A DNA stretch of 64,000 nucleotides from Planctomycetota bacterium (GTDB lineage: Bacteria > Planctomycetota > UBA1135 > GCA-002686595), in NCBI GenBank assembly GCA_029259595.1, contig JAJDEW010000131.1:1-64000 (forward strand). Direction: 5' to 3'. The stretch's first letter is position 1, and each line of letters starts with the position of its first letter. The notes under the pieces were generated by a model. It saw only the letters and a program-made list of their open reading frames with translations, was not told where the DNA came from and searched no databases. The position numbers and the translations under genes were made by a program. This document shows, in pieces, positions 1-64,000 of this stretch.

Positions 1-469
1 AGAACGGGCTCGTGACGCTCAGGCGTCCGGTTGCAGCGGGCAGCTGCAGCGTGAAGCTCCCGTCTCCCGTGGTGAAGAGCGGCGCTTCCTTCCGTGCGAC
101 ATGACCGCGCTCGGTATGGACCTCGAAGACGACCTCGACCCCCGGCACACCGCGCCCGTCGAGGTCCCGCACGTGACCCGCGACGCCTTCTGGGAGCACG
201 GCAAGCGGGGGCTCCGTTTCCTCAGTTGCGGAGAGTTCTTGCGAGTGCGTCGCTTTGCCAGGCAGTTCCGCCCGCCCGGCCTGCGCCGAGGAGGGGGCGT
301 CGAGAACCTGCCGGGGACCGACGCGTTGCGCCTCGTCGAGCACGGTCGGCTGCTCGGGCCGCACCTCGGTTGCTTCGCGGCGCCCCTGGAGGAGCACGCC
401 GCCAAGGACCCCGATCGCGAGCAGGACGAGCAAGAGAACGAACGCTTTCAGTGACTTGGAAGTGCGCAT
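1..469 (-). CDS. Exported protein with carboxypeptidase-regulatory-like domain (N-terminal part, runs off window)
   Basis: This leftward frame is open from an ATG at 469 to the window edge, giving 156 codons with no stop. Residues 1-29 look like a signal peptide or membrane anchor: MRTSKSLK followed by the hydrophobic run AFVLLLVLLAIGVLGGVLL. A Glu/Pro-rich spacer follows. From about residue 100 the sequence reads GVAGHVRDLDGRGVPGVEVV and later TTGDGSFTLQLPAATG. That is the pattern of a carboxypeptidase-D regulatory-like beta-sandwich (V-x-D-x-x-G-x-P-V-x-G-V, then T-x-x-D-G-x-F). Such domains usually sit in exported adhesive or modular proteins. The catalytic or remaining part is outside the window, so no function is assigned. 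The gene diverges from the rightward HEAT cluster. Confidence 0.7.
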   Translation of the reverse strand, partial: MRTSKSLKAFVLLLVLLAIGVLGGVLLQGRREATEVRPEQPTVLDEAQRVGPRQVLDAPSSAQAGRAELPGKATHSQELSATEETEPPLAVLPEGVAGHVRDLDGRGVPGVEVVFEVHTERGHVARKEAPLFTTGDGSFTLQLPAATGRLSVTSPF

Positions 470-522
470 GGTGGATGAGCTACTTAGGGGCTCCCGGGGG
501 CAGGTACTACGGTGCGCACACC

Positions 523-690
523 GTCCCATGTGCCGTTGAGCAAGTCTTTCGGAGCCAGGACGCCGCCCTCCACCGCGGTGCGGCACCTGCAACCTCGCCG
601 AATCGACCGATTCACCTGCGTTCTCGCGCACCTGCCGGGCCTCCCGGTCACATGCATCGCATCCGAAGCACTTTTCCATCAGGCTGCTAG
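523..690 (-). repeat. 168-bp CTAG-bounded interspersed element, copy A
   Basis: This is copy A of a MITE-like family, in reverse orientation relative to copy C at 57909. The right end (about 667-690) reads as a CTAG-terminated arm ending in CATCAGGCTGCTAG. The left end is decayed but keeps GTTGAGCAAGTC at 535-546. The core palindrome GAATCG-AC-CGATTC is at 600-613. From about 575 to 690 it matches copy C closely in inverted orientation, and its left half matches copy B at 6264. It contains no plausible coding sequence. Confidence 0.75.
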
Positions 691-977
691 CAGCTCGCTG
701 AAGCGGCCCCGAACGCAGGACCTCTTCTCCCGCTCACGCTACGCCATGGGAACAGCGGTGTCCCCTGGCGGCGACTCGGGCCCGGATCGGAGGTCCGGGG
801 CGGGTTCGAGGGCTGAAAAAGCAGGGCAGTACGCCCCCCACCGGGGCTGGAAGGAACGGGATCGATCGCCTAACGTGGGCCAGGAAGCAGCCCTCGAGTC
901 CCCTGGGCTCCCGCGCTGCGGGCCAGGTGCCCGTGATGCCCGGAACCCAGGCGCTCGGAGCGGACGCGAGCCGGTCC

Positions 978-995
978 TTGGCACGCAGCTTGCTT
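978..995 (+). promoter_or_regulatory. Sigma-54 (RpoN) -24/-12 promoter for HEAT protein 1
   Basis: The sequence TTGGCACGcagcTTGCTT has the -24 GG at 980-981 and the -12 GC at 992-993, exactly 10 nt between them. It matches the RpoN consensus TGGCACG-N4-TTGCW at every fixed position. The -12 GC lies about 80 nt before the ATG at 1074, leaving a leader of about 65-70 nt. Sigma-54 promoters need an enhancer-binding activator; none is encoded in the window. Confidence 0.7.
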
Positions 996-1073
996 CCAAA
1001 GTCTCCATCAGCTCACGTCGCCGTGCATCCCCGTGCGGCGTTCGAACCCACACAGAACTCCCGACAGGCAGCC

Positions 1074-3167
1074 ATGAAGAAATTCGTCCTTGCAGCCGCG
1101 CTCGTCACGGGCGCCACTCTCGGTCTCGAGAGCAGCGCTTTCGCGCACGGTGGACAGTACAGAGGTCCCGGCGACACCGTCCCGCCCGGCGGTGGCGGTA
1201 GCGGCGGCGGCGGCGCCGGCTCGCCCGGTCCGTCCGGTCCGTCCAGTCCCGGCCCCGGTGGCCCCAGCTCGCCCGGTCCCGGTGGCCCGGGTGCGCCCGG
1301 CGGCGCCGGCGGTGCCGCTGCGGCACCCGTCTCCGGTGGCGGCGGTGGCGGTGGTCCGGACCTGACCGGCTGGCCCTTCTGGTGGGAGTTCAACAAGGAG
1401 CCCTACCTCAACCTGAAGTCCGCGATCCACTCGGGCGGCACGAAGACCGGTTCCGACAGCTGGTTCCTCGGCCACGGCGAGCAGGAGCAGGGCAAGGACA
1501 GCATGCGTCCGTCGGAAGCCCAGATCCGCGAGAAGGTCGTTCCGGCCCTCAAGCGGGCGCTCGAGACCGAGACGAACAACGACATCGTCACCGGCTCCCT
1601 GATCGCGCTCGCGAAGATCGGCGACGTGAAGTCCGAAGGTGGTGACTCCGAGTTCGAGAAGATCATCGCCAAGGAGCTCACCAACAAGAACCAGGAGATC
1701 TCCGAGACCGCCGCGGTGTCGCTCGGCATCCTCGCCAACCCGGCTTCGATCGAGACCTTGGTCAGCCTGATGACGGACTCGCCCGCCGGGCGTTCGCTCG
1801 TCGGTCAGGGGGAAGTCCCCTTCCGCACGCGCTCCTTCGCCGCTTACGGCCTGGCCCTGATCGGTGCCGCGCCGGAGACCAGCGAAGTGCAGCGTCAGAC
1901 GATCGTCCGCGCGCTGGTCGACCAGATCCAGACCGACGACACGAAGTCGCGTGACCTCAAGGTCGCCTGCCTCGTCTCCTTGGGTCTCGTTCCGCTCGAG
2001 ACGATCGAGCCGGCCGAGCCGCCGACCGAGGGCGAACCCCTCGATCCCTCCAGCTGCCGCATCGCGCAGATGGACTACCTGATCCGCTTCCTCGAGGACG
2101 ACGACAACCGTTTCCTCGTCCGCGCCCATGCCCCGACGGCCCTCGCGCGTCTGCTCGAGAACCTGCCGTCCGAGCGCTACGGCGAGTACAAGGAGAAGAT
2201 TGCCAAGGACCTGCTCGAGCGCATCGGCAAGCGCTCGAAGGAGCCGAAGGAAGTCGTGCAGAGTGCGGTCCTCGCCCTCGGCCTGATCGGCGACCTCGAT
2301 TCCGATCCGATCGACAAGGAGATCCGCAAGGCACTCTCCGAGGTCACGAAGGATCAGGCCGACCAGCTGGCCCGCAACTTCTCCATGATCGCCATGGGCA
2401 AGGTCGGCGGAACCCGCGGATCCGGTGAGAAGATCGAGGACGGCATCAAGGACGCGAGCAAGTTCCTCACGAAGAACCTGACCGACGGCAAGTCGCAGAT
2501 CGTTCCGTGGGCCGGCCTCGGCATCGGCGTCATGGGACGCAAGCTGGCCGAAGCGGGCGTCACGTCCGGCGTCGTGACCGACATGCAGGCCGCCCTGCGC
2601 TCGACCCTCGACGACGAGAAGGGCTCCCGCGTGGGCGCCTACTCGATCGCCTGCGGGATCTTGCAGGACCAGGAAGCCGAATCGATCCTGCTCGAGAAGC
2701 TCGACCGCATCAAGGACGACGAGACCCGCGGCTACGTCGCCGTCTCCCTCGGCCTCATGGGTGCGCGCGACGCGATCGCCCCGATCCAGAAGATCGTCAA
2801 GGACGCCAAGTACCGCCCCGACCTCCTCAAGCAGGCCGCCATCGCGCTGGGTCTCTTGGGCGACAAGGAGCTCGTGAACGACCTGGCCACGATGCTGACG
2901 GAAGCCAAGAGTCTCGCCACGCAAGCGGCGCTCTCCTCGGCCCTCGGCTTCATCGGTGACCAGCGCTCGATCGACCCGCTCGTCGAGATGCTGGAGAATA
3001 AGGACCTGACCGAGCTCGCCCGCGGCTTCGCCGCGGTCGCCCTCGGCATCGTTGCGGACAAGGAGATCCTGCCCTGGAACTCGAAGATCGCCGTCGACCT
3101 GAACTACACCGCGTCGACCACGACCCTCAACGACCAGGAAGGCACCGGCATCCTCAACATCCTGTGA
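1074..3167 (+). CDS. Secreted HEAT-repeat protein 1 of the tandem cluster
   Basis: The product is 697 aa from the ATG at 1074, chosen because it opens a good signal peptide (MKKFVLAAALVTGATLG, likely cleavage after SSAFA). The mature start carries HGGQYRGPGDTVPPGG, then a Gly/Pro/Ser linker to about residue 98 with collagen-like GPSGPSSPGPGG runs. An anchor motif WPFWWEFNKEP sits at residues 100-110, followed by WFLGHGEQEQGK. About 13 helical HEAT-type repeats follow, many ending in A-x-x-L-G-x-x-G-D. The C-terminus ends GTGILNIL. HEAT solenoids bind proteins; no catalytic motif is visible. It is the closest relative of the next HEAT gene (same length, same motif position). It has its own sigma-54-type promoter and a hairpin terminator. 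The partner and role are unknown. Confidence 0.9.
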   Translation: MKKFVLAAALVTGATLGLESSAFAHGGQYRGPGDTVPPGGGGSGGGGAGSPGPSGPSSPGPGGPSSPGPGGPGAPGGAGGAAAAPVSGGGGGGGPDLTGWPFWWEFNKEPYLNLKSAIHSGGTKTGSDSWFLGHGEQEQGKDSMRPSEAQIREKVVPALKRALETETNNDIVTGSLIALAKIGDVKSEGGDSEFEKIIAKELTNKNQEISETAAVSLGILANPASIETLVSLMTDSPAGRSLVGQGEVPFRTRSFAAYGLALIGAAPETSEVQRQTIVRALVDQIQTDDTKSRDLKVACLVSLGLVPLETIEPAEPPTEGEPLDPSSCRIAQMDYLIRFLEDDDNRFLVRAHAPTALARLLENLPSERYGEYKEKIAKDLLERIGKRSKEPKEVVQSAVLALGLIGDLDSDPIDKEIRKALSEVTKDQADQLARNFSMIAMGKVGGTRGSGEKIEDGIKDASKFLTKNLTDGKSQIVPWAGLGIGVMGRKLAEAGVTSGVVTDMQAALRSTLDDEKGSRVGAYSIACGILQDQEAESILLEKLDRIKDDETRGYVAVSLGLMGARDAIAPIQKIVKDAKYRPDLLKQAAIALGLLGDKELVNDLATMLTEAKSLATQAALSSALGFIGDQRSIDPLVEMLENKDLTELARGFAAVALGIVADKEILPWNSKIAVDLNYTASTTTLNDQEGTGILNIL

Positions 3168-3212
3168 GCCGCTTCGAGCCCTGAGGGTCTACGGACCCGC
3201 TGGACTCCACGA

Positions 3213-3245
3213 GCCGCCCGGACGTGCGCTGCACGCCCGGGCGGC
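3213..3245 (+). terminator. Hairpin terminator after HEAT protein 1
   Basis: A perfect 9-bp stem, GCCGCCCGG (3213-3221) with CCGGGCGGC (3237-3245), encloses a second 4-bp stem GTGC-gct-GCAC (3224-3234). It lies 46 nt after the stop codon at 3167. There is no long T tract (TTCG follows), so it may be a weak or factor-assisted terminator. It may also serve the leftward gene ending at 3391. Confidence 0.55.
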
Positions 3246-3390
3246 TTCGCGTTCGGGGCGCCCCTGGCCAAACGAACCACGGCGTGCGCTCCGTGCGACG
3301 TCGCGCCCCGCGTCGCTCGTCCCCTTCCCAAACTACGCAACACCGCAGGCGCTTGGCTCCCATCCATCGCGAGCTCGCGACGCAGGCGCG

Positions 3391-3741
3391 TCAGCGCTCG
3401 TGGGTCACGCGGGCGCCAAAGCCCGCCTTCTCGAGGGCCGTGACGAGCTCCTGCGGTGCCACGTCCGCTCCGCACGTGACGCGAGCCGTGCGCCGCAAGA
3501 AGTCGACGCGGACCTCTTCGACGCCGGGGACGCGAGCGAGTGCAGCCTGCACGCGCGGTGGACAACCCGAGAGTCATGTCATGCCGCTGAGGGTCAGCTC
3601 GAGCGAACGCGTGCGAGCTTCCGCCACGGGTGGGCGAACCGGCGCAGGCTCGGGTTCGGTTCGACAAGCCCAGAGAGCGGCCCAGCACGCGACGACGAGC
3701 GCGCAGCGAACGGGGGTGGTGTAGGGCGCGGAGCGAACCAT
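3391..3741 (-). CDS. HMA-type metal-binding lipoprotein with in-frame TGA at the metal-site cysteine (possible selenoprotein)
   Basis: Reading through one TGA at 3574-3576 gives 116 aa from the ATG at 3741. The N-terminus MVRSAPYTTPVR plus CALVVACWAALWAC looks like a lipoprotein signal with lipobox LWAC. After a Pro/Glu spacer comes LELTLSGMT, then TGA, then LSGCPPRVQAALARVPGV, and onward to FGARVTHER and a normal TGA at 3391. This is a complete heavy-metal-associated fold: GMTCxxC motif region, V-x-x-A-L helix, V-x-V-x-F strand and a final A-G-F-x-A. The TGA falls where the first metal-site Cys is expected, though one extra residue (Leu) separates it from SGC. No other stop or frameshift is present. 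It may be selenocysteine, a nonsense mutation (a 3-nt insertion in TGC gives TGACTC) or a sequencing error. It lies antiparallel between two HEAT genes. Confidence 0.55.
3540..3552 (-). promoter_or_regulatory. Candidate SECIS-like hairpin downstream of the in-frame TGA
   Basis: On the minus strand GTGCA-GGC-TGCAC forms a 5-bp stem with a 3-nt loop whose first base is G. The stem starts 21 nt after the TGA and the loop G is 27 nt after it. An outer CGCG/CGCG pairing across an asymmetric internal loop could extend it. Bacterial SECIS elements lie within the coding region just after UGA, with a G early in the apical loop at roughly this distance. Such short hairpins are common by chance at this GC content, so the call is tentative. 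Confidence 0.3.
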
Positions 3742-4081
3742 CCGAGGACGCCGCGCAAAGGCGGCGGCCCCGACGATACCCGCTGCGGGACGAACGGGGG
3801 TGGCGGAACCCGAGTGCTCGTGCGTGTTACGCACGCTCCACGCCGGCGTAACCCGAGCGGAACGGGAACGCTCAAGGCTTCGAAGCGAGTGCCGACGAAA
3901 TCGGAGGTGGAAGTCCCCGCCCGAGTGCGCCGACGTGCCTGTGCGGCCGGAGGGGGAAGGGTCCCGGGGATTGGATGCGGGGCATGGCGCCTCCTGGCAT
4001 GACCGTTGCGCAGGTCCCCTGCACCGTTGCCCGCAATCGCTTCCCCCGGCGATGGCCCAACTTCTCGCAACACGGACTCCC
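3742..4081. other. Gene-free region between HMA lipoprotein and HEAT protein 2
   Basis: This 340-bp divergent intergenic region holds the sigma-54-type promoter at 3995-4010. It also holds a perfect 7-bp hairpin CGTGCGT-gtt-ACGCACG at 3819-3835, a possible operator for either gene. I see no credible coding sequence; the open frames on both strands lack initiation signals. Confidence 0.5.
3995..4010 (+). promoter_or_regulatory. Sigma-54-type -24/-12 promoter for HEAT protein 2
   Basis: TGGCATGaccgTTGCG has GG at 3996-3997 and GC at 4008-4009 with the required 10-nt spacing. It differs from the consensus only at the C of TGGCAC. The -12 element is about 73 nt before the ATG at 4082, close to the 80 nt seen for HEAT protein 1. 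The shared geometry supports co-regulation of the two closest paralogues. Confidence 0.6.
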
Positions 4082-6175
4082 ATGAAGGCTCACGTCCTCA
4101 CGCTCGCCCTGTCCCTCGTCACGTCGCTCGCACTCGCCAACACGCCCTGCGCCCACGGTGGTCAGTACCGAGGTCCGGGCGACACCGTGCCGCCGGGTGG
4201 CTCCGGTACCGGTGGCGGTGGCGGCGGGACGCCCGGACCGACCGGCCCGTCCGGTCCCGGCTCGGGTCCCGATTCCCCCGGTCCGACAGGACCCGCCAAC
4301 CCGTCGACGCCCCCGGGCGGGGTGTCTCGGGGCATCTCGCCCGGCTCTCTTGGAAGCCCGGGCCCGGACCTCACGTCCTGGACGTTCTGGTGGGAGTTCA
4401 ACAAGGAAGCCTTCCTGAATCTGAAGACCGCCCTGCACATCGGCGGGACCACGACCGGCAGCGACAACTGGTTCCTGGGTCACGGAGTCCAGGAGCAAGG
4501 CAAGCGCAGCCTGCGCCCCACCGAGGCGCAAATCCGCGGTCAGGTCGTTCCCGCACTCCTGCGCACGCTCGAGACGGAAACGAACAACGACATCGTGACC
4601 GGCGCCCTGATCGCCTTGGCGAAGATCGGAGACGTTCATTCGGAGGACGGCGGCTCGCTCTTCCTGCCGATCCTCGAACAGGAGCTCTCGAACGCCAACC
4701 AGGAGATCGCCGAGACCGCCGCGGTCTCGCTCGGCATCCTCGCGAATTCCGCCGCGATCGACTTGCTCGAAGGGCTCGTGCTGGATACGCCGCTCGGACG
4801 TACCCGGGCCGAACGACGCGAAGTCCCCGTTCGTACGCGAGCCTTTGCGGCGTTCGGTCTCGGGCTCGTCGGCGCGGCACCCGAGACGACCGAAGCACAG
4901 CGCCAGCGCATCGTCACCGCGCTGGTGACGGCGGTCGAAACCGACGACACGAGCTCCCGAGATCTCCAGGTTGCCTGTCTCGTTTCGCTCGGACTCGTTC
5001 CGCTCCACGACCTCGACGCGCCGGTCGTCGAAGGAGACGGACGCGCCCGCGTCCACTCCCGCACGGACCAGATCGACTGGCTGTTGGCCTTTCTCCGGGA
5101 CGAGAAGCGCCATGATCTCGTGCGCGCCCACGCTCCGACCGCCCTGGTCCGGCTGCTCGAGGGCCTGCCCGTCGAGCGCTACGAAACTCTCAAGGCCACG
5201 CTGGCGACCGACTGGATCCCCCGCCTGGGCAAGCGTTCGAAGGACCCCGACGCTCTCGTCCAGAGCATCGTCCTCGCGCTCGGCCTGCTCGGGGACCTCG
5301 ACGCCGATCCGATCGACCGCGAGATCCGCGCAGCGCTCGCCGCCACTCCGAGGACGGCGAAGAATCGACTCGCCCGCAACTTTTCCTTCATCGCCATGGG
5401 ACAACTCGCCGGCCGCTCCGGCACGGGAGCCGACCTGGAGGAAGGCCTGCGCGAAGCACGGCGTTTCCTGAGCGAGGGGCTCGCCCGCGGAAAAATGAGC
5501 GGCGTCAAGCCCTGGGCCGGCCTCGGGCTGGGCCTCTTCGGACGCGGCCTGGCACAACGCAGCGGCCACGAGGGCACGCTGAGCGAACTGGGCGCGAGCC
5601 TGCGCACGGCCTTGGAAGAGGAGCGCTCGCCGCGCCTCGTCGGCGCCTACGCCATCGCGTGCGGGCTCCTGCGTGACCAGGAATCGGAGGCGATCCTCCT
5701 GGAGAAGCTCGCACGCATCCAGGACGACGAGACGCGCGGCTACTTGGCGGTGGCCCTCGGCCTGCTCGGCGCCCGCGACACGATCCCGACCCTGCAAGCC
5801 TTGGTGGCGGACTCCGCCTACCGCCACGACCTCCTGAAGCAGGTCGCGGTCGCACTCGGACTGCTAGGTGACAAGGAGGTCGTCGCGAGCTTGGCCCGCA
5901 TGCTCGCGACGTCCAAGAGTCTCGCCACGCAGGCCGCCGTCTCCTCGGCACTCGGCGCGATCGGCGACACCCACTCGATCGAGCCCCTGCTGGGCCTGCT
6001 CGAGTCGACGGATGTCACCGACCGTGCTCGCGGCTTCGCGGCTGCGGCGCTCGGCATCGTCGGCGACAAGGAACTCTTGCGTTGGAACGCCAAGATCGCC
6101 GCTGACCTCAACTACACGGCCGCGACCACGACCCTGAACGATTCCGGTGGGACCGGCATCCTCAACATCCTGTAG
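4082..6175 (+). CDS. Secreted HEAT-repeat protein 2 of the tandem cluster
   Basis: The product is 697 aa, the same length as HEAT protein 1. The ATG at 4082 opens the signal peptide MKAHVLTLALSLVTSLALA. The mature part begins near HGGQYRGPGDTVPPGG, followed by a collagen-like Gly/Pro/Ser/Thr linker. The anchor WTFWWEFNKEA starts at residue 100, as in protein 1, followed by WFLGHGVQEQGK. HEAT-type repeats fill the rest and the C-terminus reads GTGILNIL. Similarity to protein 1 runs over the whole length, including TETNNDIVTG and DDETRGY, so the pair looks like a recent duplication. Loop residues diverge most. It has its own sigma-54-type promoter. It is probably a secreted scaffold or binding protein. 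Confidence 0.9.
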   Translation: MKAHVLTLALSLVTSLALANTPCAHGGQYRGPGDTVPPGGSGTGGGGGGTPGPTGPSGPGSGPDSPGPTGPANPSTPPGGVSRGISPGSLGSPGPDLTSWTFWWEFNKEAFLNLKTALHIGGTTTGSDNWFLGHGVQEQGKRSLRPTEAQIRGQVVPALLRTLETETNNDIVTGALIALAKIGDVHSEDGGSLFLPILEQELSNANQEIAETAAVSLGILANSAAIDLLEGLVLDTPLGRTRAERREVPVRTRAFAAFGLGLVGAAPETTEAQRQRIVTALVTAVETDDTSSRDLQVACLVSLGLVPLHDLDAPVVEGDGRARVHSRTDQIDWLLAFLRDEKRHDLVRAHAPTALVRLLEGLPVERYETLKATLATDWIPRLGKRSKDPDALVQSIVLALGLLGDLDADPIDREIRAALAATPRTAKNRLARNFSFIAMGQLAGRSGTGADLEEGLREARRFLSEGLARGKMSGVKPWAGLGLGLFGRGLAQRSGHEGTLSELGASLRTALEEERSPRLVGAYAIACGLLRDQESEAILLEKLARIQDDETRGYLAVALGLLGARDTIPTLQALVADSAYRHDLLKQVAVALGLLGDKEVVASLARMLATSKSLATQAAVSSALGAIGDTHSIEPLLGLLESTDVTDRARGFAAAALGIVGDKELLRWNAKIAADLNYTAATTTLNDSGGTGILNIL

Positions 6176-6198
6176 GCACCCTCCCGCGCGTCCCTTAG

Positions 6199-6228
6199 GA
6201 GGCTGGGGCAACAAGAGGCTGGGGCAAC
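6199..6228 (+). repeat. 14-bp tandem direct repeat
   Basis: GAGGCTGGGGCAAC occurs at 6199-6212 and again at 6215-6228, a period of 16 bp. It lies 23 nt after the stop codon of HEAT protein 2. I cannot say whether it is functional or a slippage duplication. Confidence 0.5.
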
Positions 6229-6263
6229 CAGCTTCCGCGCCATTCCAGCACAGAGGACTCGGG

Positions 6264-6432
6264 GAGCTCGCCCGTTGAACAAGTCACCCGGCGCCATGAC
6301 GACGTCCTCCACCAGAGTGCGGCACCCGCAAGCCTCGCCGAATCCACGGATTCGCCTGGGCTTCCAGTTGCCTCACCAAGGCGGATGTCGAAGCCCTGTG
6401 GCAACCGAAGCACGTGTTCAACGGACTCCCGG
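6264..6432 (-). repeat. ~168-bp interspersed element, copy B
   Basis: Copy B is in the same orientation as copy A. The left arm carries GCCCGTTGAACAAGTC (6270-6285), matching the inner part of copy C's right arm. The core is a perfect palindrome, GAATCC-AC-GGATTC (6340-6353). The right arm is decayed (CCGAAGCACGTGTTCAACGG at 6405-6424). Its span of about 169 bp equals that of copy C (168 bp). It sits between HEAT protein 2 and the 3' end of the truncated transposase gene. Together with the 14-bp repeat it fills most of the gap 6176-6509. Confidence 0.7.
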
Positions 6433-6509
6433 GTGCGCAAGCCGGCAGGTACGCGCGACGTCGACACTCTCCGGCTTGGCGCAGCTCGCTTGTGCCGCGG
6501 CCCTTTGCT

Positions 6510-6902
6510 TCAGCCGGCTCGGACGTCGGCGAAGCGCAGGGTCTTGCCCGGCTCGAGTGGGCCGCGCAGATCGAGGTCCTGCCGGCTCATGTGGCGGGCG
6601 ATCTTCTTGTACTTCAGAAGGGTGCAGGTCAGAGACAGGCCGAGTCGGCGCGACGACTCCCGGAAGCCGGCTCCCGACAAGAGCAGGCGGAACAAGGGCG
6701 CATTGAGGTGCGGTTTGTGGTCGCGGTAGCTCAGCTGGAAGGTCTGACGCGAGAAGCCGCGGCCGCAGGTCCGGCAGAGATAGCGCTGGATCGGTCGACG
6801 TCGGCAGCGAGCTCGATAGAAGCCGTTGCGGCGGCAGAAGCGCGCCTCGGGTTCCTGGTGCTGGCGGCATGCTGAATTGGGGCAACGGGGCGGTCGGAAC
6901 AT
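6510..6902 (-). pseudogene. Truncated transposase-like protein: zinc-ribbon N-terminal part
   Basis: The product is 130 aa from the ATG at 6902, which has a strong Shine-Dalgarno GGAGGAG nine nt upstream. The sequence starts MFRPPRCPNSAC, continues FYRARCRRRPIQRYLCRTCG and then RGFSRQTFQLSYRDHKP. This is the zinc-ribbon plus helix-turn-helix entry domain of IS1-like transposases, with Cys pairs in CPNSAC and CRTC. The region FRLLLSGAGFRESSRRLGL fits the helix-turn-helix. The frame stops at 6510 before any DDE catalytic domain, and I see no continuation downstream. It is probably an insertion-sequence remnant, though the strong ribosome binding site leaves room for an expressed DNA-binding protein. 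Element copy B lies 78 bp beyond its 3' end. Confidence 0.6.
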
Positions 6903-7165
6903 GACGGAATCTCCTCCGCGGGCCTTCCGGGCCCGACGCAGCAGAGACCGCTCCAGGCGCGTGCAGGTCTCCGCAAACCTCGGATTTCCAGCAGGGATCC
7001 CCCTCGAACCGCAGCTCGTCCGACGACGCGCGTGCCTTGGACGACGAAGTCCCATCGTGAGAATCGGCCTGGAGTTGCGACCGCGCGCCCGCGTACGACT
7101 ATCTTCCAAGGACCGTTCTCGGCCCCGCGGCGAGGCCGCGCTCGAGGCGGCGCTGAACCTTCCCC

Positions 7166-9298
7166 ATGAAGAACCGCACCACGACCGCCACGTTCACCCG
7201 GGTCGCATTCCACATTCGTGCCTGCCTCGGGCTGCTTCTCACCGCCTTACCGCTGGCAGCACACGGAGCCAACTTCCCCCCGCCGCCAGCGACGCCGCCC
7301 TGGAACGGCCCCACCGGCGATGGCGGACCGACGCGCGGTCCCCGCAGCCCGGGCGGCGGCTCGACCGGCCCCGCCTCTCCGCTTCCGCCCGGATCGACTT
7401 CGCCCGGGCCAAGCTCTCCAGGCAGCCCGGGCGGCTCGGCCGCGGCCAGCAGTCCGGGCGCGGAAGGCCTCGACTTCGCCTCGTGGCACCTTTGGTGGGA
7501 GTTCAACAAGGAGCCCTTCTTGGCGCTGAAGGAGCACCTGTACACTACCGAAATCCAGAGCGGGACCGGCGGCTTCTATCTCGGGGACGGAGTCGAGCCC
7601 CAAGGTGAGGCTCCAGCCCGTTTCCAGAGACCGAGCGCCGAAGACGTCCGCGAACGAATCGCCCCCGCGCTCGAGAAGGCGCTCGCCGTCGCCGACTCGA
7701 ACGACATGACGACGGCCTGTCTCGTCGCCCTGGCCAAGCTCGGTGGCGAGGGGGCCGAGGGCGCGCGGCTCGCGGACCTGTTCCTCCCCTTCCTGCAGGA
7801 TCCCAACCAGGAAGTGGCCGAGACAGCCGCCGCGGCCCTGGGCATCCTCGGCCATGAGGCCTCCGCCTTCCGACTCGGTGAACTGGCCGAGAACACGGAC
7901 CGCGGAGCGCGACTCGTCGACGCCAAGCGCGTGTCGGTTCGCACGCGGGCCTTCGCGGCCTACGGGTTGGGATTGATCGGTGCGCGGAGCGACCGGCTCG
8001 ACGTGCGTCGCTTCGTCGTGCACAAACTGCTGCGCGTCGCCCTGGCCGACGACACGAGCACGCCCGACCTCGGCGTCGCGTGCATGATCGGGGCGGGGCT
8101 CGTGCCCTTGCCCTGGTCGGGGAACGTCCCGCAGGACGATCAGCAACGCTCGCTGCCGGCCACGACCTCGCGCGAGGCCCAGATCACCGTTCTTCTGGAC
8201 CTGCTCTCGGACAAGAAGACCGACCGCATCGTCCGCGCCCACGTCGCGGGCGCCATCGGCAACCTCCTGGCCTACGAACGCTCGGGATCCGAGCTCTCGG
8301 CGACTCTTCGTGCGAGCCAGGCACGGATGAAGGAGCAGGCGGCCGACGTGCTCTTGGACGCCCTGCGCGAAAAGGGCAGCTTCACGCGCGAGGTGGCCCA
8401 GTCTGCCGCGTTGGCGCTGGGGCGGATCGCGGACGGCGACGCCGATCGACTCGATCAGCGCATCCGCGCGGAACTGGCACGTTCAGGGACCGACGCCAAC
8501 GATCGTGTCACGCGCTTCTTCGCGCTCCTCGCGCTCGTCGAAGCGGCGCCACGCGTCGGTGACGGCGACCGCCGAGAGGTCACGGACGTGCGAGCCCTGC
8601 TCCTGAAAGGTCTCGCGCGTGGCGACGGGGAGACGCGGCGTCAGTGCGCGTTGGCCCTCGGTCTTCTCGAGCGGCGCTTGGGTGAGCTCGGCACCGTTCC
8701 CGCTCGGGACGCGACGAATGCCCTGCGTCGTTGCCTGACGGAGGCCAAAGATCCCAACGACGTCGGGGCCTACGCGATCGCCAGTGGCATCGCGCGCGCG
8801 CCGGAGGCTGCGAACGAGCTCATCCAGAGCCTCGCGGACCAACGCGACGACCGCGCCCTCGGCTATGTCGCGATTGGACTGGGCTTGCTCGAGGTCCATA
8901 CGGCGCGGGAGCCCGTGCTCGAGCTCGTGGACGGGGCGACGTACCGGCCCGGACTCCTGCGCGAGGCAGCCACGGCTCTGGGCTTGCTCGGCGATCGCAA
9001 GGCGGTCGAAGTCCTCCTGGCGAAGTTGCACAAGGCCAACTCGCTCGCCAGCCAAGCCTCTCTGGCGCAAGCGGTCGGACGGATCGGGGACGCGGGAGCG
9101 ATCGAACCGCTCGTCGGGATGCTCGGCGATCGAAGCCTGACCTCGCGGGCCCGCGCCTTCGCCGCGGTGGCCCTGGGAAGCGTGGCAGACAAGGACCCCC
9201 TGCCCTGGAATTCACGCCTGTCCGTGGGACTGAACTACGCCGCGGCTCCGGCGACCCTGTTCGACCTGGCAGGCTTCGGCATCCTCAACATCCTGTAG
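7166..9298 (+). CDS. Secreted HEAT-repeat protein 3 of the tandem cluster
   Basis: The product is 710 aa. The ATG at 7166 starts a basic n-region and a hydrophobic core (ACLGLLLTALPLAA) ending near HGA. A Pro/Gly-rich linker follows to about residue 100 (PPPPATPPWNGPTGDGG, PGSTSPGPSSPGSPGG). The anchor motif WHLWWEFNKEPF is at residues 107-118, followed by GFYLGDGVEPQGE, then HEAT-type repeats with A-x-A-L-G-I-L-G signatures. The C-terminus ends GFGILNIL. It lacks the GPGDTVP motif of copies 1, 2 and 6. It is closest to HEAT protein 4 (shared DVRRF/YxVHKL and LVPLPWSG). No sigma-54-type promoter is visible in the 260 bp before it, so it may be expressed differently from copies 1 and 2. Confidence 0.9.
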   Translation: MKNRTTTATFTRVAFHIRACLGLLLTALPLAAHGANFPPPPATPPWNGPTGDGGPTRGPRSPGGGSTGPASPLPPGSTSPGPSSPGSPGGSAAASSPGAEGLDFASWHLWWEFNKEPFLALKEHLYTTEIQSGTGGFYLGDGVEPQGEAPARFQRPSAEDVRERIAPALEKALAVADSNDMTTACLVALAKLGGEGAEGARLADLFLPFLQDPNQEVAETAAAALGILGHEASAFRLGELAENTDRGARLVDAKRVSVRTRAFAAYGLGLIGARSDRLDVRRFVVHKLLRVALADDTSTPDLGVACMIGAGLVPLPWSGNVPQDDQQRSLPATTSREAQITVLLDLLSDKKTDRIVRAHVAGAIGNLLAYERSGSELSATLRASQARMKEQAADVLLDALREKGSFTREVAQSAALALGRIADGDADRLDQRIRAELARSGTDANDRVTRFFALLALVEAAPRVGDGDRREVTDVRALLLKGLARGDGETRRQCALALGLLERRLGELGTVPARDATNALRRCLTEAKDPNDVGAYAIASGIARAPEAANELIQSLADQRDDRALGYVAIGLGLLEVHTAREPVLELVDGATYRPGLLREAATALGLLGDRKAVEVLLAKLHKANSLASQASLAQAVGRIGDAGAIEPLVGMLGDRSLTSRARAFAAVALGSVADKDPLPWNSRLSVGLNYAAAPATLFDLAGFGILNIL

Positions 9299-9332
9299 GC
9301 CGCATCCAGCCCGAGCCCGTGCGACCTTCGGC

Positions 9333-9386
9333 CTGACCGCGGCCGACATCCCCAGCCGTCGCCCTGAAGCATGGGCCGGCGGTCAG
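9333..9386. terminator. Bidirectional hairpin terminator between convergent genes
   Basis: CTGACCGC-GGCC (9333-9344) pairs with GGCC-G-GCGGTCAG (9374-9386), a 12-bp stem with one bulged base and a loop of about 29 nt. It lies between HEAT protein 3 (ends 9298) and the converging response regulator, whose stop codon (9383-9385) is inside the right arm. No T tract is present. Confidence 0.5.
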
Positions 9387-9814
9387 TCCGAGGGAAAGCG
9401 CACGACGTCCAGGTACGCTCGGAGCATGTTGAAGAAGACATCCATGCTCTCGTTGTTCGCTTCTTTGATCACGTAGCCCGCGGCGTGCGCGTCGTAGGCC
9501 CTGCGCATGTCGGCCTCGTGCCGCGAAGTCGTCAGGATGATCACGACGCTGTCCTGGAAGTCGGGATCGGAGCGAAGCTCGTACAGGAACTCGTGTCCGC
9601 TCATCCCCGGTATGTTCAGGTCGAGCAAGATCAGGAAGGGGCGTCGGATGGGAGGACGGCCTTGCCCGCGCAAGGCCTGCAGGGCTTCGAGACCACCGTC
9701 GACCCGTTCGAACATGGCCTCGAGTCTGCACTTCTTGATCTTCCGCTCGATGAGCATGGCATCGACATCGTCATCCTCGACGAGCAGGATCGTGGGGCGA
9801 GACTTGGCAAACAT
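9383..9814 (-). CDS. Receiver-only response regulator (Rcp1/CheY-like)
   Basis: The product is 143 aa and is a single receiver domain. The acidic pocket is VEDDDVDA near residues 12-19. The phospho-acceptor Asp lies in LILLDLNIPGMSG, the conserved Thr in VIILTTS and the Lys in GYVIKEAN. The loop between Glu-Asp-Asp and the Asp is long with basic insertions, as in the Rcp1 family that partners phytochrome-like or hybrid histidine kinases. No output domain is present, so it must act by protein contact. It is the second gene of a leftward pair, 24 nt after the other regulator. The pair sits inside the HEAT cluster but no kinase gene is nearby. Confidence 0.85.
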   Translation of the reverse strand: MFAKSRPTILLVEDDDVDAMLIERKIKKCRLEAMFERVDGGLEALQALRGQGRPPIRRPFLILLDLNIPGMSGHEFLYELRSDPDFQDSVVIILTTSRHEADMRRAYDAHAAGYVIKEANNESMDVFFNMLRAYLDVVRFPSD

Positions 9815-9838
9815 GGTTCGGGAAGCTCGGGTCAGGCC

Positions 9839-10243
9839 TCATTCCTCCGAGGGCTCCGCGTGGAACTCCACCGCCGCCGAGATGGCCAGCCGAAGGCTCT
9901 CGCTGTCGATCTCTCCTTTGTCGAGCGCCGCGTGGACCCCTTCTCGGCGAACGCGGTCGCTCAGTTCCGGCGTGACCTGACCGCTCAAGAGGATCACGGG
10001 TGGATGGCCCGCACCCAGCAATCGCAAGACGTTCATGCTGTCGTAGGCACCGAGGAAGTGATCGAGCAGAATCACGTCCGGAGCAGGATCGAGTCTCTCC
10101 GGAACATCGCTCAGATCCGCTGCCTCACGCACGTCGTAGCGCTCGTCGAGGAACCGGCGAATCAGCTCGCGGTCCACGTCATCGTCGTCGATCAAGAGGA
10201 CCTTCAAAGTCTCGTCGCGCAACCAGGGAAGAATCTGAGTCAT
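9839..10243 (-). CDS. Receiver-only response regulator
   Basis: The product is 134 aa. The ATG at 10243 has AGGAG six nt upstream, which supports the start. One receiver domain covers the protein: acidic pocket LIDDDDVDREL near residues 17-27, phospho-acceptor Asp in DVILLDHFLG, Ser in ILLSGQV and Lys in AALDKGEIDS. There is no DNA-binding or enzymatic output domain. It is the first gene of a two-gene leftward unit with the Rcp1-like regulator. Two receivers with no kinase suggest a phosphorelay whose sensor is encoded elsewhere. Any link with the flanking HEAT genes rests on position only. Confidence 0.85.
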   Translation of the reverse strand: MTQILPWLRDETLKVLLIDDDDVDRELIRRFLDERYDVREAADLSDVPERLDPAPDVILLDHFLGAYDSMNVLRLLGAGHPPVILLSGQVTPELSDRVRREGVHAALDKGEIDSESLRLAISAAVEFHAEPSEE

Positions 10244-10735
10244 TCGGTACTCCTGAGAACAGCGGTCTTAGTGCATGAGCTCGCGATGCGATTGCGAATC
10301 CAGGGCAGCCCTGGAGGCGGCCCGGGCAAAAATCGGAGGGGGCAACCCTGTCCCCTTCGGGCCACTTCAGCGAAGAGCTTGAGGGAGCCCGCGCAATCGG
10401 GACGGGTTCGCGATGTCACGTCTGACACCTGTACTGGCCGTCATCTTTCACCGGCCGCGCGTGCTTGCTCGAGTCCTTCCGGAGCGCGCCTGTTGAGGAG
10501 CGCGCGGGGCACGCAGCCGACTTCGCCAGGAGTTCTCAGGGAGCACCAAGGGCCGAGGAGGAGGCTCCTGAGTTGCGACCCGAGCCCTGGTGCGTGGTGC
10601 GCACCGGAAGTCCCGAGTGAGAGCAGCGGGCTGCCGTTCGCTGCCGGATTCCCGCACTTTCTGGCCAGATTCCCCTGAAAAGCCGATACTCGGCGTCCGG
10701 CGTCGCCTAGCCCCGCCGGACCCCTTCCCGGGATC
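10244..10735. other. Gene-free region before HEAT protein 4
   Basis: This 492-bp divergent region separates the response-regulator pair from HEAT protein 4. I find a short palindrome TGTCA-cgtc-TGACA at 10414-10427, a possible operator half-site pair, and a small GGGG/CCCC hairpin near 10340-10355. No sigma-54-type promoter, repeat element, riboswitch or credible gene is visible. Confidence 0.5.
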
Positions 10736-12844
10736 ATGCGGACGACCAACATGCTTTCCTACATCGCTCGGCTCGGTGGTCTCGCGCTCGTCTCCACCTG
10801 CGGAGTCGAACTCGAGGCCGCGCCGGCTCCGTTCCACGGCGCTTCCTTTCCCCCGTCGCCTGCCCCGACGGCACCCCGCTTACCCGGGCAACGCCCTCCG
10901 GGCCCGGTCTCCCGCCCGGTACCCATCCCCGCTTCCCCCGGTGGGACGCTGCCCTCCGGACCGAATCCGGCCTTGCCTCAGAGCTCCCCGGAATCGCTCG
11001 GCGCCGACGTCGACTTCACCTCGTGGCACTGGTGGTGGGAGTTCAACAAGGAACCCTTCCTCGAGCTCAAGGACCACCTCTACGAGGGCGGCGTCGCTTC
11101 CGGTACCGAGGGCTTCTTCCTCGGGCAGGGATATCGCGATCAAGGTGACGTTCCTGACCCGCGCCGCAAGCCGTCTTCGACCCAGATCCGAGAGATCGTG
11201 CTGCCGGCGCTCGTCAAGACGCTGGCGACCGCGAATTCGAACGACGTCGTCACCGCCTGCCTGATCGCACTGGCCAAGGTCGGCGAAGACCAGTCGAATT
11301 CGAGCGGAGTCGAGCTCGCGAGCGTCATCCGTCCGTATCTGAAGGACTCGAACCAAGAGATCGCCGAGACGGCCGCGGCGGCCCTCGGGATCCTGGGCAA
11401 CGAAGCCTCGGCCTTGACGCTGAGCGAGCTCTTGCTCGATACGCCCGCGGGACAGCGTGCGGTCGACTCCGGACGAGTCAGCCTCCGCACCCGTTCTTTC
11501 GCCGCCTACGGACTCGGCCTCCTGGGTGCGCAGACGGACAACGTCGACGTGCGGCGCTACATCGTCCACAAGCTCACGCGGGCCCTGCTCGAAGACGACA
11601 GCGCCACGCAAGACCTCGGTGTCGCCTGCGTGCTGTCCCTCGGGCTGGTTCCGCTGCCATGGTCCGGGGACGTCTCGGACTCCGAGAACCCGCGCGTCCT
11701 GCCTGCTACCGCCTCGCGCGAAGCCCAGATCCGGGTCCTCTTGGACGTCTACGACGAACGTGACACCGATCGCTTGGTGCGCGCCCACATCGTCAACACG
11801 CTCGGCGCCCTGGTCGGGCAGGATCGCCCGAGGGCCGAGGACGACTTGCCCCTGCGGACCAGCTTTCGCCACTGGAAGGACAAGGTCGCCGACACCCTCT
11901 TCGATGCCCTGCGCGAGAAGGGTCGCGCGACCGCGGAAGTCGCGCAGTCCGCGGCCCTGGCACTGGGGCGTCTCGGGGACTCCGACAACGATCCTGTCGA
12001 CGAGAAGATCCGCGCGACCTTGACGAAGGTCGACACTCTTTCGAGCGACGCCCTCACGCGCAACTTTGCCTCGATCGCCTTGGCCTACGTCGGCTCGCGG
12101 CCAGGCGAAGGCGCAGCGATCGGAGCGCCGGACGTTCGCACCGAACTCCTACGACGCCTGTCCCGCGGCGGCAATTCGACAGAGCGTTGGGCAGCGATCG
12201 CGCTCGGCGTCTTCGAGCGCCGCATGGCGGCCGGTGGTCACGTGCCGCCGAACACCACGCTGTCCGCGCTGCGCCGCTCCCTGGCCGATGCCCGCTCGCC
12301 GCGCGACGTCGGCGCCTTCGCGATCGGCTGTGGCATCACCCGCGACCCGGCCGCGGAAGAGGCTTTGCTCGACCGGCTGAAGAAGATCGACGACGACCAG
12401 GCCCGCGGCTACCTCGCGCTCGGGTTGGGGTTGATCGACACGCCGGGGTCGCTGCCCGCCGTACGGAGGCTCGTCGACGGCGCGACGTACCGACCGCGCT
12501 TGCTGCGTGAGGCGGCTACTGCGCTGGGGTTGCTCGGTGACCGCGATGCGGTCGGAATCTTGATCGAGCGCCTCGCGAAGGCCGGCTCGCTCGCGACGCA
12601 AGCCTCGCTGGCCCAGGCGCTCGGCCGGATCGGCGACGCCAGCGCGATCGACCCACTCGTCGAGATGATCGGAGACCGGCGCCTGACACAGAGCGCGCGC
12701 GCCTTCGCTGTGATCGCCCTCGGAATCGTCTCCGACAAGGACCGCCTGCCCTGGAACGCGACCTTGTCTGCAGGTGTGAACTACGCCCAGGCTCCCCCGA
12801 CCCTCTATGACCAGAACGGCTTCGGGATCCTGAACATCCTTTGA
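10736..12844 (+). CDS. Secreted HEAT-repeat protein 4 of the tandem cluster
   Basis: The product is 702 aa from the ATG at 10736; a second ATG at 10751 (MLSYIARLGG) is also possible. The N-terminus is a signal peptide (YIARLGGLALVSTCG), followed by a Pro-rich linker (PFHGASFPPSPAPTAPRLPG). The anchor WHWWWEFNKEPF is at residues 97-108, then GFFLGQGYRDQGD. HEAT-type repeats run to the C-terminus, which reads GFGILNIL. It pairs with HEAT protein 3 in repeat sequence and spacing. The stop codon (12842-12844) overlaps a TTG, and the ATG of the next HEAT gene is 8 nt further on, so the two are very likely translated from one message. Confidence 0.9.
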   Translation: MRTTNMLSYIARLGGLALVSTCGVELEAAPAPFHGASFPPSPAPTAPRLPGQRPPGPVSRPVPIPASPGGTLPSGPNPALPQSSPESLGADVDFTSWHWWWEFNKEPFLELKDHLYEGGVASGTEGFFLGQGYRDQGDVPDPRRKPSSTQIREIVLPALVKTLATANSNDVVTACLIALAKVGEDQSNSSGVELASVIRPYLKDSNQEIAETAAAALGILGNEASALTLSELLLDTPAGQRAVDSGRVSLRTRSFAAYGLGLLGAQTDNVDVRRYIVHKLTRALLEDDSATQDLGVACVLSLGLVPLPWSGDVSDSENPRVLPATASREAQIRVLLDVYDERDTDRLVRAHIVNTLGALVGQDRPRAEDDLPLRTSFRHWKDKVADTLFDALREKGRATAEVAQSAALALGRLGDSDNDPVDEKIRATLTKVDTLSSDALTRNFASIALAYVGSRPGEGAAIGAPDVRTELLRRLSRGGNSTERWAAIALGVFERRMAAGGHVPPNTTLSALRRSLADARSPRDVGAFAIGCGITRDPAAEEALLDRLKKIDDDQARGYLALGLGLIDTPGSLPAVRRLVDGATYRPRLLREAATALGLLGDRDAVGILIERLAKAGSLATQASLAQALGRIGDASAIDPLVEMIGDRRLTQSARAFAVIALGIVSDKDRLPWNATLSAGVNYAQAPPTLYDQNGFGILNIL

Positions 12845-12852
12845 CGACGAGC

Positions 12853-14856
12853 ATGAGCCCCGCGAACGCACCTCGCTACCGCCTGCTCGAGCTCGCGACA
12901 CTCGGTGCCCTTTGCTGCCTTCTCTTGCCGAGCTCTCGCGTCGAGGGCCAGGAGCCCGAGCCCCAGGCGCGTCAAGGGGACGATGACGGGGACGGCGGGA
13001 GTGGACCGGGGACCGGCTTGCCGGACGACATCGATCCGGAGAGCGTCTTCGGCAGCGACGAATTCGAGCTGCCTGGCTCGTCGTGGCGCACCTGGTGGGA
13101 TCTGAATCAGGAGTTCTTCCTCGAGCTCAGGCGTCACGTTCAGCGGCCACGTCAGCTGTATTCGAACGACGGCTTCTTCCTGGGCCACGGAGCCAAGCAA
13201 CAGGTCACGGTCGGCAAGCATCGCCCCGGACTCGAGGACGTCCGCAGCGAGGTGCTGCCCTTCCTGCTCCAGACCTTGCGCGATGAGCGCGCCGTCGTCG
13301 TTCAAGAGGCCCTCTTGCTCGCCATCGCGCGCGGCGCTCGGGCGCTTCCCCTCGAGGAGCGGCTGGCCTATCTCGAGCCGCTGCGCGCGGCCCTGGCGGA
13401 CAAGAATCGTGCCGTCGCACGCCAGGCCTTGCTCGCGATCGGTGTGCTCGGCAATCCCGAGGGTGCCTTCGTGCTCGCGGAAGTCTTGGCGAACTCGCCA
13501 GAAGGGCGCCGCCAGGTCGGCGACTCCGAAGTGCCCGACGCGCTACGCGCCTTTGCGGCCTTCGGCCTGGGCTGGCTCGGAGCCGACACGGAGAACGAGG
13601 ACGTGCGCCGCTTCGTCGTCCACCACCTCGTGCGCGCGGCGGAAGAGGATCGAACGCCATCGCGCGACGTGGAGGTTGCGGCCTTCGTCGCGCTCGGGAT
13701 GGTGCCCCTCGAAGACGATGGCAACGAGCTGTCCGAGCAATCCGCCCCGCCACCTGCCGCCAGCTTGACCGGTCAACTCGCCTTCTGCCTGGACGTCGTC
13801 GACGATGCACGCCGCGACCGCCTCTCGCGCGCGCACGCCGCCGGGGCGCTGGGACGGCTCTTCGGGGCCCTGGAGCAGGACCGGCGCGAGATTCTGAAAG
13901 AGGCCTTCGCGACCCGCCTCGCGAAGAGCCTGCGCCGCTTCACACCGGATCCGATCGCACTGCGCCAGAGCGCCGCCTTCGCGCTGGGATGGATGGGCGA
14001 CGCCGACGACGACGCGATCGACCGCCGCATTCGCGCAGCCTTGGCGGCGGTGCAGGAGACCCAGGGGGATCGCGCGACGCGTCAGCTCGCTTTGCTCTCC
14101 CTTGCGCGCGTCGCCGCCACGCCAGGCCGTGGCGGGAGGGAACCCGTCGATCGCGTCGCCCGCCACATCCTGCGCCAGCTCGCCCGCGGGAAGGGGGACG
14201 CCCGCCCCTTCGCCGCACTTGCCGCCGGTCTGCTCGGCCATGAGCTAAGGCGCACGGGAGCCTCCGTACCCGCCGCTCTGTCGCGAGCCGTGCAGGCTGC
14301 GCTCGACGAACACGGCTCTCCGGCCGAAGCCGGCGCCTACTGCATCGCGCTCGGGCTCCTCGGAGCGACCGAGGCGACCGAGACGCTCGAGGAGCAGCTC
14401 GATTCGGGCCGTCAGGAACTCCGGGGGTACGCCGCGTTGGCCCTGGGGCTGCTCGGCGCCCTCGATGCGATGCTGCCCATCCGGGCCGAGCTCGAGCGGT
14501 CGGCCGCGACCCCCGCCCATAGCGAACGGCTGGCCGTCGCGCTGGCTCTGCTCGAAGACGACGAGACCCACCAGAGGCTCACCCGGCAGCTCGCCGCGAG
14601 CCCGTCCAACTCGACGCGGGAGGCGCTCTGGATCGCTCTCGGCCGCACGGGCGATGTGCGCGCGATCGAACCCTTGCGCGCGGCGATCCGCGGAGAGCGC
14701 GCCACACAAAGCGAGCGTGCTCTGGCGGCCGAAGCGCTGGGACGTGTCGTCGAACCCGACGAACTGCCGTGGGACGCGCTCTTCGTTCCGGGGACCAACT
14801 ACCGTACGGCCCCCGCTACCCTCTTCGGGCGCCAAGGCGTCCTGGATTCGCCATGA
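12853..14856 (+). CDS. Secreted HEAT-repeat protein 5 of the tandem cluster (divergent)
   Basis: The product is 667 aa from the ATG at 12853; a TTG at 12841 overlapping the previous stop is an alternative. The N-terminus (YRLLELATLGALCCLLLPSS) is a signal peptide. The linker is short and acidic (QGDDDGDGGSGPGTGLPDD) rather than Pro-rich. The anchor motif is altered to WRTWWDLNQEFFLELRRHV near residues 78-96, then GFFLGHGAKQQ. HEAT-type repeats follow with many Arg and Glu residues, and the C-terminus is GVLDSP instead of GILNIL. Tight spacing after HEAT protein 4 implies co-expression and perhaps a complex of the two. It is clearly a paralogue, but an older or faster-evolving one. Confidence 0.87.
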   Translation: MSPANAPRYRLLELATLGALCCLLLPSSRVEGQEPEPQARQGDDDGDGGSGPGTGLPDDIDPESVFGSDEFELPGSSWRTWWDLNQEFFLELRRHVQRPRQLYSNDGFFLGHGAKQQVTVGKHRPGLEDVRSEVLPFLLQTLRDERAVVVQEALLLAIARGARALPLEERLAYLEPLRAALADKNRAVARQALLAIGVLGNPEGAFVLAEVLANSPEGRRQVGDSEVPDALRAFAAFGLGWLGADTENEDVRRFVVHHLVRAAEEDRTPSRDVEVAAFVALGMVPLEDDGNELSEQSAPPPAASLTGQLAFCLDVVDDARRDRLSRAHAAGALGRLFGALEQDRREILKEAFATRLAKSLRRFTPDPIALRQSAAFALGWMGDADDDAIDRRIRAALAAVQETQGDRATRQLALLSLARVAATPGRGGREPVDRVARHILRQLARGKGDARPFAALAAGLLGHELRRTGASVPAALSRAVQAALDEHGSPAEAGAYCIALGLLGATEATETLEEQLDSGRQELRGYAALALGLLGALDAMLPIRAELERSAATPAHSERLAVALALLEDDETHQRLTRQLAASPSNSTREALWIALGRTGDVRAIEPLRAAIRGERATQSERALAAEALGRVVEPDELPWDALFVPGTNYRTAPATLFGRQGVLDSP

Positions 14857-15013
14857 AGGCCGCGCGGGTCGTCCACCGTGGGGCTGGCGTAACCCCGCAA
14901 GAGCCGACACCCCGATGCGGGCAGTCGCTGCTTTCGTATTCCTCTTGGCACATCGTTTGTTGTCTGGCGGGGATGCGCTCTCGCAAGCCCGAATTCCCCG
15001 AGGGAGATCGACC

Positions 15014-17125
15014 ATGATCCAGAGATGGCTACTGCTCGCCGCACTCGCGACTCCCCTTTCGATCCATGCCCAGACGGATGCCGGAGGCGGTACCGCTCCG
15101 GCCCAGCCCGGCGGCACGTACACCGGACCCGGGGACACCGTTCCTGCGGGCCCCAGCAATCCGGGCGGACCGACGACGGGCGGGCCGCACAACCCGGGAC
15201 CGGGGGACACGACCGGCAGTGGTACGAGCGGGGGTCTGCCGGGTGCACCGGCGGTTGGTGGCTTGAATCCCGGGGTCATTCCGCCCGGCGCCACCCAGCC
15301 GGAACCGCCTGTAACTCCGAGCAGCCGTCCGCGCGTCGACAACCCCCAGTCCTGGCAACTCTGGTGGCACTACAACCGCTGGGACCACCTCGATGCCGGC
15401 TCGCTCGATCGCTTTGCCACCTCCGGCACGGGCAACTTCTTCCTTGGCCGGGGTGAGAAGCGTCAAGCCCCGCCGCTCTTGAAGGCCTCGACGGTACAGA
15501 TGCGTGACCTGGTGGAACCGGCGCTGCTCGAGGTGCTGCAGGCCCGCAACTCGAGCGACCTCGACATCCATGCGATCCACGCGCTTTCCAAGCTGCGGCA
15601 CGACTTCGCCAAGGAGGACGACGACGCTGCGGACTTTGCCTCCGTGCTCGCCGGATGCCTGCAGAACGGCAACCTGGAGGTCGCGGAGAAGTCCGTGCTC
15701 GCCATGGGAATTCGCGGAGAGGCGCGCTTCTTGGGGCCGCTCGTCAGCATCTTGCTCGAACACCCGGACGCGAACGAACTGCTCGGACGCTCCCGTCCGA
15801 ACTACCGTCTGCGCATCTATTCCGCCTACGCGCTCGGTCTCCTGGCGGAGCGCAACGACGACCCATCGCTGCGCGCCAAGGTCTACCATGCCCTGGCCCG
15901 CTGCCTGCGCACCGAGCGCTCCGAGATTCAGGCCGCCTGTCTGCTCGCGATCGGGCTCTGTCCGCTGCCGATGGAAAGCCTCGCTGCTTCGAGCGACGAG
16001 GTCCGAGCGCTCGGCTCGAATCGCATCGAACAGGTGCTCGACGTGTTGGCCTTCTTCGAGGATGTCGACCAGGACACTCAAGCGCGTTCCCAGGCTCCGA
16101 ACGCCCTCGCCCGCCTCGTGCGGGACGACGCGCCCGAGAGCCTGCGCTCGCGCGTCCTGCTCGGTCTGCTGGCCGCTGTCGGCCCGCACACACGCGCGCC
16201 GAAGGAGGTCCAGAATGGGGCCGTGATCGCGCTCGGAAGAATCGGTCGCTCCGGCGATGACCCGATCGACCGCGAGGTCCGCGAAGAGCTGGAACGCCTG
16301 GCCTACCGTTCGAGCGCCAATCGCCAGACGCGCTACTTCGCGATGGTCGCCCTCGGTGAAGCCGCCTCGCGTCCGGGCTCCGGCGAACAGGCTTTCGAAG
16401 GGCTCGAGTTCGCGCGCAAGGTGCTCCTGCGCCAGATGGCCCGTTCGCGCGGACAGGCCCTGGCTTGGACCTGCCTCGCGCTCGGACTCCTGGAAGAGGG
16501 TGCCGCCGACCGAGGCGAGGTCCCCCCCGCCGAAGTCGCCGAAGCCCTGCGCTTCACTCTGCGCAAGAACCGCTCGGCCGAGGTGGCCGGTGCCGCCGCT
16601 CTGGCCCTGGGACTCCTGCGCGATCAGGAGTCCGAGCCCATTCTGGTCGAGCGCATGATCGACGCCGGGGAGATGTACTTGAAGGGCTATCTGGCCCTGT
16701 CGCTCGGGATGATCCGTGCGGCGAGCAGTATCGATCCCCTGATCACCGCCCTCGAGGGGTCCATCAACCAACCCTTCGTCCTCAACTCGTGTGCGATCGC
16801 GCTGTCGATGCTGGGGGAACAGGAGGTCGGGGCACGCCTCGTGGACCTGTTCGACGAGGCTTCCAATCCCGAGACCCAGGCGGCCATCGGCTCGGCCATG
16901 GGCTGGATCAAGGACCCTCGCCCGCTGACTCCGCTCTGCCAACGCCTGCGGAACACGAAGACCGCCGATCGTTCGCGGGCCTGGATGGCGGTCGCGATCG
17001 GACGCGTCTGTGACGAAGATTCCTGGCCCTGGGTCGGGCGCATGTCCGTGGGGATCAACTACGACGTCGACCTACCGACGTTGCTCGAATACGAGTACGA
17101 GAACGGACTCCTGGACTTGCCCTGA
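15014..17125 (+). CDS. Secreted HEAT-repeat protein 6 of the tandem cluster
   Basis: The product is 703 aa. The ATG at 15014 follows GAGGGAG by six nt and opens the signal peptide MIQRWLLLAALATPLSIHA. An in-frame ATG at 14914 (MRAVAAFVFLLAHRLL) could start a second, longer signal-like region. The mature part has QPGGTYTGPGDTVPAGP, the motif shared with copies 1 and 2, and a Gly/Pro/Thr linker to about residue 108. The anchor is WQLWWHYNRWDHLD near residues 113-126, then NFFLGRGEKRQ. HEAT-type repeats follow, and the C-terminus is GLLDLP. A near-match to a sigma-54 promoter (TTGGCACAtcgtTTGT at 14945-14960) lies 54 nt before the start but has GT in place of the -12 GC. Confidence 0.88.
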   Translation: MIQRWLLLAALATPLSIHAQTDAGGGTAPAQPGGTYTGPGDTVPAGPSNPGGPTTGGPHNPGPGDTTGSGTSGGLPGAPAVGGLNPGVIPPGATQPEPPVTPSSRPRVDNPQSWQLWWHYNRWDHLDAGSLDRFATSGTGNFFLGRGEKRQAPPLLKASTVQMRDLVEPALLEVLQARNSSDLDIHAIHALSKLRHDFAKEDDDAADFASVLAGCLQNGNLEVAEKSVLAMGIRGEARFLGPLVSILLEHPDANELLGRSRPNYRLRIYSAYALGLLAERNDDPSLRAKVYHALARCLRTERSEIQAACLLAIGLCPLPMESLAASSDEVRALGSNRIEQVLDVLAFFEDVDQDTQARSQAPNALARLVRDDAPESLRSRVLLGLLAAVGPHTRAPKEVQNGAVIALGRIGRSGDDPIDREVREELERLAYRSSANRQTRYFAMVALGEAASRPGSGEQAFEGLEFARKVLLRQMARSRGQALAWTCLALGLLEEGAADRGEVPPAEVAEALRFTLRKNRSAEVAGAAALALGLLRDQESEPILVERMIDAGEMYLKGYLALSLGMIRAASSIDPLITALEGSINQPFVLNSCAIALSMLGEQEVGARLVDLFDEASNPETQAAIGSAMGWIKDPRPLTPLCQRLRNTKTADRSRAWMAVAIGRVCDEDSWPWVGRMSVGINYDVDLPTLLEYEYENGLLDLP

Positions 17126-17127
17126 CG

Positions 17128-17676
17128 TTACGCCTGCGGCCCGACGCGCGGGCTACGAGCTAGCGCGTGCGCGCAAACGGCCATGAGGGCCAAGGTCCCG
17201 AGCAGCCCGACACTCGCCACGACACGGGCGCGTCGGACCGCGGCCGCCCGCGATTTGCGGCCGTCTTCAAGGCCGGCGACCTGCTCCCCGAAGGCCGCCA
17301 CCGTCGGGGACCAACTCGTACGGACTTCGTCGCTCGACTCCACGACCTCGGTCGCGAGCCGATCCAGGTGCCCCCGGGCGCGTTCCGCTTCGCCGATCCA
17401 GACCGCCGCGGACACGGCCTGGTAGCGCAACGGGAGGTCGTCCGGCGCGGCGGCCAGCCCGCGCTCGGCGTGGATCAAGCAGGCCCACGGATGCATGGCG
17501 GAGGCGTAGGTGCGCGCCAGCCCGAGCTCTCGCTGAGCCGGGTCCGCTTCGCGCTCGAAGGCCTCGGCGGCCTCGACCAGCCGGCCTTCGGCGAGCCGTG
17601 CTTCACCGGCGGCGGCCTGCGAAGCGGCGTCCACGGCAGGGACCCACCCCAACACGAGCGACGCCCAGAACGTCAC
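17128..17676 (-). CDS. TPR-like exported membrane protein
   Basis: The product is 182 aa. The N-terminus MTFWASLVLGWVPAVDAAS looks like a signal peptide. The middle (residues 20-130) has the Ala/Glu-rich paired-helix pattern of tetratricopeptide repeats (EARLAEGRLVEAAEAFEREA, LRYQAVSAAVWIGEAERARG). Near the C-terminus VVASVGLLGTLALMAVCAHA is a transmembrane helix after a basic stretch (RKSRAAAVRRARVV). It therefore probably presents a TPR domain outside the cytoplasm on a single C-terminal anchor. The start overlaps the upstream gene stop by 4 nt (ATGA), so the two are translationally coupled. The family is not recognised. Its 3' end is 2 nt from HEAT gene 6, tail to tail, with no terminator visible. 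Confidence 0.7.
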   Translation of the reverse strand: MTFWASLVLGWVPAVDAASQAAAGEARLAEGRLVEAAEAFEREADPAQRELGLARTYASAMHPWACLIHAERGLAAAPDDLPLRYQAVSAAVWIGEAERARGHLDRLATEVVESSDEVRTSWSPTVAAFGEQVAGLEDGRKSRAAAVRRARVVASVGLLGTLALMAVCAHALARSPRVGPQA

Positions 17677-19304
17677 GGCAACACGCCCTCGAGAAAGCGC
17701 TCACGCCCCTCTTCGATCGAGCGTCGCTGGAGGGCTTCGACCGGAGCGTGATCGTCGCGCAGGAGACGTCCGACCGGATCGGCCTGCACGACGCGCGCGA
17801 AGCCTGGCAGGCGCCGGGCCGCCAGAAAGTCGTCGAGGACGCCGGCCGAAGCGAGCGCTCCTGTTTCCGCATCGAGCGGTAGAGCCGCGTCCCTGCGCGC
17901 GAACAACGTGAAGTTGCGCGCCGCCGGAACGCGCAGGATCAAGACCGGCGCCTCGAACGCCGTCGCGACCGTGTTCGCGACGGCCGCCACGATCGGATCT
18001 TCGAATCCGAAGCCTCCGAGATTCGCCACGAGCCAACCACCCGGGCCGAGACGCTCGCGGACCTCGGCGAAGAACTCGAGCGTGACGAGATGCGGCGGCA
18101 TCTCGACCTGGTTCGCATAGCAGTCGAGCACGATCTCGTCGAAGGGTCCCGCGAGTTGGCGCAAGCCCAGGCGCGCATCCAGCCCACCGGCGACCTCGAG
18201 GTGCGGATCCTCGTGCGGCAGATCCAGCCACGTTCGGGCCAGCTCGACGACGACGGGGTCGAGCTCGATTCCGACGCCGAAGAGCTCGACTCCAGCGGGG
18301 TGAGCTCCCGCGAGGACGCGCCAGGCCGTTCCCGCCCCGAGGCCGAGCACGAGCACCCGCCAGGGGCCCTGCGCTTCGCTCCAGAAGGCCGGCAGAGCAA
18401 AGTCGTTGTAGTAGAAGCCCCGCGGAAGGAGGCCCGTACGGGGCGCCCAGACGGACTGGTAGGAGTCGAAGCCTTCGTTGACCTGCAAGAAGCGCAGGGG
18501 CTCGTCCCAACTCGTGTCCTCGACGACGCGCAGAGTCTGGTACGGGGACTCGGCACGGGCGAGCAGGGTGGTCTTCGGGCCCAGTCGCGGCGTGGAAGCG
18601 GGCCAGAACGCGGCGCCGGCCAGCGCGACAGCTGCGAGGGCCGCCGCTCTTCGAGTTCCGGCTCGCGCCACCAGGAGCCCGGTGAGACCGGCCGCGACCA
18701 GGACCACCCCGGCCAGGAGGAAGGTCCCCCGCAGACCGAGCCAGGGAATCCACAGATGGCTCGTCCCGAACACGCCCGCCAGGCTTCCCAAGGTCGAGAC
18801 ACACAGGACCTCGCCGCCCGCGCGCCCGGCGCGCCCGTGCTCGGAATGCTGGACGGCTTCGACCGCCAGGGGAGCCACGGTCCCCAAGAGCAGGGCCGGC
18901 GGCAGGAAGAGCAGGCAGGAGGCCGCCAGGCTGCCCCAGGTCACCAGTCCGGCGGCCTCGTGCAGCGCCACGTCACGGGGCACGAAGAGTTCCGACACGA
19001 ACGGTGCCACCGCCGGCAGGAGCGCGGCCAGCAGCCCGGCGCCGATGAGCGCCCGTCCGAGCAGCGCCAGGGGCTCGGGTCGCGAGGCCAGACGTGCCCC
19101 GGCGAGATAGCCCGCCGCCAAGGCCAAGAGCACCACCGCGATGACGTTCGTCCAGACGATCTGGCTGGTGCCGAACCAGGGCGCGAGCAACCGGACGGCG
19201 GCCAGCTCGACCGTCATCGTCCCGGCGCCCCCGACGAAGGCGACGCCGAGGATCGACGCGATCCGGCCCCGGGACGGAACCGGCTCGCCCGTGGAAGCCG
19301 TCAC
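17673..19304 (-). CDS. Membrane-fused spermidine-synthase-like methyltransferase-fold protein
   Basis: The product is 543 aa. Residues 14-225 contain about six to eight hydrophobic helices (for example ILGVAFVGGAGTMTVELAAV and IVWTNVIAVVLLALAAGYLA). They resemble the transporter-like N-terminus of fused 'MFS/spermidine synthase' proteins. The C-terminal half is a Rossmann-type domain: SPYQTLRVVED near residue 255, RVLVLGLGAGTAWRVL near residue 320, an acidic residue in IELDPVVVELA and DEIVLDCYAN. Spermidine synthases use decarboxylated S-adenosylmethionine and putrescine; many fused forms have unknown substrates. It overlaps both neighbours by 4 nt (ATGA), forming a three-gene unit with the hydrolase-like and TPR-like genes. 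The true polyamine product is uncertain. Confidence 0.75.
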   Translation of the reverse strand: MTASTGEPVPSRGRIASILGVAFVGGAGTMTVELAAVRLLAPWFGTSQIVWTNVIAVVLLALAAGYLAGARLASRPEPLALLGRALIGAGLLAALLPAVAPFVSELFVPRDVALHEAAGLVTWGSLAASCLLFLPPALLLGTVAPLAVEAVQHSEHGRAGRAGGEVLCVSTLGSLAGVFGTSHLWIPWLGLRGTFLLAGVVLVAAGLTGLLVARAGTRRAAALAAVALAGAAFWPASTPRLGPKTTLLARAESPYQTLRVVEDTSWDEPLRFLQVNEGFDSYQSVWAPRTGLLPRGFYYNDFALPAFWSEAQGPWRVLVLGLGAGTAWRVLAGAHPAGVELFGVGIELDPVVVELARTWLDLPHEDPHLEVAGGLDARLGLRQLAGPFDEIVLDCYANQVEMPPHLVTLEFFAEVRERLGPGGWLVANLGGFGFEDPIVAAVANTVATAFEAPVLILRVPAARNFTLFARRDAALPLDAETGALASAGVLDDFLAARRLPGFARVVQADPVGRLLRDDHAPVEALQRRSIEEGRERFLEGVLP

Positions 19305-20566
19305 TTCCCTTTGACGGGGACTTCGACTTCCATCCAGTTCGTGAAGACCCGACCCCAGTCGCCCATCGTATAGGCGGCATCGACCATGAAGCGCACGTTG
19401 CGATCGAGCTTCTGTTCGTGCGTCCGACCGTTGACGACGAACTTGACCATGCGGTCCATGTCGACGAGCTGGTCGTTCAGATAGACCTGTACGCTGGCGA
19501 CGTTCTCGGCATCGATCGTGATCAGGTTGCTGGCGCGGTCGACGGTGGCCTGGAGCAGCGGGTTCTCGCTCGGGTCAGCTCCCTGGGCGGTGATCCAGTA
19601 CGCGCTGAGCCCGACGATCGTCGGCGGACGGAACGTGACCGTGGCCGGATACGGATCGCGCTGGTTGGCGTCGACCCAGGCCCAGACGTCGGCTTCCGTG
19701 CCGCCCGAAGCGAGCGTGACGTTCTCGTATCCGAGCTCTTTCGCCTGCTCTTCGAAGGCGGAAACGTGCGTCCCGGTCGAAAGGAACAGCGTGGGAACGT
19801 GGCGGAAGTTGAGGGGATTGGTCTCCGGAACCGCGCCGCGCGCAATGACGCCGGCGAAGAGGTGCGGGAAGGCCTGAGCCAGGCTGAAAGCGGCTCCGGC
19901 ACCTTCACCCGTTCCCGCGAGGAAGACGCGATCGATGTCGACCGAGAGCTCCTTCTTGAGGTGCCCGTACAAAAACATCAGCGTCGTGAGCCCGTCGACC
20001 GGCTCCGTGCCGGGTTTGAATTCGCGCCACAGAGCCGAGTTGGCCGGCATCTTCGCGACGGCGATCAGCGCCTTGTCGCGCCCATCGACATCCATCCAGT
20101 CGGACTCGAGGACGCTCTGGGCATTGCCGCCCTTGTCCGGGATGACGAGGATCAGCGGATACGGTCCGTTGCGCGTGCTGTACGCGGAGGGCGCGTGCAG
20201 CGAGTATTCGAGTTCCCCCATCTTCCCGGGCAGGTCGAAGGAACGCTCGTCCAGGCGTCCCTTCTTCACGCGGTCGTTGAACCCGTTCGAACTGGCGACA
20301 TAGAAGATCTGCTCCCAGTCCTCCACGAACGACAGCATGCTCTGACTCTTGAGCCGCTTGTCCTGCTTCTCGACCGCGTCGGTGATCTCCGTGAAGGCTT
20401 CGTTGATTCCCTTCTTCTCCGTGCGGGCCTCCCAGTACTCGTGGATCTTCTTGCCGAACTTTTCGTGATCGTTCTTCTTCAGAACGAGCTCGCCCGGGGC
20501 CAGAAAGGCCGCGCCGAGGGTCACCGACAGGAGCGCGAGGATGGGGGTCCGGATCATGTGCCGCAT
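19301..20566 (-). CDS. Exported alpha/beta-hydrolase-like protein with altered nucleophile motif
   Basis: The product is 421 aa. The N-terminus MRHMIRTPILALLSVTLGAA is a signal peptide. A helical region (EKKGINEAFTEITDAVEKQD) precedes an esterase-like core: YPLILVIPDKGGNAQS, then DIDRVFLAGTGEGAGAAFSL, then VPTLFLSTGTHVSAFEEQ. In alpha/beta hydrolases the nucleophile elbow is G-x-S-x-G; here it reads G-T-G-E-G, so the serine is missing. The enzyme is probably inactive or uses another residue. The C-terminal part (VTFRPPTIVGLSAYWITAQG and on) resembles a beta domain common to planctomycete peptidase or esterase homologues. It is first in the unit with the spermidine-synthase-like gene. Element copy D lies 9 bp upstream of the start. 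Confidence 0.65.
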   Translation of the reverse strand: MRHMIRTPILALLSVTLGAAFLAPGELVLKKNDHEKFGKKIHEYWEARTEKKGINEAFTEITDAVEKQDKRLKSQSMLSFVEDWEQIFYVASSNGFNDRVKKGRLDERSFDLPGKMGELEYSLHAPSAYSTRNGPYPLILVIPDKGGNAQSVLESDWMDVDGRDKALIAVAKMPANSALWREFKPGTEPVDGLTTLMFLYGHLKKELSVDIDRVFLAGTGEGAGAAFSLAQAFPHLFAGVIARGAVPETNPLNFRHVPTLFLSTGTHVSAFEEQAKELGYENVTLASGGTEADVWAWVDANQRDPYPATVTFRPPTIVGLSAYWITAQGADPSENPLLQATVDRASNLITIDAENVASVQVYLNDQLVDMDRMVKFVVNGRTHEQKLDRNVRFMVDAAYTMGDWGRVFTNWMEVEVPVKGK

Positions 20567-20575
20567 GGAATTCGT

Positions 20576-20680
20576 CTAGGAGCCCGATGAGGAAGTGCAT
20601 CGGATGCCAGGGCGTCGACATCCGCTGGAGCGAGGTAGCTGGAAGTGCAGGCGAACGGGAGGATTCGGCGAGGCTGAGGT
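20576..20680 (+). repeat. Decayed interspersed element, copy D
   Basis: The left arm CTAGGAGCCCGATGAGGAAG (20576-20595), continuing GTGCATCGGATGC, matches copy C's left arm with scattered changes. The core GGATTCGGCGAGGCT lies 86 bp from the CTAG, against 87 bp in copy C. The palindrome is broken (GAACGG-GA-GGATTC) and no right arm is recognisable. The far end abuts the stop codon (20683) of the TPR-like lipoprotein gene. The element separates that gene from the downstream exported hydrolase-like gene. Confidence 0.55.
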
Positions 20681-20682
20681 CT

Positions 20683-21576
20683 TCAACGAGCTCCCTCAGG
20701 TCGCGAGCCGGGAGTCGTCGCGTTCGGAACGGTCGCACGGGGAACAGGAGCCAATAGGGTAAGCCCCCAACCCCGCAGCGCCCAGGCGCCAGGCTCATCT
20801 GCTCGCAGAAGGGCGCGGAAACCACGGCGTGCCGCGGCGACGTGCCCCTCGCGCAGATCGAGCCAGGCCAGCACCAGGCCACCGTCGGGATAGCCCAGGG
20901 CCAGGGCCCGTCCCAGGTACCCACGTCCAGCCGCAACGTGACCGCATCCGAGCGCACCGATTCCCCGTCGCGACCACAGTTCGGCCGCGGGCCTGCCGCG
21001 CGCACGTTCCGCGGCGATCGCCTCGGCAAGAGTTCTGTCGGAATCCTCGAAGCGACCGAGGTGGCGGTAGGTGAGCGCGAGGCTGATGGCCGACCACGTG
21101 GCCCCGTAGCGACGGTGCAGCTCGGCGTGGATCGGCAGGGCGCCGTCTTCGAGCCGCAGGGCGCGCGCTTCTTCGACGCCGACGTCGAAGGCCAGGACGA
21201 GCTCGTTGCGGTCGAGCTCCGGCTTGCGTGCAAGCCCCGCGCGGATCCACGCGCCGCGCGTGGGCGAAATCGGCAGGAGCCCCGCCCCCCAGAACAGCGC
21301 GCGCGGATCGAAGCCTTCCGGAGGCTCCGCCGCGAGCGCGCGAAAGCGTTCTGCAGCCTGCTCGCGCTCCTCGCCTGCGGCGACGACCGCGCGCAGGAGT
21401 GCCTGCTGCAGCGGATCCTTCGTCGCGTCGATCTCCTCCAAGAGTGAAGTGCGCTCGCGCGCGCGTCCGACCTCGTCGAGCATCAGGTGGCGGGCGACGG
21501 ACTCTTCGAGCTCGTTGCTTCCCGCCAGGCCACAGGCCGCGGCGATCAGGACGATCAGGAGCCCCATCGAACGCAC
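20683..21576 (-). CDS. TPR-like lipoprotein of unknown function
   Basis: The product is 297 aa. The N-terminus MRSMGLLIVLIAAACGLAGS has a lipobox (I-A-A-A-C), so the protein is probably lipid-anchored. The rest is alpha-helical and Ala/Arg/Leu-rich, with repeated paired helices such as WSAISLALTYRHLGRFEDSD and GYLGRALALGYPDGGLVLA. The latter fits Sel1 or TPR repeats. The C-terminus TPGSRPEGAR is low in complexity. The gene overlaps the 3' end of purM by 22 nt, so it is expressed with purM. No enzymatic motif is visible. ATGs at 21576 and 21567 are both usable starts. Confidence 0.65.
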   Translation of the reverse strand: MRSMGLLIVLIAAACGLAGSNELEESVARHLMLDEVGRARERTSLLEEIDATKDPLQQALLRAVVAAGEEREQAAERFRALAAEPPEGFDPRALFWGAGLLPISPTRGAWIRAGLARKPELDRNELVLAFDVGVEEARALRLEDGALPIHAELHRRYGATWSAISLALTYRHLGRFEDSDRTLAEAIAAERARGRPAAELWSRRGIGALGCGHVAAGRGYLGRALALGYPDGGLVLAWLDLREGHVAAARRGFRALLRADEPGAWALRGWGLTLLAPVPRATVPNATTPGSRPEGAR

Positions 21577-22595
21577 CCGTCGCCCGCTTCCGTGTGACCG
21601 ATGCGGTGGCAGGTCTCACCGCGCGAACGAAGTCCGGCGGCGAAGGCCTCGGCCTCCGTCTCCTCCACGAAGGCGACCATCCCGATCCCCATGTTGAAGG
21701 CTCGGTAAGACTCCTCGTCGGCTAGCTCACCGCCCTCGACGAGCAAGCGGAACAGGCCCGGCAACTCCCAGGACGTGCGATCGATGACGGCGTCGGTCGC
21801 GCCCAGGATGCGCGGAATGTTGTCGACCAGTCCACCACCCGTGATGTGGGCGAGCCCGGTGACGCGGCCCGCTTCGAGCTCGGGCAAGAGCGGTGCCAGA
21901 TACGAGCGGTGCGGTGCCAGCAAGGCCTCGGCGACCGTGCGCCCCTCGAGCTCTGCGGGGGTCGCATCCAGCCCGAGCCCGAGCCGGTCGAAGAGGATGC
22001 GGCGCGCCAGCGAGTAGCCGTTCGTGTGCAAGCCGTCGGAGGTCAAACCGAAGATCGCCTGGCCCGGTTGCACGCGCGAGCCGTCGAGGATCCGGTCGCG
22101 CGGAACGGAGCCGACGATGAAGCCGGCGAGATCGAAGTGCCCGGCGGCGTAGAGGCCCGGCATCTCCGCGGTCTCCCCTCCCAGAAGCGCCATCCCGTTC
22201 TGGCTGCAGGCCTCGGCGCAGCCGCGGATCAGACCGGAGACGAGCTCCGGCTCGAGCTTGCCCATGGCGACGTAGTCCATGAAGAACAACGGACGCGCGC
22301 CTTGGACGAGGATGTCGTTGATGCAGTGCTGGACGAGGTCGCGACCCACCGTATCGAAGACACCCGCCAGCCGGGCCACTTCGAGCTTCGTACCGACGCC
22401 GTCCGCGCTGGCGACGAGCACCTCGCCCTCCGCGCCGACCCGGGCCGGATCGAAGAGCCCGCCGAAGAGCCCGACGTCGCCGAGCACTCCGGGCGTGAAG
22501 CTCTTGCGGATCGCAGCCTTCGCACCCGCGAGCGCCCGGTCTTGGGCTTCGATGTCGACGCCGGCGTCGCGATAGGTCAGGGGCGCTTTGCTCAA
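21555..22595 (-). CDS. purM: Phosphoribosylformylglycinamidine cyclo-ligase
   Basis: The product is 346 aa, the usual PurM length. It catalyses the ATP-dependent closure of FGAM to AIR in purine synthesis in the cytoplasm. Diagnostic sequences are MSKAPLTYRDAGVDIEAQ at the start, LVASADGVGTKLEVA, HCINDILVQGARPLFFMDY, LLGGETAEMPG, GLTSDGLHTNGYSL and LAHITGGGLVDNIPRIL. All are PurM/PurL-superfamily ATP-binding and dimer motifs. It lies 46 nt downstream of the Nudix gene and overlaps the TPR-like lipoprotein gene. purC is elsewhere in the window (54418), so purine genes are not clustered. Confidence 0.97.
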   Translation of the reverse strand: MSKAPLTYRDAGVDIEAQDRALAGAKAAIRKSFTPGVLGDVGLFGGLFDPARVGAEGEVLVASADGVGTKLEVARLAGVFDTVGRDLVQHCINDILVQGARPLFFMDYVAMGKLEPELVSGLIRGCAEACSQNGMALLGGETAEMPGLYAAGHFDLAGFIVGSVPRDRILDGSRVQPGQAIFGLTSDGLHTNGYSLARRILFDRLGLGLDATPAELEGRTVAEALLAPHRSYLAPLLPELEAGRVTGLAHITGGGLVDNIPRILGATDAVIDRTSWELPGLFRLLVEGGELADEESYRAFNMGIGMVAFVEETEAEAFAAGLRSRGETCHRIGHTEAGDGCVRWGS

Positions 22596-22641
22596 GGCTT
22601 CGTTCTCCTCGTCGTTCGGGCAGCGGCTGCGGAAGCGCGTC

Positions 22642-23196
22642 TCACGGTAGGAGGTCGCGCAGGAGGTCCCAGGCCGAGTCAGGATAGCGCTCGCGTGCGC
22701 CGAGCTTGCTCAGGATCCGGGGGTAGTTGTCGAAGCCGATCGGATCGGGCAGGGCATCCAGGGGAAAGAACCCCGCGGCGACCTCCTCCCCTCCTGGCCG
22801 AGCCCCGTCGACCTCGCTCGTGCGGCACAAGAAGACGGCCACGTTGGCCGGCTTGCGCGGATCGTCGGCGACGAAGAAGTAGTCGAGCAGGCCGAGAACG
22901 GTCGCCACAATTCCGGCCTCCTCACGGATCTCGCGCACCACGGTCTCCTGGGGCGTCTCATCGATCTCCTGGTAGCCGGCCGGGAGCGCCCAGTGGTCGC
23001 GGTAGGGCTCGATCGCCCGGCGCACGAGGAGGATCTCGCCGGCCGGATTGAAGACCACTCCCGCCGCGGCCGAAGCCGGATTCTCGTACAGCACGAAGGC
23101 GCAGGCGACACAGCGGACCCGAACGCGACCGCCGACCGCGTGGGTGACGAGCTCCGCGGCGCAGAGTGGACAGTGACGGGCCTTCTTGTGCCACAC
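22642..23196 (-). CDS. Nudix hydrolase with N-terminal zinc ribbon
   Basis: The product is 184 aa. The N-terminus carries two CxxC pairs (CPLCAAEL and RCVACAFVLYENP), a zinc ribbon like that of NADH pyrophosphatases. The Nudix box follows with the full G-x5-E-x7-REIREEAG-I pattern around residues 71-93. The downstream strand YFFVADDPRKPANVAVF and the acidic GEEVAAGFFPLDALP fit the fold. Such enzymes hydrolyse nucleoside diphosphates linked to another moiety; the substrate cannot be told from sequence. It is the first gene of a leftward unit with purM. Element copy E lies upstream. Confidence 0.88.
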   Translation of the reverse strand: MWHKKARHCPLCAAELVTHAVGGRVRVRCVACAFVLYENPASAAAGVVFNPAGEILLVRRAIEPYRDHWALPAGYQEIDETPQETVVREIREEAGIVATVLGLLDYFFVADDPRKPANVAVFLCRTSEVDGARPGGEEVAAGFFPLDALPDPIGFDNYPRILSKLGARERYPDSAWDLLRDLLP

Positions 23197-23252
23197 GGGA
23201 AGGGGTTCAGGAGGAGTGGGGTCGGCGAGGGACGCGCTGCGCGCCTCCTACC

Positions 23253-23345
23253 CTAGCAACCGCAACGGCCTCGAACGCGATGTGGAGGGCCGGACGGCCT
23301 GGCCGCACACGCAGGCGCCGGCGAATCCGTGGATTGGGCCGCTGG
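23253..23345 (+). repeat. Decayed interspersed element, copy E
   Basis: CTAGCAACCG at 23253 resembles the element's left arm, and GCGATGT follows as in copy C. The core GGCGAATCCGTGGATT (23320-23335) is identical to the reverse complement of copy B's core. It lies about 79 bp from the CTAG. The right arm is not recognisable. It occupies part of the gap 23197-23546 between the Nudix gene and dxr; I see nothing else definite in that gap. Confidence 0.4.
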
Positions 23346-23546
23346 CCCGCAACCGGTCGGACACCTCCGGCGGGCCAGGGCCCGGGCGCGAGGTGGCTCG
23401 CAGACACTTCGAGCCGCCTCCGGTGGCCGTCCGTGCACCTGTCGGGACGAAGCCGGGTCGCCAGGTGACGCGCTTGGCACGAATCAGCACACTAGGGAGC
23501 CCGGCTCCGCGGCCCCAGGCCGAGCGGAACGGGGACCCTCTCCACC

Positions 23547-24803
23547 ATGCGCTCCCTGGCCCTCCTCGGCTCGACCGGCTCGATCGGCACACAGACCCTC
23601 GAGCTCGTGCGAGCCGAGCAAGCCCGCGCCGGTGGACCACGCTTCGAAGTGCGGGGGCTGGCCGCCGGGAGTTCCTGGCAGAAGGTCCTGGAGCAGGCGC
23701 GCGAATTCCGCCCGCGCATGATCGCCCTGGCCGACCCCGAGGCCGCCGAACGGCTGCGCCAAGCCTTGGTCGTGGATCCGGACTTCGTCAACGGCTCCGC
23801 GCCGGTCGTGTTCGACGGTCCCGATGCCGTCGCGCGACTCGTCACCGAGCTGGACTACGACCTCTGCGTGCACGGCATCGTCGGCGCGCGCGGCGTCGAG
23901 CCCTCGCGGCTCGTGCTCGAGCGCGGCAAGGACCTCGCCCTCGCGAACAAGGAATCCCTCGTCGTCGCGGGGGCACACCTGATGGAGCTCGCACGTCGCT
24001 CGGGCTCGACTCTCCTGCCTGTCGACAGCGAGCACTCGGCCATCTTCCAGTGCTTGACGGGCGAGGACGCTCGGCGTGTTCGTTGCATCTGGTTGACCGC
24101 CAGCGGCGGTGCCCTGCGCGACCTGCCGCTCTCCGAGCTCGACGACGTCACTCCGGAGCAGGCGCTGGCCCACCCCAACTGGGACATGGGTCCGCGCATC
24201 ACGGTGGGCTCGGCCACCCTCATGAACAAGGCGCTCGAGGTGATCGAGGCCCATCATCTGTTCGGGCTCGAGGCCGAGCGCATCCGCGTCGTGGTGCATC
24301 GCCAGTCGCTCGTCCATTCGATGGTCGAATTCGAGGACGGGTCGGTCTTGGCTCAGATGGGGCCGCCGGACATGCGCCTGCCGATCCACTACGCCCTTCA
24401 CTGGCCCGAGCGCGCCGCGGCACCGTTCGCGGGCTTCGATCTCGAGCTCTTCCGCAGCCTGACCTTCGAGCCCGCCGACCCGGTCCGTTTTCCCGCCCTC
24501 GAGCTCGGTTTCGAGTGCGTGCGCCTCGGAAGCGACGCGGGGGCCGTCCTGAACGCCGCCGACGAGGTGGCCGTGGCCGCCTTCCTGGCCGGAGAGATCG
24601 GATTTCAGGACATTGCCCGCGTGAACCGAAGGGTCCTGGAAAGACGGCCGGGTTTGGACCACAGCGTGGAGGCCTTGCTGCGGGCGGACGCCCGGGCGCG
24701 CGAGCTGGCGCGAAGCGAGGTCGATGACCTCCGCGGGCCACGCCCCCCCCACCTGCGTCCGGACGTGGCGCGCCCCGGGGCACGACCCGCCGGCCCCCAC
24801 TGA
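23547..24803 (+). CDS. dxr: 1-deoxy-D-xylulose 5-phosphate reductoisomerase
   Basis: The product is 418 aa; it makes 2-C-methylerythritol 4-phosphate from DXP with NADPH, the committed step of the MEP isoprenoid pathway. The N-terminus MRSLALLGSTGSIGTQTLEL is the NADPH-binding GSTGSIG motif. LALANKESLVVAG, LPVDSEHSAIFQCL (metal and substrate site), HPNWDMGPRITVGSATLMNK and VNRRVLE are all Dxr signatures. The C-terminus carries an extra Pro/Arg-rich tail of about 25 residues (PRPPHLRPDVARPGARPAGP). rseP starts 29 nt later, the common dxr-rseP order. A UbiA-family prenyltransferase gene follows, which uses an isoprenoid product. Confidence 0.97.
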   Translation: MRSLALLGSTGSIGTQTLELVRAEQARAGGPRFEVRGLAAGSSWQKVLEQAREFRPRMIALADPEAAERLRQALVVDPDFVNGSAPVVFDGPDAVARLVTELDYDLCVHGIVGARGVEPSRLVLERGKDLALANKESLVVAGAHLMELARRSGSTLLPVDSEHSAIFQCLTGEDARRVRCIWLTASGGALRDLPLSELDDVTPEQALAHPNWDMGPRITVGSATLMNKALEVIEAHHLFGLEAERIRVVVHRQSLVHSMVEFEDGSVLAQMGPPDMRLPIHYALHWPERAAAPFAGFDLELFRSLTFEPADPVRFPALELGFECVRLGSDAGAVLNAADEVAVAAFLAGEIGFQDIARVNRRVLERRPGLDHSVEALLRADARARELARSEVDDLRGPRPPHLRPDVARPGARPAGPH

Positions 24804-24832
24804 ACCGCATCGCGAACGGACGACACCACAGT

Positions 24833-26683
24833 TTGGAACACTTCGAAGGATTCTTCCGGGTCGCGCTCGTCGTCTTCGGAATCGGACTCGTGATCTTCGT
24901 TCACGAGCTCGGGCACTACATCGCGGCGCGCCTCTGCGGCGTGCGCGTCGTCACCTTCAGCCTGGGCTTCGGTCCGCGGCTGCTCGGTTGGCAGCGCGGG
25001 GGAACGATGTACCAGATCGCCGCCGTTCCGCTCGGGGGGTACTGCCGCATGGCGGGCGAAGAGCCGCGCATGGACGGCACGCCGCCTGCCCCGGACGAGC
25101 TGCCGGCGAAGAGCGTCGAGGCACGCTTCTTCATCTACTCGGGCGGCGTGTTGATGAACCTCGTGTTCGCTCTCGTCGTCTTCCCGATCCTGTTCACGGT
25201 CGGCGTACCGTTCCTGAGGCCCGTAATCGGTGACGTCGAACCCGGTGGGCCCGCCTGGCATGCCGAGGTTCCGGTCGGTTCCGAAGTCCTCGCGGTGAAC
25301 GGCAACGAAGTCCTGGACTTCATGCACATCCAGACCGAGGTAGCCCTCGGCGATCCGGAGAAGGCCGTGTTGCTCCTGCGGTCGCCCGGACGGGACGAGC
25401 CGTACGAGCTCTCCCTGAAGCCCGAGCGCCGCGAACGCCTCGGCTTGAACGTGATCGGAATCGCGCCCGGGATCGTCACGGATGCCGCGGGACGGCCGTC
25501 GATCGACGTGGACGAAGACTCCCCGGCGATGGCGGCCGGGCTCGGCGACGAGGATTGGCTGGTCGCGGTCCTGGACGGCATCGAGGGACTCGACCTCGTC
25601 GATCAGATCGGCGTGCAGACGCGCGACGGGGATCCGATGCGCCTGCGCGTCGCCGACGCCAGCGGAGTCGAACGCGACGTCGAGATCCGACCGCGCCTGT
25701 CCGAGGAACTGGCGTCCCCGCGCGTCGGAATCATCCCGCCCCGCAATCGGGTCATCGACGTTCGCGACTCGGCGGCCACGCGCTCCCTGGGCCTGCGGGC
25801 CGAGGATCGCATCCTGGCGGTTGCCGGGCGCGAGGTGCTACGCCTCGGCGACTTGCAGCGCGCCCTGGTCCCAGAGACCGGGCCCTTGCTGTTCAGCGTG
25901 CGGCGTGGCGCTGCGCGTCTCGAGCTCTCGGCGCCACCACTCGAGCGCGCGGAGCGGCTCGCCTTGGCGCGCGACATCGCGCTCGCGGTCGATGTCGAGT
26001 CCACCCGAGTCCTCGTGAAGCCCGGCGAACCCGCGCAGCTCGCCGGCCTGCTCGACATGGATCGCCTGATCAAGGTCGACGAGCAGGTCGTCGACTCGTG
26101 GGACGACGTCACGCGCACCGTCTCTGCCGCCGGCCGCGAGGGCCGCGCCGTCACGTTCACCGTCGAGCGCGATGTGGACGGGACGATCGCCTACAGCGAG
26201 ATCAGCGCGAAGCCCGAAGCGCTGCCATTCCCGCTCTACGGCGTGAACTTGCGCCAGGACCAATACGTCTATCGCGCCGAGAACTTGGCTGAAGCACTGC
26301 GCGTCGGAGCGTTCTGTTCGCTGAAGTTCCTCGAAGACTCGTGGCTGACGCTCGGGCGCATGTTCAACGGCCAGGTCTCGACCGACAACCTGGGCGGCAT
26401 CATCAGCATCGGCGCGATCTCGTTCACGCTGGCGGAGGACGGCTGGGAGAAGCTTTTCTTCTTCCTCTGCATGCTGAGCATCAACCTCGCCTTCCTGAAC
26501 GTCCTGCCGGTGCCCATCCTCGACGGCGGACACCTCTTCTTCCTGATCGTCGAGAAGATCAAGGGCTCGCCCGTTTCCGTCCGCGTCCTCGGCTACAGCC
26601 AGATGGTCGGCGTCGTCCTGATCATCTCGTTGATGGTCTACGTCACGTACAACGATCTCGTGAAGTGGGTCTTCCAGAGCTGA
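24833..26683 (+). CDS. rseP: Site-2 intramembrane zinc metalloprotease RseP
   Basis: The product is 616 aa from a TTG start at 24833; no in-frame ATG lies nearby. The first membrane helix contains the zinc-binding HELGH at residues 24-28 (VIFVHELGHYIAAR), followed by VPLGGYCRMAGEEPRMD. Two or more PDZ-type domains occupy the middle (for example VEPGGPAWHAEVPVGSEV and LRAEDRILAVAGREVL), making it longer than the usual 450 aa. Near the C-terminus FLNVLPVPILDGGHLFFL supplies the third zinc ligand (L-D-G) and is followed by a final helix. RseP cleaves membrane-embedded anti-sigma factors and signal-peptide remnants; the putative anti-sigma factor at 32990 is a conceivable target. It is in a unit with dxr. 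Confidence 0.95.
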   Translation: MEHFEGFFRVALVVFGIGLVIFVHELGHYIAARLCGVRVVTFSLGFGPRLLGWQRGGTMYQIAAVPLGGYCRMAGEEPRMDGTPPAPDELPAKSVEARFFIYSGGVLMNLVFALVVFPILFTVGVPFLRPVIGDVEPGGPAWHAEVPVGSEVLAVNGNEVLDFMHIQTEVALGDPEKAVLLLRSPGRDEPYELSLKPERRERLGLNVIGIAPGIVTDAAGRPSIDVDEDSPAMAAGLGDEDWLVAVLDGIEGLDLVDQIGVQTRDGDPMRLRVADASGVERDVEIRPRLSEELASPRVGIIPPRNRVIDVRDSAATRSLGLRAEDRILAVAGREVLRLGDLQRALVPETGPLLFSVRRGAARLELSAPPLERAERLALARDIALAVDVESTRVLVKPGEPAQLAGLLDMDRLIKVDEQVVDSWDDVTRTVSAAGREGRAVTFTVERDVDGTIAYSEISAKPEALPFPLYGVNLRQDQYVYRAENLAEALRVGAFCSLKFLEDSWLTLGRMFNGQVSTDNLGGIISIGAISFTLAEDGWEKLFFFLCMLSINLAFLNVLPVPILDGGHLFFLIVEKIKGSPVSVRVLGYSQMVGVVLIISLMVYVTYNDLVKWVFQS

Positions 26684-27633
26684 AGCCGAAGAGCCTCGGA
26701 CGACTCCTGCGTCTCTCGCTCACCTGGACGGCGGCGTCTGACGTCGCCGCCGGAGTCGTCTTCGGGGCAGGAGCCTGGCCCGGCGGAGGCGCGCCCTTCG
26801 TCTTGATGGCCGCATCGCTGTGCGTCTATCACGGCGGCATGGGCCTGAACGATTGGGCCGACCGCGCGGAAGACGCGCGTCTGCGACCGGACCGCCCGAT
26901 TCCGAGCGGGGACGTCTCCGCGCCCCTGGCGTTGGCGTTGTCCCTGGCCCTGCTCGTGGCGGGCCCGCTGCTCGCCTGGACCGTCGACGCGCGGCCGGCG
27001 CAGCTCCTCGGGCTGGTCGCCGCACTCGCCACGGTCTACGACCTCTGGGGTCGCGGCCCCGTTTCGGGCCCTGCGCTCCTGGCCGCCTGTCGCGGGGGCA
27101 ACCTCGCGGCTGGAATCGTCCTGGGTCGGATCGCGGCGGGAGCGCAACCCTTCGCCTCGCCGACCCTGTGGATGCTGCCGACGCTGTACGCCGCGTACGT
27201 CTTCGTGGTGTCGCGCCTCGGCCGCCTCGAGGACCAGGCCGATGGGCGAGCGCTCGGCCGCTGGCCGGGGACCTGGGTGGCCTGCGCCGCCGGCCTGCTT
27301 CTCGTCCTGCCGGTGTTCCCGCCGCTCGCGCTCGTTCCCTCGGCCACGAACGGCTTCGCCGGCTGGCTCGCGCGCGAGAGCGTCCGCGTCCCGCTCGCCA
27401 CCCTCGTGGTCGGAGCCGGTGCCTTCGGCCTCCTGCGCACGGCCTTTCGGCGCGCGCCCTGGACGCGCCCGCGCGTCCTCGCCGCCATGGGCATGGCCCT
27501 GAGACGCCTGCTGGTCTTCACCGCCGGCGTCGCGCTGTTGACGGGACGGCCCGCGGGCCTGTACGTCGCCACGGGCATCCTGCTCGGATACCCGCTGAGC
27601 TACGCCTTGCGGCGCGTCTTCCCGCCCTCCTGA
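26665..27633 (+). CDS. UbiA-family prenyltransferase
   Basis: The product is 322 aa with a GTG start at 26665, overlapping rseP by 19 nt; a CTG at 26680 is an alternative. It is an integral membrane protein of about eight helices. The diphosphate and Mg2+ motif is clear: MGLNDWADRAEDARLRPD, then RPIPSG, the N-D-x-x-D-x-x-x-D form typical of UbiA and EboC-like proteins. A second Asp-rich loop, RLGRLEDQADGR, lies near residue 190. These enzymes attach a polyprenyl chain to an aromatic or other acceptor; the acceptor is unknown here. Its position after dxr and rseP suggests co-expression. The last 34 nt overlap the converging cca gene. Confidence 0.82.
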   Translation: MGLPELKPKSLGRLLRLSLTWTAASDVAAGVVFGAGAWPGGGAPFVLMAASLCVYHGGMGLNDWADRAEDARLRPDRPIPSGDVSAPLALALSLALLVAGPLLAWTVDARPAQLLGLVAALATVYDLWGRGPVSGPALLAACRGGNLAAGIVLGRIAAGAQPFASPTLWMLPTLYAAYVFVVSRLGRLEDQADGRALGRWPGTWVACAAGLLLVLPVFPPLALVPSATNGFAGWLARESVRVPLATLVVGAGAFGLLRTAFRRAPWTRPRVLAAMGMALRRLLVFTAGVALLTGRPAGLYVATGILLGYPLSYALRRVFPPS

Positions 27634-28874
27634 GAGCGGGCCAGCTCCTGCGCGAGCCAATCCAGCGCCGTCGTCCGATCCGGATGGCGACCCGCGAGCC
27701 GCTCGTGTTCGGCCGCCGCCAAGAGCTCCCCGAAGCCCGGGCCCGGCGCGACGCCGCGCGCGAGCAAGACCTCACTCGTGATCCAGGGCTCGGGCCAGAG
27801 CTCGCTCACCGTGGCCTTTGCGCGCGCCGCGCGCCAGGCCCCTGCCGCCTCCGGACTCAGCTCCGCCGAGGCCTCCGCCACGGTCAGGACCGCATCGAAG
27901 TCCGGGGCCCGCAGGACCCGCACACGCGCGGCGCGCCCGTCGGCCGACCGCAGCGCCGCGAGGCTCTGACGCAGGGACAGGACTCCGCTCACGACCCGCC
28001 CGGGCACGCGCAGAGAGGTCAGGGCCGCGAGCGCCGGACCGTCGTCCAGTCCGCGCGCCAGGACCCAGAAGAGCTGCTCCACGGTGAGGCGTCGCTGCTC
28101 GTCCTGCAGGCGCTCGAGCAGGGCCAAGTCCCCGGCCCGCTCGCCCGCGGGGGCGCCCCAGAGCGCACCCAGGGCCTCCTGAAGCGCACCCAAGCGGTCG
28201 AGCAGGGCCAAGGCGCCTGCCGCACCGCCCTTCGTGGCGAGGTTCGTGAGCTCGTCCACGACGCGTTCGGGGCTGACGCCCGACAGGAGAGCGCGATGGT
28301 CGTGCGCCGCATCCAGGGTCGCGGGTTCGACCTCGAGACCGAAGCGGGCTGCGAAGCGCGCCAGACGGAAGATCCGCAGACCGTCCTCGGCGAAGCGATC
28401 CGCCGCGCGCCCCACGCAGCGCAGCCGCCCCGCGGCGAGATCGGCCAGTCCGCCGGTCGGATCGCGCACCTCGTCGGACAACGGCTCGAGAAACAGCGCG
28501 TTGCACGTGAAATCGCGTCGCTCGGCATCGTCCTCGAGGCGCGTCGAAAACTCGACTTGATCGGGATGGCGGCCGTCCGAATAGGCTCCCTCGCGCCGGA
28601 AGGTCGTGATTTGAACGTCGACGTCTCCCTGGCGCAGGACCAGGGTCCCGAAGGCCCGTCCGACGGCGTGCACCGGCGGCAAGACGACCTCGATCTCGTC
28701 GGGCGTCGCCGGGGTCGCGAGATCGAGATCCGCCACCTCGCGTTCGAGCGCCAGATCCCGGACCGCACCCCCCACGATCCACACCGCATGCCCATGCGAT
28801 CGCATGGCCTCCGCGATCGACCGTGCCGCCTTCGCGAAGGCCTCCGGCAAGTCCTGGACCGAGGGAGAGCGCAT
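27600..28874 (-). CDS. CCA tRNA nucleotidyltransferase / poly(A) polymerase family
   Basis: The product is 424 aa from the ATG at 28874; a TTG at 28898 would add eight residues. The class II nucleotidyltransferase head is intact: WIVGGAVRDLAL, then the catalytic DLDLAT (D-x-D). RRDFTCNALFLEPLSDEV, DPTGGLADLAAGRLRCVG and EDGLRIFRLARFAARFGLE complete the head and neck. The C-terminal half is helical with little conservation. It adds or repairs the 3' CCA of tRNAs, or in some lineages polyadenylates RNA; sequence alone does not decide. It converges on and overlaps the UbiA-family gene by 34 nt, and diverges from the pseudopilin-like gene 39 bp away. Confidence 0.9.
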   Translation of the reverse strand: MRSPSVQDLPEAFAKAARSIAEAMRSHGHAVWIVGGAVRDLALEREVADLDLATPATPDEIEVVLPPVHAVGRAFGTLVLRQGDVDVQITTFRREGAYSDGRHPDQVEFSTRLEDDAERRDFTCNALFLEPLSDEVRDPTGGLADLAAGRLRCVGRAADRFAEDGLRIFRLARFAARFGLEVEPATLDAAHDHRALLSGVSPERVVDELTNLATKGGAAGALALLDRLGALQEALGALWGAPAGERAGDLALLERLQDEQRRLTVEQLFWVLARGLDDGPALAALTSLRVPGRVVSGVLSLRQSLAALRSADGRAARVRVLRAPDFDAVLTVAEASAELSPEAAGAWRAARAKATVSELWPEPWITSEVLLARGVAPGPGFGELLAAAEHERLAGRHPDRTTALDWLAQELARSQEGGKTRRKA

Positions 28875-28913
28875 CGCTTGAAGCGTAGCAAAGGCCAACG
28901 CACAATCGGCTGA

Positions 28914-29513
28914 ATGGGGGGAAACGAGGAGCGGGTCACGCCGGCGCGACGGGGCCTCTCGACGATGGGCGTCCTGACGCTCGTCGCGATCGTGTCCGTC
29001 GTCGTGCTCGTGTCGCTACCGCGCCTGCGGGGCTTCGCGCAGCTCCAGAACGAACAAGACGCGATCGCGGCAACACGTCGCATCGCGGCCCTGGTCGCCG
29101 ACCTCGCCGAAGAAGCCTCACGGCACGCGCCGGGACGGATTCCGACGATCGCGGAGGTCGTCGAACGGAATGAACTCGGTCCCGAGCTGGTCGATCTCGA
29201 GCTGCTGGATGGCGGTCGGCTCATGCGCCGACACGGCTACCTCTTTCGGATCGAAGCCGGCCTGAGCGCTCCCGGCCCTGCGGCCGAGTCGTACGGCGGT
29301 CGCACCGTGCTGGCCGGCGAGCCCCCACCGGTCGCGGGCGTCGTCGCTTGGCCCTGGCGCGCGAGTTCGACGGGGCGAGCCGTCTTCCTCGGACTCGGCA
29401 CGGACGTCTTCGGGCACCGCAACGAGAGCTGCGCCTGGAGTGGCCCGCAGGCTCCGCCCGAAGGCCCGTGGTCAGGAGCGCCGTGGGCCGCCGGCTGGCT
29501 GCACCTGCGCTGA
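28914..29513 (+). CDS. Pseudopilin-like exported protein
   Basis: The product is 199 aa. The N-terminus reads TPARRGLSTMGVLTLVAIVS followed by VVVLVSLPRLRGF: a basic leader ending in Gly, then a hydrophobic helix of about 20 residues. This is the layout of a type IV prepilin or type II secretion pseudopilin, with predicted cleavage after RRG. The usual Glu at mature position 5 is replaced (LSTMG). The rest has a helical neck (NEQDAIAATRRIAALVADLA) and a small Trp/Gly-rich C-terminal domain. No other pilus or secretion genes are in the window. It could also be a simple type II membrane protein. Confidence 0.55.
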   Translation: MGGNEERVTPARRGLSTMGVLTLVAIVSVVVLVSLPRLRGFAQLQNEQDAIAATRRIAALVADLAEEASRHAPGRIPTIAEVVERNELGPELVDLELLDGGRLMRRHGYLFRIEAGLSAPGPAAESYGGRTVLAGEPPPVAGVVAWPWRASSTGRAVFLGLGTDVFGHRNESCAWSGPQAPPEGPWSGAPWAAGWLHLR

Positions 29514-29526
29514 ACGCTCCACGCCG

Positions 29527-31239
29527 TCAGTACCAGCGCCAGAGCAGGCACTGCAAGGCCCGGCGCACGTCGCCCTCGAGCGTGTAGGACACGCGCTTCA
29601 GACGCGGGGCCAGGACCTCGGTCGGACCGATCTTCACGAGCCGACCAGCGACGAACAGGACCTCGTAGGGCGAGTGGGCCGTGCCTTCCGCGACTTCGAG
29701 GAGCGCCTCGCGCGCGGTCTCGTTGCGGTGCGTTCCGATGGCCCAGAAGAGGTCGATCCTGCGCCGCGGGTCCGCTTCCCGAGCGAGTTCCGCGCACATC
29801 CACTCGAGCCCGGGCTGGCCCGTGTTGGCGGCCTGGATCATGAGCCACTCGTGGGCGCGCAGCCCTTCGATTCGATCCAGGCCGGCTTCGACACCGACCT
29901 CGTGCAGGAAGGCCGCCGCTTCGGCCAGCGGGACGATGCCCAGAGCCTTCAGCGTGGCCGCGCGGTCCTGCAGCGGGCGATGGCGTTCGTTCTCGTAGCG
30001 ACGCATCAAGGCCTCGAACATCCGGCTTGCCAGGGCCGGGTCCGCGCGCACGGGTTCCTTCAGGGCGTTCAGCGCGGCCTGCACCAGGTCGACCTCGAGC
30101 GCCAGGTACTCGATCGCGAAGTCGATCGCCTGGGCATCGCCCTTCGCGACCAGGAGCGCCAAGGCCTGCGATCGCACCTGCGCGGAGATGTCGCTGACGG
30201 CCTCCATGAGCCAATCACGGCGCTGCTCGTTCCAGCCATCGATCGTGGCGAGCCCCTCCACGGCGAGGACGCGCACGTTCACGTTCTCGTCTTGGCGCAT
30301 CGGCGTGACGAGGTCCTCGGCCCGCCCGGCGCTCACCAGCGCCTGTACGGCGCGGGTGCGTGCATTCGGATCGCGGTTCTCCAGCAACTCGAGCAGGTAC
30401 GCCAACGCCTCTTCGCTGCCGGCGCGCGCCGCAGCCGCCGCGAGGAAGGGTCGCTGGAAACTGCCGACGCGTTCGAGCAGCTCACCGGCCGCGCGCCCGA
30501 CCTCCGGCCGACGCGCTTCGGCGAACAGCGGAAGCACGTTGATCCACAGCGACTCGTTGGTGCCGCTCTCGATCCAGTCGAGGACGAGGTCCTCCGCGCG
30601 CTCGCGATCCGCGTCGAACAAGCCGACGACGAACGCGCGTTGCATCGCGTGTGGCTCGAAGGCCTGAACGTGCGCCAGAAGGCGATCGAAGTCCTCGGGA
30701 CGAACGTGTCGCGACAGCAACGAGCGCAGCGCCGCGCGCCGGATGCCCTCCTGCGGATGGTCGATCGCGCGCAGCAGGAACTCGCGGACCTCGGGATCCG
30801 AGTTCATCCCCGCCGCCTCGATCGCGTTCTGCGCATACGGTGCCAGGAACACCTCCGTGGAGTTGCGCTCGATGACGCGCCGCAAGGCGTCCACCGAACG
30901 CGCCCCCATGGCCCCGAGCTCTTCCTTGGCCCGGCGCAACGGTTCCTGCTGTCCGTTGGAGAGCTTGTCGATCAGGATCGCGACCGGATCGGCGGTGTCT
31001 CGATCGTAGAAGCGGCTCTGTTCGGGCGGACAAGGCAGGAGCAGCTCGGCGACCCGGGGCTCAGAGCGGTAGATCGCCGTGGCGTCCCCGCTGCCGGCCG
31101 TCGACGCGCCGCCCGTTTCCCCGGGCGAAGACGCCCCTCCGTCGGAACAGGCGGCGAGCAGGGTCAGAGCGGCCAACCCCACCCGCGATCCGCGCGGCGC
31201 CCCTTCCCCAGGGCCGTTCCCCCGCGGACCTTCGCTCAA
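29527..31239 (-). CDS. HEAT-repeat lipoprotein
   Basis: The product is 570 aa from a TTG at 31239 that overlaps the stop of the TolC-like gene (TTGA). The leader RVGLAALTLLAACSDGG has lipobox LAAC (Cys31). A Gly/Ser/Thr spacer leads to a solenoid of HEAT-type helices (for example LRRAKEELGAMGARSVDALR, IRRAALRSLLSRHVRP, VRVLAVEGLATIDG). It lacks the W-W-x-x-N anchor and GILNIL end of the cluster proteins at 1074-17125, so it is not a close member of that family. Being last in a run with TolC and a sigma/anti-sigma pair, it may be an envelope-stress or export accessory protein. The function is unknown. Confidence 0.8.
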   Translation of the reverse strand: MSEGPRGNGPGEGAPRGSRVGLAALTLLAACSDGGASSPGETGGASTAGSGDATAIYRSEPRVAELLLPCPPEQSRFYDRDTADPVAILIDKLSNGQQEPLRRAKEELGAMGARSVDALRRVIERNSTEVFLAPYAQNAIEAAGMNSDPEVREFLLRAIDHPQEGIRRAALRSLLSRHVRPEDFDRLLAHVQAFEPHAMQRAFVVGLFDADRERAEDLVLDWIESGTNESLWINVLPLFAEARRPEVGRAAGELLERVGSFQRPFLAAAAARAGSEEALAYLLELLENRDPNARTRAVQALVSAGRAEDLVTPMRQDENVNVRVLAVEGLATIDGWNEQRRDWLMEAVSDISAQVRSQALALLVAKGDAQAIDFAIEYLALEVDLVQAALNALKEPVRADPALASRMFEALMRRYENERHRPLQDRAATLKALGIVPLAEAAAFLHEVGVEAGLDRIEGLRAHEWLMIQAANTGQPGLEWMCAELAREADPRRRIDLFWAIGTHRNETAREALLEVAEGTAHSPYEVLFVAGRLVKIGPTEVLAPRLKRVSYTLEGDVRRALQCLLWRWY

Positions 31240-32867
31240 GGTTGCTCGCCCTCTCCGTCGCCTTCCGCGGAAGCTCGGTTCTCTTTATCCCCGGTGTCCC
31301 AGTCGCTCCAGTCCTGGGCAGGCCCCTCGATCAGGTTGCCTTCCGCGTGGGCCAAGGCGCCGACGGCCTTGGCATAGGCGGAACGAGCCGCCTGTTCGGC
31401 CGACAGGGCTTCCGCCAGGTCGCGCTGGAACTCGAGCACCTGAAAGGTCGTGGACAGTCCGATCTCGCGCCGGGCTTCCTCGGCCTCGAGCTGGCGCCGG
31501 GCGAGTTCGAGGCTGGTCTTGGCGGCGGCGACGGACTCCACGCGAAAGCGCACGTCACGCACCGCGGCGCGCACCTCCGACAGGAGGTCCAGCTCGAACT
31601 TGTCGTAGGCGATGTAGGCGCTGCGCAAGGCCGCACGCGCGGCGCGCAGCGCATAGTTCGCCGTACGGTTGCCGAGCGGCATGCTGAACGTCAGGGCACC
31701 ACGGTACTCCGGAAACTCGAAGCGACCGCTCGAGCGCAGGGCTTCCGCGGGGTCGCTGTCGAAGCCCACGCCCGTCGCACTCAGGTCGAGGTCGAGGGAA
31801 GGCAGCCGGTCGGAGCGCGCCCCCGTCAGGCGCACTTCGGCCGCAGCGACGTCGTAGCGGCGTTGCTTGACTTCCGGACGGACCTCGATCGCGACCTGCA
31901 GCGACCTGCGCCAGTTCAGCTGGGCCAGCGCGGGCGGGACGCCGTTCACCTCGGGAAGCTGTGTCGCCGGCCGAATCGGCCAGTCCCATTCCGCCAAGAG
32001 CAACTCTTCCGAGGGTGTGGTCTCCTGGAACAGGAGCTTGCGCAGCGCGTCCTCGGCGGCTCGCAGGTCGAACTCCGCCTGAATGCGCGCCTCTTCCTGC
32101 TGCGCCAGATTCGTCTGGGATTGGAGCACGTCGACTTCGGTTCCTGCACCCACTTCGAGGCGCCGGCGATCCTGCTCGAGCTGCTTCTGGCCCAGGTTGA
32201 CCGCGACCTTGCGCACCTCGAGTTCTTCGACGGCGCTCACCAAATCCCAGTAGGCGTTGAAGACGTCCAGAACGACGCGGTTGCGCATCTCCTTCTCGCT
32301 TTCGAGCGCGCGTTGGTAGGTGACCTCCGCTTCGCGCTGGCGGGTGGTCGCGTAGCGCCGGAAGCCGCCGCGCAAGAGCGGCTGGTTCACGGACGCGGTG
32401 AGAATGTCCGTCGTGGACGTATCGAAGGCCGCAAAGCGGTTGTTGGTGCGCCGGTTCCGACGCGTGTAGTCGATCCGCAACGAACCGCCCCAGGTGTGCG
32501 GCAGCTCAACGCTCGCGTCCAGGTTCTGGTTGTCTTCCTCCAGAACATCGGCGCCGGCGAGGCTGTTGTCCCCCTGGCGCTCGGACTCCGACAGCGTCCC
32601 GGTCGTGCTGACGAGCGGGTCGAAAGCGCCCCAGCTCCCGAGCGCGTCGTAGTGAGCGATCTCCGTGTTCAAGGTCTCCGCCTCGAGGTCGAGGTTGTTC
32701 TCGAGCGCGAGGCGCAACGCGTCGCGCAGACTGAGCTCGAGCACCGGCCCGGAGGTCGGATCCGCTTCGTCTTGGGCACACCTGGCATTCGCCGCCGAGG
32801 TCGCTGCTAGGAAGACGGCGAGGAGCGGTAACAGTCGTTGGCGGAAGGGAGCGGCGTGGCGGGTCAT
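31236..32867 (-). CDS. TolC-family outer-membrane efflux protein
   Basis: The product is 543 aa from the ATG at 32867; a TTG at 32906 is an alternative. The signal peptide is RQRLLPLLAVFLAATSAANA. The body shows the duplicated TolC architecture. The first half begins LSLRDALRLALENNLDLEAE and includes the long coiled helices LGQKQLEQDRRRLEVGAGTE and VDVLQSQTNLAQQEEARIQA. The second half begins VAIEVRPEVKQRRYDVAAAE and has helices RQLEAEEARREIGLSTTFQV. TolC proteins form outer-membrane and periplasmic exit channels for type I secretion or efflux pumps. No pump or adaptor gene is adjacent. The C-terminus is acidic (DWDTGDKENRASAEGDGEGE). It is followed with 4-nt overlap by the HEAT lipoprotein. 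Confidence 0.9.
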   Translation of the reverse strand: MTRHAAPFRQRLLPLLAVFLAATSAANARCAQDEADPTSGPVLELSLRDALRLALENNLDLEAETLNTEIAHYDALGSWGAFDPLVSTTGTLSESERQGDNSLAGADVLEEDNQNLDASVELPHTWGGSLRIDYTRRNRRTNNRFAAFDTSTTDILTASVNQPLLRGGFRRYATTRQREAEVTYQRALESEKEMRNRVVLDVFNAYWDLVSAVEELEVRKVAVNLGQKQLEQDRRRLEVGAGTEVDVLQSQTNLAQQEEARIQAEFDLRAAEDALRKLLFQETTPSEELLLAEWDWPIRPATQLPEVNGVPPALAQLNWRRSLQVAIEVRPEVKQRRYDVAAAEVRLTGARSDRLPSLDLDLSATGVGFDSDPAEALRSSGRFEFPEYRGALTFSMPLGNRTANYALRAARAALRSAYIAYDKFELDLLSEVRAAVRDVRFRVESVAAAKTSLELARRQLEAEEARREIGLSTTFQVLEFQRDLAEALSAEQAARSAYAKAVGALAHAEGNLIEGPAQDWSDWDTGDKENRASAEGDGEGEQP

Positions 32868-32989
32868 GGGGGGCGAGAGGATAGAGGAGGCCCGGGTGGC
32901 AGACAAAGGCGGTGACGAACTCCGTTCTCGCCCGAGCTGCGCGGGCCCCCCTCGGCCCTTGCCCCTTTGCGCGTAAGAAGCGCGTCAGC

Positions 32990-34012
32990 TCAACGTGCCG
33001 ATCGTCGCCAGCGCGCGACTCGGGCCCGCACGGCGTCCCCACCGAGCGCCTCGAGATCGTCCAGCCAGACCCGTCCGAGCGGTGCCGGGACCGTCTCGGG
33101 GTCGAAGGCACGCGGCGCCACCCACAGACCGTAGGCCCGGGCGCGCTCCAAGGCCGCGGCGGCGAGCCGGCCGCTCGCCGTCCTCGCGTCGCGCTCCGTC
33201 AGGGCGAGCCGATTCAGGAGGATGCCGAGCACCGGACTCCGTTCTCCCTTCAGGACCCACAGATCCAGATGCAGCTCGGCCGCGGCGGCCAGGACCCCGG
33301 GCTTGAGCCCTTCGACGTCCGGCCCTTCGAAGCGCGGGTCGAAGCCGCCTCCCTCGAGGTAGACCGCACGGGCCGCGATCCAACCGGCGAGAGTCGTGGG
33401 TCCGTCGGGCCCGCCCGCCTCCGGCTCGCCGGCCGTCTGACCGAGCTCCGCGAAGCGGTGGCGTGCCCGCCGCAGCGCATTCTCGATCCGGACAGGGTCG
33501 AGCGCGCCGACCACCGCTGAATCCGCCTCGGGATCGAGCGGCGGAGGTTCGGCGGGAGGCACGGGCACCGCGCGCTCATTCGCCGGTTCCGCCAGGCCGG
33601 GATCGGCCAGCTCGAAGCCGAGCCGAAAGCCCGGATCGCGTTGCCGCTGCAGGGCCATCCAGGCGACCGCGGGCACCGCGACGAGGTGGACCAACAAGCT
33701 CGCGGCGAGAACGCGCAAGAGCGCCGAGGAACGCATGCGATCACGCACGAAAACGGGCCACGTCGGCGGAGTCGACACGACCGCGGGGTCTTCGTCCACG
33801 CGCGTCGTCGCGCCCAGGACGCGGTCGACGAAGGCGGACTCGCGCAGCGGCTCCCGCGCGAAGAGTTCCGCCGCCGTCGCACGCGTGCTCGCGGCCCAGG
33901 CGAGGGCCGCCGTCAGCTCGACGTCGCCCTGCGCGAGCCCCGCCGCCCGTTCTTCGGCGCGTTCGGGATCCAAAGCGAGCCACAAGAGCTCTTCGGAGTA
34001 CTCAGGCTTCAT
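32990..34012 (-). CDS. Putative membrane anti-sigma factor
   Basis: The product is 340 aa. The N-terminal 90 residues (MKPEYSEELLWLALDPERAE, then helices rich in Ala/Arg) are cytoplasmic by charge. One transmembrane segment lies near residues 97-122 (LLRVLAASLLVHLVAVPAVA). A Pro/Glu-rich stretch and an extracytoplasmic domain follow (WIAARAVYLEGGGFDPRFEG, LHLDLWVLKGERSPVLGILL). Its start overlaps the ECF sigma gene by 4 nt (ATGA), which is the classic sigma/anti-sigma arrangement. I do not see the H-x3-C-x2-C zinc motif of ZAS anti-sigma factors, so the assignment rests on gene order and topology. Confidence 0.6.
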   Translation of the reverse strand: MKPEYSEELLWLALDPERAEERAAGLAQGDVELTAALAWAASTRATAAELFAREPLRESAFVDRVLGATTRVDEDPAVVSTPPTWPVFVRDRMRSSALLRVLAASLLVHLVAVPAVAWMALQRQRDPGFRLGFELADPGLAEPANERAVPVPPAEPPPLDPEADSAVVGALDPVRIENALRRARHRFAELGQTAGEPEAGGPDGPTTLAGWIAARAVYLEGGGFDPRFEGPDVEGLKPGVLAAAAELHLDLWVLKGERSPVLGILLNRLALTERDARTASGRLAAAALERARAYGLWVAPRAFDPETVPAPLGRVWLDDLEALGGDAVRARVARWRRSAR

Positions 34013-34620
34013 GCGTCGCCCTCGACCGCTTCCCGCAGCTTGCGCACCGCATGGAACATGCGCGACTTGACGGTCCCGATCGGAATCCCGAGCAGGTCGG
34101 CGATCTCCGGATAGGAGAGCTCCCGCAGGACGCCGAACTCGAAGACGAGCCGGTGGGCCTCGGAGAGTTCGGCCAGGGCGACCCGCAGGCGCCCCGCTTC
34201 ATCGGCGACGGCGGCGTGCTCGCCCGGTTGGGGCCCTGGATCCTGCTGCCTGGCGCCCAGCGCCCCGTCGAGCCCTTCCTCGCGTTCTCCCGCGGGTCCG
34301 TCCCCCGCCGCGGCTGCCGGGCGCACCGCGCGCCGACGACGCGAGTCGATCCACACGTTGCGGGCGATCCGCAGGATGTAGGCCGCAAAGCGTTCGTTGG
34401 CTCGGTAGCGGTCGGCATGGCGATAAAGCTTGAGGAAGACGTCCTGGGACAGATCTTCGGCCTCGGCCCGGCCCGCCCCCTGCCGGCGGAAGAACAGGAC
34501 CAGGTCGCGCCCGCGCTGACGCACGTAGGCCTCGAACGGAGCAGGATCCCCGTCCCGCAGGGCCTCCAGCGGGTCACGCGGAGCGTTGCGATCACCTCCC
34601 AAGGGTTCCGGGGAACGCAT
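34009..34620 (-). CDS. ECF-type RNA polymerase sigma factor
   Basis: The product is 203 aa. Region 2 is clear: EAYVRQRGRDLVLFFRRQGA, AEAEDLSQDVFLKLYRHADR and FAAYILRIARNVWIDSRRRR. A Gly/Pro/Gln-rich linker of about 50 residues follows. Region 4 reads LSEAHRLVFEFGVLRELSYP and EIADLLGIPIGTVKSRMFHA. There is no region 1 or 3, so it is an ECF sigma factor. It directs transcription of its regulon when released by the anti-sigma factor encoded next. It lies 15 nt after tsaE, so it may also be driven from upstream housekeeping genes. Confidence 0.93.
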   Translation of the reverse strand: MRSPEPLGGDRNAPRDPLEALRDGDPAPFEAYVRQRGRDLVLFFRRQGAGRAEAEDLSQDVFLKLYRHADRYRANERFAAYILRIARNVWIDSRRRRAVRPAAAAGDGPAGEREEGLDGALGARQQDPGPQPGEHAAVADEAGRLRVALAELSEAHRLVFEFGVLRELSYPEIADLLGIPIGTVKSRMFHAVRKLREAVEGDA

Positions 34621-34635
34621 GGCCGGACGCCCGGT

Positions 34636-35178
34636 TCACCGCTCGGGCGGAGAATCGAGCGAAAGGGGACGCAGCGCGGGGTCGGCGGGCAGGGCCGCGA
34701 GGTGCGCGAGCAGCGCTCGGTAGGTCGCGTTCGAAGGCTGCTCGGAGGGCAACCGGATCCGGATCTGGCGTCGTTCCGGGCTCACGTGGGAGAACTCGAG
34801 TTCGAGGCGGGCGGCGGGCAACCACGCTTCGACGCGCTCGGCCCACTCGACCACGGCCACGCCCGGGCCTTCCAAGAGCTCGGCGCCGCCGTCCGCGAGC
34901 AAGGAGGTCTCGCGCGCGGCCATCCAGGCGTCGAAGTGGTACAGGGGCAGGCGTCCTTCCAGCTCGGTCATGAGCGTGAAGGTCGGGCTCGTCACGTCCC
35001 CCGGGACGCCGAGCCCGCGCGCCAGACCCTGGACGAAGGTCGTCTTGCCCGCCCCCATCTCGCCCCGCAGCCCGATCACGGCCCCGGGAAAGAGGGCCTG
35101 CCCGAGGGCCTCGCCGAGTCGTCGTGTGGCCTCGGGCGAGTCGCTCTCGAAGGCCAGCTCAAGCGCTGCCATGGACAT
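34636..35178 (-). CDS. tsaE: tRNA threonylcarbamoyladenosine biosynthesis ATPase TsaE
   Basis: The product is 180 aa. The P-loop is LRGEMGAGKTTFVQGLARGL near residues 37-56, followed by VTSPTFTLMTEL and LYHFDAWMAA (usual form YHxDxYR). EWAERVEAWLP ends the conserved core. TsaE works with TsaB and TsaD to form t6A at position 37 of ANN-decoding tRNAs. The C-terminal 25 residues are an unconserved tail. The gene overlaps thiL by 20 nt; ATGs at 35178 and 35172 are both possible starts. Confidence 0.93.
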   Translation of the reverse strand: MSMAALELAFESDSPEATRRLGEALGQALFPGAVIGLRGEMGAGKTTFVQGLARGLGVPGDVTSPTFTLMTELEGRLPLYHFDAWMAARETSLLADGGAELLEGPGVAVVEWAERVEAWLPAARLELEFSHVSPERRQIRIRLPSEQPSNATYRALLAHLAALPADPALRPLSLDSPPER

Positions 35179-36091
35179 AGCCTCCGCCTCGAAAGGGCCG
35201 CGCGGTCTGGCCGTCGAGTGCGAGCCACAGCCCCTTCCCGCGCTCGACGCGCCCGATCACGTGCAGCCGGCGGCCGGCCGCGCTCCGACGCAGCGCGGCG
35301 TACACACGCGGCGTCGCCGTCGCGATCAACTCGTGATCCTCGCCGTCCTCGAGGGCGTGGTCCTGGGCGCTGCGACCGCTCGTGCGGGCCAGGTGGAAGG
35401 CGTCCTGGTGGATCGGGAGTTCGCTCACGACGATGCGAACCGACGAGCACTCGGCCAGTCGAACGAGATCGAGTCCCAGGCCGTCGGTCGTGTCCATGAG
35501 CGCGGCCACGCCCGCGCGGGCCAGGCGCTCGCCGAGCTCGACGCGCGGCTCGAGGGCCAGGTGGCGACCCCGCCGGCTTCCGCCCACCGGACCCGACAGC
35601 AGGACGAGCTGGCCTGCGCGCGCGCGCTCGCGGCTCGGCGGCGGGCCGTCGTAGTCCAGCACCCCGCAGGCGGTGGCGGAAATCCGGAGCGGGCCGGGGA
35701 CGCAGGCCAGGTCGCCGCCCACAAGCTCCGCGCCAAAGGACCGGGCGCGCTTGCGGGCGGCGCGGATCACGTCCCGCAAGCGCCGCTCGCTCTCGTCGGC
35801 CGCAGCCGCCACGGCCAGCTCGATCGCGCGTGGGCGAGCTCCCACGGCGGCCAGATCGGAGAGCACGCGGTCGACGGCCTTGCGACCGAGCAGGCCTCCG
35901 GACGTCCCGAGCGCCGCGTGCACGCCCTCGGCCACCTGGTCCGTGCAGAGCGCGGTCCGGCGCGCATCCTTCGCCAGGACCGCCGCGTCGTGTCGCTTCG
36001 AGCCGACCACGAAGCGGGCCTCCGGCTCGCTCGCACGCAGGCGTTGGATCCAGTGGTGGAGGCGACGTTCGGACCAGCTCACGGGAATCAC
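35159..36091 (-). CDS. thiL: Thiamine-monophosphate kinase
   Basis: The product is 310 aa from a GTG at 36091 overlapping the previous stop (GTGA). ThiL phosphorylates thiamine monophosphate to thiamine diphosphate. Conserved parts are FVVGSKRHDAAVLAKDA (usual form GDDAAV), DQVAEGVHA, GRKAVDRVLSDLAAVGARPR, ELVGGDLACVPGPLRISATA, ALMDTTDGLGLDLVRLAECS and DHALEDGEDHELIATATP. In the first Mg-binding motif the first Asp is replaced by His (R-H-D-A-A), a notable divergence. The overall order still matches PurM-like ThiL proteins. It is in a thiE, signal-peptidase-like, thiL, tsaE series with overlaps at each junction. Confidence 0.88.
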   Translation of the reverse strand: MIPVSWSERRLHHWIQRLRASEPEARFVVGSKRHDAAVLAKDARRTALCTDQVAEGVHAALGTSGGLLGRKAVDRVLSDLAAVGARPRAIELAVAAAADESERRLRDVIRAARKRARSFGAELVGGDLACVPGPLRISATACGVLDYDGPPPSRERARAGQLVLLSGPVGGSRRGRHLALEPRVELGERLARAGVAALMDTTDGLGLDLVRLAECSSVRIVVSELPIHQDAFHLARTSGRSAQDHALEDGEDHELIATATPRVYAALRRSAAGRRLHVIGRVERGKGLWLALDGQTARPFRGGGYVHGSA

Positions 36092-36483
36092 GGTAGGACG
36101 GCCGCGACACGCCCGACAACTTTCTTTGTCGGGATCGGGCCGAGGGTGCGGGAGTCGCGCCCGGGGCAATCGGCGCGCTCCGACAGGATCCAGAGCGCGT
36201 CCGGCCCGAGCACGAGGGTCTCGCCGGGCTCCGCCACGCGCCCGAGCAAGAGCTCGCCACCGGCCCCTTCGAAGAACACCGCAGCCCCCGGGAGCGGTCG
36301 GCCACACCAGCGGTCGAGGACGATCCTGCTGCCGGGCTCGAGTCCATGCAGCGGCGAACAGCCTTCGGCCGGCAAATTGGCCAGGTCGTAACGCAGGAAG
36401 CCGTACGTTACGAGCGCTCCGATCACGACATAGGCGAGCAGGCGCCCGCGCCGCAGGAGCCGGATGACGTCGCTCTGCTTCAT
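36088..36483 (-). CDS. Signal-peptidase-I-like (S26) membrane protein, diverged active site
   Basis: The product is 131 aa from the ATG at 36483 that overlaps the thiE stop (ATGA). An N-terminal helix, RLLAYVVIGALVTYGFL, anchors it. The S26 core is short: CSPLHGLEPGSRIVLDRW corresponds to the SMxPTLxxGDxVLV box, with Ser43 as the candidate nucleophile. LLLGRVAEPGETLVL matches the K-R-V-x-G-x-P-G-D box, but the catalytic Lys position holds Leu or Gly. DSRTLGPIPTKKVVGRV matches the final D-S-R-x-x-G-x-V-x-x-x-x-x-G-R box. It may be inactive as a canonical peptidase or use another base. Its role between thiE and thiL is not obvious. Confidence 0.7.
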   Translation of the reverse strand: MKQSDVIRLLRRGRLLAYVVIGALVTYGFLRYDLANLPAEGCSPLHGLEPGSRIVLDRWCGRPLPGAAVFFEGAGGELLLGRVAEPGETLVLGPDALWILSERADCPGRDSRTLGPIPTKKVVGRVAAVLP

Positions 36484-37106
36484 GACACCGGGGCCAGGCT
36501 CCGGACGTAGCGTTGTGTGGCGGCACCCGGATCCGGCTGGCCGAACACACCGCGCAGGACCGCCAAACCCTGGGCACCGCTGGCGAGCACCGACGGTCCA
36601 TCCTCGGGCGCGAGGCCTCCGATCGCATAGACCGGACGGGGTCGTTGCGCCGCGACTTCGCGCGCGAAGGCCTCGAGCCCGAGCGGATCCACGAGCCCGG
36701 CCTTCGAAGGGGTCGCGTTCAGGGGCCCGAGAAAGAGGTAGTCCGCCCCGTCCCGCGCTCCGGGTTTGTCCGTGGCGTGGGCCGAGAAGCCGAGCGCGAG
36801 TCCCGGGAAGCACGCTCGCACCACGCTCGGAGTCAGCGATCGATATCCCAGGTGTGCCGCGTCGGCCCCCGTCGCCACCGCAACGTGCACCCGATCGTGT
36901 ACGCCGACCCACAGTCGCTCGGGCCCGAGCGCGGTACGGATCTTTTCGACGAGCTCGGCCAGGGCACGATCGGACAGCGCCGGCTCCCGGACCAGCAAGC
37001 CGTCCAGCCCCGCGTCGACCGCTGCACCCAGGCCGCGGAGAAAGGCGGGAAAGGCGGCAGGCTCGAGCTCGCCCGTCGTGAGGGCGACGAGCCGCGGGAG
37101 CCTCAC
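36480..37106 (-). CDS. Thiamine-phosphate synthase family (ThiE/TenI-like)
   Basis: The product is 208 aa from a GTG at 37106 overlapping the preceding stop (GTGA). ThiE joins HMP-PP and thiazole phosphate to thiamine phosphate. The TIM-barrel markers are LDGLLVREPALSDRALAELV (usual form QLREK), LWVGVHDRVHVAVATGADA, AHLGYRSLTPSVV, LGFSAHATDKPGARDGADYL and FLGPLNATPSKAG. The end has VYAIGGLAPED and SGAQGLAVLRG. Several catalytic positions deviate: the Lys of REK is Pro, and the Asp after HLG is missing. A TenI-like regulatory or salvage role is therefore possible. Adjacency to thiL favours a thiamine role. Confidence 0.75.
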   Translation of the reverse strand: MRLPRLVALTTGELEPAAFPAFLRGLGAAVDAGLDGLLVREPALSDRALAELVEKIRTALGPERLWVGVHDRVHVAVATGADAAHLGYRSLTPSVVRACFPGLALGFSAHATDKPGARDGADYLFLGPLNATPSKAGLVDPLGLEAFAREVAAQRPRPVYAIGGLAPEDGPSVLASGAQGLAVLRGVFGQPDPGAATQRYVRSLAPVS

Positions 37107-39232
37107 GCCTCGTCTCCCTTCAGTTCGACCACGTAGCCCAGCTCCCTCAACAAGGTCTGCATCCGCAGGGGTGTGATCTTTCCGACGAGCTGAACGCGGT
37201 GGGCGTCGAGCTTGCGGGAGACGACGTTGCGGGTGCCGGGATCGGACAGGAGACGCTTCAACGTGTCCGCTTCCTCGCACTGCAGCACGAGTTCGGCCGA
37301 CAACACCATCAGACCGGCACGGACGGCCCAATCGCGGATCGAAAAGAGCACGTTCTGAGGAACAGGAGTGCGCGAGTTGTTCTCGAGCGTCGTCAGCACC
37401 TGCGAGAGCGGCATGCCCTCCTTCAAGGCGCGCTGCACGGACTCGCACGACACGCGAAAGTGCATCAACGAGCCCAGCTTCTCTCGCACGCAGAAGCGAT
37501 CCAGGTCATGCACGAGCTCGAGGTCGTCGCCCGTCGGGAACAGGACGACCTCGAAGTCCGGCGTCACGACGATCGACCCCACGACGCGCTCGCTCGTCGG
37601 AGCTTCGCCCCCTTCGAGACCGATCAGGCGCGCACCGCCGGGCGTCAGGCGCATGGCCACGGGCCGCGCGTCCTTGTCGTAGCCGAGGTCGACGAGCCCC
37701 AGCAGGTAGAGCCGTTGGCGGATCCAGCGCACGAGGTTCCACGCCAAGCGCTGCGGATCCTCCATGGCGGGAAAACTGCCGTTGTGTGAGTGCTCGGCGA
37801 AGAGCTCCTCGATCTGCATGTCGTCGAGCGACGACAGGTAGGTGTTGCGCGAGAGGAACGGCAGGTACATCAAGTCGTACCAAACGCCCTTCTCGATGCG
37901 CTTCATGAGTCGCATCACGATCTGACGCATGCGCAGCTGGTGGAAGCCTCCGATGGGCGCGTCCTGGTCGTCGAGCGCGAACTCGAACAAGGCGCGCTGC
38001 TTGTCGGCCAGGGGCGACGTGTTCCAACCGCGGCCCGCCGCCGTAACGGTGAACGTTCGCTTCCCAGTCCGGTCGATCAACTCCGCGTGACGCGCGAAAC
38101 GGAACACGAAAGAGAAGACGTCCTCGCGCGAAAGCTCCCGACCGGGGTTGGGGATCAGGTGCTGGATGATCTTCTTTTCCGTCGTCTTGAAGACCTCGCC
38201 GCGGACCGTATAGCGCACGTCGTGCTCGGTGATGTAGCTCAAAAAGCGCGAGATGTTCGACGCGAGGTCGATCCCGAGCGAGAGCTCCTCGTGCGGGCGA
38301 TCCGGGTCGCTGGGCACGGCGCGGCGCCGGAGCCACGCGAGGGCGACCTCGTTGAAGATGATGAGCGTCTCGTCCTGCAGGTTGATCCCGTAGCTGGAGA
38401 GGTCCATGTCCTGCACGGTGCCGACGAGGGACTGCTCGAGGATCAGCTGCCAACGCCGTCCGTTCCAGTGCGGGAGATCCGTGTCCAGGCGCTCGAAGAG
38501 CTGCCGCGGGAGGATCCCGCCGAACTCGAGGATGACCTTCTCGACCAGTCCGCGAATCCCCTCCGGAAGGCGCTCGATACGCGCCACGCTCGCCGTCTCC
38601 TGCGAGTACATCTTGTACAGTTCACGCAGGCGCTGCGACGTGATCCGGCGCGCGCGCGATGGCTCGGCATAGGACTGGTCGAGGTGCCCGCGCAAGGTCA
38701 GCAGCCCGAAGATCCCGCGGCTGCGTTCCCGCCGACGCCGCAGGATTCCGTCTCCCAGTTCGACGGGCATGCCGACGACGCGCTCGCCGTAGCTCTCGAA
38801 ACGGGCGTCATCGGCCTCCATGACGAAACCGCGGCGCCCGAGGGCCGAGATGCAGGCCTCCAGGTCGTAGGTCGACATCGTCGACAGCGCGCGCGCGTTC
38901 ACCAGCTCCTGCCAGCTGCGCTGGTAGCGCGGGGCACGAACCAGACTCTCGACCACCGATCCCAGGCGCCGACCCAGGTCAGCGAGGCGCTCCTCGATGC
39001 GCGCGGGGTCCGCCATCCAGTCGACCAGGTGTGCGCGCATCTCGCGCTCGCTGGCCTTGCCGTTGACTCGCTCCCCCGACCAAAAGTTGTAGACGTCACT
39101 CAGTTCACGGGGGCGCAACTTCGTGAGGAGATCCTGCACGAGCACGCCCTTGCGACGAGGACGCTTCTTCACGCTCTTCCCGTTCTTTCCGCGCTCGCCG
39201 GGCGCGGGGCCTTCGCTCTTGTCCTTCTTCAA
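37103..39232 (-). CDS. XPB-helicase-associated protein (helicase-associated N-terminal domain family)
   Basis: The product is 709 aa from a TTG at 39232 overlapping the helicase stop (TTGA). The first 30 residues are basic (Lys/Arg-rich). The middle consists of winged-helix-like segments (LRPRELSDVYNFWSGERVNG, IFGLLTLRGHLDQSYAE). The last 200 residues (SIVVTPDFEVVLFPTGDDLE, FCVREKLGSLMHFRVSCESV, LSQVLTTLENNSRTPVPQNV) resemble the XPB/Ssl2 N-terminal domain. That domain also occurs in proteins encoded beside bacterial XPB helicases. The same module with 'VPVPQNVLADVNSWMERYGL' is at the N-terminus of the adjacent helicase, so the two share a domain. It probably acts with XPB on DNA; there is no nuclease or ATPase motif. 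Confidence 0.75.
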   Translation of the reverse strand: MKKDKSEGPAPGERGKNGKSVKKRPRRKGVLVQDLLTKLRPRELSDVYNFWSGERVNGKASEREMRAHLVDWMADPARIEERLADLGRRLGSVVESLVRAPRYQRSWQELVNARALSTMSTYDLEACISALGRRGFVMEADDARFESYGERVVGMPVELGDGILRRRRERSRGIFGLLTLRGHLDQSYAEPSRARRITSQRLRELYKMYSQETASVARIERLPEGIRGLVEKVILEFGGILPRQLFERLDTDLPHWNGRRWQLILEQSLVGTVQDMDLSSYGINLQDETLIIFNEVALAWLRRRAVPSDPDRPHEELSLGIDLASNISRFLSYITEHDVRYTVRGEVFKTTEKKIIQHLIPNPGRELSREDVFSFVFRFARHAELIDRTGKRTFTVTAAGRGWNTSPLADKQRALFEFALDDQDAPIGGFHQLRMRQIVMRLMKRIEKGVWYDLMYLPFLSRNTYLSSLDDMQIEELFAEHSHNGSFPAMEDPQRLAWNLVRWIRQRLYLLGLVDLGYDKDARPVAMRLTPGGARLIGLEGGEAPTSERVVGSIVVTPDFEVVLFPTGDDLELVHDLDRFCVREKLGSLMHFRVSCESVQRALKEGMPLSQVLTTLENNSRTPVPQNVLFSIRDWAVRAGLMVLSAELVLQCEEADTLKRLLSDPGTRNVVSRKLDAHRVQLVGKITPLRMQTLLRELGYVVELKGDEA

Positions 39233-40988
39233 GCGCGCGCTCCAGTCTTCTTCTTACCCAATTCCGAGGCGTCGATGATCTGGTAGGAGTATCCCTGCTC
39301 CGTCAGGAAGAGCTGACGTTTCTGGGCGAACTCCTGATCCCGTGAGCCGAGGGTCACGACCGCGTAGAAGGCGGCCGCGGAGCCGTCCGACTTGGGCCGC
39401 AGGATCCGGCCCAGGCGCTGCGCTTCTTCCTGACGCGAACCGAAAGTTCCCGAGATCTGGATCGCCACGTTCGCGTCGGGCAGATCGATCGCGAAGTTGC
39501 CGACCTTCGAAACGATCAGAATGCGCTCTTCGCCGGTTCGGAAGGCGTCGTAGAGCCGCTGTCGATCGACGTTCGGCGTCTTGCCCGTGATGAGGGGAAC
39601 GTCCAGGTGACGCGCGAGCTCCCGCAGCTGGTCGATGTACTGGCCGATGACGAGGATCCGGCCGTCCTTGTGGCGCTCGATCAGACGCTCGACGACGCGT
39701 ACCTTCTCGGGATTCTCGGACGCCACACGGAACTTCCGCCGTGCGTCGGCGCTGGAGTAGGTCGACTTCAGGGCTCGGCTCAGCGGCACGCGCACCTCGG
39801 TGCAGATCGCAGCCGCGATGAAACCCTGGCCCTCGAGGACCTTCCACGGCACGTCGTAACGCTTCGGCCCGATCAGGCAGAAGACCTCGTCCTCCTTGCC
39901 GTCCTCGCGCACGAGAGTGGCCGTCAATCCCAGGCGCCGGCGTGCTTGAAGGCCGGCCGTGACGCGGAAGATCGGCGCCGGCAAGAGGTGCACCTCGTCG
40001 TAGATCACGAGGCCCCAATTCTCGCGCGAGAAGAGGCCCAGGTGCTCGAATTCGTCCGTGCGCGTCCTGCGCCAGGTGAGCATCTGATAGGTCGAGATCG
40101 TGATCGGGCAGACGCTCTTGTTCTCGCCCGTGTACTCGCCCACGTCGTCCTCCCCGACCTGGAGCTTGTCCAAAACCTCGTCCCGCCACTGGCGCACCGC
40201 AACGGTGTTCGTCGTGAGGATCAGGGTCTTCGCGCCGACGCGTTCCATGACGCCGAGGCCGACGACGGTCTTGCCCGCGCCGCACGGGAGCACGACGACT
40301 CCGTTTCCGCCCAGCACGCTGCCTCCGCGGTAGAAGCCGTCCGCGGCACCGACCTGGTACGGTCGCAGCGCGAACGGCTTGCCCGCGCGCGTGGTCGAGC
40401 GCAGGGCCAGCTCGAAGGGGTCCCCCTCCACGTAGCCGCCGCGGTCGTCGACCGGGAAGCCGATCTTGATCAGCGCCTGCTTGATCGTGCCGCGGTTCGT
40501 TTCGGACACGATCAGACGCTCGTCTTCGAGCTGCACCAGCTTGCGGATGGCTTCGTGTCCGAGAACCTCCTCGAGCGCATCCTGATCCTCGGACACCAGC
40601 TCGAATCCGGCCGGAGTGCGCTCGATGCGCAGGAGTCCATAGCGCTCCATCCAGGAGTTCACGTCCGCCAGGACGTTCTGCGGGACCGGAACGCAGGCGA
40701 GGCTCTCGAGAGTCGCACGGATGTCGTCTCCCGTCAGACCGAGCGCGGCCGCGTTCCAGATCGAAACCGGGGTGATCCGGTAGGTGTGCAGGTAGTCGGG
40801 GCTCTTCTCGAGCTCCGCGAAGGCCGCCAGGGCGTCACGCGCTTCGGAATAGCGCGGATGTTCTTCCGTCAACGGTCGCCCGGCCTCGTCCCTCTTCGGT
40901 AGCCCGGTCGCATCGACGAGGGTGCGCACCGTGTGCAGGACCAGAGAGCGGTCGCCCTGGACGATCAACGGGTTGTCCGGCAGGTAGC

Positions 40989-40992
<4 letters not shown>
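39229..40992 (-). CDS. XPB-family superfamily 2 DNA helicase
   Basis: The product is 587 aa from a GTG at 40992 overlapping the uvrA stop (GTGA). The N-terminal domain (LPDNPLIVQGDRSLVLHTVR to about residue 150) is the XPB/Ssl2 N-terminal type. Helicase motifs follow: Q-like LRPYQVGAADGFY, Walker A VVLPCGAGKT, Walker B IYDEVHLLPA (D-E-V-H), motif III LGLTATLVRED, motif V GNFAIDLPDANVAIQISGTF and motif VI RQEEAQRLGRILRPK. Eukaryotic and archaeal XPB open DNA in transcription and nucleotide excision repair; bacterial forms are less studied. Its placement between double uvrA and an XPB-associated protein, all overlapping by 4 nt, suggests a dedicated repair complex. Confidence 0.92.
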
Positions 40993-46904
<5,912 letters not shown>

Positions 46905-46939
46905 GGTGGAAATCGGTCCGAAACGGGGGTCGCGGGGCA

Positions 46940-46968
46940 GGCCTCGGAGGCCCTTCGGCGGCCTTTTT
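46940..46968 (+). terminator. Hairpin with T tract on + strand in uvrA upstream region
   Basis: Plus-strand AGGCC-cttcggc-GGCCTTTTT (46948-46968) is a 5-bp stem with a T5 tract. An alternative overlapping stem is GGCCT-cgg-AGGCC (46940-46952). It faces the opposite way to both flanking genes, so it would stop antisense transcripts or be fortuitous. The remaining gap (46905-47074) shows no other feature. Confidence 0.3.
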
Positions 46969-47074
46969 CCGCTCGAGCGCAGACCGTGCAGTCTAGCAGT
47001 CGAGGGAGGTCGTCGAAAGGGCGCCGGCCGCCACCCGGATCGGCCGCGGGCTCAGGAAGGGACCCGCGAGCGCC

Positions 47075-47899
47075 TCAGGCATCCGGCGCGGCGGGCCCGC
47101 GCAGGCGTCCGAGCAGGGCGCCGTGGACCGCGCGACCGGCGGCCAGGATCGATTGCCCGCGCAGCCAGTCGTCGCCCCCAGCGAGGTCCGTGACGAGCCC
47201 ACCGGCCTCGCGGACGAGCAACCCGCCGGCCGCAACGTCGTGCGGGGCGAGCCACAGCTCCCAGAAGCCGTCCAGGCGGCCGGCGGCGGTGAAGGCCAGA
47301 TCCAGGGCGGCAGACCCCATCCGCCGCAGCCCTCGCACGTCGAAGAAGACCTCCTGGACGTTCTCGAGGTTTGAAGGCACGAGCTCGTTGCGCCGGTAGG
47401 GAAAACCGGTTCCGAGCACCGCTTCCCCCAGAGAGGGCGCCGCGGAGACCCGCAGCGGCGCGCCGTTGCAATGCGCCCCCCGCCCGCGGACGGCCGTGAA
47501 GGTCTCGCCCAAAAGCGGCGCGTGGACGACGGCCAGCTGCGGTTCACCGCCCCGCCAGAGTCCCATCGAGACACACCACAGCGGCAGGCCGTGGACGAAA
47601 TTCACCGTCCCGTCGAGCGGATCGAGGAACCAGCGCGCGGGCTCCTCGGCGCTGCGCGGATCGTGCACCTCCTCCTCGGCCTCGATGCGGTGGTCGGGGA
47701 AGGCGCGCCGCAGGCGTTCGACCAGGAGCCGTTCGCTGGCGACGTCCGCTTCGGTCACGAGATCGCGCTGGGAGCTCTTGCGTCCGATCGTCGGGGAGAG
47801 GTGGCCGAAGGCCTCCGAGAGCAGGGCGCCGGCCGCGCGCGCCGCCTCGACGGCGACCGCCAGGATCGCATCGTCCTCCGCCGGCGGACGCGGACTCAC
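47075..47899 (-). CDS. Inositol-monophosphatase family phosphatase (SuhB-like)
   Basis: The product is 274 aa from a GTG at 47899 overlapping the dacB stop (GTGA). The Li+-sensitive phosphatase motifs are complete. They are RDLVTEADVASERLLVERLR; HRIEAEEEVHDP (the Glu of the metal site, usually GEE); WFLDPLDGTVNFVHGLPLWC (D-P-[IL]-D-G-T); and PHDVAAGGLLVREAGGLVTD (W-D-x-A-A-G region, here H-D-V-A-A-G). The substrate may be inositol phosphate, PAP or another sugar phosphate. The gene is 170 bp upstream of double uvrA, the largest gap in this leftward run. Confidence 0.9.
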   Translation of the reverse strand: MSPRPPAEDDAILAVAVEAARAAGALLSEAFGHLSPTIGRKSSQRDLVTEADVASERLLVERLRRAFPDHRIEAEEEVHDPRSAEEPARWFLDPLDGTVNFVHGLPLWCVSMGLWRGGEPQLAVVHAPLLGETFTAVRGRGAHCNGAPLRVSAAPSLGEAVLGTGFPYRRNELVPSNLENVQEVFFDVRGLRRMGSAALDLAFTAAGRLDGFWELWLAPHDVAAGGLLVREAGGLVTDLAGGDDWLRGQSILAAGRAVHGALLGRLRGPAAPDA

Positions 47900-49530
47900 A
47901 GGGCGGTCTCGACGAAGAGCGTGACGAGCTCGTCCTGCAGCGGCTTGAAGACGCGCGTGTTCAGCCCCGCGGCCGAGGCGGGATACTCCGCGAGGATCGA
48001 GAAGACGAGCTCGCGCCCATCGAGCGTGCGGATGAGGCCCGAAAGGGCGCTGGTCCCGGCGATCCAACCGGTCTTCGCGAGGACGCGGCCCTCCGCCAGG
48101 GTGCCTCGCAATCGCTCGCGCAGCGTTCCCGTGCGCCCGGCCTGGGGCAGGGAGTCCACGAAGAGCGCCGCCAGTTCGGGATCGCGCTCGAGGACCGCCG
48201 CCAGGAGCACCGTGATCTGGCGCGCCGTCACGCGGTTGTCGCGCGAGAGGCCCGAGCCATCGACCTGGCGCAGACCCTCGGCCGGAACGCCGAGGGTTTC
48301 GAGCGCCAGCGCGACCGCCTGCCCTCCGCCGTCGCGGGTGCCTCCATCGCCGAAGGCATTGCCGAGCGCCAGGAAGAGCTGGTCGGCCACGCCGTTGCGT
48401 GAGTCACGATTGATCGGCGCCAGCGTTCCCTCGAGCGGCGAGCGCAGCTCCGCCAAGAGCCGCCCCGGCGGCGTTCCGCGCCGGCGCACCAGGCGACCCC
48501 CCAGGCTGATGCCCGCGGCCCGCAGCTCGCCCAGCAGCACGGAGCCGAAGAGCTCGATCGGATCCGGGTGCGCGAATTCGGCCCGGTAGGGTTCGGCACC
48601 GGAGGGATAGGTGCCCTTCACGGTCGCTCGCGTCCGGGTCGCGCCGACGCGCACGTCGACCTTCGAGCCCGCAACCGTTCGTACGCCGTAGTTCTTCGCG
48701 AGCCCGTGCGGCCGCGGATGGACGGAAACGCGCGCCGGCTCGCCGACCCGGGTCGGGGTGACGAGCGCCACCAGCACGCCTCCATTGGCCGAGAAGCCGC
48801 CCGCGAGCGCGCAGTATTCGGCCCAATGCTGACTCGGGTCGGGCCAGGCCGGGCCGGCGGCCGGCTCGAGGAAGCTGCCCTCGTCGAGCACGAGGTCCCC
48901 TTCGATGCGCCGCAGCCCGAGTCCGACGAGCTCGCGCGCGAGCTCCCGCAGCGGCGCCTCGACGGCGCCTTCGAGGCCCAGGGCACCACCGACGACGAGC
49001 GGATCGCCCGCCGCCCGGATGACGAGGTCACCGTGGAGCACGCCGGCCTTCAGCTCACCGCGCGCCTCCACCGGCGTGGTGAAGTCGACCGCCGGCCCCA
49101 GGAGAACCAACGCCGCCGCGGTCGTGACGAGCTTCAGGTTGGAGGCCGGGCGCATGCTCTCGTCGGCCAGCAGGGAAGCGAGCTCTTGCCCGCTCGCGCG
49201 ATCGCGCAGGTGCACCGCCACGCGCGCATCCGAGGCGCGCACGCGCCCTTCCGAGGCGGCCGGCAGGCGCGCGAGCCAGGCGGCTACGACGTCGCGGACC
49301 AGCTGGTCCGCGGAGCCCGTGCGATCCTCGACGGTCGTCGCCGTCGCGAGCGCCGGATCCTGGGGCGCGAAGCCACCGCTGCGGTCCGCACCGCTCGCTG
49401 CGGGCACGCGATCGACGGTGCGGCCCTCCACCTCCCCGCCCGAGCAGGCCGGGCCGAGCAGACAGACGAGGAGAACGAGCCCTAATCCTTGGGCGCGGGC
49501 GGGCGATCGTCGTCGTTGGCGAGCAACCAT
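47896..49530 (-). CDS. dacB: D-alanyl-D-alanine carboxypeptidase / PBP4 family lipoprotein
   Basis: The product is 544 aa. The leader RAQGLGLVLLVCLLGPACSG has lipobox G-P-A-C (usually L-x-G/A-C). The S13 peptidase motifs are present: S-x-x-K in MRPASNLKLVTTAA, S-x-N in RDSRNGVADQLFLALGNAFG and K-T-G in RVLAKTGWIAGTSALSG. Between the first two lies the long DacB insertion domain (LVIRAAGDPLVVGGALG, YCALAGGFSANGGVLVAL). DacB trims and cross-link-edits peptidoglycan. The ATG start overlaps the end of the M28 peptidase gene by 49 nt. If the call is right, it also indicates that the organism has peptidoglycan. Confidence 0.92.
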   Translation of the reverse strand: MVARQRRRSPARAQGLGLVLLVCLLGPACSGGEVEGRTVDRVPAASGADRSGGFAPQDPALATATTVEDRTGSADQLVRDVVAAWLARLPAASEGRVRASDARVAVHLRDRASGQELASLLADESMRPASNLKLVTTAAALVLLGPAVDFTTPVEARGELKAGVLHGDLVIRAAGDPLVVGGALGLEGAVEAPLRELARELVGLGLRRIEGDLVLDEGSFLEPAAGPAWPDPSQHWAEYCALAGGFSANGGVLVALVTPTRVGEPARVSVHPRPHGLAKNYGVRTVAGSKVDVRVGATRTRATVKGTYPSGAEPYRAEFAHPDPIELFGSVLLGELRAAGISLGGRLVRRRGTPPGRLLAELRSPLEGTLAPINRDSRNGVADQLFLALGNAFGDGGTRDGGGQAVALALETLGVPAEGLRQVDGSGLSRDNRVTARQITVLLAAVLERDPELAALFVDSLPQAGRTGTLRERLRGTLAEGRVLAKTGWIAGTSALSGLIRTLDGRELVFSILAEYPASAAGLNTRVFKPLQDELVTLFVETAL

Positions 49531-51056
49531 GCGGTGTTGAAGGCGAAGCGAGCCGTGTTTGCGATCTTCTCGACGGAGAGCAGCTCGATCGTGTCGCGGA
49601 ACGTGTGGTAGTCCTCGTTCTCAGTCTCGGAAACCGCTTCGAAGAAAAACAGCACCGGCACGCCGATCTCGTGGAAGGAGTAGTGATCGGAGCGCTGCCA
49701 CAGGTGCTCGGCCTTGCCGGTCTCGATCTTCTTGATGCCGGTGCTCGAGAGCTTCTTGGCCTCCTTCAGGACTTTCTCGAGGTCCGGGTTCTGCTTCGTC
49801 CCGAGGACCACGACCAGGTCGTCCTCGCCGCGCCCGACCATGTCCATGTTGAGCATGGCGACCATGCTCCCGGCCGCCACCGGCGGGTTCTGGCACAGGG
49901 CGTGGCTGCCCATGAGCCCCTTTTCCTCGGAGGCGAAGGCGCAGGCCAGGATCGAGCGCCGCGGTTTGGCGGCGCCGAAGGCCTGGACGAGCTCCAGGAG
50001 GGCCACCGTCCCCGAGCCGTTGTCGTCCGCCCCAGTCCCGATCCGCCCGCGGGTGTCGACGCCGACGTGGTCGTAGTGGGCCCCGATCACGACGAACTCG
50101 CCCGCGAGCTCCGGGTCCGAGCCCTCCAGGACCCCGACCACGTTGTCGACCTGCACGCTGCCGTTCTTCAGGCCGCTCGAGAGGCGCACCTCGTGCCCGG
50201 AGGGCTTCGTCGAGACGGGCTTGCCCGCCTTGTCGATCTTCTCCGCCGTCGCCAGGACGTCGAAGCCCAGGATCCGTTCCGCGGCGGCCGGCGTGATCTC
50301 GAGCACGGGCAGCTCGAGGCGCTGCTTGACCGGGCGCATCGGCTTGGTCGTCTGGGGATTCCAGCGTGCGAAGGTGTAGCGGTAGCCCAGCGGCGTCGGA
50401 GCGAGTCCGCGCTTGCCCGGATCCGGCGGCCGGCGGACCACCAGGACCCCCGCCACGCCTTCCTTTTCGAGATCCGCGAGCTTGGTGTGGACGTCCGCGA
50501 GCTCGGTGACCTCAGGCCCTTCGAGCACCCGCTTGTGCCGCGGCTCGCCCTCGAGGATCACCGCCACGTTGCCGCGCAGCTTGGTGCGCTTGAAGTCGTC
50601 GTAGCGCTCCTTCTTGCTGGAGATGCCGAAGCCGACGAAGACGGCCTCGCCGGCTCCCTCGCCTTCGCACTGGAAGAGCGGAACGTAGTCAGTCTCGAAG
50701 ACGAAGGGCGCAAGGCCCTCGACCTCGAGCGAGCACTTGGCCGGATCCGGGACGACCATCTCCATCGGGAAGGCATGGCGGAACGAGTCGGCCGAACCGA
50801 AGCCACGGAAGCCGGCCTCGGCAAAGACCTCTTCGATGTAGCGCGCGGCCCGTTCGAGCCCCGCACCCGGGGAGTTGCGACCGAGCAGCTCGGGCGCCGC
50901 GATCTGCAGCAAGTGGGCGGCGAGATCGTCCTCGACGATCGTCGCGCTCGCGAGCGCGTGTCCGTCTTCTTCCTGCAGCCGCGTCGTGGCGACTGCAAAC
51001 GGGACCAGGGCGGCGAGGGCACCGAGCGAGGTGAGCGCGGGCAGCATGGCGTTCAT
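49482..51056 (-). CDS. Exported M28-family zinc aminopeptidase
   Basis: The product is 524 aa from the ATG at 51056; an ATG three codons later is also possible. The signal peptide is MLPALTSLGALAALVPFAVA. A PA-type insert (about residues 130-330, including GVAGVLVVRRPPDPGKRG) precedes the catalytic core. The zinc ligands are visible: FVVIGAHYDHVG, GTGADDNGSGTVALLE, FASEEKGLMGSHA, AMLNMDMVGRGED and HYSFHEIGVPVLFFFEAV. M28 enzymes remove N-terminal residues from peptides in the periplasm or outside. Its start overlaps the MBL-fold gene stop by 4 nt (ATGA). Confidence 0.92.
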   Translation of the reverse strand: MNAMLPALTSLGALAALVPFAVATTRLQEEDGHALASATIVEDDLAAHLLQIAAPELLGRNSPGAGLERAARYIEEVFAEAGFRGFGSADSFRHAFPMEMVVPDPAKCSLEVEGLAPFVFETDYVPLFQCEGEGAGEAVFVGFGISSKKERYDDFKRTKLRGNVAVILEGEPRHKRVLEGPEVTELADVHTKLADLEKEGVAGVLVVRRPPDPGKRGLAPTPLGYRYTFARWNPQTTKPMRPVKQRLELPVLEITPAAAERILGFDVLATAEKIDKAGKPVSTKPSGHEVRLSSGLKNGSVQVDNVVGVLEGSDPELAGEFVVIGAHYDHVGVDTRGRIGTGADDNGSGTVALLELVQAFGAAKPRRSILACAFASEEKGLMGSHALCQNPPVAAGSMVAMLNMDMVGRGEDDLVVVLGTKQNPDLEKVLKEAKKLSSTGIKKIETGKAEHLWQRSDHYSFHEIGVPVLFFFEAVSETENEDYHTFRDTIELLSVEKIANTARFAFNTAWLLANDDDRPPAPKD

Positions 51057-51853
51057 GGGCGAAGGAGGTGTCGGGAGCCGTCGTGGGCGCTTTCGATCGG
51101 CCCATCGTACGTGCGCGCGGCCCCGGCGGCCGCGTCCGCGGGTGAGAGTCCAGGATAGAAGTGCGTGAGGACGAGTCGGCCGACGTCGCCCTGCCGGGCG
51201 AGCTCGCCGGCCGTGCGCGGCGTGAGGTGGTTCGCGGTCGCCGCCTCGTCGGGGAACGAGCATTCGCAAACGAACAGGTCGACCCCGCGCGCGAGCTCCG
51301 CCACCGCCGGATTCGGCCCCGTGTCCCCCGTATAGGCGAGGCTCGTCCCATCCGTGAGGTCGAGCCTCCAGGCCAGCGCCTCGCGGTTGTGTCCGGTGCG
51401 AACGCACGTGAAGCGTCCGTAGGCGCAGTCGAAGCCCCCACGCCCGTCGTCGTCGAGGGCCACCTCGCGAACGGTCCCGTCGGGGTCGCGGGCAAAGCGC
51501 CCCAAGGCCGCCGCGCCACCTTCGACGAGGGCCGCCAGTCCGACCGGTCCGCACAGCTCGAGGGGCGGCACGCGCCGCAGCGCCTTGTTGTGGCGTGCGA
51601 AGGCCAGCGCGAAGACGTCCAGGCAGTGGTCGAGATGAAAGTGCGAGAGCACGACGCGCTCGAGGCGCTCCAGCCCGTCCTCGAAGCCGACCGCACCGAG
51701 CGCGCGCAGCGTCCCCGGTCCGCAGTCGAAGAGCGTCAGAGGGCCACCGGGCTCGAGCTCGAGCGCATAGCCGGACGACCCGTAGCCCGCCCGGGGCAGG
51801 ATCGAGCCCGCGCCCAGGACCACCAGCTCGGGACCGCGCGCCGAGGCGCTCAC
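51053..51853 (-). CDS. Metallo-beta-lactamase-fold hydrolase (RNase Z / PhnP-like)
   Basis: The product is 266 aa from a GTG at 51853 overlapping the galE stop (GTGA). The zinc motif is VVLSHFHLDHCLDVFALAFA (H-x-H-x-D-H). Downstream ligands are RTGHN, LAYTGDTGPNPAV and RLVLTHFYPGL. The start, LVVLGAGSILPRAGYGSSGY, matches the G-x-G-x-x-x-P RNase Z-like entry. It is too short for a lactonase with an extra domain. It may process tRNA 3' ends or hydrolyse a cyclic phosphodiester; sequence does not decide. It lies between galE and the M28 peptidase. Confidence 0.85.
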   Translation of the reverse strand: MSASARGPELVVLGAGSILPRAGYGSSGYALELEPGGPLTLFDCGPGTLRALGAVGFEDGLERLERVVLSHFHLDHCLDVFALAFARHNKALRRVPPLELCGPVGLAALVEGGAAALGRFARDPDGTVREVALDDDGRGGFDCAYGRFTCVRTGHNREALAWRLDLTDGTSLAYTGDTGPNPAVAELARGVDLFVCECSFPDEAATANHLTPRTAGELARQGDVGRLVLTHFYPGLSPADAAAGAARTYDGPIESAHDGSRHLLRP

Positions 51854-52863
51854 CCGTCGTAGCCGCGCGGATGGGCCTCGTGGAAGCGCCAGGCGTCTTG
51901 GAGAACCGACTCGATCCCCGAGCGCTGCGGCACCCAACCGAGCTCGTCCTTGGCGCGCGTGCCCCCGCTGACGAGCTGGGCCGGGTCCCCCGGGCGGCGC
52001 TCGACCGTGCGGGCCGGGATCGCGTGCCCCGTGGCCTTGCGCGCCGCTTCGATCATCTCGAAGACCGTGACGCCGGTGCCCGTTCCCAGGTTGCACTGCA
52101 ACGACTCCCGACCGCCTTGCAGGAGCGCCAGCGCCCGCAGGTGCGCATCGGCGAGGTCGTCGACGTGGATGTAGTCCCGGATGCAGCTGCCGTCGCGCGT
52201 CGGGTAGTCGTCCCCGAAGACCAGGATCTCCTCGCGCTGCCCGAGAGCGACCTGCAGCACGAGCGGGATCAGGTGGGTCTCGGGCTCGTGATGCTCGCCG
52301 AGATCCCCCGCCGGCGAGGCTCCGGCCGCGTTGAAGTAGCGCAGCGCCGCCCAGCGCAAGCCGTAGGCCTTGCCGTAGTCGTGCATCATGTGCTCCATGT
52401 GCAGCTTCGTGTGCCCGTACGGGTTGATCGGCTTCTGGGGGTGGTCCTCCGTCATGGGGACCTGGACCGGCTCGCCGTAGGTCGCACAGGTGGAGGAGAA
52501 GACGATGTCCCGGCACTCCGCGGCGCGCATCGCCTCGAGCAGGTTCCAGGTGTAGGTCACGTTCTCGCGGTAGTACTTGGCCGGATCGGTCACCGATTCG
52601 CCCACGTAGCACTTGGCCGCAAAGTGGATCACCGCAACCGGCTTCGTCCGGGCGAAGACCTCGCCGAGCGCCTTGCGGTCGCCCAGGTCCACGACCTCGA
52701 TCTCGCCCTGGACCGATTCGCGGTGCCCGGTCGAGAGGTTGTCGAGCACGACGACCGGAATGGAGCGGCTCTGGAGCAGGCGGACGGTGTGGCTTCCGAT
52801 GTAGCCGGCACCTCCGGCCACGAGGACCGGTCCACGGACGGTTTTTGGGTCGGGGGCGTTCAT
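51850..52863 (-). CDS. galE: UDP-glucose 4-epimerase
   Basis: The product is 337 aa from the ATG at 52863. It interconverts UDP-glucose and UDP-galactose with bound NAD. The Rossmann motif VLVAGGAGYIGSHTVRLL, VVVLDNLSTGHRESV, VIHFAAKCYVGESV, IVFSSTCATYGEP and NPYGHTKLHMEHMM (Y-x-x-x-K) are all intact. ALRYFNAAGASPAGDLGEHH and GTRDG-type DYPTRDGSCIRDYIHVDDLA complete the signature. It starts 10 nt after aroA and overlaps the MBL-fold gene by 4 nt. Confidence 0.96.
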   Translation of the reverse strand: MNAPDPKTVRGPVLVAGGAGYIGSHTVRLLQSRSIPVVVLDNLSTGHRESVQGEIEVVDLGDRKALGEVFARTKPVAVIHFAAKCYVGESVTDPAKYYRENVTYTWNLLEAMRAAECRDIVFSSTCATYGEPVQVPMTEDHPQKPINPYGHTKLHMEHMMHDYGKAYGLRWAALRYFNAAGASPAGDLGEHHEPETHLIPLVLQVALGQREEILVFGDDYPTRDGSCIRDYIHVDDLADAHLRALALLQGGRESLQCNLGTGTGVTVFEMIEAARKATGHAIPARTVERRPGDPAQLVSGGTRAKDELGWVPQRSGIESVLQDAWRFHEAHPRGYDG

Positions 52864-52873
52864 GAGCGCAAGA

Positions 52874-54238
52874 TCATAGCGTCCCGGCCCCTGGAGCCGG
52901 CCCCTCCAGGAGCCGCGCACCGAGCCCACCCAGATCGCTCCAGAAGTCGGGCCAGCTCTTCGCCACGCACCCGGCGTCCTGGACCCGCACGTCCGCGTGC
53001 AGGAGACCGAGCAAGGCGAAGGCGAAGGCCATGCGATGGTCGCCGTGCGGATCGAACGTGTGGGCGGACGTTCGCCGTTCGCCGGGCCCGATCGTCAGGG
53101 CGTCGGGCTCGCGCTCGACCCCATAGCCGAGCTCCCCGAGCGCCCGCGCCAGAACTTCGAGACGATCGCTCTCCTTGCCGGGCAGCGTGCCGAGACCGCT
53201 CAAGCGCGAGGGGGCGCCCGTGCGTCGAGCAGCGCAGGCCGCGATCGGCACCAAGACGGGTGCGAGGTCCGGCTCCCCCACGAGATCCAGCGACGCCCCC
53301 GCGCTCGGCGCGCCGCCGGCCCACAGGGCGTCCGCACCGCGCCCCGCGCGACAGCCGAAGGCCCGCAGGTGGTCCACGATCCGGGCATCGCCCTGGGGCG
53401 AGTCGGCTCCGATCCCCTCGACGCGCACCTCGCCGTCGGTCAGACAGGCGGCCGCCAAGGCGACGGCCGCGGACGACGCATCGGGCTCGATCGCGAGCCG
53501 CGCGGCCGGGGCCCGCAAGGGACCTTCGACGAGGAAGCGAACACCGTCCCCTTCCGCAAGCTCCTCGACGCGCGCTCCGAAGTCGGCCAGGAGCCGCACG
53601 GTCATGGCGAGGTAGGGACGCGAAGGGATCGCACCGTGCACCTCCAGCGTCCGTCGACCGCCGAGCGCGGCGAGGGCCAGCAAGAGGCCGGAGACCTCCT
53701 GGCTCGAGCCGGGCTCCGTGATCGAGAGCGCACCCTCCGGTCGCGTCGCGACCAACGCGACCGGCCACGAACCGGGCAGGTTCTGACGAACGATCGGAAC
53801 ACGGGCGCGAGCGAGCGTCTGGAAGAAGGGCAGGCTGCGCCGCAGGAGCAGGCTGCCCTTGACCCCGAGTACGACCTCGACGCCGGGTGCGGCCGCGAAG
53901 GCCGCCAGGGCCGTCGCGAGGCGCGCGAGCGTCCCCGATTCTCCCAAGGCGAGGACGTCGCGGGGCCGGGGTCCGTCCCCTTCCGCCGGGGAGACGCCGA
54001 GCACGGCGACCCCACCGTCTTCCTCGAGCAGCTCGACACCGAACGCGCGCACCGTGTCCAGGGCGGCTCGGACGTCGTCGTTGTCGGGCAGACCGCGCAG
54101 GCGCGTGATCCCGGCCGCGAAGGCGGCTGCGAGCAGCGCGCGCTGTGCCAGGGACTTCGAACCGGGAGGCCGCAGCGTCCCTCGGAGCGGGCCAGCGGAC
54201 GCGAGCCCGCGCAGCCCTTGAACAGGAGGAGTCACCAT
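52874..54238 (-). CDS. aroA: 3-phosphoshikimate 1-carboxyvinyltransferase (EPSP synthase)
   Basis: The product is 454 aa from the ATG at 54238; an upstream ATG at 54271 would add 11 residues. AroA joins shikimate 3-phosphate and PEP in the shikimate pathway. Seen motifs: LRPPGSKSLAQRALLAAA, ALGESGTLARLATALA (usual form GNSGTxxR, with Asn changed to Glu here), PGSSQEVSGLLLALA, SRPYLAMTVRLLADFG, GTLPGKESDRLEVLARAL and FDPHGDHRMAFAFALLG. The overall order is that of class I/II EPSP synthase, but the sequence is divergent. It is the first gene of the long leftward run and diverges from purC. Confidence 0.9.
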   Translation of the reverse strand: MVTPPVQGLRGLASAGPLRGTLRPPGSKSLAQRALLAAAFAAGITRLRGLPDNDDVRAALDTVRAFGVELLEEDGGVAVLGVSPAEGDGPRPRDVLALGESGTLARLATALAAFAAAPGVEVVLGVKGSLLLRRSLPFFQTLARARVPIVRQNLPGSWPVALVATRPEGALSITEPGSSQEVSGLLLALAALGGRRTLEVHGAIPSRPYLAMTVRLLADFGARVEELAEGDGVRFLVEGPLRAPAARLAIEPDASSAAVALAAACLTDGEVRVEGIGADSPQGDARIVDHLRAFGCRAGRGADALWAGGAPSAGASLDLVGEPDLAPVLVPIAACAARRTGAPSRLSGLGTLPGKESDRLEVLARALGELGYGVEREPDALTIGPGERRTSAHTFDPHGDHRMAFAFALLGLLHADVRVQDAGCVAKSWPDFWSDLGGLGARLLEGPAPGAGTL

Positions 54239-54417
54239 GGGCGGATTGTAGGGCCGCGGAACGCCTGCCATACTCCGCTTTGGCCTGCGTCCGGGCCTTT
54301 CCGGCCCACGCGCCCGCCCCGTCGGCGATCCGCGGTCTGCGCGTCCCCTGTGAGCCGGGGGCTGCGCCGGGAAGGGCGCCGGGCCCCGACGTCCGAAACC
54401 GTCCGAGCGGCAGCCCC

Positions 54418-55329
54418 ATGATCCAATCGCAAAGCGTCTACCGCGGCCGCCACGACCGGCTCGGCGAGCTCGAGCTCGTGCACGCGGGCAAGGTCCGCGA
54501 CGTCTACCGGGTCGACGACGCCCACCTGGCCTTCGTCACCTCCGATCGCATCTCGGCCTTCGACGTGATCATGCCGCAGGGCGTGCCGAACAAGGGGCGC
54601 GTCCTGACGGCGATCGCGGCCCACTGGTTCGAACGTACGCGCGACCTCGTCGCGAACCACCTCGTCTCGACGCGCTTCGAGGACATCCCCGGACTGCCCG
54701 CCGAGCGCGAGGACGAGCTGCGCGGCCGCGTGATGCTGGTGCGCGCCTGTCAGCCGACCACGGTCGAGTGGGTCGTGCGCGGCTATGTGGCGGGCTCGGG
54801 CTGGAAGGAATACACCCGCGCCGGGACGATCTGCGGCATCCCGCTGCCGGCCGGGATCCCGTTCTGCGGGCGCCTGCCCGAGCCGATCCTGACCCCCACG
54901 ACGAAGGACGACTTGCACGATCTGCCGTTGTCTCCCGGAGCGGCCGCCGAGCGCGTCGGCGCCGAGACCTTCGAAGCCGCGCGCGCTATGGCCCTCGCGC
55001 TCTTCGCCCGCGGCACTGCCGAGCTCGCGGACAAGGGCATCCTGCTCGCGGACACGAAGTTCGAGTTCGGGTTCGATCAGGGCAAGCTCGTCCTGATCGA
55101 CGAGGCCTTGACCCCCGACAGCTCGCGCTTTTGGCCGGCCGAACACTACGCCACCGGTCGCAACCAACCGAGCTACGACAAGCAGATCCTGCGCGACCAC
55201 CTCGAGACCCTCGACTGGAACAAGGAAGCGCCCGGACCCGACCTCGCGCCCGCCTTGATCGAGCGCATCAGTGCGCGCTACCTCGAGCTGGCCGAGCTCC
55301 TGACGGGTCGGCGCCCCGAGGGCGTCTGA
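54418..55329 (+). CDS. purC: Phosphoribosylaminoimidazole-succinocarboxamide synthase
   Basis: The product is 303 aa from the ATG at 54418. It makes SAICAR from CAIR and aspartate with ATP in purine synthesis. Key parts are LELVHAGKVRDVYRVDD, FVTSDRISAFDVIMPQGVPN, VVRGYVAGSGWKEYTRAGTI, FCGRLPEPILTPTTKDDLHD, LLADTKFEFGFDQGKLVLID and EALTPDSSRFWPAEHYATG. The length and insertions match the longer, yeast-like PurC class. mtnA follows after 11 nt. The 179-bp region before it is shared with aroA and should hold both promoters, but I see no convincing -35/-10 pair. Confidence 0.97.
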   Translation: MIQSQSVYRGRHDRLGELELVHAGKVRDVYRVDDAHLAFVTSDRISAFDVIMPQGVPNKGRVLTAIAAHWFERTRDLVANHLVSTRFEDIPGLPAEREDELRGRVMLVRACQPTTVEWVVRGYVAGSGWKEYTRAGTICGIPLPAGIPFCGRLPEPILTPTTKDDLHDLPLSPGAAAERVGAETFEAARAMALALFARGTAELADKGILLADTKFEFGFDQGKLVLIDEALTPDSSRFWPAEHYATGRNQPSYDKQILRDHLETLDWNKEAPGPDLAPALIERISARYLELAELLTGRRPEGV

Positions 55330-55340
55330 GGCGCGCCACC

Positions 55341-56408
55341 ATGGCCGTCGAAACGATCCGTTGGCAGGGCCCGTGTCCGGGAGGACACGTCGCCTTGATC
55401 GAGCAGACGCTCCTGCCCGGACGCGCCGAGATCGCCGCGATCCACACGCTCGCGGAGATGATCGCGGCCATCCGGCGCCTGGCCGTCCGCGGCGCACCCG
55501 CCATCGGAGTCGCGGCCGGCTACGGGCTGGTCCTCGCGCTCCAGGAGCTGGGCGAAGCTCCGACAGAACGCTTTCGTGAACGGTTGTCGAGCGCCAAGGC
55601 CGAACTGGCGGCGGCGCGGCCGACGGCGGTGAACCTGGCCTGGGCCCTCGCGCGCACGGCGGGGAAGGTCGAGTGCATGCCGCTGGACACGCCGAGCCCC
55701 GCCCTGCTCGCCGCGCTCTTCTCCGAGGCCGGCGCCATCGCGAGCGAGGACGCCGCGCAGTGCCGTCGCATGGGTGAGCTGGGCGCAGAGCTGATCGCCG
55801 ACGGCAGTTCGGTGCTGACCCACTGCAACGCCGGCGCGCTCGCGACCGGGGGCATCGGAACCGCCCTCGCACCGATCTACGTCGCGGTCGAGCGCGGCAA
55901 ACGCGTTCACGTCTGGGCCGACGAGACCCGCCCTCTGCTGCAGGGCGCGCGACTCACGGCCTGGGAGTTGTCCGAGGCCGGCATCGAGGTGACGCTCATC
56001 ACCGACAGCATGGCGGCCGCGTGTCTCGCGTCGGGTCGCATCGACGCCGTCTTCGTCGGCTCGGACCGCATCGCCCGCAACGGCGACGTGTGCAACAAGA
56101 TCGGAACCTATGGAGTCGCGGTCCTCGCCCGGCGCCATGCGGTTCCCTTCTACGTCGTCGCCCCGCTCTCGACCTTCGATCCGGACGTCCCCGACGGGGC
56201 TTCCATCCCAATCGAGGAACGCGCGCCCGAAGAGGTGACGGAGGGCTTCGGACCACGCACGGCGCCGGCCGGTGTCGGGGTCTGGAATCCCGCCTTTGAC
56301 GTGACGCCGGCCGAGCTCGTCACCGCCATCGTGACCGAGCGCGGCATCCTCGAAGGACCGGATCGCGCCAAGGTCGAGGCGCTCCTGCGGGACGCCGGAC
56401 GAATCTGA
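55341..56408 (+). CDS. mtnA: S-methyl-5-thioribose-1-phosphate isomerase
   Basis: The product is 355 aa. MtnA converts methylthioribose 1-phosphate to the ribulose form in methionine salvage. The eIF2B-like fold signatures are RRLAVRGAPAIGVAAGYGL, VLTHCNAGALATGGIGTAL (catalytic Cys), VWADETRPLLQGARLTAWEL, TLITDSMAAACLASG, VFVGSDRIARNGDVCNKIGT (catalytic Asp) and YVVAPLSTFDPD. It sits 11 nt after purC. The methylthioadenosine it ultimately salvages is a by-product of polyamine synthesis, in line with the spermidine-synthase-like gene elsewhere in the window. Confidence 0.97.
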   Translation: MAVETIRWQGPCPGGHVALIEQTLLPGRAEIAAIHTLAEMIAAIRRLAVRGAPAIGVAAGYGLVLALQELGEAPTERFRERLSSAKAELAAARPTAVNLAWALARTAGKVECMPLDTPSPALLAALFSEAGAIASEDAAQCRRMGELGAELIADGSSVLTHCNAGALATGGIGTALAPIYVAVERGKRVHVWADETRPLLQGARLTAWELSEAGIEVTLITDSMAAACLASGRIDAVFVGSDRIARNGDVCNKIGTYGVAVLARRHAVPFYVVAPLSTFDPDVPDGASIPIEERAPEEVTEGFGPRTAPAGVGVWNPAFDVTPAELVTAIVTERGILEGPDRAKVEALLRDAGRI

Positions 56409-56427
56409 CTCGGAAAAAAGGGCGCAC

Positions 56428-56444
56428 GCGGCGGAGACCGCCGC
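56428..56444 (+). terminator. Hairpin terminator after mtnA
   Basis: GCGGCGG-aga-CCGCCGC is a perfect 7-bp stem with a 3-nt loop. It begins 20 nt after the mtnA stop. The following bases (AGGTTCGTTTC) are only mildly T-rich. Confidence 0.5.
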
Positions 56445-56540
56445 AGGTTCGTTTCAGTTGGCGCTCGGGCAGGGACGATGGGCATTGCCGAGCGGCTGTA
56501 CAGCCGCCGACGGACCCCTCTCTCCCCTCACTCGAGTCGC

Positions 56541-56891
56541 ATGAGTTCCCCCGAGCACAAAAAGAAACCGGTCGTGCGGACACGAACCCCGCGCCCCGAC
56601 GAGCTCACGCGCGAAACCTTCGAGTTCATTGCCGCGATCGACGACTACAAGCGTCGCCACATGCGCTCGTTCCTGGACGACCGCGAGGTCCTCGAAGTGC
56701 TCTTCGACCTCGGGTATCGGGACGCCGCTCAGGGCGAGGTTCGCGATGCCAGCGAAGGACAGCTGGAAGCCTTCTCCGCCGAACGCTATCGCTATCGCAT
56801 GGAGAAGGGCCGCCTGTTTCCGACGTGGAGCGAGGTCCTCGACCTGCTCCTTGGGCTGGGCTGGAAGCGTTCGACCGATCGCGCCGCCTGA
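56541..56891 (+). CDS. Small conserved-looking protein of unknown function
   Basis: The product is 116 aa from the ATG at 56541; an upstream in-frame ATG at 56478 would add 21 poorly structured residues. The N-terminus is basic (SSPEHKKKPVVRTRTPRP). The rest is helical and charged, with FEFIAAIDDYKRRHMRSFLD, REVLEVLFDLGYRDAAQGEV and FPTWSEVLDLLLGLGWKRST. The alternation of conserved hydrophobics suggests a folded soluble domain. There is no signal peptide, membrane segment or known motif. It stands between mtnA and the converging CobW-type gene. I do not recognise the family. Confidence 0.6.
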   Translation: MSSPEHKKKPVVRTRTPRPDELTRETFEFIAAIDDYKRRHMRSFLDDREVLEVLFDLGYRDAAQGEVRDASEGQLEAFSAERYRYRMEKGRLFPTWSEVLDLLLGLGWKRSTDRAA

Positions 56892-56897
56892 GGCCCG

Positions 56898-57851
56898 TCA
56901 GTCCACGCGGCAGACCTCGAAGCCGCGCTCGAGTTCGTCCCGATCCAGGTCGCGTCCGATCAAGACCAAGGTCGAGCATTCCGGCGGGGCGCCCGCGCCC
57001 GGCCCCAGCTCGAGCCACTGGTAGACCGCCTGGACCACGACCGGTGTCGGGTGGTCCACGCAGCGCAGGATGCCCTTCATGCGCCAGATCTCCTGGCCCC
57101 GACGGTTGGCGAGGAACTGCAGCCACATCTTGAGTCGGTGCAGGTCGAGGGGCGTGGTGCTCGTCAGCACCACCGTACCCGCGCCGTGGGTGTGGGTATG
57201 GACCGCGGCGTCGCCCGGCGCCGGCTCCGGCGCGCGCACATCGCCCAGGTCCAAGAGCTCGGCCACGTCGTAGTCGGCGCGCGTCGCGGCGACGATCGGA
57301 GCAACCGCATTCGTCCTCCGCAGGAGCCCAACGGCGGCGGCGCGCTCGGCCGCGTCGACGCGATCCAGGTGGTTCAGAAGCAGGCGATCGGCATAGCCGA
57401 CCTGCTCGGCCGCCTCGGGATGCTCCTCCATCTGGCGGGCGATGAGCCCGGCGTGGACCAGCGTCAGAACACCATCCGAGCGCAGCGCGCGCGCGAGTTC
57501 GGGTTCGACGACCAACGTCTGCAGGATCGGCCCCGGCGAGGCCAGCCCCGACGTCTCGATCAGCACGCGTTCGAAGGGTTGGCGGAAGAGTCGACGTTGC
57601 CGGCGACGCAAGAGGTCGTGCAACGTCCGCACCAGGTCGCCGCGGATGGTGCAGCACACACACCCGTTGGCCAATTCGACCACTTCCTCGTCCGAATTGA
57701 CGACCAGCCGGCCGTCGATCGGAACGTCGCCGAACTCGTTGACGACGACGGCGATCCGCTCGCCATGGCGTTCGGCCAGGATCCGGTTGACGAGCGTGGT
57801 CTTGCCTGCCCCCAGAAAGCCCGAGAGCAGCGAGACGGGAACCGCGTCCAT
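56898..57851 (-). CDS. CobW/COG0523-type GTPase (metal chaperone family)
   Basis: The product is 317 aa from the ATG at 57851. The Walker A is SLLSGFLGAGKTTLVNRIL, followed by AVVVNEFGDVPID, ELANGCVCCTIRGDLVRTL (C-x-C-C metal site) and RVLIETSGLASPGPI (switch II). The base-recognition motif is LLLNHLDRVD, with H in place of K in N-K-x-D. A His-rich loop VHTHTHGAG follows, then the CobW C-terminal domain RGQEIWRMKGILRCVD. These GTPases deliver zinc or cobalt to target proteins. No metalloregulator site is evident. Its promoter region contains element copy C 58 bp upstream. Confidence 0.9.
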   Translation of the reverse strand: MDAVPVSLLSGFLGAGKTTLVNRILAERHGERIAVVVNEFGDVPIDGRLVVNSDEEVVELANGCVCCTIRGDLVRTLHDLLRRRQRRLFRQPFERVLIETSGLASPGPILQTLVVEPELARALRSDGVLTLVHAGLIARQMEEHPEAAEQVGYADRLLLNHLDRVDAAERAAAVGLLRRTNAVAPIVAATRADYDVAELLDLGDVRAPEPAPGDAAVHTHTHGAGTVVLTSTTPLDLHRLKMWLQFLANRRGQEIWRMKGILRCVDHPTPVVVQAVYQWLELGPGAGAPPECSTLVLIGRDLDRDELERGFEVCRVD

Positions 57852-57908
57852 GCTCACGCGGCCCAGGGGTCCGTCGAACGAGTGCTATGGAGGCTGCTCA
57901 TCGGGCTC

Positions 57909-58076
57909 CTAGCAGTCTGATGGAAAAGTGCTTCGGATGCGATGCATGTGACCGGGAGGCACCGGCGGGTGCGCGAGAACGCAGGCGAATCGGTAGATTC
58001 GGCGAGGCTTTCGTGTGCCGGCCGGGCTTTGCGGACGCGTGCAGCGCGCCGGATGACTTGTTCATCAGGCTGCTAG
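57909..58076 (+). repeat. 168-bp CTAG-bounded interspersed element, copy C (best preserved)
   Basis: This is the reference copy. The left end starts CTAGCAGTCTGATGGAAAAG and the right end, read inward, starts CTAGCAGCCTGATGAACAAG: imperfect terminal inverted repeats of about 22 bp with CTAG at both extremes. The core near-palindrome GAATCGGTAGATTC is at 57987-58000. No open frame spans it, so it is a non-autonomous MITE-like element. CTAG is a typical 4-bp target of some insertion-sequence groups. The right CTAG provides the TAG stop codon of glyA. With copy C the intergenic gap 57852-58072 is almost fully explained. Confidence 0.8.
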
Positions 58077-59311
58077 CCGCGGCCCGGGATCGGGAAGGCG
58101 GACGTGAGCTCGGCGACGGTCGCCCCCACGCGGGCGAGCACGGTCGCGTCCTTCGGGGCGCGCAGCACCTCGGCGATCGCACGCCCGAGCGTCTCCATCT
58201 CCGACACGCCGAGTCCACGCGTCGTCACGGCCGCGGTCCCGAGTCGGACCCCCGAGGCTTTCATCGGAGGCTGCTCATCGTAGGGGATCAGGTTCTTGTT
58301 GCAGGTGATGCCGACGCCTCCCAGCGCCGTCTCCGCATCCGCTCCGGTGCTTCCGACCGAGGACACGTCCACCAGCATCAAGTGGTTGTCGGTTCCGCCG
58401 GAGACGATCCGCAGCCCGTGCTCCGTGAGGGTCGCGGCCAGCGCCGCAGCGTTCTTCACGACCTCCGCCGCGTACGTGCGAAAGCCGGGCTCGAGTGCCT
58501 CGCGCAAGGCGATCGCCTTGCCCGCGATCGCATGCATGAAGGGCCCGCCTTGCCCACCGGGAAAGACCGCGCTGTTCACGCGCTTGAACCAGTCGCCGCG
58601 CGAGAGGATCAGGCCACCTCGGGGTCCGCGCAGGGTCTTGTGCGTCGTCATCGTCACGACGTCTGCATGCGGAACGGGGCTCGGGTGCGCTCCGCCGGCG
58701 ACGAGTCCCGCGATGTGGGCCATGTCGACCATCAGGAGCGCGTCCACCTCGCGCGCGATGGAAGCGAAGGCCTCGAAGTCGATCGTGCGCGAATAGGCGG
58801 AGGCTCCGGCCAAGAGCAGCTTGGGGCGCAGCTTCAAGGCCGCGTCCCGAACGGCGTCGAGGTCGAGGCGCTCGGTCTGCTTGTCCAGGCCATAGGCATG
58901 GAAGTCGTAGAACAGACCGGAGAAGTTCTTGGGGTGCCCGTGCGAGAGGTGTCCGCCGTGGTCCAGCGACATCCCGAGCACGCGATCCCCGGGCTCGAGC
59001 AGCGCCATGAAGCAGGCCACGTTGGCCTGGGTACCGCTGTGCGGCTGCACGTTCGCGTGGGCGGCACCGAAGAGCTCCTTGGCTCGGGCGCGCGCCAGGT
59101 TCTCGACTTCGTCGACGTGGGCGCAGCCGCCGTAGTAGCGCCGGCCCGGATAGCCCTCGGCATACTTGTCCGTCAGGCACGTCCCGAGGGCCGCCAGCAC
59201 CTCGTTCGAGGTGTGGTTTTCCGAGGCGATCAGCTCGAGATGACCGCTCTGGCGGGCGGCCTCGTCGGCCACGAAGCCCCAGACGGGGTCGTCCTTCTTG
59301 ATGTTTTGCAT
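58073..59311 (-). CDS. glyA: Serine hydroxymethyltransferase
   Basis: The product is 412 aa from the ATG at 59311 (MQNIKKDDPVWGFVADEAAR). It interconverts serine and glycine with tetrahydrofolate, using PLP. Diagnostic parts: LELIASENHTSNEVLAALG, DKYAEGYPGRRYYGGCAHVD, VQPHSGTQANVACFMALLEP, GHLSHGHPKNFSG, ADVVTMTTHKTLRGPRGGLI (PLP Lys) and NKNLIPYDEQPPMKASGVRL. The TAG stop (58073-58075) lies in the terminal CTAG of element copy C. The C-terminus ends SAFPIPGRG; the element may have slightly altered it. No glycine riboswitch is seen in the 227-bp upstream gap. Confidence 0.97.
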   Translation of the reverse strand: MQNIKKDDPVWGFVADEAARQSGHLELIASENHTSNEVLAALGTCLTDKYAEGYPGRRYYGGCAHVDEVENLARARAKELFGAAHANVQPHSGTQANVACFMALLEPGDRVLGMSLDHGGHLSHGHPKNFSGLFYDFHAYGLDKQTERLDLDAVRDAALKLRPKLLLAGASAYSRTIDFEAFASIAREVDALLMVDMAHIAGLVAGGAHPSPVPHADVVTMTTHKTLRGPRGGLILSRGDWFKRVNSAVFPGGQGGPFMHAIAGKAIALREALEPGFRTYAAEVVKNAAALAATLTEHGLRIVSGGTDNHLMLVDVSSVGSTGADAETALGGVGITCNKNLIPYDEQPPMKASGVRLGTAAVTTRGLGVSEMETLGRAIAEVLRAPKDATVLARVGATVAELTSAFPIPGRG

Positions 59312-59538
59312 GGGCAAATGAGGGCGCGAGGGGTGAGTCGGAGGCTCTGGCCCGCGAAGGCCGGACCAACCCGGCCCGGGCCGCACGGACGGGCGTTGCC
59401 CGCGGTCAGGTGTGGACTAAGAGGCCGGGCCGGCCGGCGCCGAGACCGCGAGGTTCGCGGTGAAGATGCCAGAACGAGCGCTGCCGGCGACATTCTCCGC
59501 CAGCGAGGCGTCCGATCCAACGCCGCTCCACGTCTATT

Positions 59539-60732
59539 ATGCTCCCCGAGATGATCGTCCCTCGACCCCCGCGCCGCTTGGCGCTCGTCTGCGCGCTCCT
59601 GGCCGCCGCTCTGCCCAGCGCCTGCAGCCCGCCTTCCGGTGCCTCCGCGACGAGCGCCGGTGCCCGTTCCGGCGCCGAGCCGCGCGGCCTCGTCATTCTG
59701 CCGCCCGAGCATCCGGTCCTCGACCCGGACTTGCCGCCGCGGGACTACTACCACGACTTCGGACGTGTCGCGACGGGCCAGGTCCTCGAACACCCGTTCT
59801 TCCTGCGCAACGTCGAGGACGTGCCGATCACCATCCAGCGCGTCAACCCGAGCTGCGGCTGCACGGTTCCGAGCCTTTCCTGCACGCTGCCGTCGGGCGA
59901 GGTCATCGAGGGCAAGGCCATCGTCCCCGGCGCCGAGGACGTCCTGGTGGTGCCGCCGAATGCCGTGGCCCGGCTTTCGGTGCGCATCGACACCAACCTG
60001 GTCAAGCGAAAGAACACCGACCAACTGCTCGGCATCACGATCCAGACCGACAACGAGGAGAGCTTCTTCCTCCAGGTCGAGGTCCACCTGTTCGTCGAGC
60101 AGCCCTTCAACATGGTACCGAACGGCATCGACCTGAAGCGCATCCCCTGGTCGGTCGGTGGGACCGGCTCGATGGAGATCGCACCGGTCACCGGATACTC
60201 CTACCGGATCGTCGGCCTCGGCCCGCTGCCCGCCGACGTGCACGCCGAGCTCAGCGAGCGCGAGGTCTTCGGCACCGTCGTCTACGACCTCGTCGCGGGG
60301 CTCGACCCCCCGCTCGAGCGCGGCTGGGCCGCACGCACGCTCGAGCTCGAAATCGAAGACGGCGAAGGCCAACCCCAGCCGCCCCTCGAGGTCGGCCTCG
60401 TGGCGCTCGTCACCGACGAACTCGACGTCGATCCCGTCCGCTTCGTGCTCGTCGAGAAGCGCCAGGCGAGCCACGCGGTCACCGTCCGCTCGCTCGTTCC
60501 CGGTCACGCCTTCGAGATCCTCGACGCCCAATTCGACGCCGACGACCGCGGGCTCTTCGACGTTGCCGTGCAACCGGTGGGCGCATCGGACGGGCCGGCC
60601 TTCGCCTGGACGGTCACGCTCTCGTTGCGCGAGCCCTATCCGAGCGAGCAACGCACCGGCACGCTGAAGCTCTCCCTCGCGGGTGCGGAAGTGCCCGAGC
60701 TCGAGATCCCCTTCGTCTTCCACCCGCGCTGA
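59539..60732 (+). CDS. DUF1573-domain lipoprotein
   Basis: The product is 397 aa from the ATG at 59539, or 393 aa from the ATG at 59551. The leader RRLALVCALLAAALPSACSP has lipobox P-S-A-C. The DUF1573 part is typical: YYHDFGRVATGQVLEHPFFL, then RNVEDVPITIQRVNPSCGCT. That is an immunoglobulin-like domain with the D-F-G-x-V and S-C-G-C-T motifs. Further beta-rich domains follow to the C-terminus (VDPVRFVLVEKRQASHAVTV). DUF1573 proteins are abundant in Planctomycetota and Bacteroidota; the function is unknown. The sequence TATTAT at 59535-59540 could be a -10 element, which would favour the second start. Confidence 0.85.
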   Translation: MLPEMIVPRPPRRLALVCALLAAALPSACSPPSGASATSAGARSGAEPRGLVILPPEHPVLDPDLPPRDYYHDFGRVATGQVLEHPFFLRNVEDVPITIQRVNPSCGCTVPSLSCTLPSGEVIEGKAIVPGAEDVLVVPPNAVARLSVRIDTNLVKRKNTDQLLGITIQTDNEESFFLQVEVHLFVEQPFNMVPNGIDLKRIPWSVGGTGSMEIAPVTGYSYRIVGLGPLPADVHAELSEREVFGTVVYDLVAGLDPPLERGWAARTLELEIEDGEGQPQPPLEVGLVALVTDELDVDPVRFVLVEKRQASHAVTVRSLVPGHAFEILDAQFDADDRGLFDVAVQPVGASDGPAFAWTVTLSLREPYPSEQRTGTLKLSLAGAEVPELEIPFVFHPR

Positions 60733-60772
60733 GCTCGGGCGCCTGAACCCGTCCACTGCGAGCGGACCGTTC

Positions 60773-61981
60773 TCAGCGGGCTCTGGAAACGCGCGCGAAG
60801 CGGCGCTTGCCGACCTGGACGAGCAGGCTTGCGGTCGGCGGGGCGATCAGCGCCTGGACGTCGCGAACGACCTCACCATCGAGGCGAACGCCGCCCTGCG
60901 TGATCAAGCGGCGCGCTTCGCCCCCCGAGGCGGCCAGCCCCACCTCGCGCAGGAGCACGGACAGCGGCACGCCGTCCGACGGCCAGTCGCCTTCGAAGAC
61001 GCACTCGGGAATGTCGTCGGGCAGCTCCTTCTCGACGAAGCGACGGTCGAATTCGGCCCGGGCCGCGCGCCCCGCATCCGCCGAGTGCAGCAGGCCGACG
61101 ACCTCCGACGCGAGGCGCGCCTTGGCCTCGCGCGGATGACCGGCCAGGAGGCCTTCGATCTCCGCCGGCTCGAGGGCCGTGAGCAACGGAAACCACGTCG
61201 CCATGGCCTCGTCGGGGATGCTCATGGTCTTGCCGAACACCTCCTGCGGCGGCTCGGTCAAACCGATCGCGTTGCCGTAGGACTTGCTCATCTTGCGACC
61301 ATCGAGCCCGTTGATGAGAGGCATGGTCAGGACGATCTGGCGCTCCTGACCTTCCTGCTCCTGGAAGTCGCGTCCGACCAGCAGGTTGAAGAGCTGATCG
61401 GTACCGCCGAGCTCGACGTCCGCCGCGAGCATGACCGAGTCCCAGCCCTGCATCAGCGGGTAGAGAAATTCGTGGATGCCGATCGGCTGACTCTCGCGCA
61501 TCCGCTTCTCGAAGGTGTCGCGCTGGATCATCTGGGCCACGGTCATGCGACCCGTCAAGCGCAAGACTTCCTCGAAGGCCATGGCGTCGAACCACTCGGA
61601 GTTGCGACGCAGCTCGACACGTTCCATGTCCAGGATCACGCCGGCCTGCGCCGTGTACGTCGCCAGGTTGGCGTCGACGTCCGCGCGCGAGAGCTGCGGG
61701 CGCAGCTTGTTGCGGCCCGAGGGGTCGCCGACCATGGCGGTCGCATCCCCCACGAGGTAGACGATCGTGTGTCCGAGGTCCTGGAGCGCGCGCATCTTGC
61801 GCAGCAGGACGCCGTGTCCGACGTGCAGATCGGGCGAGGACGGGTCCATCCCGCACTTCACGCGCAGCGAGCGGATCGTCTTGCCGTCGGGGCTCAGCTT
61901 GCGCACGAGCTCGTCTCGATCGATCAGGTCGACGGAACCGCGCTCGAAAGCTTCGACGTGGCGGGCGAGTTCGGCCTTCAT
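60773..61981 (-). CDS. tyrS: Tyrosyl-tRNA synthetase
   Basis: The product is 402 aa. Class I signatures are PDLHVGHGVLLRKMRALQDL (H-V-G-H) and GRKMSKSYGNAIGLTEPPQE (K-M-S-K-S). FDAMAFEEVLRLTGRMTVAQ and LYPLMQGWDSVMLAADVELG with GGTDQLFNLLVGRDF fit the TyrZ-like subgroup of bacterial TyrRS. The last 60 residues (SVLLREVGLAASGGEARRLI, QGGVRLDGEVV) form an S4 RNA-binding domain. Its start overlaps the upstream lipoprotein gene by 4 nt (ATGA). Confidence 0.96.
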   Translation of the reverse strand: MKAELARHVEAFERGSVDLIDRDELVRKLSPDGKTIRSLRVKCGMDPSSPDLHVGHGVLLRKMRALQDLGHTIVYLVGDATAMVGDPSGRNKLRPQLSRADVDANLATYTAQAGVILDMERVELRRNSEWFDAMAFEEVLRLTGRMTVAQMIQRDTFEKRMRESQPIGIHEFLYPLMQGWDSVMLAADVELGGTDQLFNLLVGRDFQEQEGQERQIVLTMPLINGLDGRKMSKSYGNAIGLTEPPQEVFGKTMSIPDEAMATWFPLLTALEPAEIEGLLAGHPREAKARLASEVVGLLHSADAGRAARAEFDRRFVEKELPDDIPECVFEGDWPSDGVPLSVLLREVGLAASGGEARRLITQGGVRLDGEVVRDVQALIAPPTASLLVQVGKRRFARVSRAR

Positions 61982-63060
61982 CGGATGGGCAGCTCGAGAT
62001 CGGGTCGTGGTGGGGCGTCGCGCTCGGCGTGGGCCTGTTGGCGCGCGCGCAGGTAGCGGCTCCAGCTCGGGCCCGGGTCGTCGACGCGCGCGAGCCAGCG
62101 CAGGCTCGAAGAGAGCTGCTCGAGCCGCTCGGGATCATCGCGCTCGAGCGCTTCGACGATCGGCAGCAGCAAGGCGAGCGTCTCCTCGCTCCGGCCGACC
62201 GGGATGCGCACCGTGCGCTCGATCAAGGGTGGCATCGAGAGCGCGTCCCGTCCGGCGTATTCGGCGAGCGTCGCAGGCGTGACCGTCACCGTCGGCAGGA
62301 AGCTCGCGATCACGGTGCGTTCGCTGGCCGGACAGGGCATGCCCTTGGCCGGATACGAAACCCCCGCACGCACGATCTCCCCCGCCCCGTGCAACCGCAA
62401 CCGCCACTCGTCACGCAGGGCGAGCGCGTTCCCGAGGCTGACGTCGTAGCCGAAGAGCGGGACCGAGACCGTCTTTCCGGCCGGGAGCTCGAGACCGTCG
62501 AAACGGTCGATCAGGCGGTTCTCGTAGTGGCGGGTCTGCGTGCCGCCGGCGCCGATCGCGCTCGCGAGGCGCTCGAGGATCGCCGGCGGAAAGTGCAGGG
62601 TCAAGGCCTCGGGATGCTCGTGGGAGGCGTCGAGGAACAGGCGAAAGCGCCCCGCATCGAGGTCGGTGATCTCGCTGCGGAGCGTGAAGCGAACCGACTC
62701 GACCAGCTGTCGACCGTCGAGGATGCGCTCGAAGGCATCCGACAACTCCCTGACCGCACGCCCTTGGGCGCCGGTCAGGCGCCGCGCGCGCAGCGTCGAG
62801 AGGATCCGACGCGCCAGCTCATCGTGACCGTCTTCGACCGCGGCGGCGAGCGCGCGGAAGGAAGGCGACAGGTCGAGCGGAATGTCCTTCGGGAAGCTCT
62901 TCAGGACGACGCCGCCCAAGGGCGCCGCCGGTGCAGGCTGCGCCGTGCTCCCGCAGGACGGGAGCAGGACGGCCGCGACGGCGAGGCCGAGGACGAGCCA
63001 CGCCCCCGTCCGCTCACACAGGAGCGGGCGGGGGCGTGCGGGTTCGGACGTTCGGTCCAT
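61978..63060 (-). CDS. Lipoprotein of unknown function
   Basis: The product is 360 aa from the ATG at 63060. The leader TGAWLVLGLAVAAVLLPSCG has lipobox L-P-S-C (Cys36). The mature part begins with a helical segment (LSPSFRALAAAVEDGHDELA). A beta-rich region follows (VSVPLFGYDVSLGNALALRD, EWRLRLHGAGEIVRAGVSYP). A final segment has TVRIPVGRSEETLALLLPIV. There is no catalytic motif and I do not recognise the family. It lies 11 nt downstream of rpsA and overlaps tyrS by 4 nt, so it is probably co-transcribed with two translation genes. A small hairpin GGTCC-atac-GGACC (63055-63068) overlaps its start. Confidence 0.65.
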   Translation of the reverse strand: MDRTSEPARPRPLLCERTGAWLVLGLAVAAVLLPSCGSTAQPAPAAPLGGVVLKSFPKDIPLDLSPSFRALAAAVEDGHDELARRILSTLRARRLTGAQGRAVRELSDAFERILDGRQLVESVRFTLRSEITDLDAGRFRLFLDASHEHPEALTLHFPPAILERLASAIGAGGTQTRHYENRLIDRFDGLELPAGKTVSVPLFGYDVSLGNALALRDEWRLRLHGAGEIVRAGVSYPAKGMPCPASERTVIASFLPTVTVTPATLAEYAGRDALSMPPLIERTVRIPVGRSEETLALLLPIVEALERDDPERLEQLSSSLRWLARVDDPGPSWSRYLRARQQAHAERDAPPRPDLELPIR

Positions 63061-63071
63061 ACGGACCCTAC

Positions 63072-64000
63072 TCAGCCCTGGGACTCCGGTTTCACCGTGT
63101 CCTCGGAGGACTCCTCGGCGGGGGCCTCCGGCTCGGGCACGGCTGCGGGCTCGACTTCCGCCACGGGCTCGGAGCTCGAAGCCGACTCTGCCTCGACGTC
63201 TGCCTCGGCCGTAGCGTCCTCGTCGGCCGGGGCCTGCGGCTCGCTCGTCCCGTCCGCGGCCTCCGCCGCGGCCGCATCCGAACGCTCCTTGGCTGCCGCC
63301 AGGGCCTGGGCCACTTGCAGGCCGGCTCCCAGTCCACCTTCCGATGTCGGCGCCGGGCCGGCGTCCTCGCGCTCCGGCGCGGGCGCCGGCTTCTGGGACA
63401 TGAGCTTCTCGTTCTCTTCGAAGTCTGCGTGGACGAACGAGAGCCCGATCTTGCGCTCCTCGGTGTCGACGCGAATCACGCGCACCTCGATCTTCATCCC
63501 CGGCTTCACGACGTCCTCGGGGTTGTCGATCTTGTGGTCCGCGAGCTCGGAGATGTGGAGCAGCCCCTCGAGGTCCTCCTCGAGCTTCACGAAGACGCCG
63601 AAGTTGGTGATCTTCGTGACGTAACCCGAGAGCAGGTCGCCGATGTGGTAGTTGCCCGGGATCTGCTCGAGCCACGGGTCCGGCGTCAGCTGCTTCAAGC
63701 CGAGTGCAATCCGCTTCTTCAGCGTGTCGACCGAGAGGACGACGCACTGCATGTTGTCGCCCTTGCGGACCATCTCGGAGGGATGCGAGACCTTCTTGGT
63801 CCAGCTCATGTCCGAGACGTGCAGCAGGCCGTCGATGCCCTCCTCGATCTCGACGAAGGCGCCGTAGGTCGTGAGGTTGCGGACCGAACCTTCGATGATG
63901 GTGCCCGGCGGGTAGTTCTGCTCGACGAGCTCCCAGGGGTTCGTCTCGGCCTGCTTCATGCCGAGCGAGATCTCCTGCTTCTCGAGGTCGATCTCGAGCA
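63072..64000 (-). CDS. rpsA: Ribosomal protein S1 (C-terminal part, 5' end outside window)
   Basis: The leftward frame is open from the window edge to the stop at 63072, about 309 residues. Two S1 (OB-fold) RNA-binding repeats are visible: GTIIEGSVRNLTTYGAFVEI with EEGIDGLLHVSDMSWTKKVS, and GDLLSGYVTKITNFGVFVKL with EEDLEGLLHISELADHKIDN. Before them LEIDLEKQEISLGMKQAE is the end of another repeat, so the protein starts outside the window. The C-terminal 110 residues are an Ala/Glu/Pro-rich acidic tail (AEADVEAESASSSEPVAEVE). S1 binds mRNA at the ribosome. The next two genes follow closely. Confidence 0.95.
   Translation of the reverse strand, partial: LEIDLEKQEISLGMKQAETNPWELVEQNYPPGTIIEGSVRNLTTYGAFVEIEEGIDGLLHVSDMSWTKKVSHPSEMVRKGDNMQCVVLSVDTLKKRIALGLKQLTPDPWLEQIPGNYHIGDLLSGYVTKITNFGVFVKLEEDLEGLLHISELADHKIDNPEDVVKPGMKIEVRVIRVDTEERKIGLSFVHADFEENEKLMSQKPAPAPEREDAGPAPTSEGGLGAGLQVAQALAAAKERSDAAAAEAADGTSEPQAPADEDATAEADVEAESASSSEPVAEVEPAAVPEPEAPAEESSEDTVKPESQG

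Follow-up and report, generated by a model that had tools for sequence, protein, structure and literature searches.

A family of exported HEAT-repeat proteins in Planctomycetota and two short peptides shared with unrelated exported proteins

Results

Six tandem genes for exported HEAT proteins

We analyzed a stretch of 64,000 nucleotides (the window) that begins where contig C37 begins, in a Planctomycetota genome bin of 6.07 Mb with 69.5% G+C. Positions 1074-17125 hold six complete open genes on the + strand, whose products of about 667-710 residues are predicted exported alpha-solenoids, homologous from end to end. The genes of the array and those that interrupt or adjoin it are given below, with the supporting evidence in brackets.

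1074-3167, + strand: copy 1, canonical secreted HEAT protein, 697 aa (Pfam, alignment, AlphaFold)
4082-6175, + strand: copy 2, canonical secreted HEAT protein (alignment, own-genome score)
about 6513-7109, - strand: fragment separating copies 2 and 3, transposase-like by eye (no match in Pfam)
7166-9298, + strand: copy 3, HEAT protein (Pfam, alignment, own-genome score)
9386-9814, - strand: response-regulator receiver domain protein between copies 3 and 4 (PF00072, 56 bits)
9842-10243, - strand: second receiver domain protein between copies 3 and 4 (PF00072, 39.5 bits)
10736-12844, + strand: copy 4, HEAT protein (Pfam, alignment, own-genome score)
12853-14856, alternative start TTG at 12841, + strand: copy 5, HEAT protein (alignment; ortholog L011:7241-9265 in the tree)
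15014-17125, + strand: copy 6, HEAT protein (orthologs in the tree: the last copies of L011-L015, and L031:850-2964)
17128-17676, - strand: convergent neighbour, exported protein of ~180 aa, with TPR in the L109 ortholog (conserved neighbour)
17673-19304, - strand: fused MFS/spermidine-synthase-like protein (NF037959, 180 bits, cut-off 40; conserved neighbour)
19301-20566, - strand: exported PHA-depolymerase-like protein (NCBIfam, 42.8 bits, below the cut-off of 150; conserved neighbour)

Each copy consists of a signal-peptide-like N-terminus, a low-complexity linker, a W-x-x-WW-[EDH]-x-N motif, an [FW][FY]LG-x-G segment, HEAT repeats and a conserved C-terminus. In full-length alignment with copy 1, copies 2-6 were 63, 42, 43, 32 and 32% identical, respectively; the Pfam model HEAT_2 (PF13646) matched all six with 48.5-81.3 bits (gathering cut-off 27.7), and the own-genome scores of the array genes were 910-1073 bits, far above chance. 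The initial annotation of a six-gene tandem array with one architecture is thus borne out by the open same-strand genes, the HEAT_2 matches and the end-to-end alignment. As it had also stated, the terminal GILNIL is exact in copies 1-4, and there only (GVLDSP in copy 5, GLLDLP in copy 6), and nothing suggests catalysis, in that Pfam and NCBIfam searches detected no catalytic domain in the array proteins. Copies 4 and 5 lie directly next to each other, with copy 6 starting less than 160 bases further on. Since the two receiver genes and the transposase-like fragment, all on the - strand, interrupt the array, it is not one tight operon. The two receiver proteins are neighbouring and stand-alone, and the transposase-like fragment shows a zinc-finger-like CPN..C/CRTC pattern. 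A seventh, divergent homolog lies elsewhere in the genome (G000:C2, about 99309-101033; L007, L009); it contains DAVDWTVFWEFNKLTW and ends in ...LPLQSTL. Two distant HEAT relatives, L304 and L306, resemble it at their ends and carry YAGPGDSVPP and YAGPGDTVPS.

In the closest relatives, sdhA-sdhB precede the array, and the array converges on the TPR-like exported, MFS/spermidine-synthase-like and PHA-depolymerase-like genes. sdhA and/or sdhB lay upstream of HEAT genes in ten loci examined; window positions 1-1073, where the contig starts, gave no sdhB match. The convergent genes also adjoin HEAT genes in other lineages (L109, L110, L113, and partly L112 and L127). A functional link with sdhCAB was considered and rejected, since other, unrelated housekeeping genes (dxr, purM-like, rseP-like) keep their positions as well; the neighbourhood is therefore taken as deep conserved synteny, of little weight as evidence of function. 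The nucleophile-elbow GxSxG of the PHA-depolymerase-like protein is not evident in most aligned relatives, and judging by its sequence this product is possibly a pseudo-enzyme.

Distribution and phylogeny of the family

Searching 84,980 species for the WW pattern led to 46 loci with relatives. The taxon-bearing records among them are Planctomycetota except for one Candidatus Binatia bin, and a few are labelled just 'bacterium'; hence, the motifs are not generic to HEAT proteins. When the 46 loci were rescanned with the family profile, tandem copies in related genomes, which the initial annotation had named as a supporting observation, were found as arrays of six (L012), five (L011), four (Pla86, L044; and L034) and three (Pla163, L018), with single copies elsewhere. 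In the class of the source genome, 147 of the 151 genomes, from 85 of the 87 genera, carry the family, with up to 8 matches per genome, often in tandem; across Planctomycetota, 76 of the 246 sampled genomes gave matches at 1e-20. Full-length homology, the WW helix and the NY..TL..G[IV]L tail, which define what we call the planctomycetal HGG-YRGP/WW HEAT family, were found in other genera, and relatives fetched from other Planctomycetota lineages mostly show an AHGG-x-[YF]-[RK]-G-P mature N-terminus, the WW helix, an NYRA...ILDIL tail and tandem pairs.

The tree confirmed the proposed pairing of copies 1+2 (support 100/99) and 3+4 (100/100). Copy 5 grouped with L011:7241-9265 (99/96), and copy 6 joined the last genes of other arrays in a seven-member clade (100/100); both copies have orthologs in other genera. 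On this phylogeny, the two pairs are recent, but types 5 and 6 represent old groups of orthologs; the description of the family as expanding thus fits the pairs and not types 5 and 6.

Pfam and NCBIfam searches recovered generic HEAT only and placed the family under no specific name. Furthermore, neither the family nor the motif code described below was found under any name in Pfam, NCBIfam, PDB searches or the open-access literature, in agreement with the earlier statement that there is no obvious described counterpart. The HEAT fold and repeats are already known. A 2013 survey reported many uncharacterised alpha-solenoids in Planctomycetes (PMC3837014).

Predicted folded and disordered parts

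We then modelled copy 1 with AlphaFold from two alignments, a deeper one of 60 relatives (pLDDT 86, pTM 0.84) and a shallower one of the 27 canonical copies (pLDDT 77, pTM 0.79). The elements concerned, together with their counterparts in other copies, are the following.

1146-1187, + strand: residues 25-38 of copy 1, disordered motif HGGQYRGPGDTVPP at the mature N-terminus (conservation; pLDDT <50 in both models)
1365-1421, + strand: copy 1 W-W helix TGWPFWWEFNKEPYLNLKS, residues 98-116 (AlphaFold, in the fold)
1446-1496, + strand: copy 1 loop TGSDSWFLGHGEQEQGK, residues 125-141, disordered shared motif (motif search, AlphaFold)
3069-3164, + strand: copy 1 C-terminal tail LPWNSKI..GILNIL, residues 666-697 (AlphaFold)
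4154-4195, + strand: copy 2 mature N-terminal motif HGGQYRGPGDTVPP (motif search)
4460-4485, + strand: copy 2 loop SDNWFLGHG (motif search)
7565-7590, + strand: copy 3 loop TGGFYLGDG (motif search)
15110-15145, + strand: copy 6 N-terminal motif GGTYTGPGDTVP (motif search)
15428-15453, + strand: copy 6 loop TGNFFLGRG (motif search)

In the deeper model, residues 148-660 form a regular helical solenoid of paired antiparallel helices, and residues 12-92 and 126-139 are disordered; in the shallower model, residues 1-94 and 122-141 are disordered and the W-W helix is retained. This helix (residues 100-119 in the deeper model) lies on the solenoid in both, with pLDDT 91-94 and 71-79, respectively. 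The C-terminal tail is docked in the deeper model (pLDDT 84-93), with pLDDT 43-77 in the shallower one. The modelled fold thus includes the W-W helix and probably also the tail. The initial annotation had taken the W-W motif for an anchor and the C-terminus for a tag; both roles lost ground, as the helix is folded in both models and the tail docked confidently in the deeper one only. The elements that look like tags are instead YRGPGDTVPP in the disordered N-terminus and the loop TGSDxFFLGxG, represented by the peptides HGGTYRGPGDTVPPGG (N-terminal type) and TGSDDFFLGRG (loop type). The W-W and FLG segments had been listed correctly by the annotation, which missed the YxGPGDTVP common to the mature N-termini of copies 1, 2 and 6. 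The last 21 residues of copy 1, NYTASTTTLNDQEGTGILNIL, contain no PEP-CTERM- or LPXTG-type signal and matched no NCBIfam sorting model. As the copy 1 models have no predicted strands and a disordered N-terminus, the N-terminal beta-propeller of PVC membrane-coat-like proteins is absent. A closed toroid like that of the proteasome subunit RPN2 was also dismissed, since the similarity is one of profiles only and the Foldseek matches listed are open ARM/HEAT folds with TM <0.35 by query length.

Conservation of the N-terminal peptide

HGG[TQ]YRGPGDTVPP sits directly after the predicted signal-peptidase site. Among the 27 canonical copies, which were picked partly for their N-terminal motif, HGG-x-YRGPGDTVPP is the most conserved 14-mer, with 4.11 bits against 2.36 in the linker beside it and 2.42 in the solenoid; in 60 rows not picked by motif, this window ranks fifth among non-overlapping windows, and HGG is present in 43 of the 60. 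Such conservation is hard to explain by folding, because the peptide is disordered in both AlphaFold models. Moreover, GPGDTVPP is written in 88 different nucleotide spellings in the fetched DNA, which argues that the motif is kept by protein selection and rules out a mobile DNA insert as the source of its sharing. The FLG loop as a whole is not strongly conserved in the 27 canonical copies (2.18 bits); our case for it is built on the core of the motif and on its reappearance in other proteins.

Since the D of GDTVPP is invariant, and the T in front of its V mostly so, we considered that GDTVPP may be the target of an O-linked modification of exported proteins; Bacteroidota modify a D-[ST]-hydrophobic sequon in this way. 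The motif was indeed seen only in exported or membrane proteins, bar one match judged to be chance. However, the conservation spans 14 positions including HGG and PP, and the FFLG motif lacks such a sequon, so that we regard a modification site as quite improbable.

The same peptides in unrelated exported proteins

GPGDTVPP occurs in 96 of the 151 class genomes, with 0 in the reversed control, and outside the listed HEAT genes it was found in YfbK-type vWA proteins (L090, L093, L105) and alpha-2-macroglobulins (A2M; L091, L092). The relaxed pattern [YF]xG[PA]GD[ST]VP, searched in 61 genomes, gave 95 sites in 57 genomes and 0 in both reversed-pattern control columns. We fetched and classified the sites outside known HEAT genes; the remaining sites coincide with or resemble HEAT family matches. 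Of the 95 sites, 16 are non-HEAT.

vWA/YfbK proteins (7): L301, L218, L183, L093, L090, L202, L199
A2M (5): L305, L307, L091, L092, L211
VIT-vWA proteins (2): L302, L309
giant exported protein (1): L311 (Pla163), 41% identical over its length to L256
small exported-looking protein (1): L303, 298 residues

Among the other fetched sites, L304 and L306 are the distant HEAT relatives mentioned above, L310 is a HEAT-like fragment and L308 is unclassifiable. The strict loop pattern TGSDx[FW][FY]LGxG was likewise found outside HEAT genes, in vWA proteins, A2M (L253), VIT (L258, which matches TIGR03788 below its cut-off) and the giant L256. Both motifs occur together in the vWA proteins L090, L194, L199 and L272, the A2M L091 and the VIT protein L309, and they stand side by side in L309 (GGTYKGPGDSVPG...TGSSDWFLGQGRKSE) and L272 (TGSDDFFLGRG...GTYRGAGDAVP). 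A motif match in an EAL-domain-like frame (L100) and FLG matches in GlmS-like, DUF1549-like and antisense frames were judged by eye to be chance.

With vWA/YfbK proteins chosen by Pfam and not by motif, 12 of 24 carried either or both motifs, compared with 0 of 566 neighbouring control genes. As the linkers are Gly/Pro-rich in all these families, the array proteins might be ordinary secreted HEAT paralogs whose linkers are alike through common composition only. This explanation is largely refuted and hardly credible: block shuffles that keep local composition gave mean numbers of motif carriers of 0 and 0.004, against 5 and 9 of the 24 observed, and the reversed-pattern controls gave 0. Hence, the same peptide is present on unrelated exported proteins above chance. 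Only 1 of 13 Pfam-chosen A2Ms had a motif; the sharing by this family is real but uncommon.

The giant exported-looking proteins L089, L256 and L311 (Pla163) form a family of >1700 aa with 40-41% identity and carry GPGDTVPP, YRGAGDTVPP or TGSDDFFLGRG in their linkers. L089 and L256 had no Pfam or NCBIfam match, and a PDB search of the family was negative. The CAGE protein has been reported in Planctomycetota (PMC12485934); that the giant family might be related to it is a lead only. The small open frames of 292-298 residues, L277 (G153, another Planctomycetota lineage) and the above-mentioned L303 (G082), are exported-looking and non-HEAT, with GGSYGGPGDTVPPG and GGTYHGPGDTVPG. A third linker motif, LxxLGY[VAL][GD], recurs in vWA and A2M proteins (L202, L215, L218, L220 and others) and is probably widespread in exported proteins.

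Positions of the shared peptides

In the A2Ms L091, L305 and L307, and in L253 for the FLG motif, the peptide lies between PF07703 (A2M_BRD) and PF00207 (A2M), which we take to be the bait-region position of macroglobulins. In both of the loci checked, an ECF sigma gene (Sigma70_r2/r4) precedes the vWA gene (L202 and L215), whose product has an anti-sigma-like N-terminal segment followed by a TM-like segment (by eye). L202 is the vWA protein of the source genome itself; its peptide, YKGAGDTVPP, is located after the TM-like segment and before the vWA domain.

These positions bear on the main rival to docking, namely that the motif is a protease site at which cleavage would shed the ectodomain of the putative vWA anti-sigma factor (a site-1 cut freeing the ECF sigma), spring the A2M trap at its bait region and trim the HEAT N-terminus. 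The sites in L202, in the A2M bait-region position and at the HEAT mature N-terminus are all exposed linkers, the first two suit a protease, and cleavage would yield much of the pattern expected from docking. However, cleavage of a HEAT protein at YRGPGDTVPP would release no more than about ten linker residues, a poor account of near-invariance over 14 positions; this strictness of the HEAT N-terminus suits docking. In addition, the motif is Pro/Gly-rich, and the genes examined have no gene for a dedicated protease next to them. We therefore consider a protease site rather unlikely, while giving it more weight than any other alternative.

HEAT/ARM solenoids commonly bind extended peptides, and the receptor could thus be the HEAT solenoid itself, its groove binding YRGPGDTVPP/FFLG of other copies in self-assembly as well as vWA, VIT and A2M clients. 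The family is class-wide and multi-copy, and its nearest Foldseek folds include peptide-binding ARM proteins, though with TM by query <0.35. On the other hand, both AlphaFold models leave the peptides undocked from the groove of the protein that bears them, and the solenoid is highly variable in copies 5 and 3/4, which makes this proposal improbable.

Discussion

The N-terminal peptide is disordered yet the best-conserved part of the canonical copies, persists through 88 nucleotide spellings, and recurs in non-homologous exported proteins at exposed inter-domain sites, as expected of a short linear recognition motif, and we read both peptides in this way. Tentatively, we favour docking to a common putative extracytoplasmic partner. 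The exported HEAT proteins would serve as extracytoplasmic scaffolds, each an open alpha-solenoid from the W-W helix to the C-tail that displays two disordered peptides, HGGxYRGPGDTVPP and TGSDxFFLGxG, to be read by one or two such partners. The same peptides between the domains of ECF-linked vWA/YfbK proteins, at the A2M bait-region position, and in VIT-vWA and giant proteins would bring these to the same partner, so that HEAT proteins, sensors and traps may form one envelope network; from copy to copy, the face of the solenoid would vary and the peptides would be either retained or dropped. Against docking count the lack of GPGDTVPP in copies 3, 4 and 5, the lack of a recognisable motif in about half of the Pfam-fetched vWA proteins and most A2Ms, and the lack of chromosomal linkage of HEAT genes to vWA or A2M genes. 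The wider proposal, an extracytoplasmic short-linear-motif code of Planctomycetota that would link phylum-specific HEAT scaffolds, ECF-linked vWA, VIT and A2M proteins to a common receptor or protease in an envelope-sensing and assembly network, is possible and is offered with slightly more reserve.

The array proteins share the repeat type and the predicted fold with HEAT_2 (PF13646), HEAT_PBS (PF03130) and the alphaReps, the latter being the best PDB profile matches, whereas no whole-solenoid PDB match was present among the matches listed (best TM 0.33 by query), and the W-W helix, the C-tail and the disordered peptides are specific to the array family. Local repeat similarity also extends to the phycobilin lyases CpcE/CpeY and to NblB, but the array proteins score 15-37 bits (at most 36.7) against NCBIfam cut-offs of 300-600, and those proteins are cytoplasmic while the array proteins are exported. 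PEP-CTERM/exosortase and sortase tags likewise place a short signal on otherwise unrelated exported proteins, VIT-vWA included; in contrast, the motifs described here sit at the N-terminus or within the protein, and a hydrophobic helix with a basic end is absent from the C-terminus of the HEAT proteins. The proposed docking would work like cohesin-dockerin and other peptide-docking envelope complexes, in which a small module on many exported proteins docks to a common partner, except that the module here is a disordered peptide of 10-14 residues with a putative receptor. The motif-bearing vWA proteins, with their anti-sigma-like N-terminus, TM-like segment (by eye) and upstream ECF sigma gene (two loci), recall RseA-type proteolysis of ECF anti-sigma factors, but with a vWF_A-vWA-YfbK_C ectodomain. 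We know of no parallel to a motif that links ECF anti-sigma-like proteins with HEAT scaffolds.

Two named relatives, Pla163 and Pla86, presumably place the source class with the 'Saltatorellus' clade. Members of this clade reportedly alter their shape to a degree not matched by other phyla of bacteria (PMC11481906). The HEAT family is near-universal in its class yet nameless in the libraries searched, and the distribution of the two peptides hints at a recognition code outside the cell membrane that was not previously described. If the shared peptides are docking or cleavage sites, two short synthetic peptides would provide a handle on an envelope machine of Planctomycetota, and a single testable hypothesis would tie together ECF signalling, protease traps of the macroglobulin type and surface scaffolds.
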